A DNA stretch of 64,000 nucleotides, taken from positions 691,001-755,000 of the forward strand of contig NZ_CP038015.1 in the NCBI RefSeq assembly GCF_004367585.1, written 5' to 3'. Below, in pieces: positions 1-64,000 of the stretch; position 1 is the first letter of the stretch; each line of letters starts with the position of its first letter. The position numbers were made by a program, and so were the translations under genes. This DNA comes from Paenisporosarcina antarctica (lineage in GTDB: Bacteria; Bacillota; Bacilli; Bacillales_A; Planococcaceae). Below the pieces are notes generated by a model, which was not told the DNA's origin, ran no database searches, and saw nothing but the letters and a program-made list of their open reading frames with translations.

Positions 1-399
1 TAGTAGCTGAACATTTACGTTTACAACTTCCCCAACATATCCTAATGTGTCAAGATCAATTGCAACTGTTTCTAGTAACATCCCGTCACAGCCCGATAAA
101 CCCACTGCATTTAAGTCATATTGTTGAAGAGTCGTTACTAGTTGTTTATTCACTTTTCCAGCTAGAACCATTGTTACTACTTCTAGTGCTTCTTTAGACG
201 TTTTTCGTAGCCCATTGATGAATTCAGTTTCAATAAGTAGCTTTGTTAAAGTTTGTTGAATATCAGGTCCACCACCATGTACGATAATGACTTTATATCC
301 ACTTTCTTTTAATTGTTTTACATTTTGAAAAAACTCACTAGTCAATTCATTAATAATACTTCCGCCACATTTTATAACAACAGTTTTCTCTATTTTCAT
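1..399 (-). CDS. argB: Acetylglutamate kinase, 3' part missing at window edge
   Basis: ArgB phosphorylates N-acetyl-L-glutamate with ATP, the second step of the acetylated arginine pathway in the cytoplasm. The visible 133 residues open with MKIEKTVVIKCGGS, the amino-acid-kinase phosphate-binding segment (K-x-G-G-S), followed by VIIVHGGGPDI, the substrate and nucleotide glycine loop. It starts at an ATG 12 bases downstream of the argJ stop, so it is translated from the argC-argJ-argB message. The C-terminal half lies outside the window. Identification is by family motifs and by the neighbouring argJ and argC; confidence is high despite truncation. Confidence 0.95.
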   Translation of the reverse strand, partial: MKIEKTVVIKCGGSIINELTSEFFQNVKQLKESGYKVIIVHGGGPDIQQTLTKLLIETEFINGLRKTSKEALEVVTMVLAGKVNKQLVTTLQQYDLNAVGLSGCDGMLLETVAIDLDTLGYVGEVVNVNVQLL

Positions 400-411
400 G
401 TCTCTATCTCC

Positions 412-1647
412 TTACGAACGGTAACTTGCATTAATTTTCACATAGTCATATGTTAAATCGCATCCCCAAGCTTTTCCGCTTTCTGTGCCTTGCTGCAAGT
501 CAACATTTACAATCACAACATCTCGTTGTAAATAAGCTTTAGCTTGTTCTTCATTAAAAGATTGGGGTTGGCTATTTTGAAGCATTAAAATATCGCCAAT
601 GGATACATTTACTGTTTCAGGATTAATCGTGACACCGCTATAACCAACTGAACAAATGATACGTCCCCAGTTCGCATCTGCTCCGTACATAGCCGTTTTC
701 ACTAAGTTAGAGCCTACTATTTGTTTCGCAATAATATTTGCTGCTTCATGCGTAGTAGCCCCTGATACATTTACTTCTATTAACTTTGTTGCCCCTTCTC
801 CGTCACGTGCAACTTGTTTAGCTAAGTCTTCACACGTTAAACGAAGTGCTTCATAAAATGATGCCCAATCTGAATGGTCAGGCGTTAAAGTGTTATTTTC
901 GGCCATTCCGTTTGCTAACACAATAACCATGTCATTTGTAGATGTATCTCCATCAACTGTAATTTGATTAAAGCTTACATTAGTAATCGAGCAAAGTGCT
1001 TCTTGTAAAACATCAGATGAAATATTGGCATCAGTTGTGACAAAGCCGAGCATAGTTGCCATGTTTGGATGAATCATGCCTGAACCTTTTGCTGTTCCAC
1101 CGATTGTAACAATCTTTCCATCAATTGTTGTTTCATAACAAGCCGTTTTCATCACAATATCTGTCGTTAAAATAGCGGTTTGAAATGCTTCAGCATGTTG
1201 TAAACTTCTTGCAGGATTTAATAAATTAATCCCATTTATAATTTTCTCCATATCAAGTAATTCTCCAATTACGCCAGTAGAAGCTACTGCTACGTAATGG
1301 GGTGCTACATTTAATTTTTCTGCACATGTATTGCGCATGGTATAGGCATCTTTTAAACCTTGTTCTCCCGTACAAGCGTTAGCACAAGCACTGTTTACAA
1401 CAACTGCTTGTAGTTTATTTTCAACTGCAACACTTTCTTTAGTTACATATAATGGCGCTGCTTGAAATGAATTTAATGTATAAACAGCGGCACAATTTGC
1501 TGGAACTTCACTTACAATGACACCAAAATCTTTTTTCTCAAATCTTAATCCTGCATGAACACCATCAGTTGAAAATCCTAACGGTGTAACAATGGTCCCG
1601 TTTTTTATTTTCTTTATATCAGCTAAATTAAGTTCACTTGTGGTCAA
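412..1647 (-). CDS. argJ: Bifunctional ornithine acetyltransferase / N-acetylglutamate synthase ArgJ
   Basis: ArgJ transfers the acetyl group from N-acetylornithine to glutamate and, in the bifunctional form, can also use acetyl-CoA, so acetate cycles within arginine synthesis. The 411-residue length is typical. The autoproteolysis signature KGSGMIHPNMATML is at about 187-200; family knowledge places cleavage between Ala197 and Thr198, with Thr198 as the new N-terminal nucleophile of the beta chain. The start codon is TTG, preceded by AGGAGGTAACAAT, so the unusual start is well supported. It lies between argC and argB on the same strand. Whether it is mono- or bifunctional cannot be read from the sequence. 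Confidence 0.96.
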   Translation of the reverse strand: MTTSELNLADIKKIKNGTIVTPLGFSTDGVHAGLRFEKKDFGVIVSEVPANCAAVYTLNSFQAAPLYVTKESVAVENKLQAVVVNSACANACTGEQGLKDAYTMRNTCAEKLNVAPHYVAVASTGVIGELLDMEKIINGINLLNPARSLQHAEAFQTAILTTDIVMKTACYETTIDGKIVTIGGTAKGSGMIHPNMATMLGFVTTDANISSDVLQEALCSITNVSFNQITVDGDTSTNDMVIVLANGMAENNTLTPDHSDWASFYEALRLTCEDLAKQVARDGEGATKLIEVNVSGATTHEAANIIAKQIVGSNLVKTAMYGADANWGRIICSVGYSGVTINPETVNVSIGDILMLQNSQPQSFNEEQAKAYLQRDVVIVNVDLQQGTESGKAWGCDLTYDYVKINASYRS

Positions 1648-1677
1648 ATTGTTACCTCCTGTTTTGATAGTGATTGT

Positions 1678-2721
1678 TTATGGATAAATAGGTAGTACAT
1701 TAAGCCCCGTTTGTTGGTCATAGCCCATCATTATATTTCCGTTTTGAATCGCTTGACCTGCTGCCCCTTTTACGAGATTGTCAATTACTGCAACAATCGT
1801 TACTCTATTCGTACGCTCATCAACCGTTACGTTAATATCGCAATAGTTTGATCCGCTTACTTCTTTAGTTGATGGAAACTCTCCAAGTTTACGAACGCGA
1901 ACGAAGGGTGCATCTTCATAGCAATTTACATACAATTGATGAATTTCTTCAGCAGAAAACTCTTTATTTAATTGTACATACATCGTGCTCATAATTCCTC
2001 GACTCATGGGAATTAAATGCGGACTAAAGCTAATATGCCCGATTTGATCATCCCATCGTGCTAAAATTGATTCGATTTCTGGAATGTGGGGATGTTGATT
2101 TATTTTATAAATTTTCAGGTTTTCATTGATTTCAGCGTAGTGAACTATTGGCGAAAGTCCGCGTCCAGCACCTGAAATCCCGGATTTTGCATCAACGATA
2201 ATAGAATTAGGTTGAATGAGTTTTTTCTGCGCAAGAGGAGCTAAACCTAATAAAGTTGCTGTTGGATAACAGCCAGGATTAGCAATAAATGTACTTTCTT
2301 TTACTTCATCTGCAAACCATTCGGATAATCCATATACCGATTTTTCTAAATCTTCTATACTAGCAGAAGGCTTTTTATACCATTTTTCATAAAGTTCTTC
2401 TGTTTTCAATCGGAAATCTCCTGATAAATCCACTACTTTTATTCCTTCTTTTAGGAGTTGGGGAACAAGCTGACTAGATACACCCGATGGCGTGGCTGTG
2501 AAAATTATATCCAATTCTTTAGCCATTTCCTTTGGTTCGATTTTTTTTAACGTATATAAAATATTTGCGAGGTGAGGATAGACTTCTGAAATTTCCATTC
2601 CATCTTGTGAGGATGAATAGACCGCATGAATTTGAAAGTGAGGATGATTCGATAATAGACGAATCAATTCAATGCCGCCGTACCCTGTTGCTCCAATAAT
2701 TCCAACCTTAATTTCCTTCAT
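1678..2721 (-). CDS. argC: N-acetyl-gamma-glutamyl-phosphate reductase
   Basis: ArgC reduces N-acetylglutamyl-5-phosphate to the semialdehyde with NADPH, the third arginine step. The N-terminus carries the Rossmann motif GATGYGG at residues 10-16. The catalytic cysteine is Cys151 in NPGCYPTA, and the conserved histidine region is HPHIPEI at 210-216. The 347-residue length matches the family. The ATG start has a GGAG Shine-Dalgarno site. It is the first gene of argC-argJ-argB, 30 bases upstream of argJ, and a sigma-A-type promoter lies about 45 bases upstream. No convincing ArgR/AhrC operator was found by eye. Confidence 0.97.
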   Translation of the reverse strand: MKEIKVGIIGATGYGGIELIRLLSNHPHFQIHAVYSSSQDGMEISEVYPHLANILYTLKKIEPKEMAKELDIIFTATPSGVSSQLVPQLLKEGIKVVDLSGDFRLKTEELYEKWYKKPSASIEDLEKSVYGLSEWFADEVKESTFIANPGCYPTATLLGLAPLAQKKLIQPNSIIVDAKSGISGAGRGLSPIVHYAEINENLKIYKINQHPHIPEIESILARWDDQIGHISFSPHLIPMSRGIMSTMYVQLNKEFSAEEIHQLYVNCYEDAPFVRVRKLGEFPSTKEVSGSNYCDINVTVDERTNRVTIVAVIDNLVKGAAGQAIQNGNIMMGYDQQTGLNVLPIYP

Positions 2722-2765
2722 TATAAAACTCCTTTTTACAAGTAACTGTTTGAATTGATTTATCC

Positions 2766-2794
2766 ATTATAGTATTGTATAAAGATAAAATCAA
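2766..2794 (-). promoter_or_regulatory. Probable sigma-A promoter of the argCJB operon
   Basis: Read on the minus strand there is TTGATT, a 17-base spacer and a perfect TATAAT, ending about 45 bases before the argC ATG. Spacing and hexamers fit the vegetative sigma factor. This is inferred from sequence only. Confidence 0.7.
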
Positions 2795-3049
2795 ATGGAT
2801 ATTTATAAATTTAATGATTTTTCAGTATAATGCAGCATTTTAATATGTTTTATTTACTAAATTTTAATACTTTAACGTAATTTCACTTGAAGAATTATTT
2901 TTAAAAAAGAGAAAGTGAAAAAGGGGCAAATTCTGAAAAAGTAAAGGAAATCTATAAACCAGTTTTTATCGTTCGTAACAAAAGGATGTTCCTATAAGAT
3001 TTAAATGAATATGCACTCCAAACGAAAAATAGTATAGAGTTTGTAATAA

Positions 3050-3070
3050 AACCGTCCGAGTAGTATAGTA
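3050..3070 (+). promoter_or_regulatory. Candidate operator for the adjacent TetR regulator (site 1)
   Basis: AACCGT, 9 bases, then ATAGTA, an imperfect inverted repeat 35 bases before the TetR gene. Nearly the same sequence recurs at 3779-3799 before the carnitine operon (AACCGT, 9 bases, ACAGTT). The two sites share AAACCGTC and, further in, GTAYAGT. Two matching sites flanking a TetR gene suggest autoregulation plus operon control; this is inference. Confidence 0.5.
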
Positions 3071-3105
3071 ATAATTAAATTCTATTTATATCAAAGGAGA
3101 TTCAC

Positions 3106-3642
3106 ATGGGTAGACCTACAAGAAAAATTGAGATTCTCCTTGCAGCATCTAAGATCGTCAGCGAGCGGGGCATCTTTAATTTAACGCTAGAGGCAACGGC
3201 TGCAGAAGCCGGAATTAGCAAAGGTGGATTACTTTATCACTTCCCTTCAAAAGAAGCACTAGTAAAAGGAATGGTCGAACATTTAGCCGAGAATTACAGA
3301 GAGAAAATTGCTACTAAAGTAGAGGAATCACTTGAGGAAAAAGGAAAATGGACAAAGTCATATGTTGATGTCACATTTAATAATCCTTATCAGAATAAAA
3401 ATATGCACGCCGGATTATTGGCTGCAAAAGCGGTGAATGAAGAATTACTGGACCCTATAAGAGAACTCTATACAAAATGGCAGAAAGAAATTGAAAATGA
3501 TGGCATTGACCCTGTAAAAGCGACCATCATCCGTCTTGCAACAGATGGAATCTGGCTGTCCGAGCTTTTTGATATTCATCATATTGGAGAAGAAAAGAAA
3601 GAAATTATTTTTCAAAGGTTGAAATCATGGGCAAACGAATAA
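3106..3642 (+). CDS. TetR/AcrR-family transcriptional regulator
   Basis: A 178-residue TetR-type repressor. The N-terminal DNA-binding domain holds a helix-turn-helix at about 27-46 (LEATAAEAGISKGGLLYHF), which closely matches the TetR family pattern. The rest is an all-helical ligand and dimer domain with no motif I can tie to a ligand. The ATG follows AAAGGAG at good spacing. It sits upstream of, and in the same direction as, the carnitine operon, from which it is separated by a terminator. Matching inverted repeats precede both units, so it probably represses itself and the operon and may sense carnitine or an intermediate. The ligand is a guess from context. Confidence 0.9.
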   Translation: MGRPTRKIEILLAASKIVSERGIFNLTLEATAAEAGISKGGLLYHFPSKEALVKGMVEHLAENYREKIATKVEESLEEKGKWTKSYVDVTFNNPYQNKNMHAGLLAAKAVNEELLDPIRELYTKWQKEIENDGIDPVKATIIRLATDGIWLSELFDIHHIGEEKKEIIFQRLKSWANE

Positions 3643-3654
3643 CGTCACCATATA

Positions 3655-3693
3655 AAAGTCACTCTATCATTAAGATAGTTTGGCTTTTTTTTT
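3655..3693 (+). terminator. Rho-independent-like terminator after the TetR gene
   Basis: A short stem CTATC/GATAG, extended by weaker flanking pairs, is followed by a run of nine T residues directly after the TetR stop codon. It separates the regulator from the downstream catabolic operon. Confidence 0.6.
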
Positions 3694-3778
3694 GATTAAT
3701 TCTTTCTTAAAATGAATCATCAAAATAGATGTGAATTTGCAGCAGTAGCGTTTCATGTACAAAGTGAGGTTGAAATTA

Positions 3779-3799
3779 AACCGTCTGGATGGTACAGTT
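3779..3799 (+). promoter_or_regulatory. Candidate TetR operator before the carnitine operon (site 2)
   Basis: AACCGT, 9 bases, ACAGTT: a better inverted repeat (AACYGT half-sites) than site 1 at 3050-3070, about 90 bases before the probable start of the first enzyme gene. Its similarity to site 1 is what makes an operator likely. Confidence 0.5.
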
Positions 3800-3887
3800 T
3801 AAATTATGTAGTAAATGAGAAACCGAATCTATTAATCAATATTCATGTTTTTATATGAGTAAATCGACTCAATCTGGGGGAGACAAT

Positions 3888-4781
3888 ATGCAAAAGAAAG
3901 TATTATTAACAGCTGCAGTAACTGGAGCAGGAGATACAACAACGAAAAGCAAGCACGTTCCTATAACTCCGAAAGAAATAGCAGATGCGGCAATTGAATC
4001 GGCAAAAGCAGGTGCAACTGTTGCACACGTTCACGCACGTAATCCTAAAACTGGAGGCATCAGCCACAGTTTGGAACATTACCGTGAAATTATAGAGCGC
4101 ATCCGTGAATCCGAAACAGATGTAATCATTAATATTACATCAGGAGGCGGCGGAGATTTCATTCCTAATTTGTCTAATCCAGCGCTTGGTGGTGAAGGAA
4201 CGGATATGCAGACCCCTAACCAGCGAAATGAACCGGTTGGATCTTTACTCCCTGAAATGTGTACACTCGACTGCGGAAGCGTGAACTTTGGAGATACGGT
4301 GTACATCAGTCCGACTGATTGGCTGCGTGACCAAGCTAGAATGATTCAGCAAAGCGGTGTGAAACCCGAACTTGAGTGTTTTGATACAGGTCATCTTCGT
4401 TTTGCAAAGCAACTCATTGCGGAAGGATTAATTGACGGAGACCCCATGTTCCAGTTTTGTTTGGGAATTCCATGGGGAGCAGAAGCAGATGCTGAAACAA
4501 TGACTTATATGAAAAATAGACTTCCTGAAAATGCACACTGGTCCGCATTTGGTATTGGCAGAATGCAAATACCAATGCTTGAACAGGCAGCTCTTCTTGG
4601 TGGGAATGTCCGAGTCGGACTAGAAGATAATTTATATCTAGGTAAAGGGGTACTGGCTCGCAACGACCAACTTGTCGATAAAGCAGTTACGTTGTTACAA
4701 GCAACGGGCATTGAGGTAATGACGCCGAAAGAAGCGCGAATTCACTTTAACCTTAGAAACCCATACGGAGGAACAAACTAA
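3888..4781 (+). CDS. BKACE-family beta-keto acid cleavage enzyme (probable 3-dehydrocarnitine cleavage)
   Basis: A member of the beta-keto acid cleavage enzyme family (DUF849). These Zn-dependent TIM barrels transfer the end of a beta-keto acid to acetyl-CoA, giving acetoacetate and a new acyl-CoA. The metal motif HVH is at residues 47-49 and the conserved acid of VGLEDN is Glu246. Next to a carnitine dehydrogenase and a thioesterase, the likely substrate is 3-dehydrocarnitine, giving betainyl-CoA plus acetoacetate, as in the Pseudomonas cdh cluster. An in-frame ATG lies at 3855, but GGGGGAG stands 5 bases before the ATG at 3888, giving MQKKVLLTAA, the usual family start. Its stop overlaps the next start (TAATG). 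Confidence 0.88.
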   Translation: MQKKVLLTAAVTGAGDTTTKSKHVPITPKEIADAAIESAKAGATVAHVHARNPKTGGISHSLEHYREIIERIRESETDVIINITSGGGGDFIPNLSNPALGGEGTDMQTPNQRNEPVGSLLPEMCTLDCGSVNFGDTVYISPTDWLRDQARMIQQSGVKPELECFDTGHLRFAKQLIAEGLIDGDPMFQFCLGIPWGAEADAETMTYMKNRLPENAHWSAFGIGRMQIPMLEQAALLGGNVRVGLEDNLYLGKGVLARNDQLVDKAVTLLQATGIEVMTPKEARIHFNLRNPYGGTN

Positions 4782-5749
4782 TGACAAACCAAACACATGA
4801 TGTAAAAAAAATAGCAGTAATCGGAACCGGTGTAATCGGTAATGGATGGATTGCTCGATTCTTGGCACATGGATTTGATGTTAATGCATTTGATCCTGCT
4901 GAAGGAGCGGAAGAACGAACTAGAAAAGCAATTGCACAAGCATGGCCCACTTTGGAAAAATTGGGTCTCGCAAAAGGAGCAACACAAAATCGCGTGATAT
5001 TTTTGCCTACAATTAAAGAAGCAGTTAGTGATGCTGATTTAATCCAAGAAAATGTTCCCGAACGTGAAGACTTGAAAAAGAGTGTCTTATCAAGTATTGA
5101 TGAACATGCTAAATCGAATGCCATCATTGGATCGAGCACATCTGGTATTATGCCTAGCACTTTACAGGAAGGGTTACGGCATCCGGAGCGTCTTATCGTA
5201 GCTCATCCGTTTAATCCGGTTTATATTCTTCCGCTCGTTGAACTTGTTGGTGGAGAGAAAACAAATCCTGAAATAATTGAACGGGCAACCCTTTTCTACA
5301 AAAGTTTACGAATGAAACCGTTGATCGTTAGAAAAGAAATTGAAGGGCATTTGGCTGACCGATTAATGGAAGCACTCTGGCGAGAGGCTTTGCATCTTGT
5401 GAATGATGGCGTTGCAACGACTGAAGAAGTGGACGCTGCCATTATTTATGGTGCTGGTCTGCGGTGGGCTCAGATGGGACCGTTTCTTACGTTCCATCTT
5501 GCAGGTGGAGAAAAAGGCATGCGACACATGTTGGAACAATTCGGACCTTCCCTACAATTACCATGGACGAAACTAAAGGCGCCTATATTAACAGATGAGT
5601 TAAAAGAAAAGGTTATTACTGGTTGTGAAAGTCATGCGGGAGAAGTTTCGATTGCAGAGCTTGAAAGAAAGCGTAATGAGTTTTTAGTGGAGTTGCTTGA
5701 TTTGGTCGAGTCATATTGGCCAGAATCGAAAACACTTGAAAAAGTCTAA
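4781..5749 (+). CDS. cdhA: L-carnitine 3-dehydrogenase (3-hydroxyacyl-CoA dehydrogenase family)
   Basis: A 322-residue NAD-dependent dehydrogenase of the 3-hydroxyacyl-CoA dehydrogenase superfamily, predicted to oxidise L-carnitine to 3-dehydrocarnitine. The N-terminal Rossmann motif GTGVIGNGW lies at 15-23. The substrate-domain motif AHPFNP holds His142, paired with Glu154 in PLVELVGG as the family's catalytic dyad. A C-terminal helical domain follows. Length and motifs match characterised L-carnitine dehydrogenases rather than the shorter fatty-acid enzymes. The ATG overlaps the upstream stop, so translation is coupled to the cleavage enzyme. The carnitine call rests on family resemblance plus operon context. 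Confidence 0.9.
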   Translation: MTNQTHDVKKIAVIGTGVIGNGWIARFLAHGFDVNAFDPAEGAEERTRKAIAQAWPTLEKLGLAKGATQNRVIFLPTIKEAVSDADLIQENVPEREDLKKSVLSSIDEHAKSNAIIGSSTSGIMPSTLQEGLRHPERLIVAHPFNPVYILPLVELVGGEKTNPEIIERATLFYKSLRMKPLIVRKEIEGHLADRLMEALWREALHLVNDGVATTEEVDAAIIYGAGLRWAQMGPFLTFHLAGGEKGMRHMLEQFGPSLQLPWTKLKAPILTDELKEKVITGCESHAGEVSIAELERKRNEFLVELLDLVESYWPESKTLEKV

Positions 5750-5771
5750 GGAAGTTTAAGGAGGAGTCTAC

Positions 5772-6242
5772 ATGCCGAATCAATCTTTAACTTATGAAAA
5801 TAGAGTAATTAGTGAATATGTTGATTATAACGGCCATATGAACGATGCAGCTTATGCGAAAATATTCAGCCTGGCTGCGGATAACTTCATAGATTTTATA
5901 GGTCTAGACGCGGAGTCACGTGCAACACAAAACTACACGATATTTACGCTCGAATCACATATATGCTACCTACAAGAGGCTCGCGAAAATGAAAAACTTC
6001 TAACTAATGTTCAATTGCTTGACAGCGATGTAAAACGACTTCATTTATTTTTCACCATGAGTAAGGCTTCAGGAGAAGTAATCGCGACGAGTGAACAGAT
6101 GCTGATGGGAATTAATACGAAACAAGGAAAACCAGCCCCATTTCCAGAGTCCGTCAAAGCTTCAATTGAAGAGCTACGAGCTACTCATAAAGAACTAGCG
6201 ACACCGAAACAGGCCGGCAGAAAAATCGGAATCAACCGGTAA
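5772..6242 (+). CDS. Hot-dog thioesterase, probable betainyl-CoA thioesterase
   Basis: A 156-residue single hot-dog-fold acyl-CoA thioesterase of the 4-hydroxybenzoyl-CoA type. The signature YVDYNGHMNDAAY at about 16-28 carries the Asp (18) and the GHMN loop expected near the active site. The ATG follows AGGAGG-like sequence (AAGGAGGAG). It is the third gene of the cluster, 22 bases after the dehydrogenase. In this setting it would hydrolyse betainyl-CoA to glycine betaine and CoA, matching the three-gene carnitine pathway known in Pseudomonas. Substrate assignment is inference from the neighbours. Confidence 0.85.
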   Translation: MPNQSLTYENRVISEYVDYNGHMNDAAYAKIFSLAADNFIDFIGLDAESRATQNYTIFTLESHICYLQEARENEKLLTNVQLLDSDVKRLHLFFTMSKASGEVIATSEQMLMGINTKQGKPAPFPESVKASIEELRATHKELATPKQAGRKIGINR

Positions 6243-6277
6243 GTAATCGGTTTTGCGATTAACAGAGGAGAATTTTA

Positions 6278-7471
6278 ATGAATAAGATTGAAGTGAATAA
6301 TTTAACGAAAATCTTTGGTTCACATCCTCATCAAGGGCTAAAACGCTTGGAAAATGGGGAAACGAAAGAAGAAATTCTTGCAAAGACTGGTATGACGGTA
6401 GGGGTTAAACAAGTTTCATTCTCCGTTAAAGCAGGCGAATTCTTTGTTATCATGGGTCTTTCGGGAAGCGGAAAATCGACGTTAATCCGACTCGTTAATC
6501 GGCTGATTGAACCGACGAATGGTGAAGTGCTGATTGATGGTGTTGATATTACCAAGATGAAAAAAGCGGAGTTAATTGAAACAAGAAGAAAAAAATTAGG
6601 TATGGTCTTCCAGCAGTTCGGCTTATTCCAGCATCGTAGTGTAATAGCAAATGTTGCCTACGGATTGGAAATTCAAGGCATGAAAAAAGAAGAACGTATT
6701 AAACACGCACAGAAAGCAATAGAAGACGTTGGTTTGCAAGGATATGAAAATAGCTATCCAAAAGAGCTTAGTGGTGGAATGCAACAAAGGGTAGGACTTG
6801 CTCGTGCTCTAGCAAATGACTCGGATATATTGCTGATGGATGAAGCTTTCAGCGCACTCGACCCATTAATTAGAAAAGAAATGCAAGATGAACTGCTAAA
6901 CTTGCAAAACAAACTGGGTAAAACCGTTTTGTTTATTACCCATGATTTGGACGAAGCACTAAAATTGGGAGATCGCATCGCCATTATGAAAAATGGTGAG
7001 ATTGTACAAGTTGGGACAGCAGATGAAATTCTGGAAAATCCAGCAAATGAGTACGTTTCTAATTTTGTCAAAGATGTCGATCGTTCGAAAGTACTGATGG
7101 CATCGCACGTCATGAAGAAACCGAATGTGCTAATGATTGAAAAAAATGGTGCTTTGGCAGCTGTTCGTAAAATGGAGGAGACGGGTGCATCTAGTATTTT
7201 CGTTGTCGATAAAGATAATACCTTTAAAGGATTATTGACTATTGACGATGCTATTAAAACCTATAAAAACAACCTCGCTATTGAAGACGTGTTAATAAAA
7301 GAAATCCATACTATTTCTCCAGATACCTCTTTAAATGACCTCTTTGGAGTGGCAATCGAAGCGAAGTATCCACTGGTTGTCATCGAAAATGGTAAGTTAC
7401 TGGGAATCGTTTCTCGTGTTTCAATTCTTTCTGGTTTAGTTCTTGGGAAAGATGAGGTGTCTTCCTCATGA
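6278..7471 (+). CDS. OpuA/ProV-type glycine betaine/carnitine ABC transporter, ATP-binding protein with CBS domains
   Basis: The ATPase of a quaternary-amine importer. Walker A GLSGSGKST is at 60-68, the ABC signature LSGGMQQR at 164-171 and Walker B ILLMDEA at 184-190, followed by the OpuA-type FSALDP. Residues from about 270 to 397 form two CBS-type segments, which in OpuA sense ionic strength and nucleotides. The N-terminal stretch before the ABC core (GSHPHQGLKRLENGE) is typical of ProV and OpuAA. It follows the carnitine enzymes by 35 bases and its stop overlaps the permease start (ATGA). It therefore probably feeds the cluster with carnitine or a related betaine. Confidence 0.92.
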   Translation: MNKIEVNNLTKIFGSHPHQGLKRLENGETKEEILAKTGMTVGVKQVSFSVKAGEFFVIMGLSGSGKSTLIRLVNRLIEPTNGEVLIDGVDITKMKKAELIETRRKKLGMVFQQFGLFQHRSVIANVAYGLEIQGMKKEERIKHAQKAIEDVGLQGYENSYPKELSGGMQQRVGLARALANDSDILLMDEAFSALDPLIRKEMQDELLNLQNKLGKTVLFITHDLDEALKLGDRIAIMKNGEIVQVGTADEILENPANEYVSNFVKDVDRSKVLMASHVMKKPNVLMIEKNGALAAVRKMEETGASSIFVVDKDNTFKGLLTIDDAIKTYKNNLAIEDVLIKEIHTISPDTSLNDLFGVAIEAKYPLVVIENGKLLGIVSRVSILSGLVLGKDEVSSS

Positions 7472-8298
7472 ATTATTTTAATATTCCTTTAGAAGAATGG
7501 GCAAATACCTTTGTCGATGATTGGTTGCTTCCTGTGACTGGTGATTTCTTTGACACAATAAGTGATGGTCTCCGAACATTTATAGGTGGAGTAACGGATT
7601 TGCTCATTGCAATTCCTCCTGAACTAATAGTTTTGGTAATCGTTATGCTTGCATGGAAAATATCTGGGAGAGGTTTGGCGTTGTTTGCGCTAATTGGTAG
7701 CTTGTATCTGGGTTCTGTCGATTTATGGACAGAAGCGATTCAGACGGTTTCCATAGTTATGGTTTCCACACTTATTTCAATTACTATCGGAATTCCGTTA
7801 GGTATATTAGCGGCGACGAATAAACTTATGGCTGGATTGGTTCGTCCGATTTTGGACTTTATGCAGACTTTGCCAAGTTTCGTATATCTAATTCCAGCGA
7901 TTCTGCTGTTTGGTCTAGGCAATGTGCCAGCTGTCATTGCAACGTTCGTTTTCGCGACACCCCCGGTAGTTCGCATGACCACTCTTGGAATTCAGCAAGT
8001 ACCTGCGGATGTTGTGGAAGCTTCTACAGCATTTGGTTCAACCAAGTGGCAGTTGCTTTATAAAGTTCAACTTCCCCTAGCGATGCCTTCAATTATGGCA
8101 GGGGTAAATCAAACGATGATGCTCGCACTGTCAATGGCTGTTATTGCATCCATGATTGGTGCTCCAGGACTCGGTTCTGTCGTTTTAACAGGAATTTCGA
8201 CGGTTAATGTAGGTCTTGGATTAACTGGTGGATTAGGAATAGTCGTACTGGCAATTATCATGGACAGACTTACGCAAGGCTTGGCAAGAAAACAATAA
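7468..8298 (+). CDS. OpuA/ProW-type ABC transporter permease
   Basis: A 276-residue inner-membrane permease with about six or seven hydrophobic segments. The binding-protein-dependent transport loop is around 185-215 (EASTAFGSTKWQLLYKVQLPLAMPSIMAG), the EAA motif that contacts the ATPase. Length and sequence fit the ProW/OpuAB group for glycine betaine, proline betaine or carnitine uptake. Its ATG overlaps the stop of the ATPase gene, and the binding protein follows 23 bases later, giving the usual A-B-C order of Firmicute OpuA systems. Confidence 0.92.
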   Translation: MNYFNIPLEEWANTFVDDWLLPVTGDFFDTISDGLRTFIGGVTDLLIAIPPELIVLVIVMLAWKISGRGLALFALIGSLYLGSVDLWTEAIQTVSIVMVSTLISITIGIPLGILAATNKLMAGLVRPILDFMQTLPSFVYLIPAILLFGLGNVPAVIATFVFATPPVVRMTTLGIQQVPADVVEASTAFGSTKWQLLYKVQLPLAMPSIMAGVNQTMMLALSMAVIASMIGAPGLGSVVLTGISTVNVGLGLTGGLGIVVLAIIMDRLTQGLARKQ

Positions 8299-8321
8299 AC
8301 TATGAAAAGAGGAAATATGAG

Positions 8322-9200
8322 ATGAAAAAAACTTTATTAATGGCAATGCTTGTTTTAATCTTAACAGTTGCTGCAGCCTGTTCTTCTAATAATTCAAAGA
8401 ACGAGGAAGGTACAAATTCAGAAGAAGCCAAACAGGAAACAATCACTTTCGGTGTAACTCCGTGGACAAGCACAGTGCCGCCGACAAAAATAGCAAGTCT
8501 TATATTACAGGATATGGGCTATAAAGTAGAAGAAACTAGCGCTGATGTAGGTAGTCTATTTATGGGATTATCACGCGGTGACTTGGATGTATTCATGGAT
8601 GCATGGCTTCCTATGCACCAAACATATTTAGATAAATTTGAAGGAGATATACAAAGTACTGCTGTCAGCTATCCAGAAGCAGAAACAGGCTGGACTGTAC
8701 CTGTTTACATGGAAGATGTAAATTCGATTGAAGATTTAAAAGGTCGTGAAGATGAGTTCAACAACGAATACTATGGAATTGAAAAGGGATCCAGTGCAGG
8801 AATAGAAAGCGATGAGATCATCAAAGCATACGAATTCGATTTTACGCAAGTAAACTCTTCTGAAGGCGGAATGCTCGCTCAAGCACAGCGAATGATGGAC
8901 CAGGAAAAACCAGTAGTATTTTATGGCTGGCGCCCTCATACGATGTTTAATAAATTCGATTTGAAAGTATTGACTAATGAACAAGGTTTCTTTGAAACTT
9001 CATCCGTCGAAGTAATCACGAATACGGATTTGAAAGAAAATTCCCCAGAAGCGTATGAATTTTTAAGTAACTGGAGTATTTCAATTGATGACGTGGAAGA
9101 AATGATTGTTAAGATCGAAGAAGGGCAAGACCCTGAAGAAGTAGCCCAGGAATGGATTGACAACAACGAAGATAAAGTGAATGAAATGACAGGAAAGTAA
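8322..9200 (+). CDS. OpuAC-type glycine betaine/carnitine-binding lipoprotein
   Basis: The extracytoplasmic substrate-binding protein of the importer. A lipoprotein signal peptide ends in VAAAC, with Cys20 as the lipidation site. The mature protein has the OpuAC fold with aromatic residues that would build the quaternary-amine cage: GVTPWTS near 42, DAWLPMH near 92, ETGWTVPVYM near 126 and YGWRPHTMF near 204. The ATG follows a GAGGAAAT site. It is the last gene before a strong terminator. Whether carnitine, glycine betaine or both are preferred cannot be settled from sequence; the linked enzymes favour carnitine. Confidence 0.92.
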   Translation: MKKTLLMAMLVLILTVAAACSSNNSKNEEGTNSEEAKQETITFGVTPWTSTVPPTKIASLILQDMGYKVEETSADVGSLFMGLSRGDLDVFMDAWLPMHQTYLDKFEGDIQSTAVSYPEAETGWTVPVYMEDVNSIEDLKGREDEFNNEYYGIEKGSSAGIESDEIIKAYEFDFTQVNSSEGGMLAQAQRMMDQEKPVVFYGWRPHTMFNKFDLKVLTNEQGFFETSSVEVITNTDLKENSPEAYEFLSNWSISIDDVEEMIVKIEEGQDPEEVAQEWIDNNEDKVNEMTGK

Positions 9201-9209
9201 TAATAATTA

Positions 9210-9254
9210 AAGTCCGCTTTCTTCTGTTTAAGACAGGAAGAAGCGGACTTTTTC
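9210..9254 (+). terminator. Rho-independent terminator of the carnitine operon
   Basis: The stem AAGTCCGCTT...AAGCGGACTT, extended through CTTC/GAAG around a short loop, is followed by TTTTCT. It lies 10 bases after the binding-protein stop codon. Confidence 0.9.
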
Positions 9255-9319
9255 TGTAAAGTATTGAAAAAGTAAATCCGTAGTGATTTCAATAAATGAG
9301 TGTTGATGAATTAGATTAA

Positions 9320-10078
9320 TTACGAACTTTCATATATTCCTACTTTTTTTGGAGGCCAAACGATAACATCAAGTTTTTCACAATATTGAAGAAGTGGGGC
9401 GGGCTCTTCAATTTGAATGCCCATACTTTGTGCAACTGTATTCATCTTAAAAGTTGCTTCAGCATGTTGTAAAGGCCATGGTTTATGATGAATATTCCCT
9501 TCATAAACACCATTTTTCTTAATGACATACAGTAGATATTGTTCGGTTAACCAATGTTCTAGCGTTCCTGTATTAGCCCTGTAGACGTCTCCAACTGGAC
9601 GGTATGTTCCAGAAAAAATCCCGGTTTTTGCACGAGAGTCAGTTCGTTGGCAATAAAAATTTACCGTTTCATTTTGTCGGGTAATTTCCATTTCGGCATG
9701 CATATAAGGTAAATTATACGTACTATTTGCTAATATTACGGCAAGCTTACTATTGGCATCCAAGCTAAAGAAATAGACGCCAGGCTTCCCTCTAAAGGTT
9801 ACATATGTCCTTACATTTAACTCAGCAAACTCTGGCGTAAAGGGAAGTTCTCGTATTCCATGAATACGGATTCCGCTCATTAGAAATGGAACAATACTAA
9901 TCCAAGCATTATCTTCAAAAGTGTCTATTTCGAAGCAATTTGGAATTAAAGAACGTAGAAGTGATTTTGATACCGGATAATGGGCAAACAAAAGGTGACT
10001 CCATGTTTGTGCCATGACCCATGGTTCTTTTGGGACTGGAAACGATCGATGATACACTTCATTCAGAAGAGTCAACAT
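9320..10078 (-). CDS. YqjF-family (DUF2071) protein of unknown function
   Basis: A 252-residue soluble protein resembling the B. subtilis YqjF / DUF2071 family. Recognisable features are the N-terminal WVMAQTWSHLLFAHYPV segment, AWISIVPFLMSGIRI near 58-72, and the block ELNVRTYVTFRGKPGVYFFSLDA that typifies the family. No catalytic motif or signal peptide is apparent and the biochemical role is unknown. It is transcribed alone on the minus strand and converges on the carnitine operon. The ATG is preceded by TTAGGAGGAAAG. The family call is by resemblance of these blocks; no function is proposed. Confidence 0.8.
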   Translation of the reverse strand: MLTLLNEVYHRSFPVPKEPWVMAQTWSHLLFAHYPVSKSLLRSLIPNCFEIDTFEDNAWISIVPFLMSGIRIHGIRELPFTPEFAELNVRTYVTFRGKPGVYFFSLDANSKLAVILANSTYNLPYMHAEMEITRQNETVNFYCQRTDSRAKTGIFSGTYRPVGDVYRANTGTLEHWLTEQYLLYVIKKNGVYEGNIHHKPWPLQHAEATFKMNTVAQSMGIQIEEPAPLLQYCEKLDVIVWPPKKVGIYESS

Positions 10079-10188
10079 ACTTTCCTCCTAACGCAAATAG
10101 AATTTGTGAAATATTTAATAGTTTTATCATACATACTCACTTTAACTTTAATGTGTAATTTTCAATAGTTTTAGTATATTTATTTCAA

Positions 10189-10953
10189 TTAGTTGCTTAA
10201 CAAATATCCAGTAACAATTTGATTGACCTCACTAGACGCTTTTGTTGGTAAGTGATGTGAAACACCTTTTAATGTAAACAATTGAAAATTTTTAAGGTTT
10301 TTTTTGTAAAATTTGATAATAGATTTTAGCATATATTCTTGACTCCCGTATAGAAGTAATATAGGTATTTCGGTCTTTTTTATTTCAACCATGCAATTAA
10401 AATGAAGACATTCTACATAAAGTTGTGACCACACTGTTGAATCTGATTTATACATATGCTCTTTAAGAATATTTTTATATTCCTTATTTTTTGTATGTGC
10501 CATGGAAATTACATTCGATACCAACTTTTTATGTAGTTGAACCGACAATATCCCTAATCGATGTTCAATTTTAAATGGTAAATTAGAAATAATTGGATAA
10601 CATCCAGACATAATAAGTGACTTAATTCTTAAAGGATAGTGTATACATAGATATTGGGCGATGGATCCACCTGAAGAGTATGAAAAAAGAACGACTGACG
10701 ATAAACGGAGGTGATCCATTAGCAGAATAATATCCTTGGCAAAGCGTGCTATGGTGATTTCTGATTCACCATTATATTTACTGTCACCTTGTCCTATCAA
10801 ATCAGGAAGAATTAATCGGAAATGTTTGGTGAGTGGCTTTTGTTCATAAAAAAATTTTCTTCCCAAACCAACAGGAGGTATAAAAATAATAGGAATTCCG
10901 CTTCCAAGATCATCATATATAAGTTTTTCATTATCAATCATAAATTCCGACAT
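10189..10953 (-). CDS. Alpha/beta-hydrolase fold protein
   Basis: A 254-residue alpha/beta hydrolase. The oxyanion-side motif IPPVG is near 25-29, and DLIGQGDS at 51-58 is the conserved strand-loop region. The nucleophile elbow is SYSSG, with Ser93 at the nucleophile position; the first glycine of the usual GxSxG is replaced by Ser91. The C-terminal His is in GVSHHLP. An acidic residue in LLYGSQE may complete the triad. The ATG has GGGAGA 9 bases upstream. It is monocistronic and divergent from the S-box-controlled monooxygenase. The substrate is unknown; similar proteins include esterases and haloperoxidase-like enzymes. Confidence 0.8.
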   Translation of the reverse strand: MSEFMIDNEKLIYDDLGSGIPIIFIPPVGLGRKFFYEQKPLTKHFRLILPDLIGQGDSKYNGESEITIARFAKDIILLMDHLRLSSVVLFSYSSGGSIAQYLCIHYPLRIKSLIMSGCYPIISNLPFKIEHRLGILSVQLHKKLVSNVISMAHTKNKEYKNILKEHMYKSDSTVWSQLYVECLHFNCMVEIKKTEIPILLLYGSQEYMLKSIIKFYKKNLKNFQLFTLKGVSHHLPTKASSEVNQIVTGYLLSN

Positions 10954-11134
10954 TTATTAAAATCTCCCTACTTTTTGTTTATATTATTGTTTGTTTAATG
11001 GTAATTATTATGAATGGTAAATTGTACAAGATAAGATATTTAATAAATTATAGTCTCTTGTTATTTGGACTAATGTGAGTTGAAATAACGAATTGTTATA
11101 TTTAGTTTATTAATACTAGTAAGTTGATTACTGA

Positions 11135-11163
11135 TTGACAAGCAAGCTTTTACATGATAAATT
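11135..11163 (+). promoter_or_regulatory. Probable sigma-A promoter before S-box 1
   Basis: A consensus -35 TTGACA, a 17-base spacer and TAAATT as a weaker -10, placed about 27 bases before the riboswitch. Inferred from hexamers and spacing. Confidence 0.6.
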
Positions 11164-11189
11164 ACTGGAAATTGAATAATGTGAAATTT

Positions 11190-11306
11190 CTTCTTATAAA
11201 GAGAGGTGGAGGGACTGACCCTGCGAAACCTCGGCAACCAGTTTTATGACAAAATCCGGTGCTAAATTCAGAGGAATGTAGAGTATTCCGAAGATGAGAA
11301 GAGAGT
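11190..11306 (+). promoter_or_regulatory. SAM-I (S-box) riboswitch 1
   Basis: The aptamer opens with TTCTTATAAAGAGAGGTGG and AGGGACTGACCCTG, then has the conserved GCGAAACCTCGGCAACCAG, GGTGCTAAATTC and a closing GATGAGAAGAG that pairs with the 5' strand (P1). All core S-box blocks are present in order. It is followed by a terminator and by a monooxygenase gene. High S-adenosylmethionine should stabilise P1 and favour termination, so the gene would be on when methionine is scarce. Confidence 0.92.
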
Positions 11307-11337
11307 TGCTAGGACGGTTATATATATTTAGCCCCTT

Positions 11338-11374
11338 TACCCTTCTCTCTTTTATTAGAGTGAAGGGTTTTTTT
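11338..11374 (+). terminator. S-box 1 regulated terminator
   Basis: The stem ACCCTTC...GAAGGGT, with inner CTCT/AGAG pairs, is followed by seven T residues. It is the expression platform of the riboswitch and sits about 28 bases before the monooxygenase start. Confidence 0.88.
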
Positions 11375-11402
11375 GTGAAAAATTTCTTAAGGAGGAATCA
11401 TA

Positions 11403-12782
11403 TTGGGAAAACGAATTTACTTGAATGCGTTTGATATGAATTGTGTAGGTCATCAATCACCAGGACTTTGGAGTCATCCAGAGGATCAATCCCACAGATA
11501 TTGTGATTTGGATTACTGGGTCAAGTTAGCTAAATTATTAGAAAAAGGAAAGTTTGATGGGATTTTCTTGGCAGATGTGCTGGGCTATTATGATGTTTAC
11601 AATGGTAGCAAAGATGTTGCTGTAGAACAGGCTATTCAAGCCCCAGCTAATGATCCCATGTTATTGATTCCTGCCATGGCTTACGCAACGAAACACCTAA
11701 GTTTTGGACTAACTTATTCACTCACATACGAGCAGCCATATATGTTGGCAAGAAGGTTTTCGACGTTAGATCATCTTACTAAAGGGAGAATAGCCTGGAA
11801 TATTGTGTCCTCTTATTTAGAAAGTGCAGCAAAAAACTTTGGTTTAGAAGGTCAAATCCCACATGATAAGCGTTATGACATTGCTGAGGAATTCTTAGAG
11901 GTTAGCTATAAATTATGGGAAGGTAGTTGGGAAGAGGGGGCGGTATTACGTGATAAGAAAAATAAAATATACACAGATCCTAAGAAAGTACATACAATTA
12001 ATCACGAAGGGGAATTTTTCAAAGTTCCTGGCGCTCATTTATGTGAGCCTTCTCCACAGCGGACACCTGTACTTTACCAAGCAGGTGCTTCTAAACGTGG
12101 AGCAGATTTTGCAGCTAAGCATGCTGAATGTGTTTTTACAGCAGGACCCACAACAGATGCAGTGAAAAAAGGTGTCAAAGAATTACGTGAAAAAACAAAA
12201 AAATTCGGTAGGAATCCAGATGATATTCTCGTGTTTACAGTGTTTACAGCTATTGTTGGTAAGACTGAAGAAGAAGCAAATAAGAAATATGAAGAACTAA
12301 AAAGTTATGTAAGCCTTGAAGGTGCTTTGGCACTACTTGGAGGATGGACTGGAATTGATTTTTCAAAGTATGAACCAGATCAGACATTAGAATATATCGA
12401 TAGTAATGCGATTCAATCTGCAGTCGAAGTGTTCACGAAAGCTGACCCCGATCGCAAATGGACCATTCGAGAACTTGCCACTTTTGTAGGAATCGGAGGA
12501 AGAGGACCAGTTGCAGTTGGGTCGCCTGAACAGATTGCTGATGAATTAGAGTATTGGATAAAAGAAACTGATGTTGATGGATTCAACTTAGCTTATACGC
12601 TCGCACCTGGAAGTTTTGAGGATTTTGTAGAACTTGTCATTCCAATTTTACAACAGCGAGGTCTAGTTCAAACTGAATATGAAGAAGGAACATATAGGGA
12701 GAAGTTATATGGTAAGGGTCAGAGATATTTAAAAGAAAGTCATCCTGGTTCTGCTTATAAAAATCTTCACCAACATAATTAA
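11403..12782 (+). CDS. NtaA/SnaA/DszA-family FMN-dependent monooxygenase
   Basis: A 459-residue luciferase-like flavin monooxygenase of the nitrilotriacetate/DszA group. Typical blocks are KRIYLNAFDMNCVGHQSPGLW at the N-terminus, EKGKFDGIFLADVLGYYD, the long loop RIAWNIVSSYLESAAKNFG, and QAGASKRGADFAAKHAECVF near 222-241. Such enzymes use reduced FMN from a partner reductase to oxidise organosulfur or amine compounds. S-box control argues for a sulfur-scavenging role, as with B. subtilis YtnJ/YxeK-type proteins; the substrate is unknown. The start is TTG with AAGGAGG nearby. No flavin reductase gene was found next to it. Confidence 0.88.
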   Translation: MGKRIYLNAFDMNCVGHQSPGLWSHPEDQSHRYCDLDYWVKLAKLLEKGKFDGIFLADVLGYYDVYNGSKDVAVEQAIQAPANDPMLLIPAMAYATKHLSFGLTYSLTYEQPYMLARRFSTLDHLTKGRIAWNIVSSYLESAAKNFGLEGQIPHDKRYDIAEEFLEVSYKLWEGSWEEGAVLRDKKNKIYTDPKKVHTINHEGEFFKVPGAHLCEPSPQRTPVLYQAGASKRGADFAAKHAECVFTAGPTTDAVKKGVKELREKTKKFGRNPDDILVFTVFTAIVGKTEEEANKKYEELKSYVSLEGALALLGGWTGIDFSKYEPDQTLEYIDSNAIQSAVEVFTKADPDRKWTIRELATFVGIGGRGPVAVGSPEQIADELEYWIKETDVDGFNLAYTLAPGSFEDFVELVIPILQQRGLVQTEYEEGTYREKLYGKGQRYLKESHPGSAYKNLHQHN

Positions 12783-12851
12783 AATATATGAAGTGACTGC
12801 TTTTATTGAAATTATAATTATATAAATTATTGAAAATTTTCAAAAAAATAG

Positions 12852-12880
12852 TTGACATTAAATTCTGAATACAATAGAAT
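12852..12880 (+). promoter_or_regulatory. Probable sigma-A promoter before S-box 2
   Basis: A perfect TTGACA, a 17-base spacer and TAGAAT (5 of 6). It lies about 50 bases before the tandem riboswitch pair. No equally good promoter was found between the two riboswitches, so both are probably on one leader RNA. Confidence 0.8.
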
Positions 12881-12928
12881 CATCAACAAGCTAGTAAATT
12901 AAAAGTGTTTAAAAAATAAAATTGAATA

Positions 12929-13041
12929 CTCTTATCCAGAGTGGTGGAGGGACTTGGCCCTGTGAAACCCAGCAACCATCAAGGCAATCCTTGAAAAGGT
13001 GCTAATTCCGGCAGGTAGTGTATACCTGCAAGATAAGAGGA
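12929..13041 (+). promoter_or_regulatory. SAM-I (S-box) riboswitch 2, first of a tandem pair
   Basis: Conserved blocks in order: CTCTTATCCAGAGTGGTGG, AGGGACTTGGCCCTG, TGAAACCCAGCAACC, GGTGCTAATTCC, a variable hairpin and GATAAGAGGAGG closing P1. It is complete and followed by its own terminator, then a second complete S-box begins about 150 bases later. Confidence 0.95.
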
Positions 13042-13046
13042 GGACT

Positions 13047-13083
13047 AAAGACCTTCTCTATATTGAGGGTCTTTTTCTTTTTT
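13047..13083 (+). terminator. S-box 2 regulated terminator
   Basis: The stem AAAGACC...GGTCTTT, with weaker inner pairs around TATAT, is followed by a T-rich tail. It lies directly after riboswitch 2 and before riboswitch 3. Confidence 0.85.
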
Positions 13084-13189
13084 ATGATTTATTAGAAATT
13101 TTTTATGAATTGATTACTATTTGAAAAAATGCTGACATAGTATAAGTTTATCAATTAAAGCATTAAAGCATTGCTAATTTAATAATTAC

Positions 13190-13303
13190 TTCTTATCAAG
13201 AGTGGTGGAGGGACTTGGCCCTGTGAAACCCAGCAACCATCAAGGTAACCCCTTGAAAAGGTGCTAATTCCTGCGGATAGTGTATATCTGCAAGATAAGA
13301 GGA
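13190..13303 (+). promoter_or_regulatory. SAM-I (S-box) riboswitch 3, second of a tandem pair
   Basis: A second full S-box: TTCTTATCAAGAGTGGTGG, AGGGACTTGGCCCTG, TGAAACCCAGCAACC, GGTGCTAATTCC and GATAAGAGGAGG. It is very close in sequence to riboswitch 2, suggesting local duplication. It directly precedes the fused metY gene. Confidence 0.95.
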
Positions 13304-13309
13304 GGAATA

Positions 13310-13341
13310 GAGACCCTCTTCTTATGAAGAAGGGTCTTTTG
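13310..13341 (+). terminator. S-box 3 regulated terminator
   Basis: The stem AGACCCT...AGGGTCT, with inner CTTCT/AGAAG-type pairs, is followed by TTTT. It ends about 107 bases before the metY ATG. Confidence 0.85.
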
Positions 13342-13447
13342 TGTTCCTTACAGAAAGTTTTTAAGAAAATTTACACCTTTTCAAGAATTAAACCAAGTTT
13401 CCCAATAAGATTACTAAAAATTAATTACATCCTAGGAGGAAAAACAA

Positions 13448-15247
13448 ATGACAAATCAAAACGAAGGCTACGATTTAGAAACAATATTATTGCATGGTGG
13501 TCAATCACCTGATCCAACAACAGGTTCTCGGGCAGTACCTATTTATCAAACTAGTTCTTATGTATTCCACAATACAGACCACGCACAAAGCTTATTCGCT
13601 TTAGATGAGCCCGGAAATATCTATTCTAGAATTGGTAATCCAACAGTTGATGTATTAGAAAAACGAATTGCACTTTTAGAAGACGGTGTAGCAGCAGTTG
13701 CGACTTCATCAGGAATGGCGGCTATTGCTTTGGCGGTAATGAATGTTGCTAGTGCAGGTGATGAAATTGTGGCTGCTTCCAGTCTTTATGGGGGAACATA
13801 TAACTTATTTTCTACCACTCTTCCACGATACGGAATTACTGTTCACTTTGTAGATGCGACCGATCCGGAAAACTTCCGTAAGGCGATTACTCCGAAAACG
13901 AAAGCACTTTACGGAGAGATTATTGGAAATCCAAGCCTACAAGTTTTAGATATTGAAAAAGTTGCAGATATTGCGCACGAGGCTGGAATTCCATTGATTA
14001 TTGATAATACATTTGCGTCGCCATATTTGTGTAAGCCCATTACTTATGGAGCTGATATTGTTGTACACTCAGCTACCAAATGGATTGGTGGTCACGGAAC
14101 AACAATTGGTGGTCTTGTAGTGGATGGTGGGCGGTTTAATTGGAACAGTGAAAAATTCCCAACATTCACAGAGCCAGATCGAAGCTATAACGGGATAAGA
14201 TACGCTTTTGATTTTGGAACGCTTGCTTTTAGCACCAAGCTACGTGTACAGATGTTGAGAGATTTCGGTTCATGTTTGAGTGCACAAAGTGCATTCAATC
14301 TACTTCAAGGATTAGAAACATTGCATGTTCGTATTGAAAAACATAATAAAAATGCTCAGGAGTTAGCGGAGTATTTAACTTCACATCCAGGAGTTGAATG
14401 GATTTCATATCCTGGACTCGAAGACCATCCAGCACATGAATTAGCTAAAAAGTATTTGACGAATGGTTTTGGTTCAATCGTTAATTTTGGAATTAAAGGT
14501 GGTAGAGATGCAGGTAAGAAGTTAATTGATAATGTTGCCTTATGGTCGCATGTAGCAAATGTTGGTGACGCAAAATCATTAATTATTCATCCAGCATCTA
14601 CTACGCATCAGCAACTGAGCACAGAAGAACTTCAATTGACAGGTGTGACCGAAGATTTAATTCGACTTTCCATTGGAATAGAGTCGGTTCGCGATTTGAA
14701 GAATGATCTTGATCGGGCTTTGTTTGAAGCAACTGGGCTTGCGCCAAATGGCCAAGAGCAAATTGAAGTGGTTATTAATGATGAAAGTGTTATTCGATGG
14801 GCTTTGCAATCGCCAATAGTTCGTGAAATTGTAAATGGCAAAGAACAGCAACGACAAAAGACATTAGCTGTTGTTGGTCTAAGCGGAAACCCTTCAAGAC
14901 CTAGTAATCGTTTAGCAAGAAAAATGCAACGTCTTGGCTACAAAATCATTCCTGTTAATCCTGTTGAAAAGGAAGTTTTAGGAGAAAAAGCTTATCCCGA
15001 TTTAACGTCAGTTCCAGGAACGATTGATATCGTTCAAGTATTCCGCAGCCCAGAAGCGGCTATTTCAGTTGCAAAAGAAGCCGCACTTGTAAAACCAAGG
15101 ATTTTCTGGTTGCAAGAAGGTGTTATTTCTCCAGAGGCGGCAACAATCGCAAAAGAGGCAGGGTTAGATGTTATCCATAATCGCTGTACCTATAAAGAAG
15201 CACAACGATTAAGAGGGACGATTGTTACTTATGCTTGTGAAATCTAA
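13448..15247 (+). CDS. metY: O-acetylhomoserine sulfhydrylase fused to a C-terminal CoA-binding domain
   Basis: Residues 1 to about 435 are a complete O-acetylhomoserine sulfhydrylase (Cys/Met metabolism PLP enzyme). YSRIGNPTV is at 59-67, and the PLP lysine is Lys211 in [12 protein letters not shown]. It makes homocysteine and acetate from O-acetylhomoserine and sulfide. Residues from about 445 to 599 form a separate Rossmann-like CoA_binding_2 (YccU-type) domain: AVVGLSGNPSRPSN near 472, then IDIVQVFRSPEAA and the family's NRCTYKE near the end. MetY enzymes usually stop near 430 residues, as does the second copy at 22378-23691, so this is a real fusion. AGGAGG precedes the ATG. It heads the S-box operon with the importer, acetyl-CoA synthetase and hom. 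Confidence 0.94.
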   Translation: MTNQNEGYDLETILLHGGQSPDPTTGSRAVPIYQTSSYVFHNTDHAQSLFALDEPGNIYSRIGNPTVDVLEKRIALLEDGVAAVATSSGMAAIALAVMNVASAGDEIVAASSLYGGTYNLFSTTLPRYGITVHFVDATDPENFRKAITPKTKALYGEIIGNPSLQVLDIEKVADIAHEAGIPLIIDNTFASPYLCKPITYGADIVVHSATKWIGGHGTTIGGLVVDGGRFNWNSEKFPTFTEPDRSYNGIRYAFDFGTLAFSTKLRVQMLRDFGSCLSAQSAFNLLQGLETLHVRIEKHNKNAQELAEYLTSHPGVEWISYPGLEDHPAHELAKKYLTNGFGSIVNFGIKGGRDAGKKLIDNVALWSHVANVGDAKSLIIHPASTTHQQLSTEELQLTGVTEDLIRLSIGIESVRDLKNDLDRALFEATGLAPNGQEQIEVVINDESVIRWALQSPIVREIVNGKEQQRQKTLAVVGLSGNPSRPSNRLARKMQRLGYKIIPVNPVEKEVLGEKAYPDLTSVPGTIDIVQVFRSPEAAISVAKEAALVKPRIFWLQEGVISPEAATIAKEAGLDVIHNRCTYKEAQRLRGTIVTYACEI

Positions 15248-15280
15248 GTCATTAATAAATAAAAAAAGGGGGAAGAATAA

Positions 15281-16267
15281 GTGAAAAAAATAGTGCTAGG
15301 CTTTATATCAATTTTGTTGTTAGTAGTTATAACGGGGTGTTCAGACAATGCAAGTGGAGAGAAAAATGACAAACCGAAAAAAATCACGCTTGATTATGCT
15401 TATTATTCTCCCACAAGTCTTATTTTAAGAGAGTTTGGATGGGTAGAGGAGGAATTCAAAAAAGACGGAATTGAAGTCGAATTTGTTCTTAGTCAAGGCA
15501 GTAATAAGGCACTTGAATTCCTAAATAGTAGCAGTGTTGATTTCGGTTCGACAGCAGGAGCAGCTGCATTGTTAGCGAAAGCAAAGGGATCACCAATAGA
15601 AAGTGTCTACGTATTTTCTAAGCCTGAGTGGACAGCACTTGTGACGAATAAAGATTCTGATATCAAGTCAGTGAAGGATTTAAAAGGAAAAAAAGTGGCG
15701 GCCACATTAGGAACTGATCCTTATATTTTCTTGTTGCGTGCTCTAAATGATGCGGGATTAAGCGCAGATGACGTGGAAATTATTAATCTTCAACATGCGG
15801 ATGGAGCAGCGGCTTTATCTACCAATCAAGTAGATGCATGGGCAGGACTTGATCCACATATGGCAAAAGTTGAATTAACAACCGGTGCGGAGTTGTTTTA
15901 CCGTAACCCTGATTTTAATACGTATGGTGTTTTAAATGTTCGTTCAGATTTTGCTGAAAAATATCCGAACCAAGTAGAGAAAGTAATAGAGTTATATGAA
16001 AAAGCGAGAAAATGGGCTATTGAAAATCCACAGGAAGCGGCTGAAATTTTGGCTAAAGAAGCAAGTATTGATATTGATGTTGCATTAAAACAATTGGAAA
16101 GAACAGATTACTCTAACTCTCTTCCTGGGAATGAACAGGTAGAAGCCTTACAAGCTGCTGGAGAAGTGCTTCAAAAAGGTACTATTATTGATAAAGATAC
16201 TGATTTAGAGAAAGTGGTTGCAGAATTAATTAACCCGGATTATGCTAAAAAAATTATTAAAGATTAA
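15281..16267 (+). CDS. SsuA-like (aliphatic sulfonate-type) ABC substrate-binding lipoprotein
   Basis: A 328-residue lipoprotein starting at GTG with a strong GGGGGAAG site. The signal peptide ends VITGC (Cys20). The mature part is an NMT1/SsuA-type periplasmic-binding fold: YYSPTSLILREFGWVEEEFKKDG near the start, FVLSQGSNKALEFLNSSSVDFGS, and LKGKKVAATLGTDPYIFLLRAL near 130-150. Family members bind sulfonates, taurine or nitrate-like ligands. Position in an S-box operon between metY and its permease makes an organosulfur ligand most likely. It may supply substrate for the FMN monooxygenase encoded upstream; that link is inference. Confidence 0.87.
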   Translation: MKKIVLGFISILLLVVITGCSDNASGEKNDKPKKITLDYAYYSPTSLILREFGWVEEEFKKDGIEVEFVLSQGSNKALEFLNSSSVDFGSTAGAAALLAKAKGSPIESVYVFSKPEWTALVTNKDSDIKSVKDLKGKKVAATLGTDPYIFLLRALNDAGLSADDVEIINLQHADGAAALSTNQVDAWAGLDPHMAKVELTTGAELFYRNPDFNTYGVLNVRSDFAEKYPNQVEKVIELYEKARKWAIENPQEAAEILAKEASIDIDVALKQLERTDYSNSLPGNEQVEALQAAGEVLQKGTIIDKDTDLEKVVAELINPDYAKKIIKD

Positions 16268-16361
16268 TTTTGGTAAATAACATCCTCTACTACAACTTAT
16301 TTGTTAGAAAGCAGCAACAAACTTTAATAGAACCTTAATAAAAAAGAATGAGGGATGACGA

Positions 16362-17198
16362 ATGAGCAGTAAAAGTGAACCTCTATCACAGCGAGTCCAA
16401 TGGAAAGTGAAAAACCGCATTCGTTTTCCAAAGAAATTGAAAGTGGCTTTATACGGAAGTGTCGTGCCAATCTTCTTATTGGTGGCATGGCAAATTCTAA
16501 GTATGGTTGGTGTTTTAGAGAGACACTTGATGCCTGCTCCAACCCTAGTATTAGAAAAAATAGTCAGCATGGTGGTTGATGGAACCTTATGGGGCCATAT
16601 AGGAGTTACCTTATTACGTATTTTGATCGGTTTTTCAATAGGTGTTGGGTTTGCTATCGTCATAGGGTCAATTGTAGGGTATCTAAAAAAAGCTGAACAT
16701 ATGATGGATCCACTAATACAAGGGTTTAGAGCAATTCCTTCACTAGCGTGGGTTCCCTTGTTTATTCTTTGGATGGGGATTGGGGAATCTTCTAAAATTA
16801 CGCTCATTGCAGTAGGTGTTTTCTTTCCCGTGTATTTAAATATTGTTGCGGGTATTCAAGGGGTAGACCGTAAGCTCATTGAAGTAGGGAAAATATATAA
16901 TTTCACACCATTACAATTGGTACGTAAAGTCATACTACCAGCATCTCTACCTTCTTTTTTTACAGGGATCAGAAGCGGACTTGGTCTTGGCTGGATGTTC
17001 GTAGTTGCTGCAGAACTGATGGGTGCAAGCAAGGGAATTGGTTATTTACTTGTTGTTGGACAAAACACATACTCCCCTGATTTAGTTTTAGCAAGCATTG
17101 TTCTGATTGCTATCTTGGGGAAACTAACAGATTCTGCTATAAAAATGATTGAAGCAAAAGCTCTTCATTGGCAGGACAGCTTCGGTAAGTTGAATTAA
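16362..17198 (+). CDS. SsuC-like ABC transporter permease
   Basis: A 278-residue permease of the sulfonate/nitrate/taurine importer group with about six transmembrane segments; the first is at about 31-50. The EAA loop is near 190-215 (EVGKIYNFTPLQLVRKVILPASLPSFFTG), the site where the ATPase docks. It begins with ATG after AATGAGGGATG-type sequence and ends 13 bases before the ATPase start. Gene order A-C-B matches Ssu operons. Substrate range is inferred only from the S-box context. Confidence 0.9.
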   Translation: MSSKSEPLSQRVQWKVKNRIRFPKKLKVALYGSVVPIFLLVAWQILSMVGVLERHLMPAPTLVLEKIVSMVVDGTLWGHIGVTLLRILIGFSIGVGFAIVIGSIVGYLKKAEHMMDPLIQGFRAIPSLAWVPLFILWMGIGESSKITLIAVGVFFPVYLNIVAGIQGVDRKLIEVGKIYNFTPLQLVRKVILPASLPSFFTGIRSGLGLGWMFVVAAELMGASKGIGYLLVVGQNTYSPDLVLASIVLIAILGKLTDSAIKMIEAKALHWQDSFGKLN

Positions 17199-17211
17199 AG
17201 GAGTGAGACTT

Positions 17212-17985
17212 TTGCTTTCATTAAAAAATGTATCGCGAACTTTCAGTGAAGGTTCGGCAGGATTTAAGAATATAAGCTTTACTTCTGAAAAAGGAGAAAT
17301 CATTGGATTACTTGGTACTAGTGGTTGCGGGAAAAGTACGTTATTAAGAGTACTTTCAGGTCTTGACCCTGAGTATACAGGCGCTGTGAAGATAAATGAT
17401 GAATTGATTAAAGCCGTTCATGAAAAAGTAGGGATTATTTTTCAAGAACCACGTTTAATGCCATGGCTTAATGTCGTCGATAATGTCGCTTTTGGACTAA
17501 AAGTAAAGAAAGATAAACAAAAGCAAAAAGAGGCACAAGACTTTGTTGACCTCGTTGGCCTCCATGGCTTTGGTAACCACTTTCCGAAAGACCTTTCTGG
17601 CGGAATGGCGCAACGGGTATCAATTGCCCGAGCACTTATCACGAACCCGGAAGTTCTTCTTCTAGATGAACCATTTAGTGCATTGGATGCTTTTACAAAA
17701 ATGCAATTACAGGATTTATTATTAAAAATTTGGCACCAATATCAGTCGTCAATTGTTTTGGTAACACACGACATTGATGAAGCTCTTTACTTATGTGATC
17801 GGATTTTTATCTTACGAGGACAGCCCGGTGAGATATATAAAGAACTTCATGTACCAATGACAAAACCACGGTCACGTGGAAATGAAGAATTAGCAAAAAT
17901 GAAAGCAAACATCCTTGATTTATTGGATTTGACTCAAGGAGAAAAGGGGGAAAGTCATGACAACTTTAAAGCTACAGCCAAATAA
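17212..17985 (+). CDS. SsuB-like ABC transporter ATP-binding protein
   Basis: The ATPase of the sulfonate-type importer, 257 residues from the preferred start. Walker A GTSGCGKST, signature LSGGMAQRVS and Walker B LLLDEPFSALD are all present, with a Q-loop in IIFQEPRLMPW. A GTG at 17203 is in frame but overlaps the AAAGGAG ribosome site; a TTG at 17212 sits 8 bases after it and yields MLSLKNVSRTF, a normal family N-terminus, so I prefer the TTG. The C-terminus overlaps the next gene by 29 bases, implying translational coupling. Confidence 0.9.
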   Translation: MLSLKNVSRTFSEGSAGFKNISFTSEKGEIIGLLGTSGCGKSTLLRVLSGLDPEYTGAVKINDELIKAVHEKVGIIFQEPRLMPWLNVVDNVAFGLKVKKDKQKQKEAQDFVDLVGLHGFGNHFPKDLSGGMAQRVSIARALITNPEVLLLDEPFSALDAFTKMQLQDLLLKIWHQYQSSIVLVTHDIDEALYLCDRIFILRGQPGEIYKELHVPMTKPRSRGNEELAKMKANILDLLDLTQGEKGESHDNFKATAK

Positions 17986-19669
17986 GGCTGAAAATCAATC
18001 CTATAATCTCTCCAACTATCAAGAAAGTATTGAGGGGTTTTCTTGGCAGGAAGTTGAAAAACAGTTTAGCTGGTATCAGTCAGGAAAAGTCAATATGGCT
18101 CATGAATGTATTGATCGCCATGTAGAAGATGGTTATGGAGACAAAATAGGCCTTCACTTTTTAAATGATGAAGAAGAAATTAAATATACATTTTCACAAC
18201 TGAAAGATAAAACGGATCATCTAGCAACCGTATTAAAAAATAACGGTGTACAAAAAGGCGATATCGTCTTTATCTTTTTACCTAAAAATCCTGATTGCTA
18301 TATTGCGATGATTGCAGCTGTCAAAATAGGCGCGGTTGTCGGTCCACTGTTCGAGGCGTTTATGGAAGAAGCCATAAGAGACAGAATTAGTGACTGTAAC
18401 GGTCGGTACTTAATCACGGATAGCGATTTGGTTAAGCGTGTACCAAAAGGCGATTTGCCAACACTTGAGAAAATCTTCATTACTGCCGAAACTGAGCACT
18501 GTGAGGATGGGGAAATTTCATTGAAGGAAGAATTACGCCGTACTAAAAGTGATGAAAATGTTACGGAATGGCTTGATTTAGAAGATCGTCTTAATATTCA
18601 TTATACAAGTGGATCTACTGGAAAGCCGAAAGGAATCATTCATGCTCATCGGGCAATGATTCAGCAATATCAAACTGGTAAATGGGTGCTAGATATACAA
18701 GAAGATGATGTTTATTGGTGTACAGCTCATCCTGGTTGGGTTACCGGTACGGTTTATGCTATCTTTGCTCCTTGGTTAAATCGTGCAACGATTGTATTAT
18801 ATGGCGGAAGATTTGATGCAGATTCCTGGTATTCAACCATTGAAAAGACAAAGGTAACTGTTTGGTATAGTGCACCAACTGCTTTTAGAATGTTAAAGGC
18901 AGAAGGAGATACGATTTTACAACAGTATGACTTAAGTTCGCTTCGACATCTATTAAGTGTGGGGGAACCTCTAAATCCTGAAGTAATTCATTGGGGTATC
19001 GAAAAATTAGGGAAACGAATTCATGACACTTGGTGGATGACAGAAACAGGTGCGCAATTAATCGTTAATTTGCCTTCTGAAGTTATTAAACCAGGATCGA
19101 TGGGTCGTCCGTTTCCAGGAATAGAAGTAGCTATTCTTGATGACGAAGGAACGAAGCAGCCACATGGACAAATTGGTCATCTCTCAATCAAGGCACCTTG
19201 GCCAGCAATTATGAGAGAAGTATGGAAAAACAAAGATAAATATGATTCTTATTTCCAGTTTGGAGATTGGTATCTTTCTGGGGATTTGGCATTTCAGGAT
19301 GAAGAAGGCTATATCTTCTTCCAGGGCCGTAGTGATGACATGATTAACTCTTCTGGTGAGCGAATTGGACCTTTCGAGGTAGAAAGTAAGCTTATTGAAC
19401 ATGAAGCCGTTGCTGAAGCGGGAGTAATAGGAAAGCCTGACCCACTTCGTGGTGAAATTGTTAAGGCATTTATTGTGCTAAAGAAGGGTTATGAAAATTC
19501 TCCATTATTAATAGACGAAATCAGAAAATTTGTCAGATATAAATTAGCAGCCCACGCTGCTCCTCGGGAAATTGAAGTATTAGAAGAACTTCCAAAAACA
19601 AAGATAAGCGGCAAACTATTAAGAAGGGAGCTTAAAGCTCTAGAACAAAACCGTTTACAATCTAACTGA
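17957..19669 (+). CDS. acsA: AcsA-type acetyl-CoA synthetase in the methionine operon
   Basis: A 570-residue AMP-forming acyl-CoA synthetase with the size and motifs of B. subtilis AcsA. The P-loop YTSGSTGKPKG is at about 216-226. DTWWMTETG carries the tryptophan that narrows the acyl pocket to acetate. YLSGDLAFQDEEGY and the C-terminal PKTKISGKLLRR with the conserved acylation lysine follow. It would form acetyl-CoA from acetate, ATP and CoA. It overlaps the transporter ATPase gene by 29 bases and precedes hom by 36. Here it could recycle the acetate released by MetY for MetX; propionate is an alternative substrate. The role in this operon is inference. Confidence 0.88.
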   Translation: MTTLKLQPNKAENQSYNLSNYQESIEGFSWQEVEKQFSWYQSGKVNMAHECIDRHVEDGYGDKIGLHFLNDEEEIKYTFSQLKDKTDHLATVLKNNGVQKGDIVFIFLPKNPDCYIAMIAAVKIGAVVGPLFEAFMEEAIRDRISDCNGRYLITDSDLVKRVPKGDLPTLEKIFITAETEHCEDGEISLKEELRRTKSDENVTEWLDLEDRLNIHYTSGSTGKPKGIIHAHRAMIQQYQTGKWVLDIQEDDVYWCTAHPGWVTGTVYAIFAPWLNRATIVLYGGRFDADSWYSTIEKTKVTVWYSAPTAFRMLKAEGDTILQQYDLSSLRHLLSVGEPLNPEVIHWGIEKLGKRIHDTWWMTETGAQLIVNLPSEVIKPGSMGRPFPGIEVAILDDEGTKQPHGQIGHLSIKAPWPAIMREVWKNKDKYDSYFQFGDWYLSGDLAFQDEEGYIFFQGRSDDMINSSGERIGPFEVESKLIEHEAVAEAGVIGKPDPLRGEIVKAFIVLKKGYENSPLLIDEIRKFVRYKLAAHAAPREIEVLEELPKTKISGKLLRRELKALEQNRLQSN

Positions 19670-19705
19670 AAAAAGATTTATTTCATAAAAAAAGGAAGTG
19701 TAATT

Positions 19706-20950
19706 TTGTCTGTTATTAAAGTAGCATTGCTTGGGTTTGGAACGGTAGGCGAAGGAGTCTATCGCACCATTCAATCACATCAAAAAGAATTAAAAGCTGT
19801 GTTGGGGAAAAACGTAGAAGTAGTGGCAGTGTTAATTAAAAATAAAGAAAAAAAGAGAGATATTAACAGTGGTGTTCTAATTACAACAGATTTTGAAGAT
19901 ATCATTGAATTACCACATTTGGATGTTGTGATAGAAGCAATTACAGAAAAAGAGCCGAGTTTCACTTATTTAAAGAGAGCACTAATAAAAGGCTATCATA
20001 TTGTTACAGCTAACAAGGAAATGTTTTCAAGTCATGGTAGAGAATTAATCGAGCTAGCTGCAAAGCAAAAAGTATCGGTTGGTTTTGAGGCAACCGTTGC
20101 GGGTGGTGTGCCTATTATACAGACATTGCAGCAATTGTTGAAGGTTAATAATGTCTATGAGATCCAAGGGATTTTGAACGGAACATCGAATTTTATTTTG
20201 ACTGAAATGCGAGAAAAGAAGCAGTCTTTCTTTGAAGCATTAAAGCTAGCTCAGCAAAATGGCTATGCGGAAGCTAACCCAAGCAATGATATTAATGGGT
20301 TTGATGCGTATTTTAAGCTTATGGTGTTAAGTGAAATTGCATTTGGTGAACAGCCTGAACAAAAATATGTCAAAATAAATGGAATTACTGACATAACAAG
20401 TGAACAAATTGAGATGGCTGAAAAGCTTGGATTACATTTTAAGCATATTGCTTCAATTGAAAGAAAAGAGGATCGTCTTTACGCTTCGGTCATTCCTACA
20501 CTTGTATCAAAGTCACATCCATTCTACCATGTAGAAGGTGTTGAAAATGCAGTCCATGTAAAAACCGATCTTGTCGGTGGGATTACTTTACAGGGTCCAG
20601 GTGCTGGAATGTTTCCAACCGCAAGTGCAATGATTGAAGACCTTGTTCAAGTTTTTCAAAGACATTCAACTCTAGGAAACAGTCTGAAAAATAAGTCAAT
20701 CATTAAAAAAGAAGCGAAAGATCAAGATATATCTTATTGGATAGTAAGTAATCTCAGGAACCATTTCTCTTTAAGTGTTATTACCTATTATGATCAGCTG
20801 TCAGAGAATGTTTTTTTAATTAAAGCCAAAAAGTCCCAATTACTTCAGCTTTGCGAGCAAAATGATGCGTTGATTTCTTATCCAATATTGGGAAATTATG
20901 AGCTGAAAAGTGAGCATGAAAAAGAAGCTTTACAGCTCCTAATTGATTAA
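19706..20950 (+). CDS. hom: Homoserine dehydrogenase
   Basis: Reduces aspartate semialdehyde to homoserine with NAD(P)H, the branch point to methionine and threonine. The nucleotide motif GFGTVGEGVYR is at 9-19, the conserved ANKEMFS segment holds the catalytic lysine, and GFEATVAGGVPII and ILNGTSNFI mark the substrate region. The last 80 residues form a short regulatory-type C-terminal domain, as in B. subtilis Hom. Length is 414. The start is TTG after AAAGGAAG. It ends the S-box operon begun by the fused metY, so this copy is probably dedicated to methionine; a second hom copy for threonine may exist elsewhere. Confidence 0.94.
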   Translation: MSVIKVALLGFGTVGEGVYRTIQSHQKELKAVLGKNVEVVAVLIKNKEKKRDINSGVLITTDFEDIIELPHLDVVIEAITEKEPSFTYLKRALIKGYHIVTANKEMFSSHGRELIELAAKQKVSVGFEATVAGGVPIIQTLQQLLKVNNVYEIQGILNGTSNFILTEMREKKQSFFEALKLAQQNGYAEANPSNDINGFDAYFKLMVLSEIAFGEQPEQKYVKINGITDITSEQIEMAEKLGLHFKHIASIERKEDRLYASVIPTLVSKSHPFYHVEGVENAVHVKTDLVGGITLQGPGAGMFPTASAMIEDLVQVFQRHSTLGNSLKNKSIIKKEAKDQDISYWIVSNLRNHFSLSVITYYDQLSENVFLIKAKKSQLLQLCEQNDALISYPILGNYELKSEHEKEALQLLID

Positions 20951-20958
20951 TTTTGCAC

Positions 20959-21012
20959 GTTATCCTCAACTCTATAACTACAGGAACTGAAGTAAGATTA
21001 GCAGAGGATAAC
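20959..21012. other. Perfect 9-bp inverted repeat between hom and the LysM gene
   Basis: GTTATCCTC at 20959-20967 and GAGGATAAC at 21004-21012, 36 bases apart, with no T-run on the plus strand. It lies between convergent genes and could be a weak transcription end or a protein site. No function is assigned. Confidence 0.35.
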
Positions 21013-21086
21013 TGTAACAAAAATACTCGTTCAATAAATTATCTGACGACTCATATCACTTAATTAGTTTCAAAAGTATAGGTATT

Positions 21087-21920
21087 TCAAGTGAAACCAA
21101 TCTTGACTCTTACTAAATCCTGAACACTTCCATCATTGGCACTTCTAGTATAGACTCTTAAGTCACCTGTGGAGGTTGTAGGCTCACGATCAAATTCTAC
21201 ATTCGTAGAAAAATAACCGTATTCAGGTCCTGCTGCACGAGCTGTGATGAAATCTTCTGGTGAAATCACGTTGCCAGCATCGTCAACGATTGAGTACAAC
21301 ACATTTGCTTCAAAAACCCTTGCTACACCTTCGATTAAGCTACCTGATTGAATAGTATTTCCAGGTAATGGACGATTGACCAAAATATTTCGTGAAGAAG
21401 CTAGCGGCAAAATTATATGATAACCTGGATAAAGGATATCTGGAGAAAAACTGGCTCTTCGATCATTGGCTTTTATTGTATCTTCAATTCGAATGCCAGT
21501 TTGACTAGCAATTCTGTATAATGAATCTCCAGATTGGATTTCATAAATAAAAGCAGGAACGAGTATCGGTTGGTTACGATAAATTAGATTAGGATTGGCA
21601 ATTTGACTATTAATTCCTAATAAAAGGTCAAACTCGCCCGAAAATTGTTGACTTATGGATAACAATGTATCACCTGGAGAAACAATATAATAAACTTCAT
21701 AACGATAGCCGTATCTACCTCCTGGTACAATGAGAAGCTGACCTGGGAAAATAAGACCCGGATCTGTAAATGGGGGGTATAGAGAATTGGCTTGCTCAAT
21801 CGCAGGGACTGTACTACCTAATCGGGAAGCAATACTGTATAAGGTATCTCTTGGCTGAACAGTATATAAATAATTTGTGGTTTGTATAGCAGTCAGTTTT
21901 ATACACCCCTTTTTATCCAT
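21087..21920 (-). CDS. Three LysM domains plus C-terminal Gmad2 domain protein, probably spore-associated
   Basis: A 277-residue cell-wall-binding protein. LysM repeats lie at about 19-65, 78-122 and 126-172, each with a (V/S)xxGD-type start (QPRDTLYSIA, SPGDTLLSIS, QSGDSLYRIA) and a PGxxxxxP-like end. Residues 178-277 match the Gmad2 immunoglobulin-like domain of spore germination proteins (GVARVFEANVLYSIVDDAGNV, then YGYFSTNVEF and DLRVYTRSANDGS). There is no signal peptide, as is common for spore-coat or cortex proteins made in the mother cell. The ATG at 21920 has no clear SD site; AAAGGGGTG lies just inside the frame, so the true start may be slightly downstream at a rare codon. Confidence 0.82.
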   Translation of the reverse strand: MDKKGCIKLTAIQTTNYLYTVQPRDTLYSIASRLGSTVPAIEQANSLYPPFTDPGLIFPGQLLIVPGGRYGYRYEVYYIVSPGDTLLSISQQFSGEFDLLLGINSQIANPNLIYRNQPILVPAFIYEIQSGDSLYRIASQTGIRIEDTIKANDRRASFSPDILYPGYHIILPLASSRNILVNRPLPGNTIQSGSLIEGVARVFEANVLYSIVDDAGNVISPEDFITARAAGPEYGYFSTNVEFDREPTTSTGDLRVYTRSANDGSVQDLVRVKIGFT

Positions 21921-22073
21921 GGTATTCGCAGTGTGTCAAATTAATGTCTATAATATTGTTATAAACCTCTTTCAATAAACGTCCTCAGCTTGGATAGACG
22001 ACTATAGCGATCGATTATGATCAACAACCCTTTTTCAATTCAAAAATAAAAGCACCGAATTTTCAGAAAAAGG

Positions 22074-22103
22074 TTGACTTCTTATTGCAAACTTATTTAT
22101 AAT
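22074..22103 (+). promoter_or_regulatory. Probable sigma-A promoter before S-box 4
   Basis: TTGACT, an 18-base spacer and a perfect TATAAT, about 36 bases before the riboswitch. Confidence 0.75.
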
Positions 22104-22139
22104 CCTTAACAAGAGACTTTGAATTACCAACTTAATATA

Positions 22140-22258
22140 CTCTTATCCAGAGTGGCGGAGGGAATAGGCCCTGCGATGCCCGGCAACCAACGAATTTTAT
22201 CCTAATTCGGCAAGGTGCTAATTCCTACAGATTGAAGTTGATCTGAAAGATAAGAGGA
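22140..22258 (+). promoter_or_regulatory. SAM-I (S-box) riboswitch 4
   Basis: CTCTTATCCAGAGTGGCGG, AGGGAATAGGCCCTG, GCGATGCCCGGCAACC, GGTGCTAATTCC and a closing GATAAGAGGAGG. The usual GAAACC block reads GATGCC, with a matching change on the partner strand (CCCGGC), so the helix is kept. It controls metY-metX. Confidence 0.94.
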
Positions 22259-22268
22259 GGATCTCAGG

Positions 22269-22297
22269 AACCCCCTCTTCTTATGAAGGGGTTTTTT
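22269..22297 (+). terminator. S-box 4 regulated terminator
   Basis: The stem AACCCC...GGGGTT, with inner CTTC/GAAG-type pairs, is followed by six T residues directly after the aptamer. Confidence 0.88.
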
Positions 22298-22377
22298 AAT
22301 TCCTTTTTTTAAACTTATTGACTTTTCACTGTAGTCACTAGAAAACTAAAAACATAAAAAAAGAGGAGAGATTAAAG

Positions 22378-23691
22378 ATGACAAATTCAACAAACCCTTC
22401 TGAAAACTATGGTATTGAGACATTACTTCTACACGGTGCAACGAGCCCAGATCCAACAACTGGTTCACGGGCAATTCCGATTTACCAAACGACTTCTTTT
22501 GTTTTCGACAGCACTGATCATGCGCAGAAGTTATTTTCACTTGAGGAAGCAGGAAATATTTATTCACGTATTGGTAATCCAACAGTTGCTGCATTTGAAG
22601 ATCGTATTGCATTGCTTGAAGGCGGAGTTGGAGCGGTTGCTGTTTCTTCTGGGATGGCTGGCATCACGCTTGCTATATTAAATCTAGCCAGTGCAGGTGA
22701 TGAGATAGTAGCTGCAACAAATCTATACGGAGGAACGTATAACTTATTTTCATCAACGCTTCCACGCTATGGAATTAATGTGAAATTAGTAGATCCATCT
22801 GATCCTGAAAATTTTAGGAAAGCTATTACAGCAAAAACAAAAGCAGTATTTGCTGAAATAATCGGTAACCCAAGTTTAAATGTGTTAGACGTTGAAGCTG
22901 TCGCAAAAGTAGCGCATGAAGAAGGTGTTCCATTAATCGTCGATAGTACATTTGCGACACCTTATTTAAATAAACCGATCGAGCATGGTGCAGATATCGT
23001 GATCCATTCTGCAACAAAATGGATCGGCGGACACGGGACAACGATTGGTGGGGTAGTTGTTGATGCAGGGAAATTCAAATACGATAATGGAAGATTCCCA
23101 GATTTCACAACACCGGATACAAGCTACAATGGACTTCGATTTGTAGATTTAGAAGAAGCGGCATATATTGCAAAGTTCAGAGTTCATTTATTGCGTGACA
23201 TTGGCGCTTGCTTAAGTCCACAAAGTGCATTTTTACTATTGCAAGGCCTTGAAACACTGCATTTAAGAATGGAGCGTCATGTTGAAAATACGCAAGTTGT
23301 TGCAGAGTATTTAGAACAACATCCAGCTGTGGAATGGGTGTCATATCCGGGCTTAAAAAGTCATGCATCTCATGAATTAGCAAAAAAATATTTACCTAAG
23401 GGTGCCGGTTCAATCATTGTATTTGGTATTAAAGGCGGTAGAGAGGCTGGACGGAAAGTAATCGATCACACAGTTTTATGGTCTCATGTTGCAAATGTTG
23501 GAGATGCAAAATCTCTAATTATTCACCCAGCATCAACTACTCATGCACAATTATCTGCTGAAGGTTTGGTGGCGAGTGGCGTGTTAGAGGATCAAATTCG
23601 TTTGTCAGTTGGCATTGAAAATGTAAAAGATTTAATTGCGGACTTAGATCAAGCAATTAAACAGGCATCTGAAATAGCTGTTCATTCTTAA
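22378..23691 (+). CDS. metY: O-acetylhomoserine sulfhydrylase (second copy, stand-alone)
   Basis: A 437-residue PLP enzyme that makes homocysteine from O-acetylhomoserine and sulfide. Key features are YSRIGNPTV at 62-70 and the PLP lysine Lys214 in [12 protein letters not shown]. By eye it shares about two thirds of its residues with the catalytic part of the fused protein at 13448-15247, but stops where the CoA-binding domain would begin. GAGGAGAG precedes the ATG. It is followed by metX 40 bases later, under S-box 4. Two S-box-controlled MetY forms in one region suggest different sulfur sources or different control. Confidence 0.95.
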
Positions 23692-23731
23692 TTTTGTTTA
23701 ACTATACTTATATGAAAGAAGTTGATTCCCC

Positions 23732-24814
23732 GTGAGTCACAATGGATTGAAAATTGAGATCGAACGGAGAGAAGATACAGTTCACCTAGATTCAATCACA
23801 CTTGAATCTGGAAAGGTTCTCAACAATGTTTCGCTTCGTTATGAACGAGTCGGAAACAAGGATCTTCCAGTGGTTCTTATCTGTCATGCATTGACTGGAA
23901 ATCATGTCACTGTGGGTACAAGTGAAGAGCCAGGGTGGTGGAATGGATTTATTGGATATGATGCACCTGTAGATCTTAATCATTATCAAGTGATTACGTT
24001 TAATATATTAGGTGGATGTGGTGGTTCTACTGGCCCTGCTTCACCCCTAAATGAGGAATTAAACTATCGTTTAACCTTTCCTTTCGTATCCGTCCGAGAC
24101 ATGGTGACAGCTCAGCATCAAGCACTTGAAAAGCTCGGAATCAATAAAGTTAGAGCAGTTATTGGAGGGTCGTTAGGTGGAATGCAAGTACTAGAGTGGG
24201 GTGTGTTATTTCCCAACTTCATGGATCAACTATTTGTGTTGGCTGCTACTCCATCACTAAGTGATTATGGTATTGCGTTTAATCGCATAGGAATTCATGC
24301 AATTGAACAAGACCCTCGTTGGGATGAGGGGAATTACGTTAAGTCGAGTGATGTAAAAGGATTTGAAGTAGCAAGAATGGTAGGACTCGTGTCGTATCGT
24401 AGTCCATCGCTCTTTACAAAACGATTTTCGAGAGAAGAGAAGGAGATAGAGGCAGACGAGTTTCCCTATTATCAAGTGGAATCTTACTTGCGCTATCAAG
24501 GTGAAAAAATTACGAAACGCTTTGATCCTAATAGTTACTTGTATTTGCTTTATGCGATGAATGGTCATGATCTCGGTCGTGGACGAGGTGGAATTGAAAA
24601 AGCAGCAAATATCATTGAAGCAGAAGTAATTGGTCTAGGCTTTACAGGAGATCTATTGTATCCTCCAAAGGATATTAAATCATTTATTGACTTAACTTCT
24701 CGAGGATATTTCCATAAAATTGAAACAGCATTTGGTCATGATGGGTTCTTGGTGGAATATGAAAAATGGGGACCAATTATCCGAGGTCATTTGGCTGAAC
24801 GAATTCCTAACTAA
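23732..24814 (+). CDS. metX: Homoserine O-acetyltransferase
   Basis: MetX transfers acetyl from acetyl-CoA to homoserine, the activated substrate of MetY. It is an alpha/beta-hydrolase-fold enzyme of 360 residues. LICHALTGNHVTVG is at about 49-62, NILGGCGGSTGP at 91-102, the nucleophile Ser147 is in GGSLGGMQVLEW, and the C-terminal GHDGFLVE holds the catalytic His. The size and the NILGGCxGSTGP block fit acetyl- rather than succinyl-transferases, which agrees with the acetyl-using MetY next door. The start is GTG with a weak AAAGAAG site. A strong terminator follows the gene. Confidence 0.95.
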   Translation: MSHNGLKIEIERREDTVHLDSITLESGKVLNNVSLRYERVGNKDLPVVLICHALTGNHVTVGTSEEPGWWNGFIGYDAPVDLNHYQVITFNILGGCGGSTGPASPLNEELNYRLTFPFVSVRDMVTAQHQALEKLGINKVRAVIGGSLGGMQVLEWGVLFPNFMDQLFVLAATPSLSDYGIAFNRIGIHAIEQDPRWDEGNYVKSSDVKGFEVARMVGLVSYRSPSLFTKRFSREEKEIEADEFPYYQVESYLRYQGEKITKRFDPNSYLYLLYAMNGHDLGRGRGGIEKAANIIEAEVIGLGFTGDLLYPPKDIKSFIDLTSRGYFHKIETAFGHDGFLVEYEKWGPIIRGHLAERIPN

Positions 24815-24834
24815 ATATTTATCAAAGTTTCGTT

Positions 24835-24880
24835 AGAACAATTCCCTCTTTGCTTACGAAGAGGGAATTGTTCTTTATTC
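24835..24880 (+). terminator. Strong rho-independent terminator after metX
   Basis: A perfect 16-bp stem (AGAACAATTCCCTCTT and its complement) around an 8-base loop, followed by a T-rich tail. Confidence 0.95.
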
Positions 24881-25006
24881 TTTTACTTTGTCTATTCAAG
24901 TTGAATGTTATATAGTGAAATTTGTTGAGCATTGAATTTTCAAGTGTACACATTTTCTTGTATAATTATAATATAGATATTCGAATTTAAAAAGGATGAG
25001 AAGCTT

Positions 25007-25711
25007 GTGAAATATGATGTATTATTATTTGATTTAGATGACACGTTGTTTGATTTTAGTGAGACTGAGAAGCATGCCCTCGATAATTCATTTCATGCAT
25101 TTGGTTTACCTAATGGATTAGTGGACTACAGAGCAAGCTATAAAGGCATAAGTAAGGGCCTGTGGAATGATTTGGAAAATGGGCTTGTGACGCTTTCAGA
25201 ACTAAAAGTGGAGCGATTTAAGCGTCTATTCCTCCAACATCAACTGACAGTGAATCCTGAAGATTTTGGTCAAACATATATAGAGAATTTAGGTAAAGAA
25301 GTACATGTTATTGATGGAGTAGAGGACATGTTGAAAAACCTTTCTAGTTGCAGACTTGTTATTTTAACGAATGGTTTCCAAAAGGTTCAACATGCAAGAA
25401 TTGCTCTTTCACCCCTAAAACACACATTTGAAGCTATTTTTACTTCGGAAGAGTCAGGTTATCAAAAGCCGCAAGCTGAAATCTTCGAATACGTCTTTAA
25501 TAAACTGCATATTTCTTCGAAGAAAAATGTATTAATGATAGGGGACTCTTTAACATCAGATATTCAAGGTGGTAATAATTTCGGAATCGATACTTGTTGG
25601 TTCAATCCGCGTCAAACAGAAAATGTAACAGCTATTAATCCTACTTATGAAATTCGTGATTTTGCTGAATTAGAACAACTTGTAAAGCAAAATGTTTTAG
25701 TTGTTAAATAA
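25007..25711 (+). CDS. YjjG/YfnB-family HAD nucleotidase
   Basis: A 234-residue haloacid-dehalogenase-type phosphatase. Motif I LFDLDDTLFDF puts the nucleophile at Asp9 and the general acid at Asp11. Motif II is LTNG near 112-115, the motif III lysine is in YQKPQAEIF, and motif IV is IGDSLTSDIQGG. The block LFKEFSETEKHA-like region and SLTSDIQGGNNFGIDTCWFNP are typical of the YjjG group, which dephosphorylates non-canonical pyrimidine nucleotides and is about this length in B. subtilis (YfnB). The start is GTG after AAAGGATGAG. It is monocistronic with its own terminator. The exact substrate is not readable. Confidence 0.87.
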   Translation: MKYDVLLFDLDDTLFDFSETEKHALDNSFHAFGLPNGLVDYRASYKGISKGLWNDLENGLVTLSELKVERFKRLFLQHQLTVNPEDFGQTYIENLGKEVHVIDGVEDMLKNLSSCRLVILTNGFQKVQHARIALSPLKHTFEAIFTSEESGYQKPQAEIFEYVFNKLHISSKKNVLMIGDSLTSDIQGGNNFGIDTCWFNPRQTENVTAINPTYEIRDFAELEQLVKQNVLVVK

Positions 25712-25740
25712 AACATTGTACGTTTTTACGTATGTAAAAA

Positions 25741-25774
25741 AGTAAAAGCCAGCCAAATTCGGCTGGCTTTTACT
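25741..25774. terminator. Bidirectional terminator between convergent genes
   Basis: A perfect 14-bp stem AGTAAAAGCCAGCC around AAATTC. A-rich and T-rich flanks on both sides suit it to end both the HAD gene (+) and the cupin gene (-). Confidence 0.9.
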
Positions 25775-25790
25775 GTTAATAATGATTAAT

Positions 25791-26132
25791 TTAACTATTT
25801 TCTGCGTATTTATCATTCGGAATCTTGTTCAAAATAACATAAAGACTGACGCGTTCTGTACCATTATTGTTAAATGAAAGCTGCTCTTGATCACTACAAT
25901 GTACAAGGTCATTTTTCATAACGTTTACTTCTTTACCATCAATGGTAAATACCCCTGTTCCTTCAACTGTCATGATAAATACGTCACTACCCGGATGAGT
26001 ATGGGAAGGCAGTTGTTGATCAGGCAAGAAATTTAATACGAAGGCAGTGCTACTAGATTTTTTGAAAATAATTCGCTTTGTAAATCTATCTTCGCTAAAC
26101 TCTTGATACTTTTGAAGTGACTGTTTTTCCAT
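25791..26132 (-). CDS. Small single-domain cupin protein
   Basis: A 113-residue protein with one cupin beta-barrel. The first metal motif is SHTHPGSDVFIMTVEG at about 43-58, with His44 and His46, and the second is DLVHCSDQEQLSFNN, with a His near 83. Such small cupins bind a metal and act as dioxygenases, isomerases or sensors; nothing here narrows the choice. It stands alone on the minus strand, between the HAD nucleotidase and the GDYXXLXY pair. The ATG is preceded by GGGGGAAT. Fold is confident, function unknown. Confidence 0.85.
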   Translation of the reverse strand: MEKQSLQKYQEFSEDRFTKRIIFKKSSSTAFVLNFLPDQQLPSHTHPGSDVFIMTVEGTGVFTIDGKEVNVMKNDLVHCSDQEQLSFNNNGTERVSLYVILNKIPNDKYAENS

Positions 26133-26246
26133 TATATATTCCCCCTAATTGATTGTTATCTTTATCATAATCTACTTGTAAATATTAGCAACCCTATGAC
26201 CTTATCACTCTAATAAATACGTATTAGATTGGTATTCAAAAAGTAA

Positions 26247-26292
26247 AGTAAAAAAAGAACCGGTAGAAGCGATTAAGCTTCTACCGGTTCTT
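26247..26292 (-). terminator. Terminator of the DUF2157/GDYXXLXY operon
   Basis: A perfect 15-bp stem AAGAACCGGTAGAAG with an 8-base loop. On the minus strand it is followed by a run of T, 6 bases after the stop codon of the GDYXXLXY gene. Confidence 0.93.
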
Positions 26293-26297
26293 AACTT

Positions 26298-26744
26298 TTA
26301 ATCTTGTCTTTTTTCTAAATAAGTAGGTCGGATGGTACCCCATGGAGCAACGTCAAGGAAAATCTTAAGTTCACGAGCCTCTTCAAGATCTGGACCCGTT
26401 CCTTGTTCAACATAATATTGCTCGAGTTGCTGTGTTGTAATTCGATTATCATAATATGTCCCTTGTATTGCACCAGGGAAGGTTTGATTTTCGATACGAT
26501 CTATAACGGCATAGCCATCATCGCCTTCTTTTAAAGTAAAATATACATCACCTTGCTGTAAGGAAGACGACGGTTTCAAATCAGGGTATTGCAAGCGTAC
26601 GTATTCACCATAAAATGGGTCAAACGGATCGAACGGCTCCGCGCGTAAAATGAATTCTTCACCAAACCAAGAGATGGCATAAAAACTCGTAGCAATAACA
26701 AGTACAAAAACTGTCTGCAGGAAGGGAAATAATATTGATTTCAA
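26298..26744 (-). CDS. GDYXXLXY-family membrane-anchored protein
   Basis: A 148-residue protein with an N-terminal membrane segment (about 5-25) and the family hallmark FYGEYVRLQY near 44-53, a GDYxxLxY variant. It ends in a soluble extracytoplasmic domain with YYVEQGTG and LKIFLDVAPWGTIRPTYL. Its ATG overlaps the stop of the DUF2157 gene (ATGA), so the two are co-translated; this pairing is common in bacteria. Function is unknown; a joint role in the membrane is inferred from the strict linkage. Confidence 0.85.
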   Translation of the reverse strand: MKSILFPFLQTVFVLVIATSFYAISWFGEEFILRAEPFDPFDPFYGEYVRLQYPDLKPSSSLQQGDVYFTLKEGDDGYAVIDRIENQTFPGAIQGTYYDNRITTQQLEQYYVEQGTGPDLEEARELKIFLDVAPWGTIRPTYLEKRQD

Positions 26745-27910
26745 GATGAGACACCTACTTTCTTACGATTCATTCTCCAGGCAATGCCAGACAATGCGAA
26801 AAGTAAAAGCGCTCCAATAAGGAAGAAGAGAGACATATCAAGTCGTTCCCACGCATAGATGAAATACAGCACAAACTGTACAGCAATGAAATATACAAAG
26901 CCAAGTGCAAGTGGCTTTTCTTGTCGATGTGTAATGATTAAGTAGGCAAGTGCAACTACTTCCGCTAATATAGCAAGACCAATTGCAGTATCGTCAAAGA
27001 GCAGAACTCCAACAAAACCCAGTACAGAAATCCAAGTAATTGCTCTGAAACGAATATAGCACAGTGCGAGAATACCTGTGGCTACAATTATAAGTGAAAT
27101 CGATTCAGTTAAGTTTAGTTCAACGAAGGATAGCGGTGTTTCACCTCGAACGGCCAAGTAAACGACCAACTGAATCCCACCAATGATAAGATAGAGCGGG
27201 CGAAGAATCCGTTCTTTTTCAGGTACAAGAAAAAGTAACACGACTAATGCAAACAGCGTCCAAACGGGCCAGAGAACACTCTTATAGTCAATGAGACTCC
27301 AAAGCATTAGACCTGAACCAAACAACAAAAGCCAGCTAAACACCATTGGTAGGGGATTACGACTAAAATAAAACCATACTAGTGAAACGATGATGAAACT
27401 ACCCCATTCTAACCAACCTATTGTGGGAACTGATGTAATTAACACTTGTGCCCCAAAAATAAACCCAATAATAGCATAGGATTGATGGCGCCAGTAAAAA
27501 TAATGTGCAAGTGCAGCAATAAAAATGGCCCAAGGTAAAATTGAATTAGAAATGGAAAGATGAAAAGTTTGGATTGTGATGATAATACTAGCGGCAAACA
27601 TGCCAAGCCCAATGAGTCGGAAAATAAGCGGCTGCCCAAATTTTTTCTGTTCAGATAAATAGCCGAATCCGTAAAACATCCACATTAATAATAAAACTAG
27701 CGTAATTCTTAGCATATCAGGCATGACTTGCCAATTTGCTGCGATGAAACTGAAAACGGCCAGTGAAAAGAAAATAAGTCCAATGATTAAGAGGAGAGGG
27801 AGTTTCTTTGGCTTAGGCTGTAAATGCTCGAAAGCAAGAATCTGGTCGACTGTCGTTTGGTCGATAAAACCTTCGTTTTGCCAACGCTCTAATTTCCGAT
27901 TTATTTCCAT
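26741..27910 (-). CDS. DUF2157-family polytopic membrane protein
   Basis: A 389-residue protein. The first 40 residues are soluble and helical (ERWQNEGFIDQTTVDQILAFE), the signature of the DUF2157 N-terminus, followed by about a dozen hydrophobic segments in close succession. No catalytic motif was seen. AAGGAGG is placed well before the ATG. It overlaps the downstream GDYXXLXY gene by four bases, forming a two-gene operon closed by a strong terminator. The family is widespread and uncharacterised, so only a membrane role can be stated. Confidence 0.87.
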   Translation of the reverse strand: MEINRKLERWQNEGFIDQTTVDQILAFEHLQPKPKKLPLLLIIGLIFFSLAVFSFIAANWQVMPDMLRITLVLLLMWMFYGFGYLSEQKKFGQPLIFRLIGLGMFAASIIITIQTFHLSISNSILPWAIFIAALAHYFYWRHQSYAIIGFIFGAQVLITSVPTIGWLEWGSFIIVSLVWFYFSRNPLPMVFSWLLLFGSGLMLWSLIDYKSVLWPVWTLFALVVLLFLVPEKERILRPLYLIIGGIQLVVYLAVRGETPLSFVELNLTESISLIIVATGILALCYIRFRAITWISVLGFVGVLLFDDTAIGLAILAEVVALAYLIITHRQEKPLALGFVYFIAVQFVLYFIYAWERLDMSLFFLIGALLLFALSGIAWRMNRKKVGVSS

Positions 27911-28013
27911 GTTGACACCTCCTTATCTTTACTTCTATTATAATCCTTCTTTATCAAAATAGACAGATAACTCAAGGTTTTCAAGTACCAAAATTGATGA
28001 TTTAACAAAAATA

Positions 28014-28042
28014 ATGACAGCCCTAATTTTTAGGGCTGTCAT
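28014..28042 (-). terminator. Terminator after uppP
   Basis: A 13-bp perfect stem ATGACAGCCCTAA with a 3-base loop, followed on the minus strand by a T-rich stretch. It lies just past the uppP stop codon. Confidence 0.88.
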
Positions 28043-28072
28043 AGGCATTGATATATATAATTCTTACCATTA

Positions 28073-28879
28073 TCAAGTTATAAATAATATGAATAATCCG
28101 ACAGCGAAACAATAATAGGCAAAGTATTTTAAGTTTCCACGCTCCATAATTCCCATGAACCATTTAAGAGAAAAATATGAAAATATGAGAGACAAAATAA
28201 ATGCAACTGAATAGGGAATTAATAATTCACCAAAATCCATATCAGTTATTTTTAGGATAATAGTCCCCAGACTTACAGGAATATAAAGTAAGAATGAATA
28301 ACGTAATGCTGTCTCCTGTTTCATTCCTAAACCCATAGCTGCGACAATAGTTGCTCCCGATCTGCTTATTCCTGGAATTAAAGCAATCGCTTGTGCAAAT
28401 CCAACAATTATGGCATCTCGAACATTTAAGTTTTTATCGCTTTTTCTTCCTTTTAAGTTTCTTATTAACCAAAGGGCGACCCCGGTTACTAACAAGGCGA
28501 CCGCAATTGTAGTAATTCCTTTTAAATTTTCTGAGATCATATCTCCAAATAGTATGCCAATAATGCCTGCTGGAATTGTTCCTATTATTAAATAAACTAT
28601 AAACATAAAATCATTTTTATGGACTTCATCACGCTTCACAATATATTTCAGACCATTTTCTACTAATCTAATTAAATCAGCTCGATATATTAATACGACT
28701 GCTATCAGTGATGCAAAGTTCATTAATATCTCAAAGCTAAGATCACTTTCAGCTACACTTATGCCGAAAAATTCTTGCGCAAGAATTAAATGACCACTGG
28801 ATGAAATAGGAATTGGTTCAGTGAATCCTTGTAACGCACCTAAAAAAGCGTATTTAATAATAATTATTAATTCTTCCAT
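28073..28879 (-). CDS. uppP: Undecaprenyl-diphosphatase (bacitracin resistance protein family)
   Basis: UppP/BacA removes a phosphate from undecaprenyl diphosphate outside the membrane, recycling the lipid carrier for peptidoglycan and teichoic acids. The 268-residue protein has about eight membrane segments. The motif [14 protein letters not shown] at 19-31 carries the active-site glutamate (Glu21), serines and His30, and [10 protein letters not shown] carries the conserved arginine. Length is standard. It is monocistronic on the minus strand, closed by a terminator. Related copies often coexist in Bacilli, so this may be one of several. Confidence 0.96.
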
Positions 28880-29307
28880 TGAATCACTCCTATACTTAAC
28901 TTAAATCAATTATTTCAAAATAGCCCTCAAATACTTGATTGTATATTATATAGAAGGAAGTTTGAGATACATTAAATTTATCATGCTATTTCAATAGTAT
29001 ATACCAATTAAAAGACCTCGTAAAAAAACAGTTAGCTGCATAAATTTCATCATTTCAATAATCATATGTTTAATAATTTTCAATTAAACTACAGCAGTAT
29101 TAGCTTCTGTCTTTTAAACAGAGCGAATCAGAGACGGTTAAACGGAAATCATGATAAGGTATACTGTGAACTTGGCTAATCATTCAAATGAATGTTTAGT
29201 TGAACTCAATGAACATTTCTAGGTAGTTTATCCTGACATAGAATCTCTGTTAATTATTGAGGTGGAAACCTAAAGAATTGAAAGATATAAAAAAATGAGG
29301 TGTATAG
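28880..29307. other. Intergenic region between uppP and the Fe-alcohol dehydrogenase
   Basis: About 430 AT-rich bases between divergent genes. The only structure seen is the perfect inverted repeat CATTC-AAAT-GAATG at 29181-29194, about 115 bases before the dehydrogenase start; it resembles a small-repressor operator. No gene, convincing promoter or riboswitch was found. Confidence 0.4.
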
Positions 29308-30468
29308 ATGAATATATTCTTACAGCACAATCCGACGAAATTGTATTTTGGTAAAGGACAAATTAGTCAGTTATCAGGAGAAATCGGTCAGAAGAAAGTC
29401 CTTGTTGTTTATGGAGGAGGAAGTATTAAGCAAAATGGTGTCTATGAAGACGTGATGACAGAACTGGAAAAAGCAGGAGCTACTATATATGAATTACCTG
29501 GCGTCGAACAAAACCCACGTCTAACAACAGTGCATAAGGGTGTTGAAATTTGTAAATTTGAAGCAATTGACATTCTTTTAGCCGTTGGTGGAGGAAGTGT
29601 GATTGATTGTACGAAAGCAATTGCTGTTGGGGCAAAATATGACGGAGACGTTTGGGATTTAATAACTCAAAAAACTCCTATAGAATCAGCTCTACCAATT
29701 GGAACCGTTCTTACTTTAGGAGCAACGGGCTCTGAAATGAACCCCATATCGGTTATTTCAAACTGGAAAACAAAGGACAAAATTGGTTGGGGATCCTCAC
29801 ATGTATTTCCAAGGTTTTCAATTTTAGATCCAACTTATACGTATTCGGTGTCCCGTAAACAAACAACTTATGCAATTGTCGATAGTATGTCTCATGCACT
29901 TGAACACTATTTCCATCGAACAAAAAATACACCTATGATTGATGGTTTCATTGAATCATTACTTCGAACAGCAATTGGAACAGGTCCGAAATTACTTGAA
30001 GATTTAACATCTTACGACCATCGTGAAACGATGATGTACATTAGTACAACTGCCTTCAATGAAACCTTATCGAATGGAACAGATGGTGGTGACTGGGCAA
30101 CTCATCGAATTGAGCACGCTATCTCCGCAGTTTATGACATTCCACACGGTGGAGGCTTAGCCATTTTGTTTCCAAACTGGTTAGAGCATGTACTTGAAGA
30201 AGATCCTTCACGCGCGAAAATGTTAGCCATGAACGTCTTTGGAATTTCTGATGAAGGAAAAAGTGACTTGGAAGTTGCAAGAGAAGGAGCCAAAGCACTT
30301 CGTTCATTCTGGAATTCTCTTGATGCTCCAAATCGTTTAAGCGACTATGACATAGACGACCATGATATCGAATTGATTATCGATAAAACATTTGTCAAAC
30401 CAGGTGTTGGTACGTATAAAGAATTAGACCGTGACAATGTCAGAGATATTCTAACTCGCTCTATGTAG
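29308..30468 (+). CDS. Iron-containing alcohol dehydrogenase (YugJ/butanol dehydrogenase type)
   Basis: A 386-residue group III alcohol dehydrogenase. The N-terminal half binds NAD(P)H through LLAVGGGSVIDCTKA near 92-106. The metal site is formed by an Asp and three His residues: DSMSHALEHYFH near 192-203 and HRIEHAISAVYDIPHGGGLAI near 266-286. TLGATGSEMNP is also typical. The sequence is closest in type to the YugJ/YugK and butanol dehydrogenases, which reduce aldehydes. The ATG follows AATGAGGTG. It stands alone with a terminator after it. The physiological substrate is unknown. Confidence 0.92.
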   Translation: MNIFLQHNPTKLYFGKGQISQLSGEIGQKKVLVVYGGGSIKQNGVYEDVMTELEKAGATIYELPGVEQNPRLTTVHKGVEICKFEAIDILLAVGGGSVIDCTKAIAVGAKYDGDVWDLITQKTPIESALPIGTVLTLGATGSEMNPISVISNWKTKDKIGWGSSHVFPRFSILDPTYTYSVSRKQTTYAIVDSMSHALEHYFHRTKNTPMIDGFIESLLRTAIGTGPKLLEDLTSYDHRETMMYISTTAFNETLSNGTDGGDWATHRIEHAISAVYDIPHGGGLAILFPNWLEHVLEEDPSRAKMLAMNVFGISDEGKSDLEVAREGAKALRSFWNSLDAPNRLSDYDIDDHDIELIIDKTFVKPGVGTYKELDRDNVRDILTRSM

Positions 30469-30511
30469 ATATAGTGTAATAAATTAGTAAACATCATTAT
30501 CATTGCATACA

Positions 30512-30560
30512 AAAAAAGACATCACTCGTAATTTAAATAATTACTAGTGATGTCTTTTTC
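30512..30560 (+). terminator. Terminator after the Fe-alcohol dehydrogenase
   Basis: The stem AAAAAGACATCACT with AGTGATGTCTTTTT around an AT-rich loop. The final T residues run directly into the repeat element that starts at 30569. Confidence 0.9.
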
Positions 30561-30568
30561 ATGAAATA

Positions 30569-30900
30569 GAAAGTATATAAATTTAGTGAGCCATGAATCC
30601 AGTATTCCCGGTATTTTAAGGAGTAGGTTCTAGTAATACCGCTGATTTGCGCTCCAATCCCGTAGGAAAGATATTGGACGAACTGTCACTCGTCCAATAT
30701 CTTTGCGACGAGTTAACCACAGGAGCACATGGAACGAAGACTAAGAACGCCACGTCGTGTGGCAACGTCTTCGTGACCAACATCCTGTTGGCCCGAGGAG
30801 ACTGAAGCCAAGCCCGCGAAAAGCGTCCACCGTAGCGGAAATAAACGGGTTTCTATGGTTACCCATCTTAAAGGACCGGGCATTCTTTGTCCGGTTTTTC
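30569..30900 (+). repeat. Mosaic structured repeat, copy 1
   Basis: A non-coding element of 332 bases with a second copy at 51782-52260. The first 46 bases match copy 2 at 44 positions and the last 107 bases (30794-30900) match at 100 positions; the middle differs. The core holds a perfect 15-bp hairpin (30667-30681 with 30690-30704) and a compound hairpin CGAAGAC/GTCTTCG (30735-30741, 30767-30773) enclosing GCCAC/GTGGC. It ends in a terminator-like stem ACCGGGC/GTCCGGT followed by TTTTC. No open reading frame or terminal transposase was found. Confidence 0.85.
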
Positions 30901-30953
30901 TTATGCATATTTAATAAATTAAGTTAGTCATACTGCCACGTTTCATCAGAGAT

Positions 30954-31856
30954 TTATGAGATTTCTCTTCCCATAGCGACTTGTAATATGTCAAACCACT
31001 GATCTCTTGTTAAGGGTAAGTCAAGGGCTCGAATTGCAGACTCAATACGCTCAAAATTGCCTGATCCAACAATCGGCATAATGTTTGCAGGATGGATCAG
31101 TAACCATGCATATAGAACTTCATCAATTCCCTGAGCACCAATATCTCCAGCAATTAATTCTAACTTAGACCGCAAATGCTTAGCTCTTTCATCATTAGAA
31201 TTAAAAATTTCTCCTCCTGCCAGTGGAGACCATGCCATTGGAGAAATTTTTTCTTCCTGACAAAGATCAAGCGTTCCATCCTCAAAGTTCTCAAGATGGT
31301 AAGCAGAAAGCTCAATTTGATTTGTTATAAGCGGGAAATCTAAATAAGATTGTAGCAATTTAAACTGTGAACGTTTAAAGTTTGAAACACCAAAGTAACG
31401 GACTTTTCCTTCTTGTTTTAACTGAGTGAACGCCTCTGCTACTTGTGATGGGTCCATAAAAGGATCAGGACGGTGAATAAGCAAGACATCTATGTAATTT
31501 GTTTGAAAGTTTTTAAGCGACTGATTAACTGAAGATAAAATATGTTCTTTACTAGTATCATAGGATTTAATGCTGTGTCCTGGACGATTATGAGAAACAA
31601 GCTTAATGCCGCATTTTGTGACAATTTCCATTTGTTTACGAAGCGCTGGTTTCAATGCAAGGGCATTCCCGAATTTTTTCTCGCATGTATAATCCCCGTA
31701 AATATCTGCATGGTCAAAGGTAGTAATGCCAGCATCTAAGCAATCCTCAATTAGTTTAACGACTTCTTCATTTGACTTATTCCAGTCAGAAAGACGCCAT
31801 AGCCCATGAATGATTCGTGAAAAAGATAAATCCTTAGTAAGTTGTACTCGCTGCAT
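30954..31856 (-). CDS. Aldo/keto reductase (YdhF-like)
   Basis: A 300-residue NADPH-dependent aldo/keto reductase with the TIM-barrel motifs: FDHADIYGDYTCEKKFG, with the catalytic Asp and Tyr, TKCGIK with the Lys, LLIHRPDPFMD with the His, and FGVSNFKRSQ and PIVGSGNFERI for cofactor binding. The open frame extends 63 bases upstream to 31919, but AAGGAG lies 7 bases before the ATG at 31856 (MQRVQLTKDLSFSRIIHGLW), which is the normal family start. It is monocistronic on the minus strand, next to repeat copy 1. The substrate is unknown. Confidence 0.9.
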   Translation of the reverse strand: MQRVQLTKDLSFSRIIHGLWRLSDWNKSNEEVVKLIEDCLDAGITTFDHADIYGDYTCEKKFGNALALKPALRKQMEIVTKCGIKLVSHNRPGHSIKSYDTSKEHILSSVNQSLKNFQTNYIDVLLIHRPDPFMDPSQVAEAFTQLKQEGKVRYFGVSNFKRSQFKLLQSYLDFPLITNQIELSAYHLENFEDGTLDLCQEEKISPMAWSPLAGGEIFNSNDERAKHLRSKLELIAGDIGAQGIDEVLYAWLLIHPANIMPIVGSGNFERIESAIRALDLPLTRDQWFDILQVAMGREIS

Positions 31857-32150
31857 AATCATTCTCCTTTTTTTATAGTGTATAGAGAAGCAGTTTATTT
31901 TCATACTAAACTGCTTCATGTAAAAAAAAATTAACTCCTTAACATGTGTGCAAGAAATGAACTAATATTCGTTAACAAGCATAAATAAGGGGAAAGGGGC
32001 CCTCTTAATAAATTTTTATGTTAATTCTCATGATATAATAATTATGGTTTCAAACACTAACTTTAATAAATGTTCGCAATGAATTTAACATTATATAAGT
32101 TATACAGAAGAACTAATTTTGAAGAATTATAAGGAGAAGAATATTATTTT

Positions 32151-32954
32151 ATGAAGATTCAACTCAAAAGTTTTATCGAAGGTTCAAAGTTTACGCATTT
32201 TATTACAGCTATGATTCTCATTAATGCACTACTCGTAGGATTAGAAACCTATCCAAGCATTGCTAAGGAATATGAATTATGGTTTTTCATTATTGATATA
32301 GTTGTTTTAAGTATATTTACAGTGGAAATACTACTGAAACTCATTATTTACCGAGCAAGTTTTTTTAAAAATGGTTGGAATAATTTCGATTTCATTATAG
32401 TTGTGGGAAGTTTGTTGTTATACGGTTCATCATTTGTTAGTGTGCTTAGGATTTTCCGAGTGCTGCGGGTTTTACGAACGATCACTACCATACCGACACT
32501 TCGACGAATTGTAACTGCACTTTTCATGGCTATTCCTACAATCAGCAGTGTCATGGTGCTTATGTCGATTATCTTTTATGTATATGCAGTGATAGGGACG
32601 TTCTTATATGCAGAGGTTTCTCCGGAATTCTTCGGCGATTTGGGCTTGTCATTCATTTCGTTGTTTCAAATCTTCACATTAGAGTCCTGGGCAAGTGGTA
32701 TCTTCCGTCCGATTTTTGCGGAAATTCCGTGGTCATGGATCTATTTCATGACATTTATCGTGATAGCTACATTTATTATGATTAACTTGATTGTTGGAGA
32801 AATCGTTAACAATGCCCAAAAGATATCAGATGAAATTGAATCAGAAACAAAAGAAATTAAAGAAATTAAAGAAGATACGAGTGAAATTGAAGAACTCAAA
32901 AAAGAAGTTGGAGAGCTTAAAACCATGCTTCAAACATTAATTGATAGAAAATAA
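32151..32954 (+). CDS. NaChBac-type voltage-gated sodium channel
   Basis: A 267-residue single-repeat channel with six membrane segments. S4 at about 97-120 has arginines at third positions (Arg100, 103, 106, 109). The pore filter is TLESWAS at 176-182, identical to the Na+-selective filter of the Bacillus halodurans channel NaChBac (274 residues). S6 spans about 198-220, and the last 40 residues form an acidic coiled coil rich in KEIKEIKE and EELKKEVGELK that would hold the tetramer together. AAGGAG is 14 bases before the ATG, a longer than usual gap. It is monocistronic and followed by a strong terminator. Confidence 0.95.
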   Translation: MKIQLKSFIEGSKFTHFITAMILINALLVGLETYPSIAKEYELWFFIIDIVVLSIFTVEILLKLIIYRASFFKNGWNNFDFIIVVGSLLLYGSSFVSVLRIFRVLRVLRTITTIPTLRRIVTALFMAIPTISSVMVLMSIIFYVYAVIGTFLYAEVSPEFFGDLGLSFISLFQIFTLESWASGIFRPIFAEIPWSWIYFMTFIVIATFIMINLIVGEIVNNAQKISDEIESETKEIKEIKEDTSEIEELKKEVGELKTMLQTLIDRK

Positions 32955-32996
32955 AAAATACCGACACTCCTTTTAGGAGTGTCGGTATTTTTGGTT
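32954..32996 (+). terminator. Terminator after the sodium channel gene
   Basis: A perfect 17-bp stem AAAAATACCGACACTCC with a 5-base loop, ending in a T-run. It begins at the stop codon. Confidence 0.95.
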
Positions 32997-33089
32997 TGCT
33001 TTTGTTGACAACTTTTCACTTTGTAACGAATAAAGCGAACGTAAAAAAAGCCCATAGAGGGCAAGTGTATAATTTCGATTATCATTTAT

Positions 33090-33212
33090 TTAATTACTAG
33101 AGTTACGCCGGCGGATTTCAGTTTCTAACATACTAATAAATTCTGGACTTAGCTTTAATCCTTTTGCTTTAACATAGGACTCCATCAACAATGCAGTTGA
33201 TAGTTTACTCAT
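33090..33212 (-). CDS. sda: Sda, inhibitor of sporulation histidine kinase
   Basis: A 40-residue protein reading MSKLSTALLMESYVKAKGLK and then LSPEFISMLETEIRRRNSSN. It lines up with B. subtilis Sda, a helical hairpin that binds KinA and blocks the sporulation phosphorelay when replication is disturbed. The conserved LxxESYxKAxxLxLxxxFIxxxExEIxRR pattern is intact. CGGAGG lies 12 bases before the ATG. Five DnaA-box-like sites cluster upstream at 33339-33437, as expected for a gene activated by DnaA. It is the strongest small-gene call in the window. Confidence 0.93.
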   Translation of the reverse strand: MSKLSTALLMESYVKAKGLKLSPEFISMLETEIRRRNSSN

Positions 33213-33338
33213 GGGTTAATTCACCTCCGATTAATTAAAAAATGTGTTCTATTATTCAACAGTTATGACTATATTAATAAGTATCCTCGATGTGTACTTT
33301 AAATCTATCAGATAGTTTGATTCGGAACAACCGTTCGG

Positions 33339-33437
33339 TTATCCACAATATAGAGTGGATAACCTGTGATTAACTTGTGTATAAAACATAGAATTGTATA
33401 CAAAGGAGTCGGTATAATGTGAGTAACTTTATCCACA
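33339..33437 (-). promoter_or_regulatory. DnaA-box cluster upstream of sda
   Basis: TTATCCACA occurs twice without mismatch on the plus strand (33339-33347, 33429-33437). Between them lie minus-strand sites at 33354-33362 (TTATCCACT), 33365-33373 (TTAATCACA) and 33376-33384 (TTATACACA). Known biology: DnaA activates sda transcription in B. subtilis. Their use here is inferred. The promoter itself was not identified. Confidence 0.8.
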
Positions 33438-33575
33438 GATGATTAAAATTGAAAAATTTGTCGAAACATTTTATGGAAATATCCTTAAAACAGGCGTCAA
33501 TACCTATTAAATGAAAAGCGTATAGTATTTTAGAAATTTCATTCATTCATTATCTGTTTAACAATTCTTGTACCT

Positions 33576-34403
33576 TCACGACGTCTTGGTTCTTGCAGTT
33601 TGCTTTCTTGGAATTGGCTTTTTCTTTTTAGTTTTATCAAGTGAGGCTTGGAGTGCTGACATTAAATCCGTCACATTAGATGGTGCAGCGGGTTGTTTTT
33701 CGCTTGTTGTTACAGTATTATTCCCCGCTTTCTTCTCTTCAATTAATTCCATTAATGCTGTGCGATAGTCATCTGTATATTTCTCGGGTTCAAACGTTGT
33801 AGTTAATTGATCAACTAACATAAGAGCAGTATCGAGTTCTTTCTGAACAACTATTGGTTCACTTGGTATATTTGGTACGTCTCCGGCACTTCTAACCTCG
33901 TCTGGAAAATGGATTGTTTCCATTATTAACGTCTCTTTATATACACGAACAACTGCCAACTGTTCTTTTGAACGAATCATGATTTTGGCAACGCCTATTT
34001 TACCGGACTCCATTAATGCCTTTCTCAATAGCGAGTAGGCTTTAGCTCCGCCACTATCGGGTGCCATGAAATAACTACGTTCAAAGTAGATAGGATCAAT
34101 TTCCTCTAACTTTACAAAGTCGATAATTTCTACTGCTTTATCTTCATTTTCTTTTTTTAACTTCTCCAGTTCTTCTTCATCCAATACAACAAACTTGTTC
34201 TTGGAATACTCATAAGCTTTTACGATATCTTCACTTTGTACTTCTTTATTACAGCCTGAACAAACTTTTTGGTAATTAATTGGTGTATGACATTCTTTGT
34301 GTAGTTGACGTAACTTAATATCTTTATTTTCGGTCGCAGTGTGAAGCTTAACTGGAATATTTACAAGCCCAAAGCTAATACTTCCTTTCCAAACTGTGTG
34401 CAA
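33576..34403 (-). CDS. ku: Non-homologous end-joining protein Ku
   Basis: The bacterial Ku homodimer that rings DNA double-strand ends and recruits LigD. The 275-residue protein opens with MHTVWKGSISFGLVNIPVKLHTA, the defining N-terminal beta-barrel strand. It contains a CHTPINYQKVCSGC pair of cysteines near 38-51 and the core block PIYFERSYFMAPDSGGAKAYSLLRKA, then ends in a basic Lys/Arg-rich tail as in other Bacillus Ku proteins (YkoV). The start is TTG with a GGTGAAAG site. It is divergent from ligD, sharing a 114-base intergenic region. Confidence 0.96.
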   Translation of the reverse strand: MHTVWKGSISFGLVNIPVKLHTATENKDIKLRQLHKECHTPINYQKVCSGCNKEVQSEDIVKAYEYSKNKFVVLDEEELEKLKKENEDKAVEIIDFVKLEEIDPIYFERSYFMAPDSGGAKAYSLLRKALMESGKIGVAKIMIRSKEQLAVVRVYKETLIMETIHFPDEVRSAGDVPNIPSEPIVVQKELDTALMLVDQLTTTFEPEKYTDDYRTALMELIEEKKAGNNTVTTSEKQPAAPSNVTDLMSALQASLDKTKKKKPIPRKQTARTKTS

Positions 34404-34430
34404 TTGCTTTCACCTACTCTTTCTTTTCCT

Positions 34431-34461
34431 TACTATGCAATGTTTTGTTCCTATTTATGTA
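34431..34461 (-). promoter_or_regulatory. Possible sigma-G promoter of ku
   Basis: On the minus strand there is TACATA, an 18-base spacer and CATAGTA, compared with a sigma-G consensus of about TGAATA and CATACTA. The -10 end is 28 bases before the ku start. B. subtilis ykoV and ykoU are made in the forespore, which fits. Tentative. Confidence 0.35.
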
Positions 34462-34517
34462 TCAAGAGGGGAAAATAATCAAAAGCTAGAACAAAACAAC
34501 CGAAAGTAGGATAAAAA

Positions 34518-36368
34518 TTGAAGCCAATGCTTTTAACTGCCGCAACGGATATTCCCCTAGGAAAAGAATGGGTGTACGAAGCTAAATATGATGGTTTTCG
34601 TTGCATATTGGACTGGGAGGTAGACGCTACTCCCATTCTTAAGAGTAGAAATGGGAAAGTGCTTAATCAGATGTTTCCAGAGATTATTAGCTTTTGTCAT
34701 GACAATCAGAAAAAAATCAGTTCTTCTTTACCATTAACATTAGATGGAGAGTTAGTGTATTTAACGAATAATTTTCAAAGTACTTTTTCCATTGTTCAAT
34801 TAAGAGGTCGAATGCGGAATCAAGATGTAATCATGAAACATGTTAAAGAATTTCCGTGTCATTATATTGTGTTTGATCTTTTGAAAGTTAAAGGAGAAGT
34901 TCAAACAGATCTTTCAATCACAAAACGAAAACACAAACTACAAAAATTTTTTCAGAAGATAAAGCTTCCAATTTCAATAAGCTATGAAGACATAAATCGG
35001 ATTCAAGCAATAGATGTTTACCAAGACAATGAAGTGTTGTGGAAGCATATCAAGGTAAGCAATGGGGAAGGAATAGTCGCCAAGCAAAAAAACAGTAGTT
35101 GGATTAGTGATAAACGTACCGTCCAATGGTTAAAAATAAAAAACTGGCGATATGTCACTGTCATCTTAACTAAATATGATAAAAGCAATGGGTTTTTTCA
35201 TGGGGCTATTTATCATAAGAAGGCTCTTGTTGAGATTGTGACTTTCCGTCACGGTCTTAAAGAAGAAGAGTTAAATACATTAATAATGCTATTTCAATCG
35301 AGTGGAACTAAGTTAGCCGAAAAGGTTTGGGCACTAGAACCATCAATTTGCGTGGAGATTGCCTGTATTGATTTCGATGGAAAGTATTTAAGGGAACCAA
35401 GGTTTCATGCATTTAATTTTGACAAGGAGCCAAGCGATTGTCGGTGGCAGCAAATGCAACGACAGCTTTTTCCACTTCCAAAAATGATAACAATAACCCA
35501 CCCTGACAAGCCTATATGGCCGGTAAATAGTATACAAAAAGATGATTACTTACTGTACTTACAAAATATATCTCCCTATATTCTGCCTTTTTTACGTGAC
35601 CGCCTTCTTACGGTTATTCGTTTTCCACACGGTTCAATGGGTGAAAGTTTTTATCAAAAAAATAGCCCAGTTACTGTTCCTGATTTTGTGACAACTAAAC
35701 TGGTAGATGACATCCGTTATATTGTCTGTAATGACGTTGAATCTTTACTGTGGCTTGGAAACCAACTTGCGCTAGAGTTTCACATTCCTTTTCAAACGAT
35801 TAAAACGAATCAGCCAACTGAAATTGTTTTTGACCTTGACCCTCCTTCAGTTCATGAGTTTTCTTTAGCCATAGAGGCGGCATTGCGAATGAAAGCTATT
35901 TTTGACCAATTCGGAATTCAATCTTTTGTGAAAACCTCTGGTGGAAAAGGGATACAAGTTTATATTCCATTACCTATGAACACTTTTTCTTATGAAGACA
36001 CCCGGGTATTTACAAAGTTTGTTTGTAATTTCTTATGCGAACAGGAGCCGCAATGGTTTACCACAGAGCGACTTAAAAAGAATCGACATAATAAATTATA
36101 TTTGGACTATGTCCAACATGATGAAGGGAAAACGATAATAGCTCCCTATTCTCCAAGAGGTAACGAACAAGGGCTAATCGCGACTCCACTATACTGGAAT
36201 GAAGTATGTAATTCATTGAAACCAGATTTATTTTCCATTCCCTTAGTTATTGAAAGGTTAAAGAAACAAGGAAATCCATTTCGTAATTTCCAACAAGGAA
36301 TAGAAGAACAGAAGTTTGCAGATGTCCTACAACAACTAAAAGAACTAGTGAAAATCTCTCATAAATAA
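34518..36368 (+). CDS. ligD: LigD: ATP-dependent DNA ligase with polymerase/primase domain
   Basis: A 616-residue end-joining enzyme. Residues 1 to about 315 are the ATP-dependent ligase: motif I EAKYDGFR with the adenylated Lys23, then TLDGELVY, and motif V KIKNWR, followed by an OB-fold segment. Residues from about 330 form the LigD-type primase/polymerase: FPHGSMGESFYQKN, EIVFDLDPP with catalytic aspartates, and KTSGGKGIQVYIPLP. There is no phosphoesterase domain. Ligase-then-polymerase order and length match B. subtilis YkoU (about 611). The start is TTG with a weak site. It is divergent from ku. Confidence 0.96.
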   Translation: MKPMLLTAATDIPLGKEWVYEAKYDGFRCILDWEVDATPILKSRNGKVLNQMFPEIISFCHDNQKKISSSLPLTLDGELVYLTNNFQSTFSIVQLRGRMRNQDVIMKHVKEFPCHYIVFDLLKVKGEVQTDLSITKRKHKLQKFFQKIKLPISISYEDINRIQAIDVYQDNEVLWKHIKVSNGEGIVAKQKNSSWISDKRTVQWLKIKNWRYVTVILTKYDKSNGFFHGAIYHKKALVEIVTFRHGLKEEELNTLIMLFQSSGTKLAEKVWALEPSICVEIACIDFDGKYLREPRFHAFNFDKEPSDCRWQQMQRQLFPLPKMITITHPDKPIWPVNSIQKDDYLLYLQNISPYILPFLRDRLLTVIRFPHGSMGESFYQKNSPVTVPDFVTTKLVDDIRYIVCNDVESLLWLGNQLALEFHIPFQTIKTNQPTEIVFDLDPPSVHEFSLAIEAALRMKAIFDQFGIQSFVKTSGGKGIQVYIPLPMNTFSYEDTRVFTKFVCNFLCEQEPQWFTTERLKKNRHNKLYLDYVQHDEGKTIIAPYSPRGNEQGLIATPLYWNEVCNSLKPDLFSIPLVIERLKKQGNPFRNFQQGIEEQKFADVLQQLKELVKISHK

Positions 36369-36449
36369 TTTTAAAACGAATTTGGTCATTATCTTGAATC
36401 ACTATAGCTGGATTGAAGAAATAGGAAAGAAACAAAAAGGAGAATTGTT

Positions 36450-36674
36450 ATGCCAATCGAAAATCCGATGATAACAGGTGTGGGTTTACCCTCAGATCCA
36501 CAACAAGCGATTGTCGTATACAACTGCGACTATTGTAATGGAGAAATATATGAAGGAGATTCTTATGTAGTTTATGAAGGATTAACATTTTGCGGTAGCG
36601 ATCACTTAGGAGAACACTTGGTAAAACAAAGTCTTGCAGAAGAATTAACAGCACAAATTGAGAAGTTCCAGTAA
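36450..36674 (+). CDS. Small Cys-containing protein of unknown function
   Basis: A 74-residue acidic protein with YNCDYCNGEIYEGDSYVV in its centre, one CxxC pair, and a later FCGSDHLGEHL that could supply further Cys/His ligands. It resembles small zinc-ribbon-like proteins such as phage or spore YqaI-type proteins, but I cannot assign a family with confidence. It has a strong AAAAAGGAG site before the ATG, lies 81 bases after ligD on the same strand and may share its message. A hairpin terminator follows. Confidence 0.7.
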   Translation: MPIENPMITGVGLPSDPQQAIVVYNCDYCNGEIYEGDSYVVYEGLTFCGSDHLGEHLVKQSLAEELTAQIEKFQ

Positions 36675-36713
36675 TTTTAAACAATTTCTGCAAAAAAAGA
36701 TATTGCATTTAAT

Positions 36714-36757
36714 AAAGTAGTGCGGCCGGAAAGTGGTTGCACTACTATTTTTATTTG
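36714..36757 (+). terminator. Terminator after the small Cys protein
   Basis: The stem AGTAGTGC/GCACTACT, with a loop of about 15 bases, is followed by ATTTTTATTT. The remaining 380 bases before the amino-acid importer are AT-rich, and I saw no gene or riboswitch in them. Confidence 0.75.
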
Positions 36758-37138
36758 GTAGAAGGATTGAAAAGAAGTCCTTTAAAAAATCTATTAAAGA
36801 AGTAACCATTCTAGAGAAAGAGATTTATTCAAACTCTAAATCAACTGTAATAAAAGAGAGAAGAGTTCCTTGAAAAATTTAAAAGTATAAATATATATAG
36901 GTAATTTCATTCATTTCATAGTAGGTTTGTCTAGTTCTACAAACGAATTTGAGCACTTTAGTAGTTTAATACTTAGAATATTAAAACAAATCCCTTAATT
37001 ATTTGGTATTTTCGAACGGTCCACATCATAGAGTTAAGTAGACTATTTTTTATTAAATATCTATTAAAGGGGGATAGATTAAACTAAATAGTATTTTCAT
37101 TAGAAAGTTACTATAAAAATAGGGGGCTGGATTAAAAT

Positions 37139-38185
37139 ATGAAAAAATATTTATTCGCAATTTTAAGTATGTTACTAGTTTTTTCGGTTATCTTAGCTGG
37201 ATGTTCAGAAAAATCGGATGAGGAAATTAACACGAAGTCACTGCTAGAAGTTATCAAGAAGCGAGGGAAATTAGTTGGTGGTGTTAACGCTACGATACCT
37301 GGTTTCGGTTATGTAGCTTCAGATGGAAGTTATGAAGGAATGGATATTGATATTACGAGAGCAGTTGCAGCGGCTATCTTTGGGGATCCAACTGCTGTTG
37401 AATTCAGACCATTATCCGCAGAGGAACGTTTTATTGCTGTTCAAACGGGTGAAGTGGATGTATTAGCAAGAAATACCACTCATACAACTTCTCGAGACGC
37501 GTCAGTAGGTCTTGCATTTGCACCAGTAACTTTTTATGACGGACAAGGCATGATGGTACGTAAAGATAGCGGAATTGAAAGTTTAGCAGACTTAGAAGGA
37601 TCTCGGATTGCTGTTGAATCAGGAACTACAACAGAACTTAATTTGGCGGATCAAATGCGTAAGATAGGAGTCAGTTATGAGCCTGTAGTATTTGATAATC
37701 AGGATGCCGCAATATCTGCATATGAACAAGGCAGTGTGGATGCATTCACAACAGATCGTTCTGGACTTGTTTCTCGACGATCTACATTATCCAAACCGGA
37801 TGATCATTTTATCTTAACGGAGGTATTGTCTAAAGAACCTCTTGCGCCATCTGTGAAAGATGGTGATTCTAAATTCGTTGCTGTTGTATCATGGACTGTA
37901 TACGCGTTAATTCAAGCTGAAGAGTATGGTATTACTCAGGGGAATATTGAAAGTTTCATGGATAGTGATGATCCTGAAATCCGTCGATTCCTAGGTGTTG
38001 AAGGGGATTTGGGCGAGCAACTTGGATTAGAGAAGGACTTTGTTGTTCAAGTAATTAAAGCTGTAGGTAACTACGGTGAGCTTTATGATCGTCATCTTGG
38101 TCCAGAAACCGTGTTTAATTTAGAGCGTGGTCCAAATGAACTTTGGACAAATGGTGGCTTAATGTATTCACCACCTTTCCGATAA
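37139..38185 (+). CDS. Amino-acid ABC transporter binding lipoprotein (AapJ/BztA-like)
   Basis: A 348-residue lipoprotein; the signal peptide ends VILAGC with Cys22. The mature protein belongs to the family 3 polar amino-acid-binding proteins of the long AapJ/BztA type: GKLVGGVNATIPGFGYVASDG, MDIDITRAVAAAIFGD, VDVLARNTTHTTSRD and AVGNYGELYDRHLG, blocks that mark this subgroup and exceed the usual 260 residues. AapJ-type systems take up a broad range of L-amino acids. GGGGG precedes the ATG. It heads a four-gene importer operon. AapJ/Q/M/P systems are better known from Proteobacteria than from Bacilli. Confidence 0.9.
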   Translation: MKKYLFAILSMLLVFSVILAGCSEKSDEEINTKSLLEVIKKRGKLVGGVNATIPGFGYVASDGSYEGMDIDITRAVAAAIFGDPTAVEFRPLSAEERFIAVQTGEVDVLARNTTHTTSRDASVGLAFAPVTFYDGQGMMVRKDSGIESLADLEGSRIAVESGTTTELNLADQMRKIGVSYEPVVFDNQDAAISAYEQGSVDAFTTDRSGLVSRRSTLSKPDDHFILTEVLSKEPLAPSVKDGDSKFVAVVSWTVYALIQAEEYGITQGNIESFMDSDDPEIRRFLGVEGDLGEQLGLEKDFVVQVIKAVGNYGELYDRHLGPETVFNLERGPNELWTNGGLMYSPPFR

Positions 38186-38290
38186 GGTACCAATTATAGC
38201 TAAATTGAAAATAGGTCTGTATACCTTCTAAGCTAGGGACAGACCTATTATCGTTTATAGGGATAGTAAAACTACTGTGAGGTGAGATAC

Positions 38291-39469
38291 GTGAATAAAC
38301 ATTCATCTTCAACGTCAACTCCTTTTTGGAGAGACAAAAGAGTCATCCCCATTCTTCTACAAGTTATATTTGCTGTGATAGTTGTTGTTGCTGGAGTTTT
38401 CTTTTTTTCCAATGCTCTTGCAGGCATGAGGCAAATTGGGATGGTCTTTGGGTTCGACTTTTTAGGAAAAATGGCTGCATTCGATATTGGGGATAAGGTG
38501 ATTGATTTTTCCTCAAAGGATACCTATGGAAAAGCATTTATTGTAGGTATTCTAAATACGATAAAAGTGGCTTTTATTGGAATTATCTTAGCAACAATCC
38601 TAGGTTTCATAGTAGGGGTTTCTCGATTATCTACTAACTGGTTAGTAAGAACTGTGGCGGCTGCTTATGTCGAAATTTTCCGAAACACCCCTCTTTTAGT
38701 TCAAATTTTCATTTGGTTTTATGCTGTATTTTTAAGCTTCCCTGTTATTGAGAAAAGCCTTGATGTATTTGGATTATTCTATTTTAGCAATAGAGGAGCT
38801 GTTATCCCATGGTTAGGGTTGACTCCTTCTTCCTTTATTTGGTTGATTGCATTCCTTATCGGTATTATTCTTTCTTTTGTTGTATGGAAAATTAGAATCA
38901 AACGACAAGTAGAAACAGGTCAGAGAAAATATCCTTTTTTCTGGGCAAGTAGTTCGATTGTTAGCTTATTAATAATTGCTTGGTTTGTCACATTGGAGTC
39001 ACCACTTCTATTAAGTATCCCAGAAATTGCAGGAAGGGGTTACTTAGGTGGTTATACAATTGGACCAGGATTTGGTGCACTTTTAGTTGCACTCGTTATG
39101 TACACTGCTTCTTTTATTGCTGAAATTGTTCGTGGAGGTATTTTGGCCGTTCCAAAAGGACAAGTTGAAGCAGCAAAAGCATTAGGCTTGAAAAGCCCAA
39201 CCATCTTAAGACTCGTAGTTCTACCCCAGGCTATTCGGATTATTATTCCTCCCCTAACGAGTCAATATTTAAATCTAATAAAGAATTCAAGCTTAGCCGC
39301 AGCTGTTGCCTATCAAGAACTAGTAGGTGTTGGAATTACGATACTAAGTCAAACGGGTCGAAGCATTGAGGTTATTTCTATTGTAATTCTCGTCTACTTA
39401 TCAATGAGCTTATTCACGTCACTTTTGATGAATATATTTAACAAATATTCGCAACTGGTAGAGAGGTGA
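38291..39469 (+). CDS. Amino-acid ABC permease, AapQ-like
   Basis: A 392-residue permease, long for the family because of inserted extracytoplasmic loops, as in AapQ/BztB. Segments include an N-terminal membrane helix at about 16-35, the core FIVGILNTIKVAFIGIILATILG, EIFRNTPLLVQIFIWF, and the EAA loop EAAKALGLKSPTILRLVVLPQAIRI. A GTG at 38282 overlaps the GAGGTGA ribosome site; the GTG at 38291, 5 bases after it, gives MNKHSSSTSTPF and is preferred. It ends overlapping the leader of the next permease gene. Confidence 0.9.
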   Translation: MNKHSSSTSTPFWRDKRVIPILLQVIFAVIVVVAGVFFFSNALAGMRQIGMVFGFDFLGKMAAFDIGDKVIDFSSKDTYGKAFIVGILNTIKVAFIGIILATILGFIVGVSRLSTNWLVRTVAAAYVEIFRNTPLLVQIFIWFYAVFLSFPVIEKSLDVFGLFYFSNRGAVIPWLGLTPSSFIWLIAFLIGIILSFVVWKIRIKRQVETGQRKYPFFWASSSIVSLLIIAWFVTLESPLLLSIPEIAGRGYLGGYTIGPGFGALLVALVMYTASFIAEIVRGGILAVPKGQVEAAKALGLKSPTILRLVVLPQAIRIIIPPLTSQYLNLIKNSSLAAAVAYQELVGVGITILSQTGRSIEVISIVILVYLSMSLFTSLLMNIFNKYSQLVER

Positions 39470-39474
39470 GCAAA

Positions 39475-40683
39475 ATGGATAAAGATGAATTAAAAATAAA
39501 AGAACTAGTACGAACAGAGATAGCTCCACCTAATTCATCAATAGGTGTTTTAGGTTGGTTAAAAGAGAATTTATTTAGTAATTGGGTAAACGTGGTTCTG
39601 ACGATCGTCTTTGCGTCCATTACGTATTTAGTTTTAAAAAATTCAATTGAATGGATATTCTTTAATGCCAATTGGCATGTTATTTCAGCTAACTTTAGGT
39701 TACTCGTAGTGGGTCAATACCCGGTCACAGAATTATGGAGGGTTTGGATAATCTTAACTCTTATTTCTATTCTTATGGGTCTTTCCTGGGGGATTTGGAA
39801 GGGAACAATAGGACATTTATCGACGATTGTGACTGGTTTGTATATCATCCTAGCTAGTTTACCTTTCGTCATGATAGAAACACGTATATGGTTGTTAATC
39901 AATATAATTGCGATTGTTGCTACATGTTTAGTAGGAAGAAAAGGATTAAAGTTGAAGAAATTTATCCTCGTAGGATGGTTCATGATGTTCCCAGTAATTA
40001 TTTTTCTTTTAAGTGGATTTGGGATATTTAATCATGTTGGGACAAATTTATGGGGTGGCTTCTTATTAACTTTACTAATAGCTATTGTAGCGATTGTTTT
40101 TTCCTTCCCTTTAGGTGTTTTACTTGCTCTAGGGAGAAGAAGTAAACTACCTATTATTCGTTGGTTCAGTATTGCTTATATTGAATTGATCCGTGGAGTT
40201 CCGTTGATTACGATATTATTTGTTGCTCAACTGATGTTACCCTTGTTTTTGGGTGAGGGGATAAATATTGATAATGTCGTTAGAGCTATGGTTGGATTCA
40301 CCCTATTTACTGCCGCTTATTTGGCAGAGAATATACGTGGAGGATTGCAATCAATCCCTCGAGGTCAATTTGAAGCTGCAGAGGCACTTGGATTAAATGC
40401 AACATTTAAGATGACTTTTATTATCTTGCCGCAGGCGTTACGTGCTGTTATCCCAGCAATTGTTGGCCTATTTATAGGAATATTCAAAGATACCTCACTC
40501 GTAGCCATTGTCGGCTTAACCGATATACTCGGTATAGGTAAGAATATAATTTCCAATCCCGAGTTTCTTGGGACACAGATGGAAGTATTTATATTCATCG
40601 CCGTAATCTTCCTTATCTTCTGTAATATGATGTCCTATGCGAGTAGAAGGATAGAAGGAGCTTTAGGCGTAGGTAAGCGATAA
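39475..40683 (+). CDS. Amino-acid ABC permease, AapM-like
   Basis: The second permease of the importer, 402 residues, with an extended N-terminal membrane region ahead of the core. The core contains LLTLLIAIVAIVFSFPLGVLLALG, YIELIRGVPLITILFVAQL and the EAA loop EAAEALGLNATFKMTFIILPQALRAVIP. The pattern of a long N-terminal extension fits AapM/BztC. A GTG at 39466 overlaps the upstream stop, but GAGAGGTGAG stands directly before the ATG at 39475, which is preferred. With AapQ-like protein it would form the membrane heterodimer. Confidence 0.9.
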   Translation: MDKDELKIKELVRTEIAPPNSSIGVLGWLKENLFSNWVNVVLTIVFASITYLVLKNSIEWIFFNANWHVISANFRLLVVGQYPVTELWRVWIILTLISILMGLSWGIWKGTIGHLSTIVTGLYIILASLPFVMIETRIWLLINIIAIVATCLVGRKGLKLKKFILVGWFMMFPVIIFLLSGFGIFNHVGTNLWGGFLLTLLIAIVAIVFSFPLGVLLALGRRSKLPIIRWFSIAYIELIRGVPLITILFVAQLMLPLFLGEGINIDNVVRAMVGFTLFTAAYLAENIRGGLQSIPRGQFEAAEALGLNATFKMTFIILPQALRAVIPAIVGLFIGIFKDTSLVAIVGLTDILGIGKNIISNPEFLGTQMEVFIFIAVIFLIFCNMMSYASRRIEGALGVGKR

Positions 40684-40722
40684 AAAAAAAATCCTGCATT
40701 TAAATCCAAAGGAGGATCATGT

Positions 40723-41493
40723 ATGTTTGAAGACTTTAACGTAGAGATACCTCTCGATCAAAGAGAAGATATAGTAGTATGTAGTAACTTAAATAAATGG
40801 TTCGGTAGTCTCCATGTTTTAAAAGACGTATCGTTAAATGTAAAACAAGGAGAAGTCGTGGTGATATTAGGTCCTTCCGGTTCAGGAAAATCTACATTTA
40901 TCAGGACCGTGAATGGTTTAGAAGAAATTCAGAAAGGGGAAATAACCGTTGACGGTATTCCTCTATCCAATGATGTTGCTGATATCGAAGCCATTCGTAT
41001 GGAAACAGGGATGGTCTTTCAATCATTTAACTTGTTCCCACATATGACCATTTTAAAAAATATAACTCTAGCACCTATTTGGGTCCGTAAGTGGTCCAGA
41101 GCCAAAGCGGAAAAAATAGCCTTGGAGTTACTAGAACGGGTCGGTATTCCTGAACAAGCCCATAAATACCCGGGGCAACTTTCAGGGGGACAACAGCAAA
41201 GGGTTGCGATTGCAAGAGCATTAGCTATGCAACCTAAAATCCTGTTATTTGATGAACCAACTTCTGCTTTAGATCCTGAAATGATTAAAGAAGTTTTGGA
41301 TGTTATAAAAACGTTAGCTGGATCCGGAATCACCATGATGGTTGTTACACACGAGATGAACTTTGCTCGTGAAGTAGCTGACCGTATTGTTCTGTTTGAT
41401 TTTGGAGAGATTATAGAGGTTGGACCTCCTAGTGAAATATTTGATAATCCAAAACATGACAGAACCAAACTTTTTTTATCTCAGATATTATAG
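40723..41493 (+). CDS. Amino-acid ABC transporter ATPase (AapP/GlnQ type)
   Basis: A 256-residue ATPase of the polar amino-acid group. Walker A is GPSGSGKST, the Q-loop is [13 protein letters not shown], the signature is [15 protein letters not shown] and Walker B is [15 protein letters not shown], followed by the H-loop [16 protein letters not shown]. All match GlnQ/AapP closely. AGGAGG precedes the ATG. It is the last gene of the operon; a hairpin terminator follows about 60 bases later. Together the four genes make a complete importer. Confidence 0.94.
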
Positions 41494-41555
41494 AATTTGT
41501 AACTGATTCTTCATATAAAATAAGTCATCGTATGAAAGAATATATAGATTTAATT

Positions 41556-41589
41556 AAGAATCCAGCAATTAGCAAGGTGCTGGATTCTT
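41556..41589 (+). terminator. Terminator after the amino-acid importer
   Basis: A perfect 12-bp stem AAGAATCCAGCA with a 10-base loop. The T-run is limited to TTCTTC, so termination may be partial. The rest of 41494-41845 shows no gene. Confidence 0.75.
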
Positions 41590-41845
41590 CATATGCTTTA
41601 CATAGTGCTTCTAGTGGGCTTCAAAAAATGAAATTTATACCAACAATTCTTTTAATAGGGATTGTTATTTTTTATATCTTTTAAGCTAATCGCTGAAACA
41701 GTCATTTACCTCTGAATTGAAAGTGGAAAATAACAACCTTTTAAAAAATGTGCGATTATTTTGTAATGAAAAGACCTCTATTTTAATAGAATTATAAAAT
41801 TCGGTATTTTTGTAGGAGAAACCTTTAAAAAAAAGGGGGAAGGTA

Positions 41846-42856
41846 ATGGTCTATTTAGTATTTGGGTTGGCGGCAATCGTTACGATTTTAGCGGCGATTG
41901 AGCTGTCCAACAATGCAGATGTATTAGGTGGAAAAACTTCTCTTGGTGGATTACTTGTCGGTACAGTGCTACTAGGAGGTGCGACTTCACTCCCCGAAGT
42001 AACGACAAGTATTTCTTCTGTCTTAATTGAAAATCCAGATATTGCAATAGGGAATATGTTAGGTTCAAACATGTTTAACCTCTTCATTATTGCATGTTTT
42101 GATGTTTATTATAGAAAGAACCGATTGCTTCAACAAGCAAATAAAGGCCACTTATATACTGCAGGATTAGGGCTAATTTTAACTACAATGACCCTTATTG
42201 CGTTAGTTCGTAAATTAGATTATGTGGTACTCGGTGTGGGGATTGATTCACTGTTGATAGCTATTGTTTACGGGACAGGCATGTATGTAATAAGCAGAAT
42301 ATCAGAAGGATTACCTGATAATCAATTAATGACTCATGAATTTGATGAAAAAGTGATAGGTAATTCAAAGGTGAAAAAACCAACAACAACCATACGAAAA
42401 GCTATAATAACTTTTCTTCTTGCTGCGGTAGCAATTATGATAGCAGGGACTTTGTTGTCCATATCCGGGGATATAATTGCAGAGAAAACAGGACTTGGAT
42501 CAACTTTTATTGGTAGTTTTCTTATGGCAGCGACTACATCATTGCCTGAAGCGGTGGCTGTATTTGTTGCGTTAAGATTGAGGAATATAAATATTGCAAT
42601 CGGTTCAATTCTTGGAAGTAACATTTTTAATATGTTAATTCTTATGGGAACGGATATCGTTTATAGACAAGGTCCTATTCTTTCAAATGTAGCGCATTCA
42701 CATGAAATTACTGCTATGACAGTAACAGTTTTATCTGTATTGGTTATGATTTCGTTAATGCGTAAAAGGGTTACCACTACTTTTTCTTACATGATGCCTT
42801 CATTATTAATCATGCTTGGTTATTTGATTACTTCCTATCTGATTTTTAAAGGTTAA
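41846..42856 (+). CDS. CaCA-family sodium/calcium exchanger-like transporter
   Basis: A 336-residue membrane antiporter with two inverted repeats. Each repeat carries the alpha motif: GGATSLPEVTTSISS with NPDIAIGNMLGSNMFNL in the first half, and AATTSLPEAVAVFVA with NINIAIGSILGSNIFN in the second. The Glu of SLPE and the GSNxFN block bind the cation. About 10-11 membrane helices are predicted, split by a hydrophilic loop near 165-185. GGGGGAAGG is close to the ATG. It is a single gene; the ion actually exchanged (Ca2+ with Na+ or H+) cannot be read from the sequence. Confidence 0.92.
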   Translation: MVYLVFGLAAIVTILAAIELSNNADVLGGKTSLGGLLVGTVLLGGATSLPEVTTSISSVLIENPDIAIGNMLGSNMFNLFIIACFDVYYRKNRLLQQANKGHLYTAGLGLILTTMTLIALVRKLDYVVLGVGIDSLLIAIVYGTGMYVISRISEGLPDNQLMTHEFDEKVIGNSKVKKPTTTIRKAIITFLLAAVAIMIAGTLLSISGDIIAEKTGLGSTFIGSFLMAATTSLPEAVAVFVALRLRNINIAIGSILGSNIFNMLILMGTDIVYRQGPILSNVAHSHEITAMTVTVLSVLVMISLMRKRVTTTFSYMMPSLLIMLGYLITSYLIFKG

Positions 42857-42909
42857 AAATTATACATAAAAAGTAATTCCATGCTAAAAGCAATTAAAAT
42901 AATAAAAGC

Positions 42910-42940
42910 CTATAGGTGAACCTTACCGGTTGACCTATAG
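42910..42940 (+). terminator. Hairpin after the cation exchanger gene
   Basis: The stem CTATAGGT...ACCTATAG encloses AACC/GGTT. The tail ACAGTTTTAAA has only a short T-run, so it could serve either strand as a modest terminator. Confidence 0.65.
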
Positions 42941-42992
42941 ACAGTTTTAAAAATTGCTAATTAATTATTAAATTTTTAGAATTAGAAACAAA

Positions 42993-43235
42993 TTAGTATC
43001 CTTGTTGTTTTGTTGAATTTTCAGTTTTAGGGTTATTAGGCATTCCTTGCATTGGCTTTGCCATATTCTGCATTCCTTGCGCCATCCCTTGCATTGGTTG
43101 TGCCATCTGTTGTAAATTCTGGGCATTTAATTTAGTCGGCATGTTTTTCATCATTTGCTGAAAAGTTCCGTTTTGTATTCCTCTGACTACTCCAAAAATA
43201 GTAGCTCCAATTGCGCCCCAAGTAATAAATCTCAT
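42993..43235 (-). CDS. Small Gln/Met-rich hypothetical protein
   Basis: An 80-residue protein. The first 20 residues are a single hydrophobic segment (ITWGAIGATIFGVVRGI), followed by a low-complexity tail built from near repeats of QPMQGMAQGMQNM and KPMQGMPN, ending NSTKQQGY. This looks like a membrane-anchored, flexible polypeptide of the kind often found as small spore or stress proteins in Bacilli; no family is assigned. AAAGGAGG precedes the ATG. It is alone on the minus strand. The 418-base region after it (43236-43653) shows no further gene. Confidence 0.75.
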   Translation of the reverse strand: MRFITWGAIGATIFGVVRGIQNGTFQQMMKNMPTKLNAQNLQQMAQPMQGMAQGMQNMAKPMQGMPNNPKTENSTKQQGY

Positions 43236-43653
43236 TTTACAATCAGTCCTCCTTTCATGTATTAAACATCTTTAGTATTCGGTCTACCTGATGAATTATA
43301 CTGAACATTATTTTCCTTAATCATTTAAAAAATTCCACTAAATTGCATATGTAATACTGTTGCTAAAATAAAATTTAATAATCCAGGTATATGTAAGCGT
43401 TTTATAAAAATTTACAATCTTTTTATTAGATTATATTTAACCTATTAAAACAACAATGAAAGCGCTATCTTAAATAATTATTATATAAAATCTCTAATCT
43501 TTTAAGAAATAAGTAGTTGATTCTGAATATAAATGTTGTATGATTAACTTCAACAACTAAATTTCGGATTATTCAGAATTTAATTCGTGTTCAAAAAAAC
43601 GCTTAATACTCTTACTGAAGTTTGAGAGTTGTTAAAGAGAGGAGTGGTTATGT

Positions 43654-44562
43654 ATGAGCAATCAATGGATTTTCTTAGGTGGTCAGTTTGTAAAGAAAGA
43701 AGATGCAGTCGTTTCAGTCTACGATCATGGATTTCTGTATGGAGATGGGGTATTCGAAGGCATTCGCGTTTATAGTGGAAATGTTTTTAGGATGGCCGAA
43801 CACGTTCAACGTTTATATGAATCTGCACAATCCATCATGTTAAATATTCCATACACGAAGGAGGAAATGGTGCAAATTATTGTGGACACCATTAAAAAAA
43901 ATCAACTCGATAGTGCCTATATTCGTGTTGTTGTCTCTCGAGGTATGGGGAATCTAGGCCTCGATCCAGCCTCTTGCTCACAACCACGAGTTATTGTTAT
44001 AGCTGAAAAGCTCGCTCTTTTCCCTCAGGAACTATATCAACGGGGACTGCGAATTGGCTCTGTAGCATCACGAAGAAGTAGCCCAGATGTATTAAGCCCG
44101 CAAGTTAAATCGCTTAATTATCTTAATAATATACTTGTTAAGCTAGAAGCCAATCAGGCTGGAGTAGATGAAGCACTTATGTTAAATGCTCAAGGCTATG
44201 TAACAGAAGGATCAGCAGATAATATATTCATTGTTAAAAATGGCGTAATAATTACACCGCCGGTTTATCTTGGTGCCTTAGATGGAATTACACGAAATGC
44301 CATTATCGATCTTGCCAACAAAAACGGCTATGAACTAAAAGAAACACCATTTACAAGACATGACGTATATGTGGCGGATGAAGTTTTCTTAACTGGAACA
44401 GCTGTAGAGGTAATTGCTGTCATTGAAGTGGATGGTAGAAAAATTCAGGATGGTAAACCAGGTCCAGTCACAAATTATCTGTTATCAGAATTTAGAAAAC
44501 TAGTAACAACGGATGGCGTTCAATGCTATCCAACAGCTACAACACATGCTGTTGTAAGTTAA
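43654..44562 (+). CDS. ilvE: Branched-chain-amino-acid aminotransferase
   Basis: A class IV PLP aminotransferase of 302 residues. VSVYDHGFLYGDGVFEGIRVY is at about 20-40, the PLP-binding lysine is in SPQVKSLNYLNNILVKLEA near 153-171, and LNAQGYVTEGSADNIF and FLTGTAVEVIAV complete the family pattern. It would interconvert valine, leucine and isoleucine with their keto acids; D-amino-acid transaminase is the main alternative within the fold, but EGIRVY and GTAVEV favour IlvE. AGAGGAG precedes the ATG. No T-box or other leader structure was found. A terminator follows. Confidence 0.9.
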   Translation: MSNQWIFLGGQFVKKEDAVVSVYDHGFLYGDGVFEGIRVYSGNVFRMAEHVQRLYESAQSIMLNIPYTKEEMVQIIVDTIKKNQLDSAYIRVVVSRGMGNLGLDPASCSQPRVIVIAEKLALFPQELYQRGLRIGSVASRRSSPDVLSPQVKSLNYLNNILVKLEANQAGVDEALMLNAQGYVTEGSADNIFIVKNGVIITPPVYLGALDGITRNAIIDLANKNGYELKETPFTRHDVYVADEVFLTGTAVEVIAVIEVDGRKIQDGKPGPVTNYLLSEFRKLVTTDGVQCYPTATTHAVVS

Positions 44563-44593
44563 TTGTATAAGTAAAATAAAAGTATAGTAAATA

Positions 44594-44632
44594 AATCCAG
44601 CAGGCTAAGCTAGTTGCCTGGGTTTTTTTGTG
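44594..44632 (+). terminator. Terminator after ilvE
   Basis: The stem CAGGC/GCCTG, with outer ATCC/GGT pairs around a bulge, is followed by seven T residues. Confidence 0.8.
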
Positions 44633-44684
44633 TAAAAAAATAGGTAACAAAATTTTAATAACAAGAAAAAAGGGGATAGGGAAA

Positions 44685-45611
44685 TTGAATATAATTGATT
44701 TGCATTGCGATGTTTTATTAAAGCTCAATAACTCACGAGGAAAAATGAAATTTAAAGACGCAAATGAACTCGATACGAATATGGAACGACTGAAAAAAGG
44801 GGAAGTAAAAGTTCAAGCTTTTGCAATTTTTGTGTGTCCTGATATTAAAACAGAACAAAAATTTCAAGTAGCACTTGATCAAATCCATTATTTTTACACA
44901 GATGTTCTCGAAAATAACCCGGATATGAAATTAATAAAAGAGTGGTCAGATATTGAACGATTAAAAGAGAACGAGATAGGGGCATTGCTAACGCTTGAAG
45001 GAGTAGATGTAATTGGCAATGACTTGCATAAACTCTCCATATTATATCAATTAGGTGTACGTTCTGTTGGCCTGACATGGAATAATACAAATTTGGCAGC
45101 TGATGGGGCAGGAGAAAAGCGTGGCGCTGGTCTAACATCGTTCGGTGAAGAAATCGTTGAGTTTAACAATGACCACAAAATACTTACAGATGTATCGCAT
45201 TTATGTGAACAAGCTTTTTGGGATGTTATTGATAAAGCAAAATTTCCAGTTGCCAGTCATTCAAACTCTAGGTTTATCATGAATCATGTTAGAAACTTAA
45301 CTGACGAGCAAGCAAAAGCTATGTTTGAAAAAGATGCAATGGTCCATGTGGTGTATTGCCCTGAGTTTATCAAGGAAAGGAAGAATGTAGAAATTGGTGA
45401 TTTAATTGAACATATCGATCATTTCTGCTCCTTAGGTGGGGAAAATAATATTGGTCTCGGTTCTGATTTTGACGGAATTTCAGCAAAAATAGTCAATTTG
45501 GAAAATGCCTCAATGCAACAAAATCTATTAAATGAACTTTTAAAACATTACTCGGAAGATCAAGTGAAAGGTTTTGCATTTAAAAACTTTGTACGCCATC
45601 TTCCTAAATAA
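44685..45611 (+). CDS. M19-family membrane dipeptidase-type metallopeptidase
   Basis: A 308-residue dinuclear-zinc dipeptidase fold. The first metal motif is DLHCD at the N-terminus, followed by LLTLEGVDVIG with a bridging Glu, SVGLTWNN, LTDVSHLCEQAFWDV, ASHSNSR with the next His pair, and GLGSDFDGI near the end. The open frame starts at 44628, inside the ilvE terminator, but AAAGGGG and TAGGGAAA lie just before a TTG at 44685, which gives the usual MNIIDLHCD start. There is no signal peptide, so it is probably cytoplasmic. The natural dipeptide substrate is unknown. The 3' end overlaps the convergent gene by 8 bases. Confidence 0.9.
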   Translation: MNIIDLHCDVLLKLNNSRGKMKFKDANELDTNMERLKKGEVKVQAFAIFVCPDIKTEQKFQVALDQIHYFYTDVLENNPDMKLIKEWSDIERLKENEIGALLTLEGVDVIGNDLHKLSILYQLGVRSVGLTWNNTNLAADGAGEKRGAGLTSFGEEIVEFNNDHKILTDVSHLCEQAFWDVIDKAKFPVASHSNSRFIMNHVRNLTDEQAKAMFEKDAMVHVVYCPEFIKERKNVEIGDLIEHIDHFCSLGGENNIGLGSDFDGISAKIVNLENASMQQNLLNELLKHYSEDQVKGFAFKNFVRHLPK

Positions 45612-45969
45612 AAGAAAAGATTGAAACGGTCAAACTGATAACACAAAATAGAATGCCTATTTCAAAGAAGTTTTTACGTGATGGGAAATTCTTACGATAA
45701 ATGACTGTGTGATTCGGTCTCTTTTCACTTTCACGTATAACTTGTTCTTTTTTGCTCATACGATATAAAAAATGTTTGGAACTTTTAATGAATGCTGTAA
45801 AAAAATCGCCTTCAATTAAAATCATGATTGAACAAATGATTAGTAGTAATAGTCCAACTAAAAAAAGTGAATCTATCCATATACTGATGCTCCAAGATTT
45901 ATAAAGTATGAAGGGCACCATCAATGAAACTATTATTGACGTAAAAAGTAATTTGTTTCTAGATATCAT
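45604..45969 (-). CDS. DUF3899-like small membrane protein
   Basis: A 121-residue protein with three hydrophobic segments (about 8-25, 31-52, 101-121) separated by a basic cytoplasmic stretch SSKHFLYRMSKKEQVIRESEKRP. Layout and the phrase LFLVGLLLLIICSIMILIEGDFF recall the DUF3899 family of Bacilli. Function is unknown. It converges on the dipeptidase gene, overlapping it by 8 bases, so the two may interfere in transcription. The upstream region carries GAAAGGAATG before the ATG. Confidence 0.7.
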   Translation of the reverse strand: MISRNKLLFTSIIVSLMVPFILYKSWSISIWIDSLFLVGLLLLIICSIMILIEGDFFTAFIKSSKHFLYRMSKKEQVIRESEKRPNHTVIYRKNFPSRKNFFEIGILFCVISLTVSIFSFI

Positions 45970-46109
45970 AAATTGACATTCCTTTCATCTTATCTTCTAT
46001 TGAAAGATTATCACATTATTATATTGTTTGAAAATTAAAATATCTTATTGCCAAATAGTAAAATAGCATTTATGATGTAGAAAATAAGAAATTTAAAGGG
46101 GATAAAAAT

Positions 46110-47750
46110 ATGAGAAGAAAGTTAAAAAATTCAGCATTCATCCTTTGTATGGTATTCGCACTAATATTATCTGGATGTAACTTTAGTTCTTCAGAAAAAA
46201 CGGATGAAAAGACTGAAGGCAATAAAGATGCTAGCCAAGTCCTAAATATTACAGAGCCTGCTGATGTTCCTACTCTCGATTCTACAAAAGCGCACGATGG
46301 TATAGCATTTACAGTATTAAACAACGTAAATGAAGGATTATATCGCCAAGATGAAAATAACTTACCGATTAAAGCTTTAGCTACTGAACATGTAGAAAGC
46401 GATGATAAAATCACCCACACATTTACATTACGTGACTCAAACTGGAGTAACGGAGATCCTGTGACAGCACAAGATTTTGAATTCGCGTGGAAACGAGTAA
46501 TGAAGGAAAATAGCGCGTATGGCTTCATGTTCGTAACGGCAGGTATTAAAAATGCCGAATCAATTTTGAATGAAGAAAAAGATTCAGATGAACTTGGTAT
46601 TAAAGCAATTGACGAAAAAACACTTGAAGTAACGCTAGAAGGACCAAACCCACTATTCCAAACGTTATTGACATTCCCGACTTTCTTACCACAAAACCAA
46701 AAATTTGTTGAAGAACAAGGTGATCAATATGCCCTTGAATATGACAATATACTATTTAACGGACCATATAAACTTGTTGAATGGACGCATGAGCAAGGTT
46801 GGAAATATGAAAAGAACGAAAAGTACTGGGATGCAGATGCAGTAAAGTTGGATAAAATCAACGTTTTTGTTGTAAAAGACCCATCAACTGGAACGAATTT
46901 GTATGAGACAGAAAAAGTAGATCGTGTCGAGTTAAGTTCTGCCTTAGTCGATCAATATAAAGATGATGAAAACTTTCAAACTATGAAAGAATCAGGTCTA
47001 GTCTTCTTGCGTTTCAATCATAATCATCCTGTATTAGGAAACAAAGACATTCGTAGAGCGATTAATATGGCAATAGATAAAAAAAGTTTAACGGATGTTA
47101 TTTTAAAAGATGGGTCTACACCTTTAAATGGAGTTGTTCCAGGTGGTTTCTATAACTCACCTGACAATAAAGATTTCCGTGAGATAAACGGAGACTTTAA
47201 TACAGGAACAATTGAAGAAGCCCAAAAACTATGGGAGCAAGGCTTAAAAGAAACTGGTCAAAAAGATTTAACGGTATCCATTAACATCGCAGATTCAGAT
47301 GATCATAAAAAAGTAGCTGAATACATTCAAGCGCAGCTAGAAGATAATCTACCTGGATTCAAATTGGATATTAAGGCAGTTCCTTTTGCCCAACGTCTTG
47401 TTATTGAAAAAGCAATTGAATTTGATTTATCTCTATCTTCATGGGGACCAGACTACAGTGACCCGATGACATATCTGGATATGTGGTTGAAAGATGGATC
47501 TGCTAACCGTATGGATTATTACAATCCGAAGTTGGATGCATTAGTCACAGAAGCTAGAAATGAAACTGATCTTGCAAAACGCTATGTAATGCTCTTAAAT
47601 CTTGAAAAAATCTTATTGGAAGAGGATGCAGCAATTGCACCACTTTACCAAGAGGGTGAATCCATCTTAATTAGAAAGAAAATTAAAGATGTTCTAGTAC
47701 ACCCAACTGGTGCTGAGTTTAGTTTCAAGTGGGCATCCATCGAAGAATAA
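46110..47750 (+). CDS. oppA: Oligopeptide ABC transporter binding lipoprotein
   Basis: A 546-residue family 5 solute-binding lipoprotein. The signal peptide ends LILSGC with Cys23. The mature part has the Opp/Dpp signature region around KALATEHVESDDKITHTFTLRDSNWSNGDPVTAQDFEFAWKR, here cited in parts, which contains the family WSNGDPVTAxDFxxxW pattern near 108-129. It binds peptides outside the cell for the downstream permease. GGGG precedes the ATG. A strong terminator at 47771-47816 separates it from the permease genes, which would keep the binding protein in excess. Confidence 0.93.
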   Translation: MRRKLKNSAFILCMVFALILSGCNFSSSEKTDEKTEGNKDASQVLNITEPADVPTLDSTKAHDGIAFTVLNNVNEGLYRQDENNLPIKALATEHVESDDKITHTFTLRDSNWSNGDPVTAQDFEFAWKRVMKENSAYGFMFVTAGIKNAESILNEEKDSDELGIKAIDEKTLEVTLEGPNPLFQTLLTFPTFLPQNQKFVEEQGDQYALEYDNILFNGPYKLVEWTHEQGWKYEKNEKYWDADAVKLDKINVFVVKDPSTGTNLYETEKVDRVELSSALVDQYKDDENFQTMKESGLVFLRFNHNHPVLGNKDIRRAINMAIDKKSLTDVILKDGSTPLNGVVPGGFYNSPDNKDFREINGDFNTGTIEEAQKLWEQGLKETGQKDLTVSINIADSDDHKKVAEYIQAQLEDNLPGFKLDIKAVPFAQRLVIEKAIEFDLSLSSWGPDYSDPMTYLDMWLKDGSANRMDYYNPKLDALVTEARNETDLAKRYVMLLNLEKILLEEDAAIAPLYQEGESILIRKKIKDVLVHPTGAEFSFKWASIEE

Positions 47751-47770
47751 TTTAGAGGTTATACAGCTAT

Positions 47771-47817
47771 AAGTACGAGGGTGTAGCCGAATTGTGGCAC
47801 CCTCGTACTTTTTTTAT
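47771..47817 (+). terminator. Internal terminator between oppA and oppB
   Basis: A 12-bp perfect stem AGTACGAGGGTG with a 14-base loop, followed by seven T residues. It lies within the operon, so some readthrough must be assumed for oppBCD, unless an unseen promoter exists in the 30 bases before oppB. Confidence 0.92.
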
Positions 47818-47848
47818 TAAACTTTTTTCTTTCAGAAGGGGTGTTCGT

Positions 47849-48778
47849 ATGAAGCAATACCTTATCCAGCGAATTGGCTATATGTTACTTACTCTTTTTG
47901 TAGTCGTTACGATAACTTTTTTTCTAATGCAACTTCTCCCAGGGACACCTTTTACAAATCCTGAAAAGTTAACAGAACAACAAATGCTCATATTAAATGC
48001 AAAATATGGACTTGATCAACCCGTCGGAATTCAATACATACGGTACCTTGGGAATTTGGTACAAGGTGATTTAGGTTACTCATTTCAAAATGCAGGTAGA
48101 ACTGTCTCAAGTATAATTAGCGACCGTATAGGTCCTTCTGCTTTTATCGGACTACAAGCACTTATCTTTGGTGCAATAATCGGCTTAGTGCTCGGAATCG
48201 TATCTGCATTAAAACATAATTCGATTTTTGACTATGGTTCTGTAACGTTAGCTGTTTTAGGTATGTCAATCCCATCTTTCGTTTTTGCCGCACTGCTTCA
48301 ATATTATGTCGGTGTAAAGCTTGAATGGTTACCTGTAGCTCTATGGGAAGGATATTCCAGTACCATATTACCATCATTTGCATTATCAGTTACGGTTATT
48401 GCAACTGTTGCTAGGTTTATTAGAAGTGAGATGTTGGAAGTACTCGGTCAAGATTATGTAGTAACTGCGAGAGCAAAAGGGGTAACTGAAAAGCAAGTAA
48501 TCGTAAAACATGTTATTCGAAATGCACTCATTCCAGTTGTGACTATGTTAGGACCACTTGCCGTGGCAATAATGACAGGGACGTTAGTTATTGAAAAAAT
48601 ATTTGCTGTACCGGGTCTCGGTGAACAGTTTACGTTGTCTATTCTGGTTCTAGACTATAGCGTAATTATGGGAATTTCGATATTTTATAGTGCATTATTT
48701 ATATTTGTCGTTTTTTTAGTCGATATTATTTATGGATTTTTAGATCCCCGAATTAATTATAAGGGGGAATCAGCATGA
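47849..48778 (+). CDS. oppB: Peptide ABC transporter permease (OppB/DppB)
   Basis: A 309-residue permease with about six membrane helices, starting MKQYLIQRIGYMLLTLFVVVT, the characteristic OppB N-terminus. QLLPGTPF follows, and then the EAA loop VTARAKGVTEKQVIVKHVIRNALIPV near 208-233. An in-frame start at 47792 exists, but it lies inside the upstream terminator; AAGGGGTG is placed correctly for the ATG at 47849. Its stop overlaps the next start (ATGA), coupling oppB with oppC. Confidence 0.92.
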   Translation: MKQYLIQRIGYMLLTLFVVVTITFFLMQLLPGTPFTNPEKLTEQQMLILNAKYGLDQPVGIQYIRYLGNLVQGDLGYSFQNAGRTVSSIISDRIGPSAFIGLQALIFGAIIGLVLGIVSALKHNSIFDYGSVTLAVLGMSIPSFVFAALLQYYVGVKLEWLPVALWEGYSSTILPSFALSVTVIATVARFIRSEMLEVLGQDYVVTARAKGVTEKQVIVKHVIRNALIPVVTMLGPLAVAIMTGTLVIEKIFAVPGLGEQFTLSILVLDYSVIMGISIFYSALFIFVVFLVDIIYGFLDPRINYKGESA

Positions 48779-49833
48779 AAAATTCAGATAAAGAAGTCCG
48801 TATAGAAAATGATAATCAAATAAAAGAAGAATATAATTCAGTTGAAATCACTGCGGATTTGTTTGTAAAGGCACCACTAGATCAAAAAAAGAGTGAGGAA
48901 ATTGGATCACCATCTGTTTCTTTCTGGAAAGAGGCTTTTCAGAGACTAACAAAAAATAAAGGATCAATGATTTCACTAGTTTTACTTCTGATATTAATAG
49001 CCACAGCTATTATCGGACCTAGTCTGAACGACTATACTTACCGAAGTCAAAATATTGAACATTCCAACTTGCCACCTAAAGTACAAGGTTTAGAGTGGTT
49101 AGGTTTAAACGGAAGCGATTCAAAGGGTATCGACCAATATGAAAAGCGAGAAATTCAAGTGAATTACTGGTTCGGAACAGATGAATTCGGTCGCGATTTA
49201 TGGACTCGAGTTTGGAAAGGGACACAGATTTCTCTTTTCATCGCTTTAGTTGCAGCAGTGCTCGATTTAATCATCGGTGTAATTTACGGAGGGATTTCAT
49301 CATTTTATGGTGGGCGTGTAGATAACATTATGCAACGAATTATAGAAGTACTTATGGGTATACCTAATTTAATTGTTATCATCCTCTTTATCCTTATATT
49401 AGAACCCGGTATAAGGTCAATTATTTTAGCGATGATTATTACAGGTTGGGTTGGAATGGCACGAGTTGTTCGAGGACAAATTTTGCAATTGAAAGGTCAA
49501 GAGTTTGTGTTAGCTTCGAAGACGCTCGGAGCATCTAACTCACGACTTATATGGAAACACTTATTGCCAAATGTTATGGGTCCAATAATCGTTACAGTTA
49601 TGTTCACAATTCCGACGGCAATTTTCTTTGAAGCATTCTTAAGTTTTATCGGTTTAGGTTTACAGGCACCACTGGCATCTCTAGGTGTGTTAATTGAAGA
49701 TGGTTATAAGTCGATGCGTTTCTTTTCATATAAGTTAATTTACCCAGCGGTGATTATTAGTACAATTATGATTTGTTTTAATTTACTTGGGGATGGATTA
49801 CGAGATGCATTAGATCCGAAAATGAGAAAATAG
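48775..49833 (+). CDS. oppC: Peptide ABC transporter permease (OppC/DppC)
   Basis: A 352-residue permease, about 50 residues longer than many relatives because of a soluble acidic N-terminus (residues 1-45). Landmarks are SFWKEAFQRLTKNKGSMISL, then FGTDEFGRDLWTRVWKGTQISL near 134-155, and the EAA loop VLASKTLGASNSRLIWKHLLPNVMGP. The FGTDxxGRDxxxR block defines the OppC/DppC family. The start overlaps the oppB stop by four bases. It pairs with OppB in the membrane. Confidence 0.93.
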   Translation: MKNSDKEVRIENDNQIKEEYNSVEITADLFVKAPLDQKKSEEIGSPSVSFWKEAFQRLTKNKGSMISLVLLLILIATAIIGPSLNDYTYRSQNIEHSNLPPKVQGLEWLGLNGSDSKGIDQYEKREIQVNYWFGTDEFGRDLWTRVWKGTQISLFIALVAAVLDLIIGVIYGGISSFYGGRVDNIMQRIIEVLMGIPNLIVIILFILILEPGIRSIILAMIITGWVGMARVVRGQILQLKGQEFVLASKTLGASNSRLIWKHLLPNVMGPIIVTVMFTIPTAIFFEAFLSFIGLGLQAPLASLGVLIEDGYKSMRFFSYKLIYPAVIISTIMICFNLLGDGLRDALDPKMRK

Positions 49834-49846
49834 GGGAGGGTCCAAA

Positions 49847-50872
49847 ATGGAGAGAAATATACTGAAAGTTGTTAACATGCATGTGTCATTCAAGACCCAA
49901 ACCGGAAGAATTACAGCTGTAAGAGGAGTTAGTTTTGAATTGAACAAAGGTGAAACACTCGCAATAGTTGGTGAATCTGGGTCGGGAAAATCAGTCACAG
50001 CGAAATCGATTATGCGTCTGTTACCGAAACATAATTCGGAAATTACAAAAGGCGATATTTTATATGAAGATAGAAGTTTATTAAAACTTTCGATAAAAAA
50101 AATGCAGGAAATACGTGGGTCTGAAATTTCAATGGTTTTCCAAGACCCCATGACATCTTTAAATCCGACGATGAAAGTTGGAAAACAAATTATGGAAGGT
50201 TTACAAAAACATCAAAACTTATCTAAAACGGTTGCTCACAAACGTGCACTGGAAATGATGAAGTTAGTGGGTATTCCAAGTGCTGAAGCAAGGTTAGAAG
50301 ATTACCCACACCAGTTTTCAGGAGGAATGCGACAACGTGTAGTCATTGCCATGGCACTTGCTTGTAATCCAAAAGTTTTAATTGCAGATGAACCTACAAC
50401 TGCACTTGATGTAACGATTCAAGCACAGATTTTGGATTTAATGAAAGACTTGCAACAAAAAATGGATACAGCCATTATATTAATAACTCACGATTTAGGA
50501 GTAGTAGCGAATATGGCGGACCGTGTAGCTGTTATGTACGCTGGGAAAATTGTAGAGCAAGGAACGCTTGATGAAATTTTCTATAACCCGCAACATCCTT
50601 ATACATTAGGACTATTACAGTCGATGCCAAAGTTAAATGAAGATCGGTCCAAACCTTTATTGCCTATCTTAGGCTCACCTCCTGATTTAGCGACTCTTGG
50701 TGAAGGTTGTGCTTTTGCCGCAAGATGTCCGCATACGATGAAGGTGTGCCATAGCTTCACACCACAAGATACGGTAGTAGAAGATAAACATACGGTAGCA
50801 TGTTGGTTACAAGATGTTAGGACACCTAAGGAGTATCTTCCTGAAACAGTAGTAGCAGTTAATTCTCAATAA
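49847..50872 (+). CDS. oppD: Peptide ABC transporter ATPase (OppD/DppD)
   Basis: A 341-residue ATPase. Walker A is GESGSGKSV, the Q-loop is [13 protein letters not shown], the signature is [15 protein letters not shown] and Walker B is [12 protein letters not shown]. The last 90 residues form the oligopeptide-transporter extension, with cysteines in [15 protein letters not shown], which bind an iron-sulfur cluster in characterised Dpp/Opp ATPases. GGGGAGG precedes the ATG. It ends the operon; no OppF/DppF partner is encoded next to it, although Opp systems normally need two different ATPases. Confidence 0.94.
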
Positions 50873-50898
50873 AGAACATGTGAATTTCTCTTATGGTT

Positions 50899-50928
50899 AA
50901 AGCTTGTCACTCGTGACAAGCTTTTTTA
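50899..50928 (+). terminator. Terminator of the peptide importer operon
   Basis: A perfect 12-bp stem AAAGCTTGTCAC around TC, followed by TTTTTT. Confidence 0.94.
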
Positions 50929-51057
50929 ACCTTTAAATTTAGTAAAAGTAAAAAGAATTCTTTAATTTGTATAATCTTACCTCGATTACAAGATTTAGAA
51001 AGATTTGAAACGCTATCATTGTGACGAATATTAAAAATTCTTTAAAATAAGTATTTT

Positions 51058-51088
51058 TAGTCAACTAAAAAATAATATAAGTTGACGT
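51058..51088 (+). promoter_or_regulatory. Probable BirA operator of bioY
   Basis: GTCAAC, 15 bases, GTTGAC: an inverted repeat with BirA-type spacing. Its right half overlaps the -35 box of the bioY promoter. B. subtilis BirA controls the related yhfUTS operon (yhfU is bioY), so biotin-dependent repression is expected. Inferred from sequence and synteny. Confidence 0.65.
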
Positions 51089-51110
51089 AAATAGGGAATC
51101 GCATTAGTAT
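51082..51110 (+). promoter_or_regulatory. Probable sigma-A promoter of bioY
   Basis: TTGACG, a 17-base spacer, TAGTAT, about 42 bases before the bioY start; the -35 sits in the BirA-like site. Confidence 0.6.
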
Positions 51111-51151
51111 ATAAATGTACAGGAATCATTTTATAAAGAGGGGTAAGTTTA

Positions 51152-51727
51152 ATGAAATTAAGAGATATGATGCTAGCCTCAATGTTTGCAGCAGTAATAG
51201 CTATTCTAGGCTTTCTACCTGCATTGCAAATTCCTTTTTCACCAGTACCAATCACGGCTCAAACGCTCGGTGTCATGCTCACAGGCGCGGTATTAGGAGC
51301 AAAGCGTGGTGCACTAAGTCTGGCTATTTTTCTATTACTTATTGTTATTGGTGCACCAGTATTGCCGGGGGGAAGAACAGGAATTACCGTATTTATGGGA
51401 CCATCAGGTGGTTTCTTGCTAAGCTGGCCAATCGCCGCTTTTGCAATTGGATGGTTTGTTGATCATACTAAAGGGAAAATAAGTTTTTGGAAACTTATGC
51501 TATACACATTTATCGGTGGTATTGTGATTGTGTATTTAATTGGTGGTGCCTATATGGCATTTGTTACTCAAATACCATTAGCAAAAGCATACATCTCGTG
51601 TTTAATATTCATCCCAGGGGATGTTATAAAATGTATATTAGCTTCTCTTTTTGCTTCTCAATTACACAAGAATTCTGTGATGATGCGCATGGCATCAACT
51701 CAACGGAAAATAAGAACAAGCAGCTAA
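51152..51727 (+). CDS. bioY: Biotin transporter substrate-binding subunit BioY
   Basis: A 191-residue integral membrane S-component that captures biotin, alone or with an ECF ATPase module. Family blocks are PFSPVPITAQTLGVMLTGAVLGAKRG near 28-53 (given in part as PVPITAQTLGVMLTG), GAPVLPGGRTG, FMGPSGGFLLSW near 90, and FIPGDVIKCILAS. Six membrane segments fit the fold. AAAGAGGGGTAAG precedes the ATG. It lies downstream of a BirA-like operator and upstream of acyl-CoA ligase and thiolase genes, matching the B. subtilis yhfU-yhfT-yhfS order. A small terminator and a repeat element separate it from those genes here. Confidence 0.95.
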   Translation: MKLRDMMLASMFAAVIAILGFLPALQIPFSPVPITAQTLGVMLTGAVLGAKRGALSLAIFLLLIVIGAPVLPGGRTGITVFMGPSGGFLLSWPIAAFAIGWFVDHTKGKISFWKLMLYTFIGGIVIVYLIGGAYMAFVTQIPLAKAYISCLIFIPGDVIKCILASLFASQLHKNSVMMRMASTQRKIRTSS

Positions 51728-51743
51728 TCAATACTTAAATCTA

Positions 51744-51775
51744 AAAAACAGGCTACTGTAGCCTCTTTTTTTAAA
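51744..51775 (+). terminator. Short terminator after bioY
   Basis: The stem AGGCTA/TAGCCT with a 3-base loop, followed by CTTTTTTT. It would partly uncouple bioY from the downstream acyl-CoA genes. Confidence 0.75.
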
Positions 51776-51781
51776 AAATAA

Positions 51782-52260
51782 GAAAGCATATAAATTTAGT
51801 GAGCCTTGAATCCAGTATTCCCGGTATACCAAATTGCCTTTGGTCCTATTCTTTGTGACGAAGCTAGCGCAGCGATGCAGAGGATTGTAGAACAGTGGTT
51901 TGCATGATGAACACTGAAATTCTGGTATTTTGAGCAAGTATTTCTCTTTTTAGAAATAGGGTAGAAGAAGTATTCCTTCTAGCTGTGTATCGCTCAATAT
52001 TTCAAATAATTGTGACTAAAAATAGAATTTGTTGCAAAGATGGATAAATTCAAACTAGTTGATTGAATCGCAGGTGGCGACTTCTGCGGGAAAAGCTTGA
52101 GCTGAAGGCCCCGCAGGAAAGATGCTGCCCAAAAGCCAGTGTCTTTGCAGTGACGAGGAGACTGAAGCCAAGCACGTGAAAAGCGTCCACTGTAGCGGAA
52201 ATAAACGGGTTTCTATGGTTACCCTTCTTAAAGGACCGGGCGTACTTTGCCCGGTTTTTC
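51782..52260 (+). repeat. Mosaic structured repeat, copy 2
   Basis: A 479-base counterpart of the element at 30569-30900, in the same orientation. The left 46 bases (51782-51827) and right 107 bases (52154-52260) match copy 1; CCCGYAGGAAAGAT in the core is shared too. Specific to this copy are CTGCGGG/CCCGCAG (52084-52090, 52110-52116) and a 10-bp helix at 52118-52127 with 52137-52146 that occupies the place of the 15-bp hairpin in copy 1. The end is ACCGGGC/GCCCGGT then TTTTTC. No coding frame was found. Confidence 0.85.
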
Positions 52261-52369
52261 GTATAGTATAAAAATGTAATACTTACGTTTCATTTCATAT
52301 GGAAGAGTTTACTTATAATAAGAGAAAAATGAATTCTGAAAAATAAACAACTAGATGGAGCTGTAGAAT

Positions 52370-53854
52370 ATGTTAATCACGGATACCCTTGGAAAATGGG
52401 CTTCATTGAAACCGAGCTCAATAGCTATTCTAACAAAAACAGAACAGTTTACATTTGAAGAACTCAATCAAAAAGTTAATCTAGTATCTTCGTATTTTCA
52501 GTCACAAGACAATAGTAAATTGATGAAGAAGGTCGTGCTTTTATTACCAAATACTGTTGCTTTTTTACATATGTTTTTAGGTGCGACAAAGGCTGGCTGG
52601 GTAGCAGTACCCTTTGACATAAAATGGACGAGAAAAGAAATAAAAGACCGACTTGATCAATGTTCTCCAAATTTCATATTGACAAACCATGAATATTATC
52701 AAAAAGTGTTTGGCCTTTCCTCCACTATTATCTTACTATCAGAATTAGACCAAATACTAGATGAAAGCGAATATCACTCTTCTGATATTCAAATTAATGA
52801 AGAAGCACCATTTTATATGGGGTTTACTTCAGGATCAACAGGTGCTGCTAAATGCTTCATTAGAAGCCATAAATCTTGGGTGAAGAGCTTTGATTGTAGT
52901 GCGACTGAATTTGGTATCACTCATGAAGATCGTGTATTAGTTCCTGGTCCTCTCGCACATTCATTATTTTTATACGCAGCCATTAGCACGTTGTTCCTAG
53001 GTGGTTCCATCACCCTTATGGAGAAATTTTCAGTAAGTGAAACGTTTGAACATTTATCAAAGTCGAGTATTACAACACTGTATGTAGTTCCAACGATGTT
53101 TGTCCCATTAGTAAAAGAAGCTTGGACGGGCAGTGATAGACAAAAATTAATAAGATTAATTTCTTCTGGGGCAAAATGGGAAGAAGGATTGAAGCAAAAG
53201 GTCCGAAATCAGTTTCAAGAAGCACAGCAATATGAGTTTTACGGAGCATCTGAATTGAGTTTTGTTTCGTATCTTGAGAACGATGGGAATGAACAGAAGA
53301 CAGGATCAGTAGGGAAACCGTTTCATAATGTTGAGATTTCGATTCGTAAAGATGGAAGTGAAGTGGATGTTGGGGAAGTTGGTCTGTTATATGTGAAGAG
53401 TGACATGATTTTTATGGAATATTATCAAAATCAGTCTGAAACAAACCGGGTTTTTGACAATGGATGGGCAACTGTAGGGGATTTAGCTAAACAAGATGAG
53501 GATGGATTCCTAACAATCATTGGTCGAGAAAATAACATGATTATTACGGGAGGGCTGAATGTTTATCCTGAAGAAATTGAAAGTGTTCTTTATCAAATGG
53601 AAGAAATTGAAGAGGTAATGATTCTTGGAATGCCAGACGATTATTGGGGAGAAAAAATTGTTGCAATTATAAAAACAAAAAGTAATCAAATTCTAAAAAA
53701 ACAAGTCATGACATCTTATTGCAGAAAGCAATTAGCAAATTATAAAGTACCTCGAACTTATCACTTTGTGAATTCATTTCCTTATACGTCAAATGGCAAA
53801 ATAGCACGTGCAGAGTTGAAGGAATGTCTTATTCGAAAGGAACAATTGAAATGA
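52370..53854 (+). CDS. YhfT-like AMP-dependent acyl-CoA ligase
   Basis: A 494-residue acyl-activating enzyme. The P-loop is GFTSGSTGAAKCFIRSH near 148-164, where the usual GxPKG reads GAAKC. The adenylate motif is YEFYGASELSF near 287-297, GWATVGDLAKQDEDGFLTIIGRENNMI is the hinge region, and the C-terminal lysine is in YTSNGKIARAEL. Length and gene order (bioY, ligase, thiolase) match B. subtilis YhfT. It would make an acyl-CoA, perhaps from a dicarboxylic or fatty acid linked to biotin precursor supply; the acid is unknown. Its stop overlaps the thiolase start (ATGA). Confidence 0.87.
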   Translation: MLITDTLGKWASLKPSSIAILTKTEQFTFEELNQKVNLVSSYFQSQDNSKLMKKVVLLLPNTVAFLHMFLGATKAGWVAVPFDIKWTRKEIKDRLDQCSPNFILTNHEYYQKVFGLSSTIILLSELDQILDESEYHSSDIQINEEAPFYMGFTSGSTGAAKCFIRSHKSWVKSFDCSATEFGITHEDRVLVPGPLAHSLFLYAAISTLFLGGSITLMEKFSVSETFEHLSKSSITTLYVVPTMFVPLVKEAWTGSDRQKLIRLISSGAKWEEGLKQKVRNQFQEAQQYEFYGASELSFVSYLENDGNEQKTGSVGKPFHNVEISIRKDGSEVDVGEVGLLYVKSDMIFMEYYQNQSETNRVFDNGWATVGDLAKQDEDGFLTIIGRENNMIITGGLNVYPEEIESVLYQMEEIEEVMILGMPDDYWGEKIVAIIKTKSNQILKKQVMTSYCRKQLANYKVPRTYHFVNSFPYTSNGKIARAELKECLIRKEQLK

Positions 53855-54960
53855 ATATACCTGTAGTTGTCAATTCGAAAAGAACGATTATTGGGAAAAA
53901 GGGAGGAGTTTTAAAAGATATTCCACCTGAGCAAATGGTTTCAAAATTGATTAAAGCTCTCTTACTAAATACTGGTATTAAACCTGAAGATGTTTCCGAT
54001 GTTATTCTCGGAAATGTTGTAGGACCTGGTGGGAATTTGGCGAGACTCTCTGCCTTGACAGCTGGGCTTCCACTAGTGGTTCCAGGATTAACCGTTGACC
54101 GTCAGTGCGGTTCAGGTCTTGAAGCGATTAATCTTGCTTGTCGACTTATTCAAGCAGGAGCAGGAGAGATTTACTTGGCAGGTGGGGTAGAGAGCACAAG
54201 TTTGTCGACTTTTCCAAAGCGAGCTCGTTTTTCGCCGGATTCAATCGGAGACCCTGACATGGGAATCGGTGCTGAAAATGTAGCAGAAAAATATGGAGTA
54301 ACTAGAGATGAACAAGATACCTTCGCAGCGTTAAGTTATGAGAGAGCGTATGACTCTTTACATAAAAACCGATTTGTTAGTGAACAGATTTCAATCGTTC
54401 CTTTTGACCGAGATGAAGCATTAAAACCAGGTATGAATTATCAAAAACTCATTCAACGAGCACGACCTATTTTCATAGAAACAGGTACTGTAACAGCCGC
54501 AAATTCGTGTGGGCTCAATGATGGCGCTGCGTTATCGCTCATTCTTTCTGAAAAAAAAGCAAAAGAACTTGGACTTTCGATACATCTGAAATTTAAAGAT
54601 GCAGTTACAGTAGGTGTCGATCCGAATACGCCTGGTATTGGACCAGTTCTAGCAGTGAAAAGACTCCTTTTACAATCTCAATTAACTATGGACGAGATTG
54701 ATATTGTCGAATTAAATGAAGCTTTCTCAGCCCAAGTTGTGGCTTCTGCCAAAGCACTTCAAATACCTTATGAAAGACTTAATAAAGGTGGGGGAGCGAT
54801 TGCCTATGGTCATCCATATGGAGCTTCTGGAGCAATTCTTGTTACTCGACTTTATTCTGAAATGAAGTCTATTCAATGTCGTTATGGTATTGCGACAATC
54901 GGAATAGGCGGCGGACTTGGAATAGCAACCTTATTTGAAAAATATAAGGAGGAAGAATGA
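53851..54960 (+). CDS. YhfS-like thiolase lacking the second catalytic cysteine
   Basis: A 369-residue thiolase (acetyl-CoA acyltransferase). The acyl-accepting cysteine is Cys86 in DRQCGSGLEAI, with VELNEAFSAQ and GHPYGASGA as the other two active-site loops. The C-terminal loop that normally reads CxGGG reads GIGGG, so the usual base cysteine is Gly351. The frame opens at 53824, but AAAGGAA precedes the ATG at 53851, which also overlaps the upstream stop. It follows the ligase as in B. subtilis yhfT-yhfS. It may still condense or cleave acyl-CoA, or it may have a changed reaction; this is unresolved. Confidence 0.9.
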   Translation: MNIPVVVNSKRTIIGKKGGVLKDIPPEQMVSKLIKALLLNTGIKPEDVSDVILGNVVGPGGNLARLSALTAGLPLVVPGLTVDRQCGSGLEAINLACRLIQAGAGEIYLAGGVESTSLSTFPKRARFSPDSIGDPDMGIGAENVAEKYGVTRDEQDTFAALSYERAYDSLHKNRFVSEQISIVPFDRDEALKPGMNYQKLIQRARPIFIETGTVTAANSCGLNDGAALSLILSEKKAKELGLSIHLKFKDAVTVGVDPNTPGIGPVLAVKRLLLQSQLTMDEIDIVELNEAFSAQVVASAKALQIPYERLNKGGGAIAYGHPYGASGAILVTRLYSEMKSIQCRYGIATIGIGGGLGIATLFEKYKEEE

Positions 54961-55383
54961 ATGGATTACTATTCCTATGAAGGATTTACAACTTCTTCCT
55001 TTAAAGTAGCAGTCACCAGAGAAATGATTGCTGATTATGCACGTTCAATCGAAGAAACCGAATCGCTATTTTTCAATTACAAAGAAGCTATTAATAAAGG
55101 GTACGCTGATATTCCAGCACCACCCTGCATGCTTATGATTTTTTGGCAAAATATTAAAGTACCTTGGATGAATGGAGGTGACTCTTTTATTCATAAATAT
55201 CAATCAATTAACTATAATGAACCAGTGATGGCGGGCCAAACTTATATGTGTATGATCACGTTAAAGTCGGTTAAATCTAAACGCTCATTCCTTGTTTTGG
55301 ATAATGAACTAGTTGGTCAAAATGAAAAAGGTAAAGTCATCTTCACTTCAAACTCTACACTAATTGGGGAGATGAAAAAGTGA
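54961..55383 (+). CDS. MaoC-type hot-dog protein, N-terminal dehydratase-like subunit
   Basis: A 140-residue hot-dog-fold protein with the FAS1-like/MaoC N-terminal domain layout: VTREMIADYARSIEETESLFFN, a gap, then ADIPAPPCMLMIFWQN and SINYNEPVMAGQTYMCMITLKSV. It lacks the catalytic DxNxxH motif, which is present in the next gene. Pairs of one catalytic and one non-catalytic hot-dog subunit form hydratase/dehydratase heteromers in other bacteria. It starts directly after the thiolase stop and overlaps the following GTG start by four bases. Confidence 0.82.
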   Translation: MDYYSYEGFTTSSFKVAVTREMIADYARSIEETESLFFNYKEAINKGYADIPAPPCMLMIFWQNIKVPWMNGGDSFIHKYQSINYNEPVMAGQTYMCMITLKSVKSKRSFLVLDNELVGQNEKGKVIFTSNSTLIGEMKK

Positions 55384-55796
55384 ATACGTTATTTGATATA
55401 GAAGTTGGTCATTCACTCGAGACGATCTCAATTAAAAACGTTCCTTCGATTTGGATTACAAGATATGCAGAAGTTTCAAAAGATTTCAATCCAATTCATA
55501 TAGACCAAGAGGCTGCACAACAAAAGGGATTTGATCAGCCCATCGTTCATGGAATGCTCACTATGGGTTTCACAGGTCGAATACTGTCGTCTTATATGAA
55601 TGCCCACTTACTGATAGAACAAATGAATGTCATGTTTCTTGCACCTCTGCAGGTTGGAGAAGGAGTGGAATTAACAGGCGTTGTCAAAGAGAAATCTGTT
55701 GCTGAAGTTAAGGTAGAAGTAACAGGTATGAGCAGTAGTGGACATAGAGTGATTCGAGGTGAGATAGTAGTTAAGAATAGAAAAATAAACTCATAG
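55380..55796 (+). CDS. MaoC-type hydratase/dehydratase, catalytic subunit
   Basis: A 138-residue single hot-dog enoyl-CoA hydratase/dehydratase. The hydratase-2 motif is DFNPIHIDQEAAQQKGF at about 35-51, with Asp35 and His40 as the catalytic pair, followed by QPIVHGMLTMGF, a hallmark of MaoC proteins. The start is GTG, overlapping the previous stop. With the upstream protein it probably forms a two-subunit (R)-hydratase or dehydratase acting on the acyl-CoA made by the ligase and thiolase. This extends the yhfTS unit beyond the B. subtilis arrangement; the substrate is unknown. Confidence 0.88.
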   Translation: MNTLFDIEVGHSLETISIKNVPSIWITRYAEVSKDFNPIHIDQEAAQQKGFDQPIVHGMLTMGFTGRILSSYMNAHLLIEQMNVMFLAPLQVGEGVELTGVVKEKSVAEVKVEVTGMSSSGHRVIRGEIVVKNRKINS

Positions 55797-55887
55797 AATA
55801 TTAATTCAATCGTTTCATGACATATTAGAATGGAAAAGAAACCAAAACATGTTATGATGGTTACGAACAATTGAATAGTAATATCTT

Positions 55888-56009
55888 CCACTAGGGGGAC
55901 CTTTCTATAAGTAAATAGAAATTATTTACTTACTTATATAGGTTGAGATTAAAGTAATACTTTAAGACCCTTAGAACCTGATCTGGTTTACACCAGCGTA
56001 GGAAAGTGG
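55888..56009 (+). promoter_or_regulatory. TPP riboswitch 1, with a long P3 extension
   Basis: The THI-box core runs CCACTAGGGGG, TTGAGAT, AGACCC...AGAACCTGATCTGG, then CCAGCGTAGGAAAGTGG, which closes P1. Between GGGGG and TGAGAT is an extended hairpin with TAAGTAAATA/TATTTACTTA arms. Thiamin pyrophosphate binding should free the downstream terminator. It controls tenA and the thiamin-thiazole operon. Confidence 0.93.
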
Positions 56010-56047
56010 AGTTGCGGAGCAATACGTTTCTACCTATTTTTCCAATA

Positions 56048-56086
56048 CAACCACTTTCTTATGATTATTAAGAAAGTGGTTTTTTA
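56048..56086 (+). terminator. TPP riboswitch 1 terminator
   Basis: A 12- to 13-bp perfect stem AACCACTTTCTTA followed by TTTTT. Its 5' arm CCACTTTC can instead pair with the aptamer 3' end GAAAGTGG (56002-56009), giving a direct antiterminator. Confidence 0.93.
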
Positions 56087-56212
56087 TATGCAAAAATATG
56101 AAAGTATATATTTTTAAGAGTATTTTCTTAATTCGAGCTAGTGTTGAGCTTTGCGCTTTTCTTATAAATCAGGGATTACTATTCGAGTAAAATTATTGAG
56201 GAGGAAGTATTC

Positions 56213-56893
56213 ATGACATTTTCTAAGCTTTTAAGAGAGGAATCCGATTACATTTGGAAAGCAAGCTTTCATCATCCGTTTGTAATCGGAATTGGGGATG
56301 GTACATTGTCTTTAGAAAGTTTCAGGTATTACGTCATGCAGGATTCTTATTATTTGTCCCATTTTGCAAGGGTTCAAGCTTTAGGTGCTGCAAGGGCAAA
56401 GGATCTTGACACTACAAGTAGATTAGCATCTCATGCACAGGGAACATATGAAGCAGAATTGTCTTTACATCGAAACTTTTCACGTCGTCTTGGAATTACT
56501 GAAGCAGAACAAGCAAACTTCAAGCCGTCACCTACTGCTTATGCATATACATCCCATATGTATCGTGTGGCATATCAAGGACATTTAGGTGATATTATCG
56601 CAGCAATATTACCTTGCTACTGGCTTTACTATGAAATTGGGGAGAAACTGCAGACGTGTTCCCCTGAAGAACCAATTTACCAAGATTGGATTGCAGCATA
56701 TGGTGGAGAAGGTTTTAGAACATTAGTCGAGGAACAAATTAATAGACTAGACAAGATTGCTGAAAAGCTAACAGAGGATGACCGTGAGCAAATGAAAGAA
56801 CATTTTATCATTAGTAGTCATTACGAATATTCATTTTGGGAAATGGCTTACAATTTAGAGGGATGGCCGGTCCGAAAAGGAGCATTGAATTAA
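56213..56893 (+). CDS. tenA: Aminopyrimidine aminohydrolase / thiaminase II TenA
   Basis: TenA hydrolyses aminopyrimidines from degraded thiamin to hydroxymethylpyrimidine, allowing salvage. The 226-residue helical protein has its catalytic cysteine at Cys135 in AILPCYWLYYEIG, the same number as in B. subtilis TenA, and the later SHYEYSFWEMAY block with the conserved glutamate. AGGAGGAAG precedes the ATG. It is the first gene after TPP riboswitch 1 and is itself followed by a second TPP riboswitch. Confidence 0.95.
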   Translation: MTFSKLLREESDYIWKASFHHPFVIGIGDGTLSLESFRYYVMQDSYYLSHFARVQALGAARAKDLDTTSRLASHAQGTYEAELSLHRNFSRRLGITEAEQANFKPSPTAYAYTSHMYRVAYQGHLGDIIAAILPCYWLYYEIGEKLQTCSPEEPIYQDWIAAYGGEGFRTLVEEQINRLDKIAEKLTEDDREQMKEHFIISSHYEYSFWEMAYNLEGWPVRKGALN

Positions 56894-56928
56894 TATTTTG
56901 TAACAGTCTCATATAATTGAATATAAAC

Positions 56929-57013
56929 ACACTAGGGGAGTCTTTAAAGACTGAGATGGAGAAAATCCAGACCCTTTGAACCTGATCTAATTAGAACTGG
57001 CGTAGGGAAGTGG
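56929..57013 (+). promoter_or_regulatory. TPP riboswitch 2, between tenA and tenI
   Basis: CACACTAGGGG, AGTCTTTAAAGACT as a compact P3, TGAGATGG, AGACCCTTTGAACCTGATCT, then CTGGCGTAGGGAAGTGG. All THI-box blocks are present in a normal-size aptamer. Its location inside the thi operon is the unusual point. Confidence 0.95.
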
Positions 57014-57045
57014 AAATGTAATTATAGTCTATACATATAATAACA

Positions 57046-57073
57046 AACCACTCCAACGCCGGGGTGGTTTTTT
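57046..57073 (+). terminator. TPP riboswitch 2 terminator
   Basis: The stem ACCACTCC/GGGGTGGT, with one G-T pair and a 6-base loop, followed by six T residues; the 5' arm ACCACT can alternatively pair with the aptamer end AGTGG. Confidence 0.9.
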
Positions 57074-57138
57074 GATTTCTGGAATTATAGATTTTAAGGG
57101 TATCATCTTTGCTTTCAAAAATGAGGAGGATAGTTGGA

Positions 57139-57744
57139 ATGAAAAATGCAGAATTACATGTCATATCCACTGGGAAACAGGAACCTCAGAAATTAGCGGA
57201 AATTGTAGGTCAGATCCATCCATATATCGATGCCATTCATATTCGTGAAAAGGCTAAAACGGCCAATGAGATTTACGAAATGGTGAATTTATTAACAGAC
57301 CATAATGTTCCACTTTCTAAAATAATTATCAATGATCGAGTAGATGTTGCCATTGTGTCGAAAGTAGCAGGAGTCCAACTAGCCTATCATTCTTTACCTG
57401 TAGATATTGTTAAAAAACAGTTTACAAGCTTGAGAGTTGGATGTTCTGTGCATTCAATTGACGAGGGGCAAACTGCACAAGAACTAGGAGCAGATTATGT
57501 TATTTTCGGACATGTTTTTCCCACCCAATCGAAGCCAGGATTAGTATCTAAGGGTTTAAATCAATTAGAACTGTTAGCTCATCATGTTTCAATTCCAGTA
57601 GTAGCGATAGGTGGTATAAAATCTACAAATATTAGAGGAGTCATCGATGCAGGTGCACAGGGAATTGCTGTGATGTCTGGGGTCTTGGAAGCAGAAAATC
57701 CATTATCAGCAGTAAAAGAATATTATCAAAATCTATCTACTTAA
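57139..57744 (+). CDS. tenI: Thiazole tautomerase TenI
   Basis: A 201-residue TIM-barrel protein of the thiamin-phosphate-synthase superfamily. In B. subtilis TenI aromatises the thiazole tautomer made by ThiG. Recognisable blocks are IDAIHIREKAK, KIIINDRVDVAIVSKVAGVQLAYHSLP, GCSVHSIDEG, DYVIFGHVFPTQSKPG and VVAIGGIKSTN. Position after tenA and before thiO supports TenI over ThiE. The frame opens at 57109, but GAGGAGG stands 9 bases before the ATG at 57139, which is preferred. ThiE would need to be encoded elsewhere. Confidence 0.9.
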   Translation: MKNAELHVISTGKQEPQKLAEIVGQIHPYIDAIHIREKAKTANEIYEMVNLLTDHNVPLSKIIINDRVDVAIVSKVAGVQLAYHSLPVDIVKKQFTSLRVGCSVHSIDEGQTAQELGADYVIFGHVFPTQSKPGLVSKGLNQLELLAHHVSIPVVAIGGIKSTNIRGVIDAGAQGIAVMSGVLEAENPLSAVKEYYQNLST

Positions 57745-57789
57745 CTAATGAATTCTATTAAAAATTTTTATGGAAGAAGGGAATTTTTG

Positions 57790-58914
57790 ATGAGCTATGT
57801 ATATGATGCAATCGTAGTAGGAGGCGGAGTGATCGGGGGAGCCATTGCTTATAACCTTGCAAAACGAGGGGGTAAGGTCCTTTTGCTGGAAAAAGAACGA
57901 CTTGCTAGTAAAGCCTCTGGAGCTGCTGCTGGGATGCTGGGTGCTCAAGCTGAAATGGATGGAGAAGGATCACTTTTTCAATTAGCTAGAAAAAGTAGAG
58001 CGATGTTTACCCAACTAGCTGGCGAAATAAAGGAGACGAGTGGAATAGATATTGAACTTATAAATAAAGGCATGTTAAAGGTTGCCTTAAATGAACAGCA
58101 ACAGCACGAATATAAGCGAGTCATTGCTATCCAACGACAAAGTGGAGAGCAAGCCGATTGGATGACAGGGGAAGAGGTAAGAAGAAAAGAGCCAGTATTG
58201 TCTGATGCGATTACAGGAGCAATGCATCTTGAAAAAGATGGGCAAGTAGAAGCGACTCAGTTAACTTTAGGGTTTTTAAAGTCTGCAGTAGCACGTGGTG
58301 TAGTAATAAAGGAATTCGTAGAAGTATATTACTTTCAGCTGTCAAAAGGGAAAGTCTCGGGTGTTGTAACGAATGAAGGAAATTTTTATAGTGAAAATGT
58401 CATTGTGGCAGGTGGTGCTTGGAGTAAGAAGTTACTTTCAAAAACAGGCTTACAGCTAGATACCTATCCTGTGAAGGGGGAATGTTTTTCTGTTGTTTCA
58501 CATAGTCAAATACTAACGACTACAGTATTTTCGCATGGTTGCTACCTTGTCCCTAAGAAGTGGGGAAGAATCATTGTCGGTGCAACTGTAAAGCCAAGAA
58601 CATTTTGCAAAAAAGTTACGGTAGAGGGAATATCCATACTGATGGAACAAGCAAAAAAACTGATGCCGTCCATTGTTGAAGCAGAATGGGAGCGGGCGTG
58701 GGCTGGCATTCGACCGCAAACCGCTGATGGGCTTCCGTACTTAGGAGAACACCCTATATACAAAGGTTTATTTATTGCAACAGGGCATTTTAGAAATGGA
58801 ATATTACTTTCTCCTATAACTGGTGAGGTTATCGCCGACTTGGTTGAAGGTAAACCAACATCACTAAATTTGGAACCTTTTCGGGTAGATCGTTTGGTCA
58901 GGCAATTAACATAA
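57790..58914 (+). CDS. thiO: Glycine oxidase ThiO
   Basis: A 374-residue FAD amine oxidase that turns glycine into iminoglycine for thiazole synthesis. The dinucleotide motif is AIVVGGGVIGGAIAYNLAKRG at the N-terminus, followed by LLEKERLASKASGAAAGMLGAQAE, a ThiO hallmark. The C-terminal GIRPQTADGLPYLGEH and ATGHFRNGILLSPITGE close the FAD site. The open frame starts at 57748 without an SD site; GAAGGGAA precedes the ATG at 57790, giving MSYVYDAIVVGGG. It sits between tenI and thiS as in B. subtilis. Confidence 0.93.
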   Translation: MSYVYDAIVVGGGVIGGAIAYNLAKRGGKVLLLEKERLASKASGAAAGMLGAQAEMDGEGSLFQLARKSRAMFTQLAGEIKETSGIDIELINKGMLKVALNEQQQHEYKRVIAIQRQSGEQADWMTGEEVRRKEPVLSDAITGAMHLEKDGQVEATQLTLGFLKSAVARGVVIKEFVEVYYFQLSKGKVSGVVTNEGNFYSENVIVAGGAWSKKLLSKTGLQLDTYPVKGECFSVVSHSQILTTTVFSHGCYLVPKKWGRIIVGATVKPRTFCKKVTVEGISILMEQAKKLMPSIVEAEWERAWAGIRPQTADGLPYLGEHPIYKGLFIATGHFRNGILLSPITGEVIADLVEGKPTSLNLEPFRVDRLVRQLT

Positions 58915-58930
58915 AAAAGGAGTGAAGCAA

Positions 58931-59134
58931 ATGGAATTAGTGATTAACGGGAACAAAATAGAAGTCCCAAATACGGTGGAAACAGTAGCTAACCTTTTGC
59001 AGCACTTCGAATTACAACAAAAGGTAGTTATCGTTGAATGGAATGAAATGATATTGGAAAAAACATCACACCAAGAAACCGAACTTAGTGATGGGGATAA
59101 AGTTGAGTTAGTTCATTTTGTAGGAGGCGGATGA
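58931..59134 (+). CDS. thiS: Sulfur carrier protein ThiS
   Basis: A 67-residue beta-grasp sulfur carrier whose C-terminal Gly-Gly (VHFVGGG) is adenylated by ThiF and then thiocarboxylated for thiazole formation. A GTG at 58922 is in frame but lies on the AAAGGAGTG ribosome site; the ATG at 58931, giving [12 protein letters not shown], is the normal family start. It is coupled to thiG by overlap. It ends in three glycines rather than two. Confidence 0.94.
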
Positions 59135-59136
59135 CG

Positions 59137-59904
59137 ATGTTAAAGATTGGATCATATGAATTCACGTCAAGGTTATTATTGGGGACTGGAAAATATCCTG
59201 ATTTTGATATTCAAAAAGAAGCAGTAGCTGTTTCAGGAGCAGAGATATTAACGTTCTCTGTTCGTAGGATGAATATATTTGAACCAAGTCTACCTAATTT
59301 TTTAGAAAAATTAGACCTAAAAAAGTATATTTTACTGCCAAATACGGCAGGTGCAAAGACAGCAATAGAAGCGGTTCGAATTGCTAAATTAGCTAAAGCT
59401 TCTGGTCTTTGTGACATGATTAAAGTTGAAGTAATTGGATGCCAAAAAACGTTATTGCCTGATCCTATAGAAACATTAAAGGCTTCAGAAGAACTGTTAA
59501 AAGAGGGATTTACCGTTTTACCCTATACATCAGACGACGTTCTATTAGCTAAACGATTAGAAGAATTAGGCTGTCACGCCATTATGCCAGGTGCATCACC
59601 CATTGGTTCTGGTCAAGGGATCATTAATCCATTAAACCTTAGCTTTATTATCGAACAGGCAAAAGTGCCTATAATAATTGATGCTGGAATTGGGACGCCT
59701 TCTGACGCAGCCGTCGCGATGGAGTTAGGTGCTGACGGTGTATTACTTAATACTGCTGTTTCAGGAGCAAATGATCCAGTGAAAATGGCATTGGCTATGA
59801 AGCTAGCGATTGAAGCGGGACGATTAGGATTTGAAGCAGGTCGTATTCCGAAAAAGCGATATGCAACAGCTAGTAGCCCTTCGGAAGGGATGAGCTTTAG
59901 TTGA
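59137..59904 (+). CDS. thiG: Thiazole synthase ThiG
   Basis: ThiG condenses deoxyxylulose phosphate, iminoglycine and ThiS-thiocarboxylate into thiazole phosphate. The TIM barrel shows [20 protein letters not shown], and MIKVEVIG with the Schiff-base lysine, [33 protein letters not shown] and [11 protein letters not shown]. An ATG at 59131 overlaps the thiS stop but is only 3 bases from AGGAGG; the ATG at 59137 is 9 bases away, gives MLKIGSYEF, and numbers the lysine as Lys96, the same as in B. subtilis. Its stop overlaps the TTG start of thiF. Confidence 0.95.
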
Positions 59905-60920
59905 ATGAACGTTATTCACGACAAGAACTATTCGCTCCAATAGGGTCACAAGGTCAATCAAAATTAAGAAAAAAACATGTATTAGTAATTGGTGCAGGAG
60001 CACTTGGGACGGGGAGCGCCGAAGTGCTTGTTCGTGCAGGGATAGGGAAGTTGACTATTGTGGATAGGGACTACGTGGAATGGAGTAATCTCCAACGTCA
60101 ACAGCTTTATACCGAAAGGGATGCGGATCAGCGAATTCCAAAAGCTATCGCAGCGAAAGAACACTTAATGCTTATAAATTCGGAGGTAGAGATTGAGTGT
60201 CATGTGATGGATGTGTCTGTAGAGGAAATGGTACAGCTTGTTAAAGACGTGGATCTAATCATGGATGCAACTGATAATTTTGATATCCGGATGATTATAA
60301 ATGATATTTCCCAGAAGTTTCAGATTCCCTGGATATATGGTGCGTGTGTTGGAAGTTATGGAATTACCTTTACTGTACTTCCAGGAGAAACTCCTTGTTT
60401 AAATTGTTTGCTAGAAACTGTGCCAATGGGTGGGGTGACTTGTGATACCGTCGGAATTATTAGTCCTGCTGTTCAAATGGTCGTTTCTTATCAAACTACA
60501 GAAGCCTTAAAACTTTTGATTGGAGATTATTATGCATTAAGAAAAAAACTTGTTTCATTTGATCTGTGGAAAAATCAATATGCAGATATTAACGTAGACA
60601 AGATTAAGAAAGAAAGTTGTTTATCTTGCGGTTCAAATCCTACATATCCGTATTTAGCTTTTTCAAACCAAACAAAAACCGCCGTATTATGTGGAAGAGA
60701 TACCGTTCAAATAAGACCTCCTGAAACAATGGATAGAAATTTAGAAAGTTTGGCTAAGGTTCTTTCAGAACAAGGAGGGAAGATTTCACAAAATCCATAC
60801 TTACTTTCTTTTTCAATTGGTGATCATCGCCTAGTTATTTTTAAAGATGGACGGGTATTAATCCACGGAACAAAAGACATTGCTGAAGCTAGAACTTTAT
60901 ATCATCGCTACTTGGGTTGA
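59901..60920 (+). CDS. thiF: ThiF/MoeB-family ThiS adenylyltransferase
   Basis: A 339-residue E1-like enzyme that adenylates ThiS. Blocks: [19 protein letters not shown] for nucleotide binding near 31-49, [19 protein letters not shown], and the zinc cysteines CLNC and CLSCG, with the cysteine of GVTCDTVGI in between. The final 90 residues are an extra C-terminal region not needed for the E1 core. It starts at TTG overlapping the thiG stop (TTGA). In B. subtilis thiD follows; here only a remnant remains. Confidence 0.94.
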
Positions 60921-60951
60921 TATTTGCTAATGGAATAATAGAATAAATAAC

Positions 60952-61141
60952 AAGTGCGAAAGCATTAACAATTGCAGGGGCTGATAGTGGACGCTGTGCT
61001 GAAATTTAAACAGATATAAAGTTTCCGGTTAAATCAATAGTAGACGTAGTAATTAATAATGGTGCAGATTGGTGTAGCAATCATAACATCGATCATCCAG
61101 CAGTTTCTCCTAAAATAGCAGTACATGAATTACTGAGTTAA
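60952..61141 (+). pseudogene. thiD: Decayed thiD remnant (HMP/HMP-phosphate kinase)
   Basis: Reading from 60955, the bases give AKALTIAGADSGRCAEI, then a stop and TDIK, which resembles the ThiD start KALTIAGSDSGGGAGIQADIK with substitutions and a nonsense codon. Nothing of the rest of ThiD could be recognised; a short frame VDVVINNGADWC... ending at about 61141 has no family I know. Position directly after thiF, where thiD lies in B. subtilis, supports the call. The 3' part is less certain. Confidence 0.6.
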
Positions 61142-61315
61142 TGACTTAGTTTCTTTCAAATTTATTAACATTTCTGTAATGTAATCATTATTTCACTAGA
61201 GTCTGCATATGAAGAAATATGGTCCCAATAAAGCAGTTGATGAATTTACCATTTTATCACCTGATGTTTGCATGAATTGAACTCTTATTCCGGGACTAAA
61301 TTTGTTTGAAATAGG

Positions 61316-62038
61316 GTGGGGGAAGCGAAACCAATTATTGGAGTTACCTCTTATATGGAACTTGATGGAGACCATTATATGATATCTATTGATTCTGCGA
61401 ATGTTATATTGCAGGCGGGAGGCATACCTTTGATGCTGCCTAATTTAGAGGATATCCGTGATGTTGAGGAAATTGCCGCATCAATCGATGGTCTTTTTCT
61501 TACAGGTGGTTATGATATTGATCCAACTCTTTTTGGTGAAGAGCCACAACCGTATTTAGGAGTCATTGTTCCAACTCGTGATGCTTTTGAATTAATGCTC
61601 ATTCGGAGATTTTTATCACTCGACAAACCTATATTAGGTGTCTGTCGGGGGTGCCAGATACTTAATATTGCTGTAGGTGGCGATATGTATCAAGATATCG
61701 GGTCTCAAATAAAGCATGATATTCTTCAACATAAGCAGATTGCACCCAAATCACATGGTTCACATTTTGTCGATGTGGCTAGGGGGACGCTGTTACAATT
61801 AGTAACAGGTTCCAATCGCTTTAAGGTCAACAGTCGCCATCACCAAGCCAATCGAAACGTTCCATCACCTTTTCGCGTGAGCGGTTATGCGAGTGATGGG
61901 GTCATTGAGGCGATTGAAAGTGAGGAGCATTCGTTTGTACTAGGTGTTCAGTGGCATCCTGAAAATATGGCCATTACTAATGATGAACCTTCCTTGAAGA
62001 TTTTCGAAAAATTTGTTTTAGCATGTAAAAAACTCTAG
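61316..62038 (+). CDS. Class I glutamine amidotransferase-like gamma-glutamyl hydrolase (PuuD/C26 type)
   Basis: A 240-residue cysteine hydrolase. The nucleophile elbow is ILGVCRGCQILN with the catalytic Cys near 115, the oxyanion region is GLFLTGGYDIDP, and the C-terminal GVQWHPENM holds the His of the triad. This layout is that of gamma-glutamyl-gamma-aminobutyrate hydrolase (PuuD) and related peptidase C26 proteins. The only start after an upstream stop is GTG at 61316 with GGTGGGGGAAG around it, so the exact start is uncertain. It stands alone, followed by a terminator; the substrate is not certain. Confidence 0.87.
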   Translation: MGEAKPIIGVTSYMELDGDHYMISIDSANVILQAGGIPLMLPNLEDIRDVEEIAASIDGLFLTGGYDIDPTLFGEEPQPYLGVIVPTRDAFELMLIRRFLSLDKPILGVCRGCQILNIAVGGDMYQDIGSQIKHDILQHKQIAPKSHGSHFVDVARGTLLQLVTGSNRFKVNSRHHQANRNVPSPFRVSGYASDGVIEAIESEEHSFVLGVQWHPENMAITNDEPSLKIFEKFVLACKKL

Positions 62039-62068
62039 TAATTTACCCACTATTGCATAAAAAAATGA

Positions 62069-62112
62069 GCACCCTCAAGTATGGTCATAATATACTGAGG
62101 GTGTTTTTTATT
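62069..62112 (+). terminator. Terminator after the C26 amidotransferase
   Basis: The stem CACCCTCAAGTAT/ATACTGAGGGTG, with one bulged base, followed by six T residues. Confidence 0.9.
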
Positions 62113-62171
62113 TTGTAATGGAAATAACATTTTTTACTCCAATGGAAGCATTACTAAACGAACCTACAGAC

Positions 62172-62870
62172 TTAAGAAGAACCATTTCCAGATGAATATA
62201 CTTCTTCAAACGGCTGAACGATGACAAATCCTTCCCCTTTGAATTCCATTTGAATTGATTCCCCACTTCCACGACCTAATAAAGTTCTAAAGCTCACATC
62301 TGTTTTGAATTCTGGGGTAATATGACCGGACCAAGCGACAGTTGCGTTAGGGTCAGTGATAACTGATTCCCCAGGACGGACAATTAGGGTCAAAGGCTCA
62401 TAATGGCAGGTAATTGCTACTCTTCCTTTACCTGTTAAATTCACATTAAATAATCCTCCGGACATCATTCCCGCCACTTTTTTCATGAGTTTAATATCCC
62501 ATTTGATACCGGGTTCAAAAGCGAGTAGGTCATTCCCATTCACTGTAATTGACTCATTGTTTAACTCGAAAATCGTGATTTTTTTACCTTGATCAGCTAA
62601 ATACAGTCTTCCGTTTCCTTGTGCCTTCATAAGAGAAGCACCTTCCCCGGTTAACGCTTTTTTAAACATTTGACTAACGCCATGTTCCAGTACTTTTTCC
62701 CGTTCAAATTTAATCTGTCCAGTGTACGAAATCATCGATCCCGTTTTGGCCCAGACGAGCCCCGATAAGTTTACTTCCAAGATTCGTTCAGTTTCTAATT
62801 CAAAATAATCATTGTCGTTGTCATTTTGTTTAGTTTGTCTAACAAATTCCTCAATCGAATATTTACCCAT
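62172..62870 (-). CDS. AIM24-family protein
   Basis: A 232-residue beta-rich protein of the AIM24 (TIGR00266-like) family. Landmarks are LSGLVWAKTGSMISYTGQIKFER near 34-56, EGASLMKAQGNGRLYLAD near 76-93, and the later IVRPGESVITDPNATVAWSGHITPE and RTLLGRGSGESIQMEFKGEGFVIVQP. No catalytic residues or signal peptide are evident and the function is unknown in bacteria. The ATG has only a weak GGGGA site. It is transcribed alone on the minus strand, convergent with the amidotransferase gene. Confidence 0.9.
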   Translation of the reverse strand: MGKYSIEEFVRQTKQNDNDNDYFELETERILEVNLSGLVWAKTGSMISYTGQIKFEREKVLEHGVSQMFKKALTGEGASLMKAQGNGRLYLADQGKKITIFELNNESITVNGNDLLAFEPGIKWDIKLMKKVAGMMSGGLFNVNLTGKGRVAITCHYEPLTLIVRPGESVITDPNATVAWSGHITPEFKTDVSFRTLLGRGSGESIQMEFKGEGFVIVQPFEEVYSSGNGSS

Positions 62871-63490
62871 CTCATCAAGTCCCCATTTCTTATGAATTGA
62901 CTATACATACGAAATGATGGCAATTAAAGTTTCATAGTTTTCTAAGTTTTGAAAAATTGAGTTAACAGAGTTGATTCGCTCAAACACATACCGTTCAAGA
63001 ATGGAAAAAGAGATATTGGTTAATGTAAACCTTGTTGAAGTCAGAGACAAAAAAATATAGGAATGAACATTAAGGCATAATGTTCAAAATAATCTTTATA
63101 ATAACGCCGGTTGGAGAAGATTTCGTTGATCTAGACTCGGGGAGAGCGGTTGTCTCATTATATAATCAATGGTATGGTTAATCAGTGGAATGAATTGGAT
63201 AATATGATTTTTTTTAAAAAAATTAACAATAATTCTTGAATTTACAATATTTATTGCTGATTCAAATTATTAAAAAGTCATAAGTTATCTGTAGTTATTT
63301 TTTTGATGAAATCAAGCTAGTTACATTAACTATATGCTTCATAGCATAGAGACGTCTTACTTATCCAATGGGTGTGTGTAAAACTACCACCATAATGGAT
63401 TTGATGAGAAGTCCCTTTTTATGTTTAAAATGTAAGCGTAAAAAATAGGCGAAATATACAATACACTACTATTTTAAAGGGGAGGTACAT
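62871..63490. other. 620-base region without a clear gene
   Basis: AT-rich sequence between the AIM24 gene and the OpuC-type operon. A 33-codon frame at 63080-63181 (MFKIIFIITPVGEDFVDLDS and more) has no good ribosome site and no recognised family. No promoter matching a known sigma factor well, and no riboswitch, were seen. Confidence 0.5.
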
Positions 63491-64000
63491 ATGCTCAGAT
63501 TTGATAATGTAAGTAAAGTTTATAATGAGGGATTTAAAGCGGTTGATTCAGTTAGTTTTGAAATTCCAGAAGGAGAGTTTCTTGTTCTCATTGGTCCTAG
63601 TGGTTCTGGAAAATCGACGACGATGAAAATGATAAACCAAATGATTCCTCATACTAGTGGAACAATATGGATAGATGGAAAAGATATTACAAAGTTAAAT
63701 GCTGCAGAATTACGTCGAAATATAGGCTATGTTATTCAACAAATTGGTCTCTTCCCACATTATACGATTGAAAAGAACATTGCCATCGTTCCTGAACTTA
63801 AAGGGTGGGACAAGGAAAAAATTAAAGCGCGGGTAAGTGAACTATTGACATTGGTTGGTCTTGAACCGGAAATATACAGTAGCCGTTTTCCTAAAGAACT
63901 ATCTGGTGGACAACAGCAACGGGTTGGTGTTGCAAGAGCCCTTGCATCAAATCCTTCAGTAATATTAATGGATGAACCGTTTGGAGCACTTGATCCAATT
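63491..64000 (+). CDS. OpuC/BusA-type betaine/choline ABC transporter ATPase, cut by window end
   Basis: The first 170 residues of a quaternary-amine importer ATPase. Walker A is [10 protein letters not shown] near 36-45, the Q-loop is GYVIQQIGLFPHYT, which is characteristic of OpuCA/OpuBA, the signature is [15 protein letters not shown] and Walker B is VILMDEPFGALDP. GGGGAGG precedes the ATG. The C-terminal CBS region and the rest of the operon lie beyond the window. This is a second osmolyte importer, distinct from the OpuA-type system at 6278-9200. Choline, carnitine, glycine betaine or related compounds are possible substrates. Confidence 0.93.
   Translation, partial: MLRFDNVSKVYNEGFKAVDSVSFEIPEGEFLVLIGPSGSGKSTTMKMINQMIPHTSGTIWIDGKDITKLNAAELRRNIGYVIQQIGLFPHYTIEKNIAIVPELKGWDKEKIKARVSELLTLVGLEPEIYSSRFPKELSGGQQQRVGVARALASNPSVILMDEPFGALDPI

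Follow-up and report, generated by a model that had tools for sequence, protein, structure and literature searches.

Described elements that resemble the locus

The IS91 family comprises Y2 HUH rolling-circle insertion sequences, with the ISCR elements as relatives, and its members insert beside a tetranucleotide, for instance GTTC or CTTG. IS91 makes no target duplication, according to passages of PMC9330008. Group IIC introns, which are RNA-based retroelements, insert at intrinsic terminator motifs according to passages of PMC4424553. Helitrons, as portrayed in parts of PMC4289320, have a hairpin close upstream of a CTRR-like 3' end, make no target duplication and capture neighbouring sequence.

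The window (the whole stretch of 64,000 nucleotides analysed) holds two short elements, copies 1 and 2, which from their sequence are very probably non-autonomous (MITE-like) derivatives of an IS91-family rolling-circle transposon. The transposase of their autonomous relatives belongs to the same family as that of IS91. Unlike IS91, the elements stand directly behind intrinsic terminators and have a right end that is itself terminator-like, and the host genome (G000) and a relative (G004) contain many gene-less copies with no intact transposase found. The terminator target is shared with group IIC introns (passages of PMC4424553), but here the enzyme is a DNA transposase, and the window and 17 further loci gave no intron RNA match at gathering score. 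The hairpin near the 3' end, the lack of detectable target duplication and the capture of neighbouring sequence are likenesses to Helitrons (parts of PMC4289320), which differ in being eukaryotic, in having a RepHel protein with a helicase and in inserting at AT; their 3' hairpin is not termed a transcription terminator in those parts of PMC4289320. Among titles and abstract openings of the open-licence literature, we found no description of IS91 insertion at terminators or of the hairpin repeat nested in the elements.

Ends and relatives of the window copies

The initial annotation had described two same-orientation look-alikes at 30569-30900 and 51782-52260. A recount bears this out, with 44 of the left 46 and 100 of the right 107 bases identical, and dispersed relatives accompany both copies in the host genome: at E ≤ 0.001 there are 85 own-genome matches to copy 1 and 64 to copy 2, self counted, so that the copies are not a product of chance. 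The initial statement that similar sequences are scattered in Bacillaceae genomes is borne out by the genome searches. The shared stretches stand as described, but the elements extend further out on both sides. Their limits come from comparison with a transposase-bearing relative in G126, a genome of another genus, whose four copies (three the same throughout, the fourth differing at 15 of 1557 bases) start ACAAGATAAGAAAG and end GGTTTTTCTTA; these map to 30561-30903 and 51773-52263.

The same kind of left end directly precedes an uninterrupted transposase of 414-415 aa in G001, G020 and G022, all of the same bacterial family. The G001 and G020 proteins score over the cut-offs for Pfam Y2_Tnp (7.5e-41), Zn_Tnp_IS91 (5.9e-21) and the NCBIfam IS91 transposase (2e-91), and HVH and YIGRY motifs are present in the transposases of G001, G020 and G126, the three covered by the motif reading. 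The autonomous relatives thus specify a Y2/HUH transposase with an N-terminal zinc-binding domain. The right end, a hairpin GGACCGGGC..GCCCGG followed by TTTTTCTTA, equals those of intact IS91 copies in G126 at 31 and 32 of 37 bases; both ends of the window copies match autonomous-element ends. No frame of at least 90 aa lies within either copy, and hence they would be non-autonomous derivatives rather than insertion sequences. A left end without a transposase also occurs in G126 (L210), and a few elements, the window copies not among them, retain an apparent decayed transposase start. Searching the host genome at E ≤ 1e-10 gave only a 35-aa relic, and the search of G004 gave no match. The host transposase seems to have since been lost, and present mobility is therefore unlikely.

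Modules inside the elements and the nested hairpin repeat

Copy 1 (30561..30903, + strand, 343 bp) opens with a left end (30561..30643, +) composed of a AGAAAGTATATAA box and a small hairpin GCCATGAATCCAGTATTCCCGGT; in L228 and L229 a similar box and hairpin stand ahead of the start of the transposase. Next, at 30644..30655 (−), an inverted hairpin repeat is represented by its first 12 bases (GATTTGCGCTCC), the remainder being missing; other elements still contain the inverted unit. An inserted module with a perfect 15-bp helix AAAGAT..ATCTTT follows (30656..30724, +). Bases ~97-172 of the copy 1 query match many other places in the genome; 14 of these were viewed with their flanks, and the 13 that were readable lie outside elements bounded by a left and a right end. 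Behind it lie a Bacillaceae-1 RNA module (RF01690; 30725..30791, +; cmscan 77.1 bits, cut-off 35) and the 3' half of the nested hairpin repeat (GAGGAGACTGAAGCC..GGAAAT; 30795..30842, +), detected by cmsearch as a remnant at 30745-30843 (20.3 bits). The right end, placed by comparison and fold, has its own predicted terminator GGACCGGGC..GTCCGGTTTTTCTTA (30843..30903, +).

Copy 2 (51773..52263, +, 491 bp) comprises a left end (51773..51827, +), a module fragment with an AT-rich spacer (51828..52060, +), a complete nested hairpin repeat (52061..52203, +; cmsearch 77.7 bits, E 1.1e-21) with a tip insert AAAGATGCTG..TCTTT, and a right end with its own predicted terminator GGACCGGGCGTACTTTGCCCGGTTTTTCGTA (52204..52263, +), again placed by comparison and fold. 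The common core sequences and paired stems reported initially are all present: CCCGTAGGAAAGAT at 30659 and CCCGCAGGAAAGAT at 52110, the AAAGAT helix, paired by eye, with 15 perfect pairs in copy 1 and 10 pairs including two G-T in copy 2, and 3' stems that fold at -15.9 and -17.7 kcal/mol. The helix is not the main structure but sits as an insert in the tip of a hairpin larger than itself, and the shared right 107 bases, correct as to identity, consist of the right end and the 3' half of the nested hairpin repeat.

This repeat, of ~124 positions, was found in 94 of the 100 genomes sampled; in the loci scanned, Rfam gave no match to the repeat itself. Of the 78 near-full units, the 36 free of large tip inserts were aligned, and compensatory double changes occur at 15 of the 25 predicted pairs. 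Covariation is thus real, though in a hairpin larger than the one cited initially. Thirteen held-out copies, 11 of which come from genomes or records without a copy in the model, have such changes at 13 of the 25 pairs, and 99.4% of their cells pair, a percentage biased upward since these copies were the model's top matches and were aligned to it. For four of five measures 0 of 500 shuffles reached the held-out value; the fifth, the number of pair types, was not raised (349 of 500 shuffles). A pseudoknot from the loop to downstream sequence was rejected in favour of one nested helix, since by eye the copies with GCCGG or GTGGG change in step with the distal strand, while the local CCCCGC does not always change with them. 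A Y1 (IS200/RAYT-like) transposase is not supported as the mover of the hairpin, with 24 and 26 repeat matches in G005 and G006 but no Y1_Tnp match in either.

The initial reading was of noncoding RNA genes under selection, forming a family with a terminator at the end of each member and duplicated with divergence of the core. In keeping with it are the covarying hairpin, the terminator-like end, the Bacillaceae-1 RNA inside copy 1 and an excess of G-T over A-C mismatches on the modelled strand (27 against 5 of 732 cells, one gap having been moved by one column for the count), as expected if that strand folds. But the hairpin is whole in copy 2 only, with a remnant in copy 1; the shared ends are those of a transposon with a known transposase; an empty site exists; and single-stranded DNA is another form in which a structured repeat can be selected. 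The Bacillaceae-1 match is full, but it is merely a 67-base module of the element, it is the only part of the two copies to exceed 35 bits with the RF01690 covariance model, and copy 2 has no match. No other Rfam RNA accounts for the element, since only Bacillaceae-1 and riboswitches appeared at gathering score in the scanned loci; permissive scans of the two copies added weak matches to unrelated families. RNA genes therefore appear an improbable account of the elements. Selection on structure holds, by covariation, for the hairpin-repeat family; the window elements as units would be transposon derivatives rather than RNA-gene copies, with the hairpin as their passenger.

Position behind terminators and a proposed target choice

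A predicted intrinsic terminator (30511..30560, +; score 14.75, fold -22.9 kcal/mol) directly precedes copy 1 as its putative insertion target, behind a gene at 29308-30468 that we take to encode an iron-type alcohol dehydrogenase. The counterpart of this gene in G007 has a different terminator behind it and no element, and the two genes flanking copy 1 are ~39 kb apart on the matching G007 contig, which gave no empty site for this copy. The putative target of copy 2 is a predicted terminator at 51747..51772 (+; score 11.5, fold -8.5 kcal/mol), downstream of a presumably bioY-like gene (51152-51727); in eight congeneric genomes the flanks have no DNA match at E ≤ 1e-20 beyond repeats. One related copy in the host genome does have an empty site, in G007 and G004. 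The G007 site reads ..GCTCTTTTATAATTCATT.., the host has the element between CTCTTTT and ATAATTCATT, and the same right junction is unoccupied in G004. No target duplication is detectable at this one locus, where the T-tract could hide a T or two, which is a likeness to IS91 (passages of PMC9330008).

With a terminator score of at least 10 as the cut-off, 19 of 24 left ends in the host genome have a terminator just upstream, against 129 of 3000 intergenic control positions of the window. The 24 comprise 22 of 27 matches, five having been dropped (17-27 bases, E 0.03-0.6), and two found by eye (543912, 2314592). Elsewhere the fractions were 9/11 for IS91 subgroup 2 and at half or below for three of the five sets, namely TG20 (4/8), subgroup 1 (4/9) and gene-less ends in other genera (3/12), against 59 of 2000 control positions in 11 loci of other genera. 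The 20 loci in other genomes gave 12 scored as gene-less and five transposase-bearing, leaving out L217 (inside a coding sequence), L218 (hairpin only) and L222 (contig end); 20 of 33 transposase matches were scored, the other 13 being fragments, copies without a retrieved locus, or in G174, which was not viewed. Decay of terminators and right ends may lie behind some of the cases below the cut-off, and the enrichment could owe something to selection against insertions elsewhere.

Most left flanks are T-tracts. Right ends finish in CTTA or CGTA in subgroup 1 and the window copies and in GTTC, a tetramer at which IS91 inserts, in subgroup 2. Some elements stand directly behind the right end of another.

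Homogenisation of intergenic repeats by gene conversion around terminators, without insertion of a unit, would suit the mosaic modules and the long near-identical stretches between copies (over 378 bases, window 51882-52259 in copy 2 and G000:C1:934846-935223 are 99% identical), but the common outer boundaries in unrelated flanks and the empty site make this most unlikely. A retroelement origin, for example from a degenerate group IIC intron (a mobile kind that does insert at terminators), is scarcely credible given that the gene found between such ends is an IS91 transposase and that neither the window nor 17 further loci has a group II intron match at gathering score.

For the IS91-type elements, insertion can be pictured as follows. 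A Y2/HUH transposase supplied in trans would nick at one end, replication would displace one strand as far as the other end, and the displaced strand would be joined to the T-tract immediately 3' of a terminator. With its hairpin, T-run and CTT, the right end resembles the target (hairpin and T-run), and the enzyme may read both alike, which would explain the elements directly behind another's right end. Tentatively, this IS91-type HUH clade might target terminators by shape because its own 3' end, a hairpin and T-run with CTT or GTTC, is a terminator, with safe moves behind genes, tandem stacking and carriage of the covarying hairpin repeat as cargo; we regard this as possible rather than probable. 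The common longer form may have been left end, inverted hairpin repeat, AT-rich spacer, forward hairpin repeat and right end, and inverted and forward units do occur within one element (e.g., L192, L194, L200). Modules such as Bacillaceae-1 and the AAAGAT helix would have been inserted near the hairpin tips, followed by differing internal deletions; such nesting and deletion would account for the mosaic, variable cores.

A DNA transposon would thereby join group IIC introns, the known case of mobile elements that find a safe harbour at intrinsic terminators. For IS91-type elements the proposed rule of target choice, which can be tested, is that the target looks like the element's own end. A covariance model is now available for the hairpin repeat, of which most sampled genomes contain many copies. 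The Rfam sRNA Bacillaceae-1, with 20 matches in this genome, most of them in the tip of the hairpin repeat, travels here mainly as a module inside that repeat.

Element anatomy and transposase-bearing relatives

The initial annotation described two mosaic copies with common termini, and a recount bore this out: copy 1 (30561-30903) and copy 2 (51773-52263) agree at 44 of 46 bases on the left and 100 of 107 on the right, around cores that differ. The 107 bases on the right include the 3' half of a nested hairpin repeat (GATTG..GAAATC, ~124 positions). In aligned copies the left end consists of AGAAAGTATATAAATTTAGTG plus a small hairpin and the right end of CTTAAAGGACCGGGC..GCCCGGTTTTTCTTA, both amid unrelated flanks. 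Longer elements (~600-800 bases) have two hairpin repeats between their ends, an inverted one next to the left end and a forward one next to the right end, separated by an AT-rich spacer; a covariance model recovered both hairpin units at L192, L194, and L200, and at L195 with one unit partial. Copy 2 retained the forward unit and lost the inverted one. In copy 1, the inverted unit is reduced to its initial 12 bases; two inserted modules come next, and of the forward unit the 3' half survives. Because the two copies keep different parts of the longer form, we infer that the core varies through different internal deletions and inserts.

Searching the host genome at E≤0.001 gave 85 matches for copy 1 and 64 for copy 2, self included. 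A 33-base left-end piece matched exactly in eight stretches, all from Paenisporosarcina sp. TG20, in a named collection from which the host's own records may be left out. Left ends are also numerous in the congeneric genome G004. Across the bacterial family, 17 of 261 genomes (6 of 19 genera) had a left-end match, a lower bound with three candidates scored per genome.

At five loci the left end leads into a transposase reading frame, one truncated at a contig end and another (in G025) decayed. The proteins of genomes G001 (414 aa) and G020 (415 aa) belong to the IS91 family by Y2_Tnp, Zn_Tnp_IS91, and NF033538, and contain HVH and YIGRY motifs. Transposase matches at E≤1e-10 occurred in 15 of 261 genomes (9 of 19 genera); at this threshold the protein search found none in G004, and the host's sole trace was a 35-aa relic (G000:C1:3001873-3001977). 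This relic continues into a piece of the left-end hairpin, and a hairpin repeat lies nearby. The element termini were defined from four IS91 copies in genome G126, of which three are identical and the fourth shows 15 differences over 1557 bases; their right end agrees with those of the window elements at 31/37 and 32/37 bases. G126 also has a transposase-less left end (L210), as would be predicted for an enzyme working in trans.

An empty site and the terminator as probable target

The site of one host element (G000:C1:3656686-3656943) is empty in the related genome G007, where the T-tract CTCTTTT joins ATAATTCATT directly; in the host the element lies between them. G004 is likewise empty at the right junction, its sequence farther upstream being different. 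Comparison with G007 revealed no target duplication at this site, although the T-tract could mask a duplication of one or two T. One account of IS91 enzymes (PMC9330008) describes rolling-circle movement that leaves no direct repeats, and the pick-up of adjacent DNA if the second cut is made past the end. With no intact transposase found in the host, mobility there today is unlikely.

Left ends stand directly 3' of intrinsic terminators, scored as a hairpin and T-run beginning ≤30 bases from the left-end box. At cut-offs of ≥10 and ≥8, respectively, terminators preceded 19 and 21 of 24 left ends in the host, 9 and 9 of 11 in IS91 subgroup 2, 4 and 4 of 8 in TG20, 4 and 6 of 9 in IS91 subgroup 1, and 3 and 6 of 12 gene-less ends in other genera. 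Control frequencies were 129 and 222 of 3000 for random intergenic positions of the window, and 59 and 112 of 2000 for 11 loci of other genera. Set against these controls, the pattern is therefore strong for the host and for subgroup 2, whereas the remaining three sets show it less strongly. By eye, several low scorers (e.g., three of the four G126 copies) seem to follow a right end that another element left behind and that has since decayed, and two host left ends (370524 and 543912) come after another element's right end. Subgroup 2 comprises transposases 33-35% identical, from genomes G217 (L241, L252, L259, L263), G190 (L242, L253, L260, L264, L265), and G234 (L243, L254). Its left end is different, and its right ends finish GTTC (..GCGCTTTAGCGCTTTTGTTC in G190 and G217).

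The terminator upstream of copy 1 belongs with a dehydrogenase gene, whose G007 counterpart is followed by a terminator of its own that differs from this one, and by no element. The right ends of the two copies themselves fold into terminator-like stems (-15.9 and -17.7 kcal/mol). An IS91 enzyme may take a terminator-like hairpin as target because its own end shares that shape; the pattern could also be reinforced by selection against insertion at other sites.

The nested hairpin repeat and Bacillaceae-1

Among 36 copies of the hairpin repeat, 15 of 25 predicted pairs had compensatory double changes. In a separate count of 21 pairs in an adjusted alignment, 16 were doubly changed and 92.8% of cells paired; 500 shuffles averaged 80.2% and never exceeded 82.5%, and sliding the partners gave no more than 45.1%. 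Thirteen held-out matches paired in 99.4% of cells, with 13 of 25 pairs changed on both sides versus 0-2 when slid; these were top matches fitted to the model, a bias in its favor. Mismatches on the modelled strand were G-T in 27 and A-C in 5 of 732 cells, an excess suggesting that this strand folds, whether as RNA or as single-stranded DNA.

With a covariance model from the 36 copies, 94 of 100 genomes and 14 of 14 genera had matches at E≤1e-6, often at least 35 per genome; the genomes were drawn at order level, and those listed all belong to the window's own family. Thirteen plasmid records from Priestia, Peribacillus, Paenibacillus, Bacillus, and Planococcus carry the repeat as well, so its range extends beyond that family. 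One Planococcus "plasmid" (NZ_CP025132.1) is a linear record of 1566 bases, possibly a fragment left by assembly, on which a single hairpin repeat accompanies a single metallo-hydrolase gene.

Elsewhere in the window, two SAM riboswitch aptamers form a close same-strand tandem (12929-13039 and 13190-13301), with others at 11191-11300 and 22140-22256, and two TPP riboswitches (55883-56021 and 56924-57025) lie ~1 kb apart. Divergent frames at 33576-36368 resemble, by eye, Ku and a LigD-type ATP-dependent ligase, which we take to be a putative bacterial end-joining pair.

In the window and 17 loci scanned, no Rfam family except the nested Bacillaceae-1 (RF01690) covered the repeat at gathering score. 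The original table lists Bacillaceae-1 as certainly RNA and probably not cis-regulatory (PMC2864571). RF01690 had 20 matches in the host genome (L061-L080), four of them standing alone. The 3' half of the hairpin repeat directly follows the motif in 13 by a strict pattern and in three more by eye (L069, L078, L079), which places it at the tip of the repeat. In this genome the Bacillaceae-1 'sRNA' is therefore mostly a repeat module.
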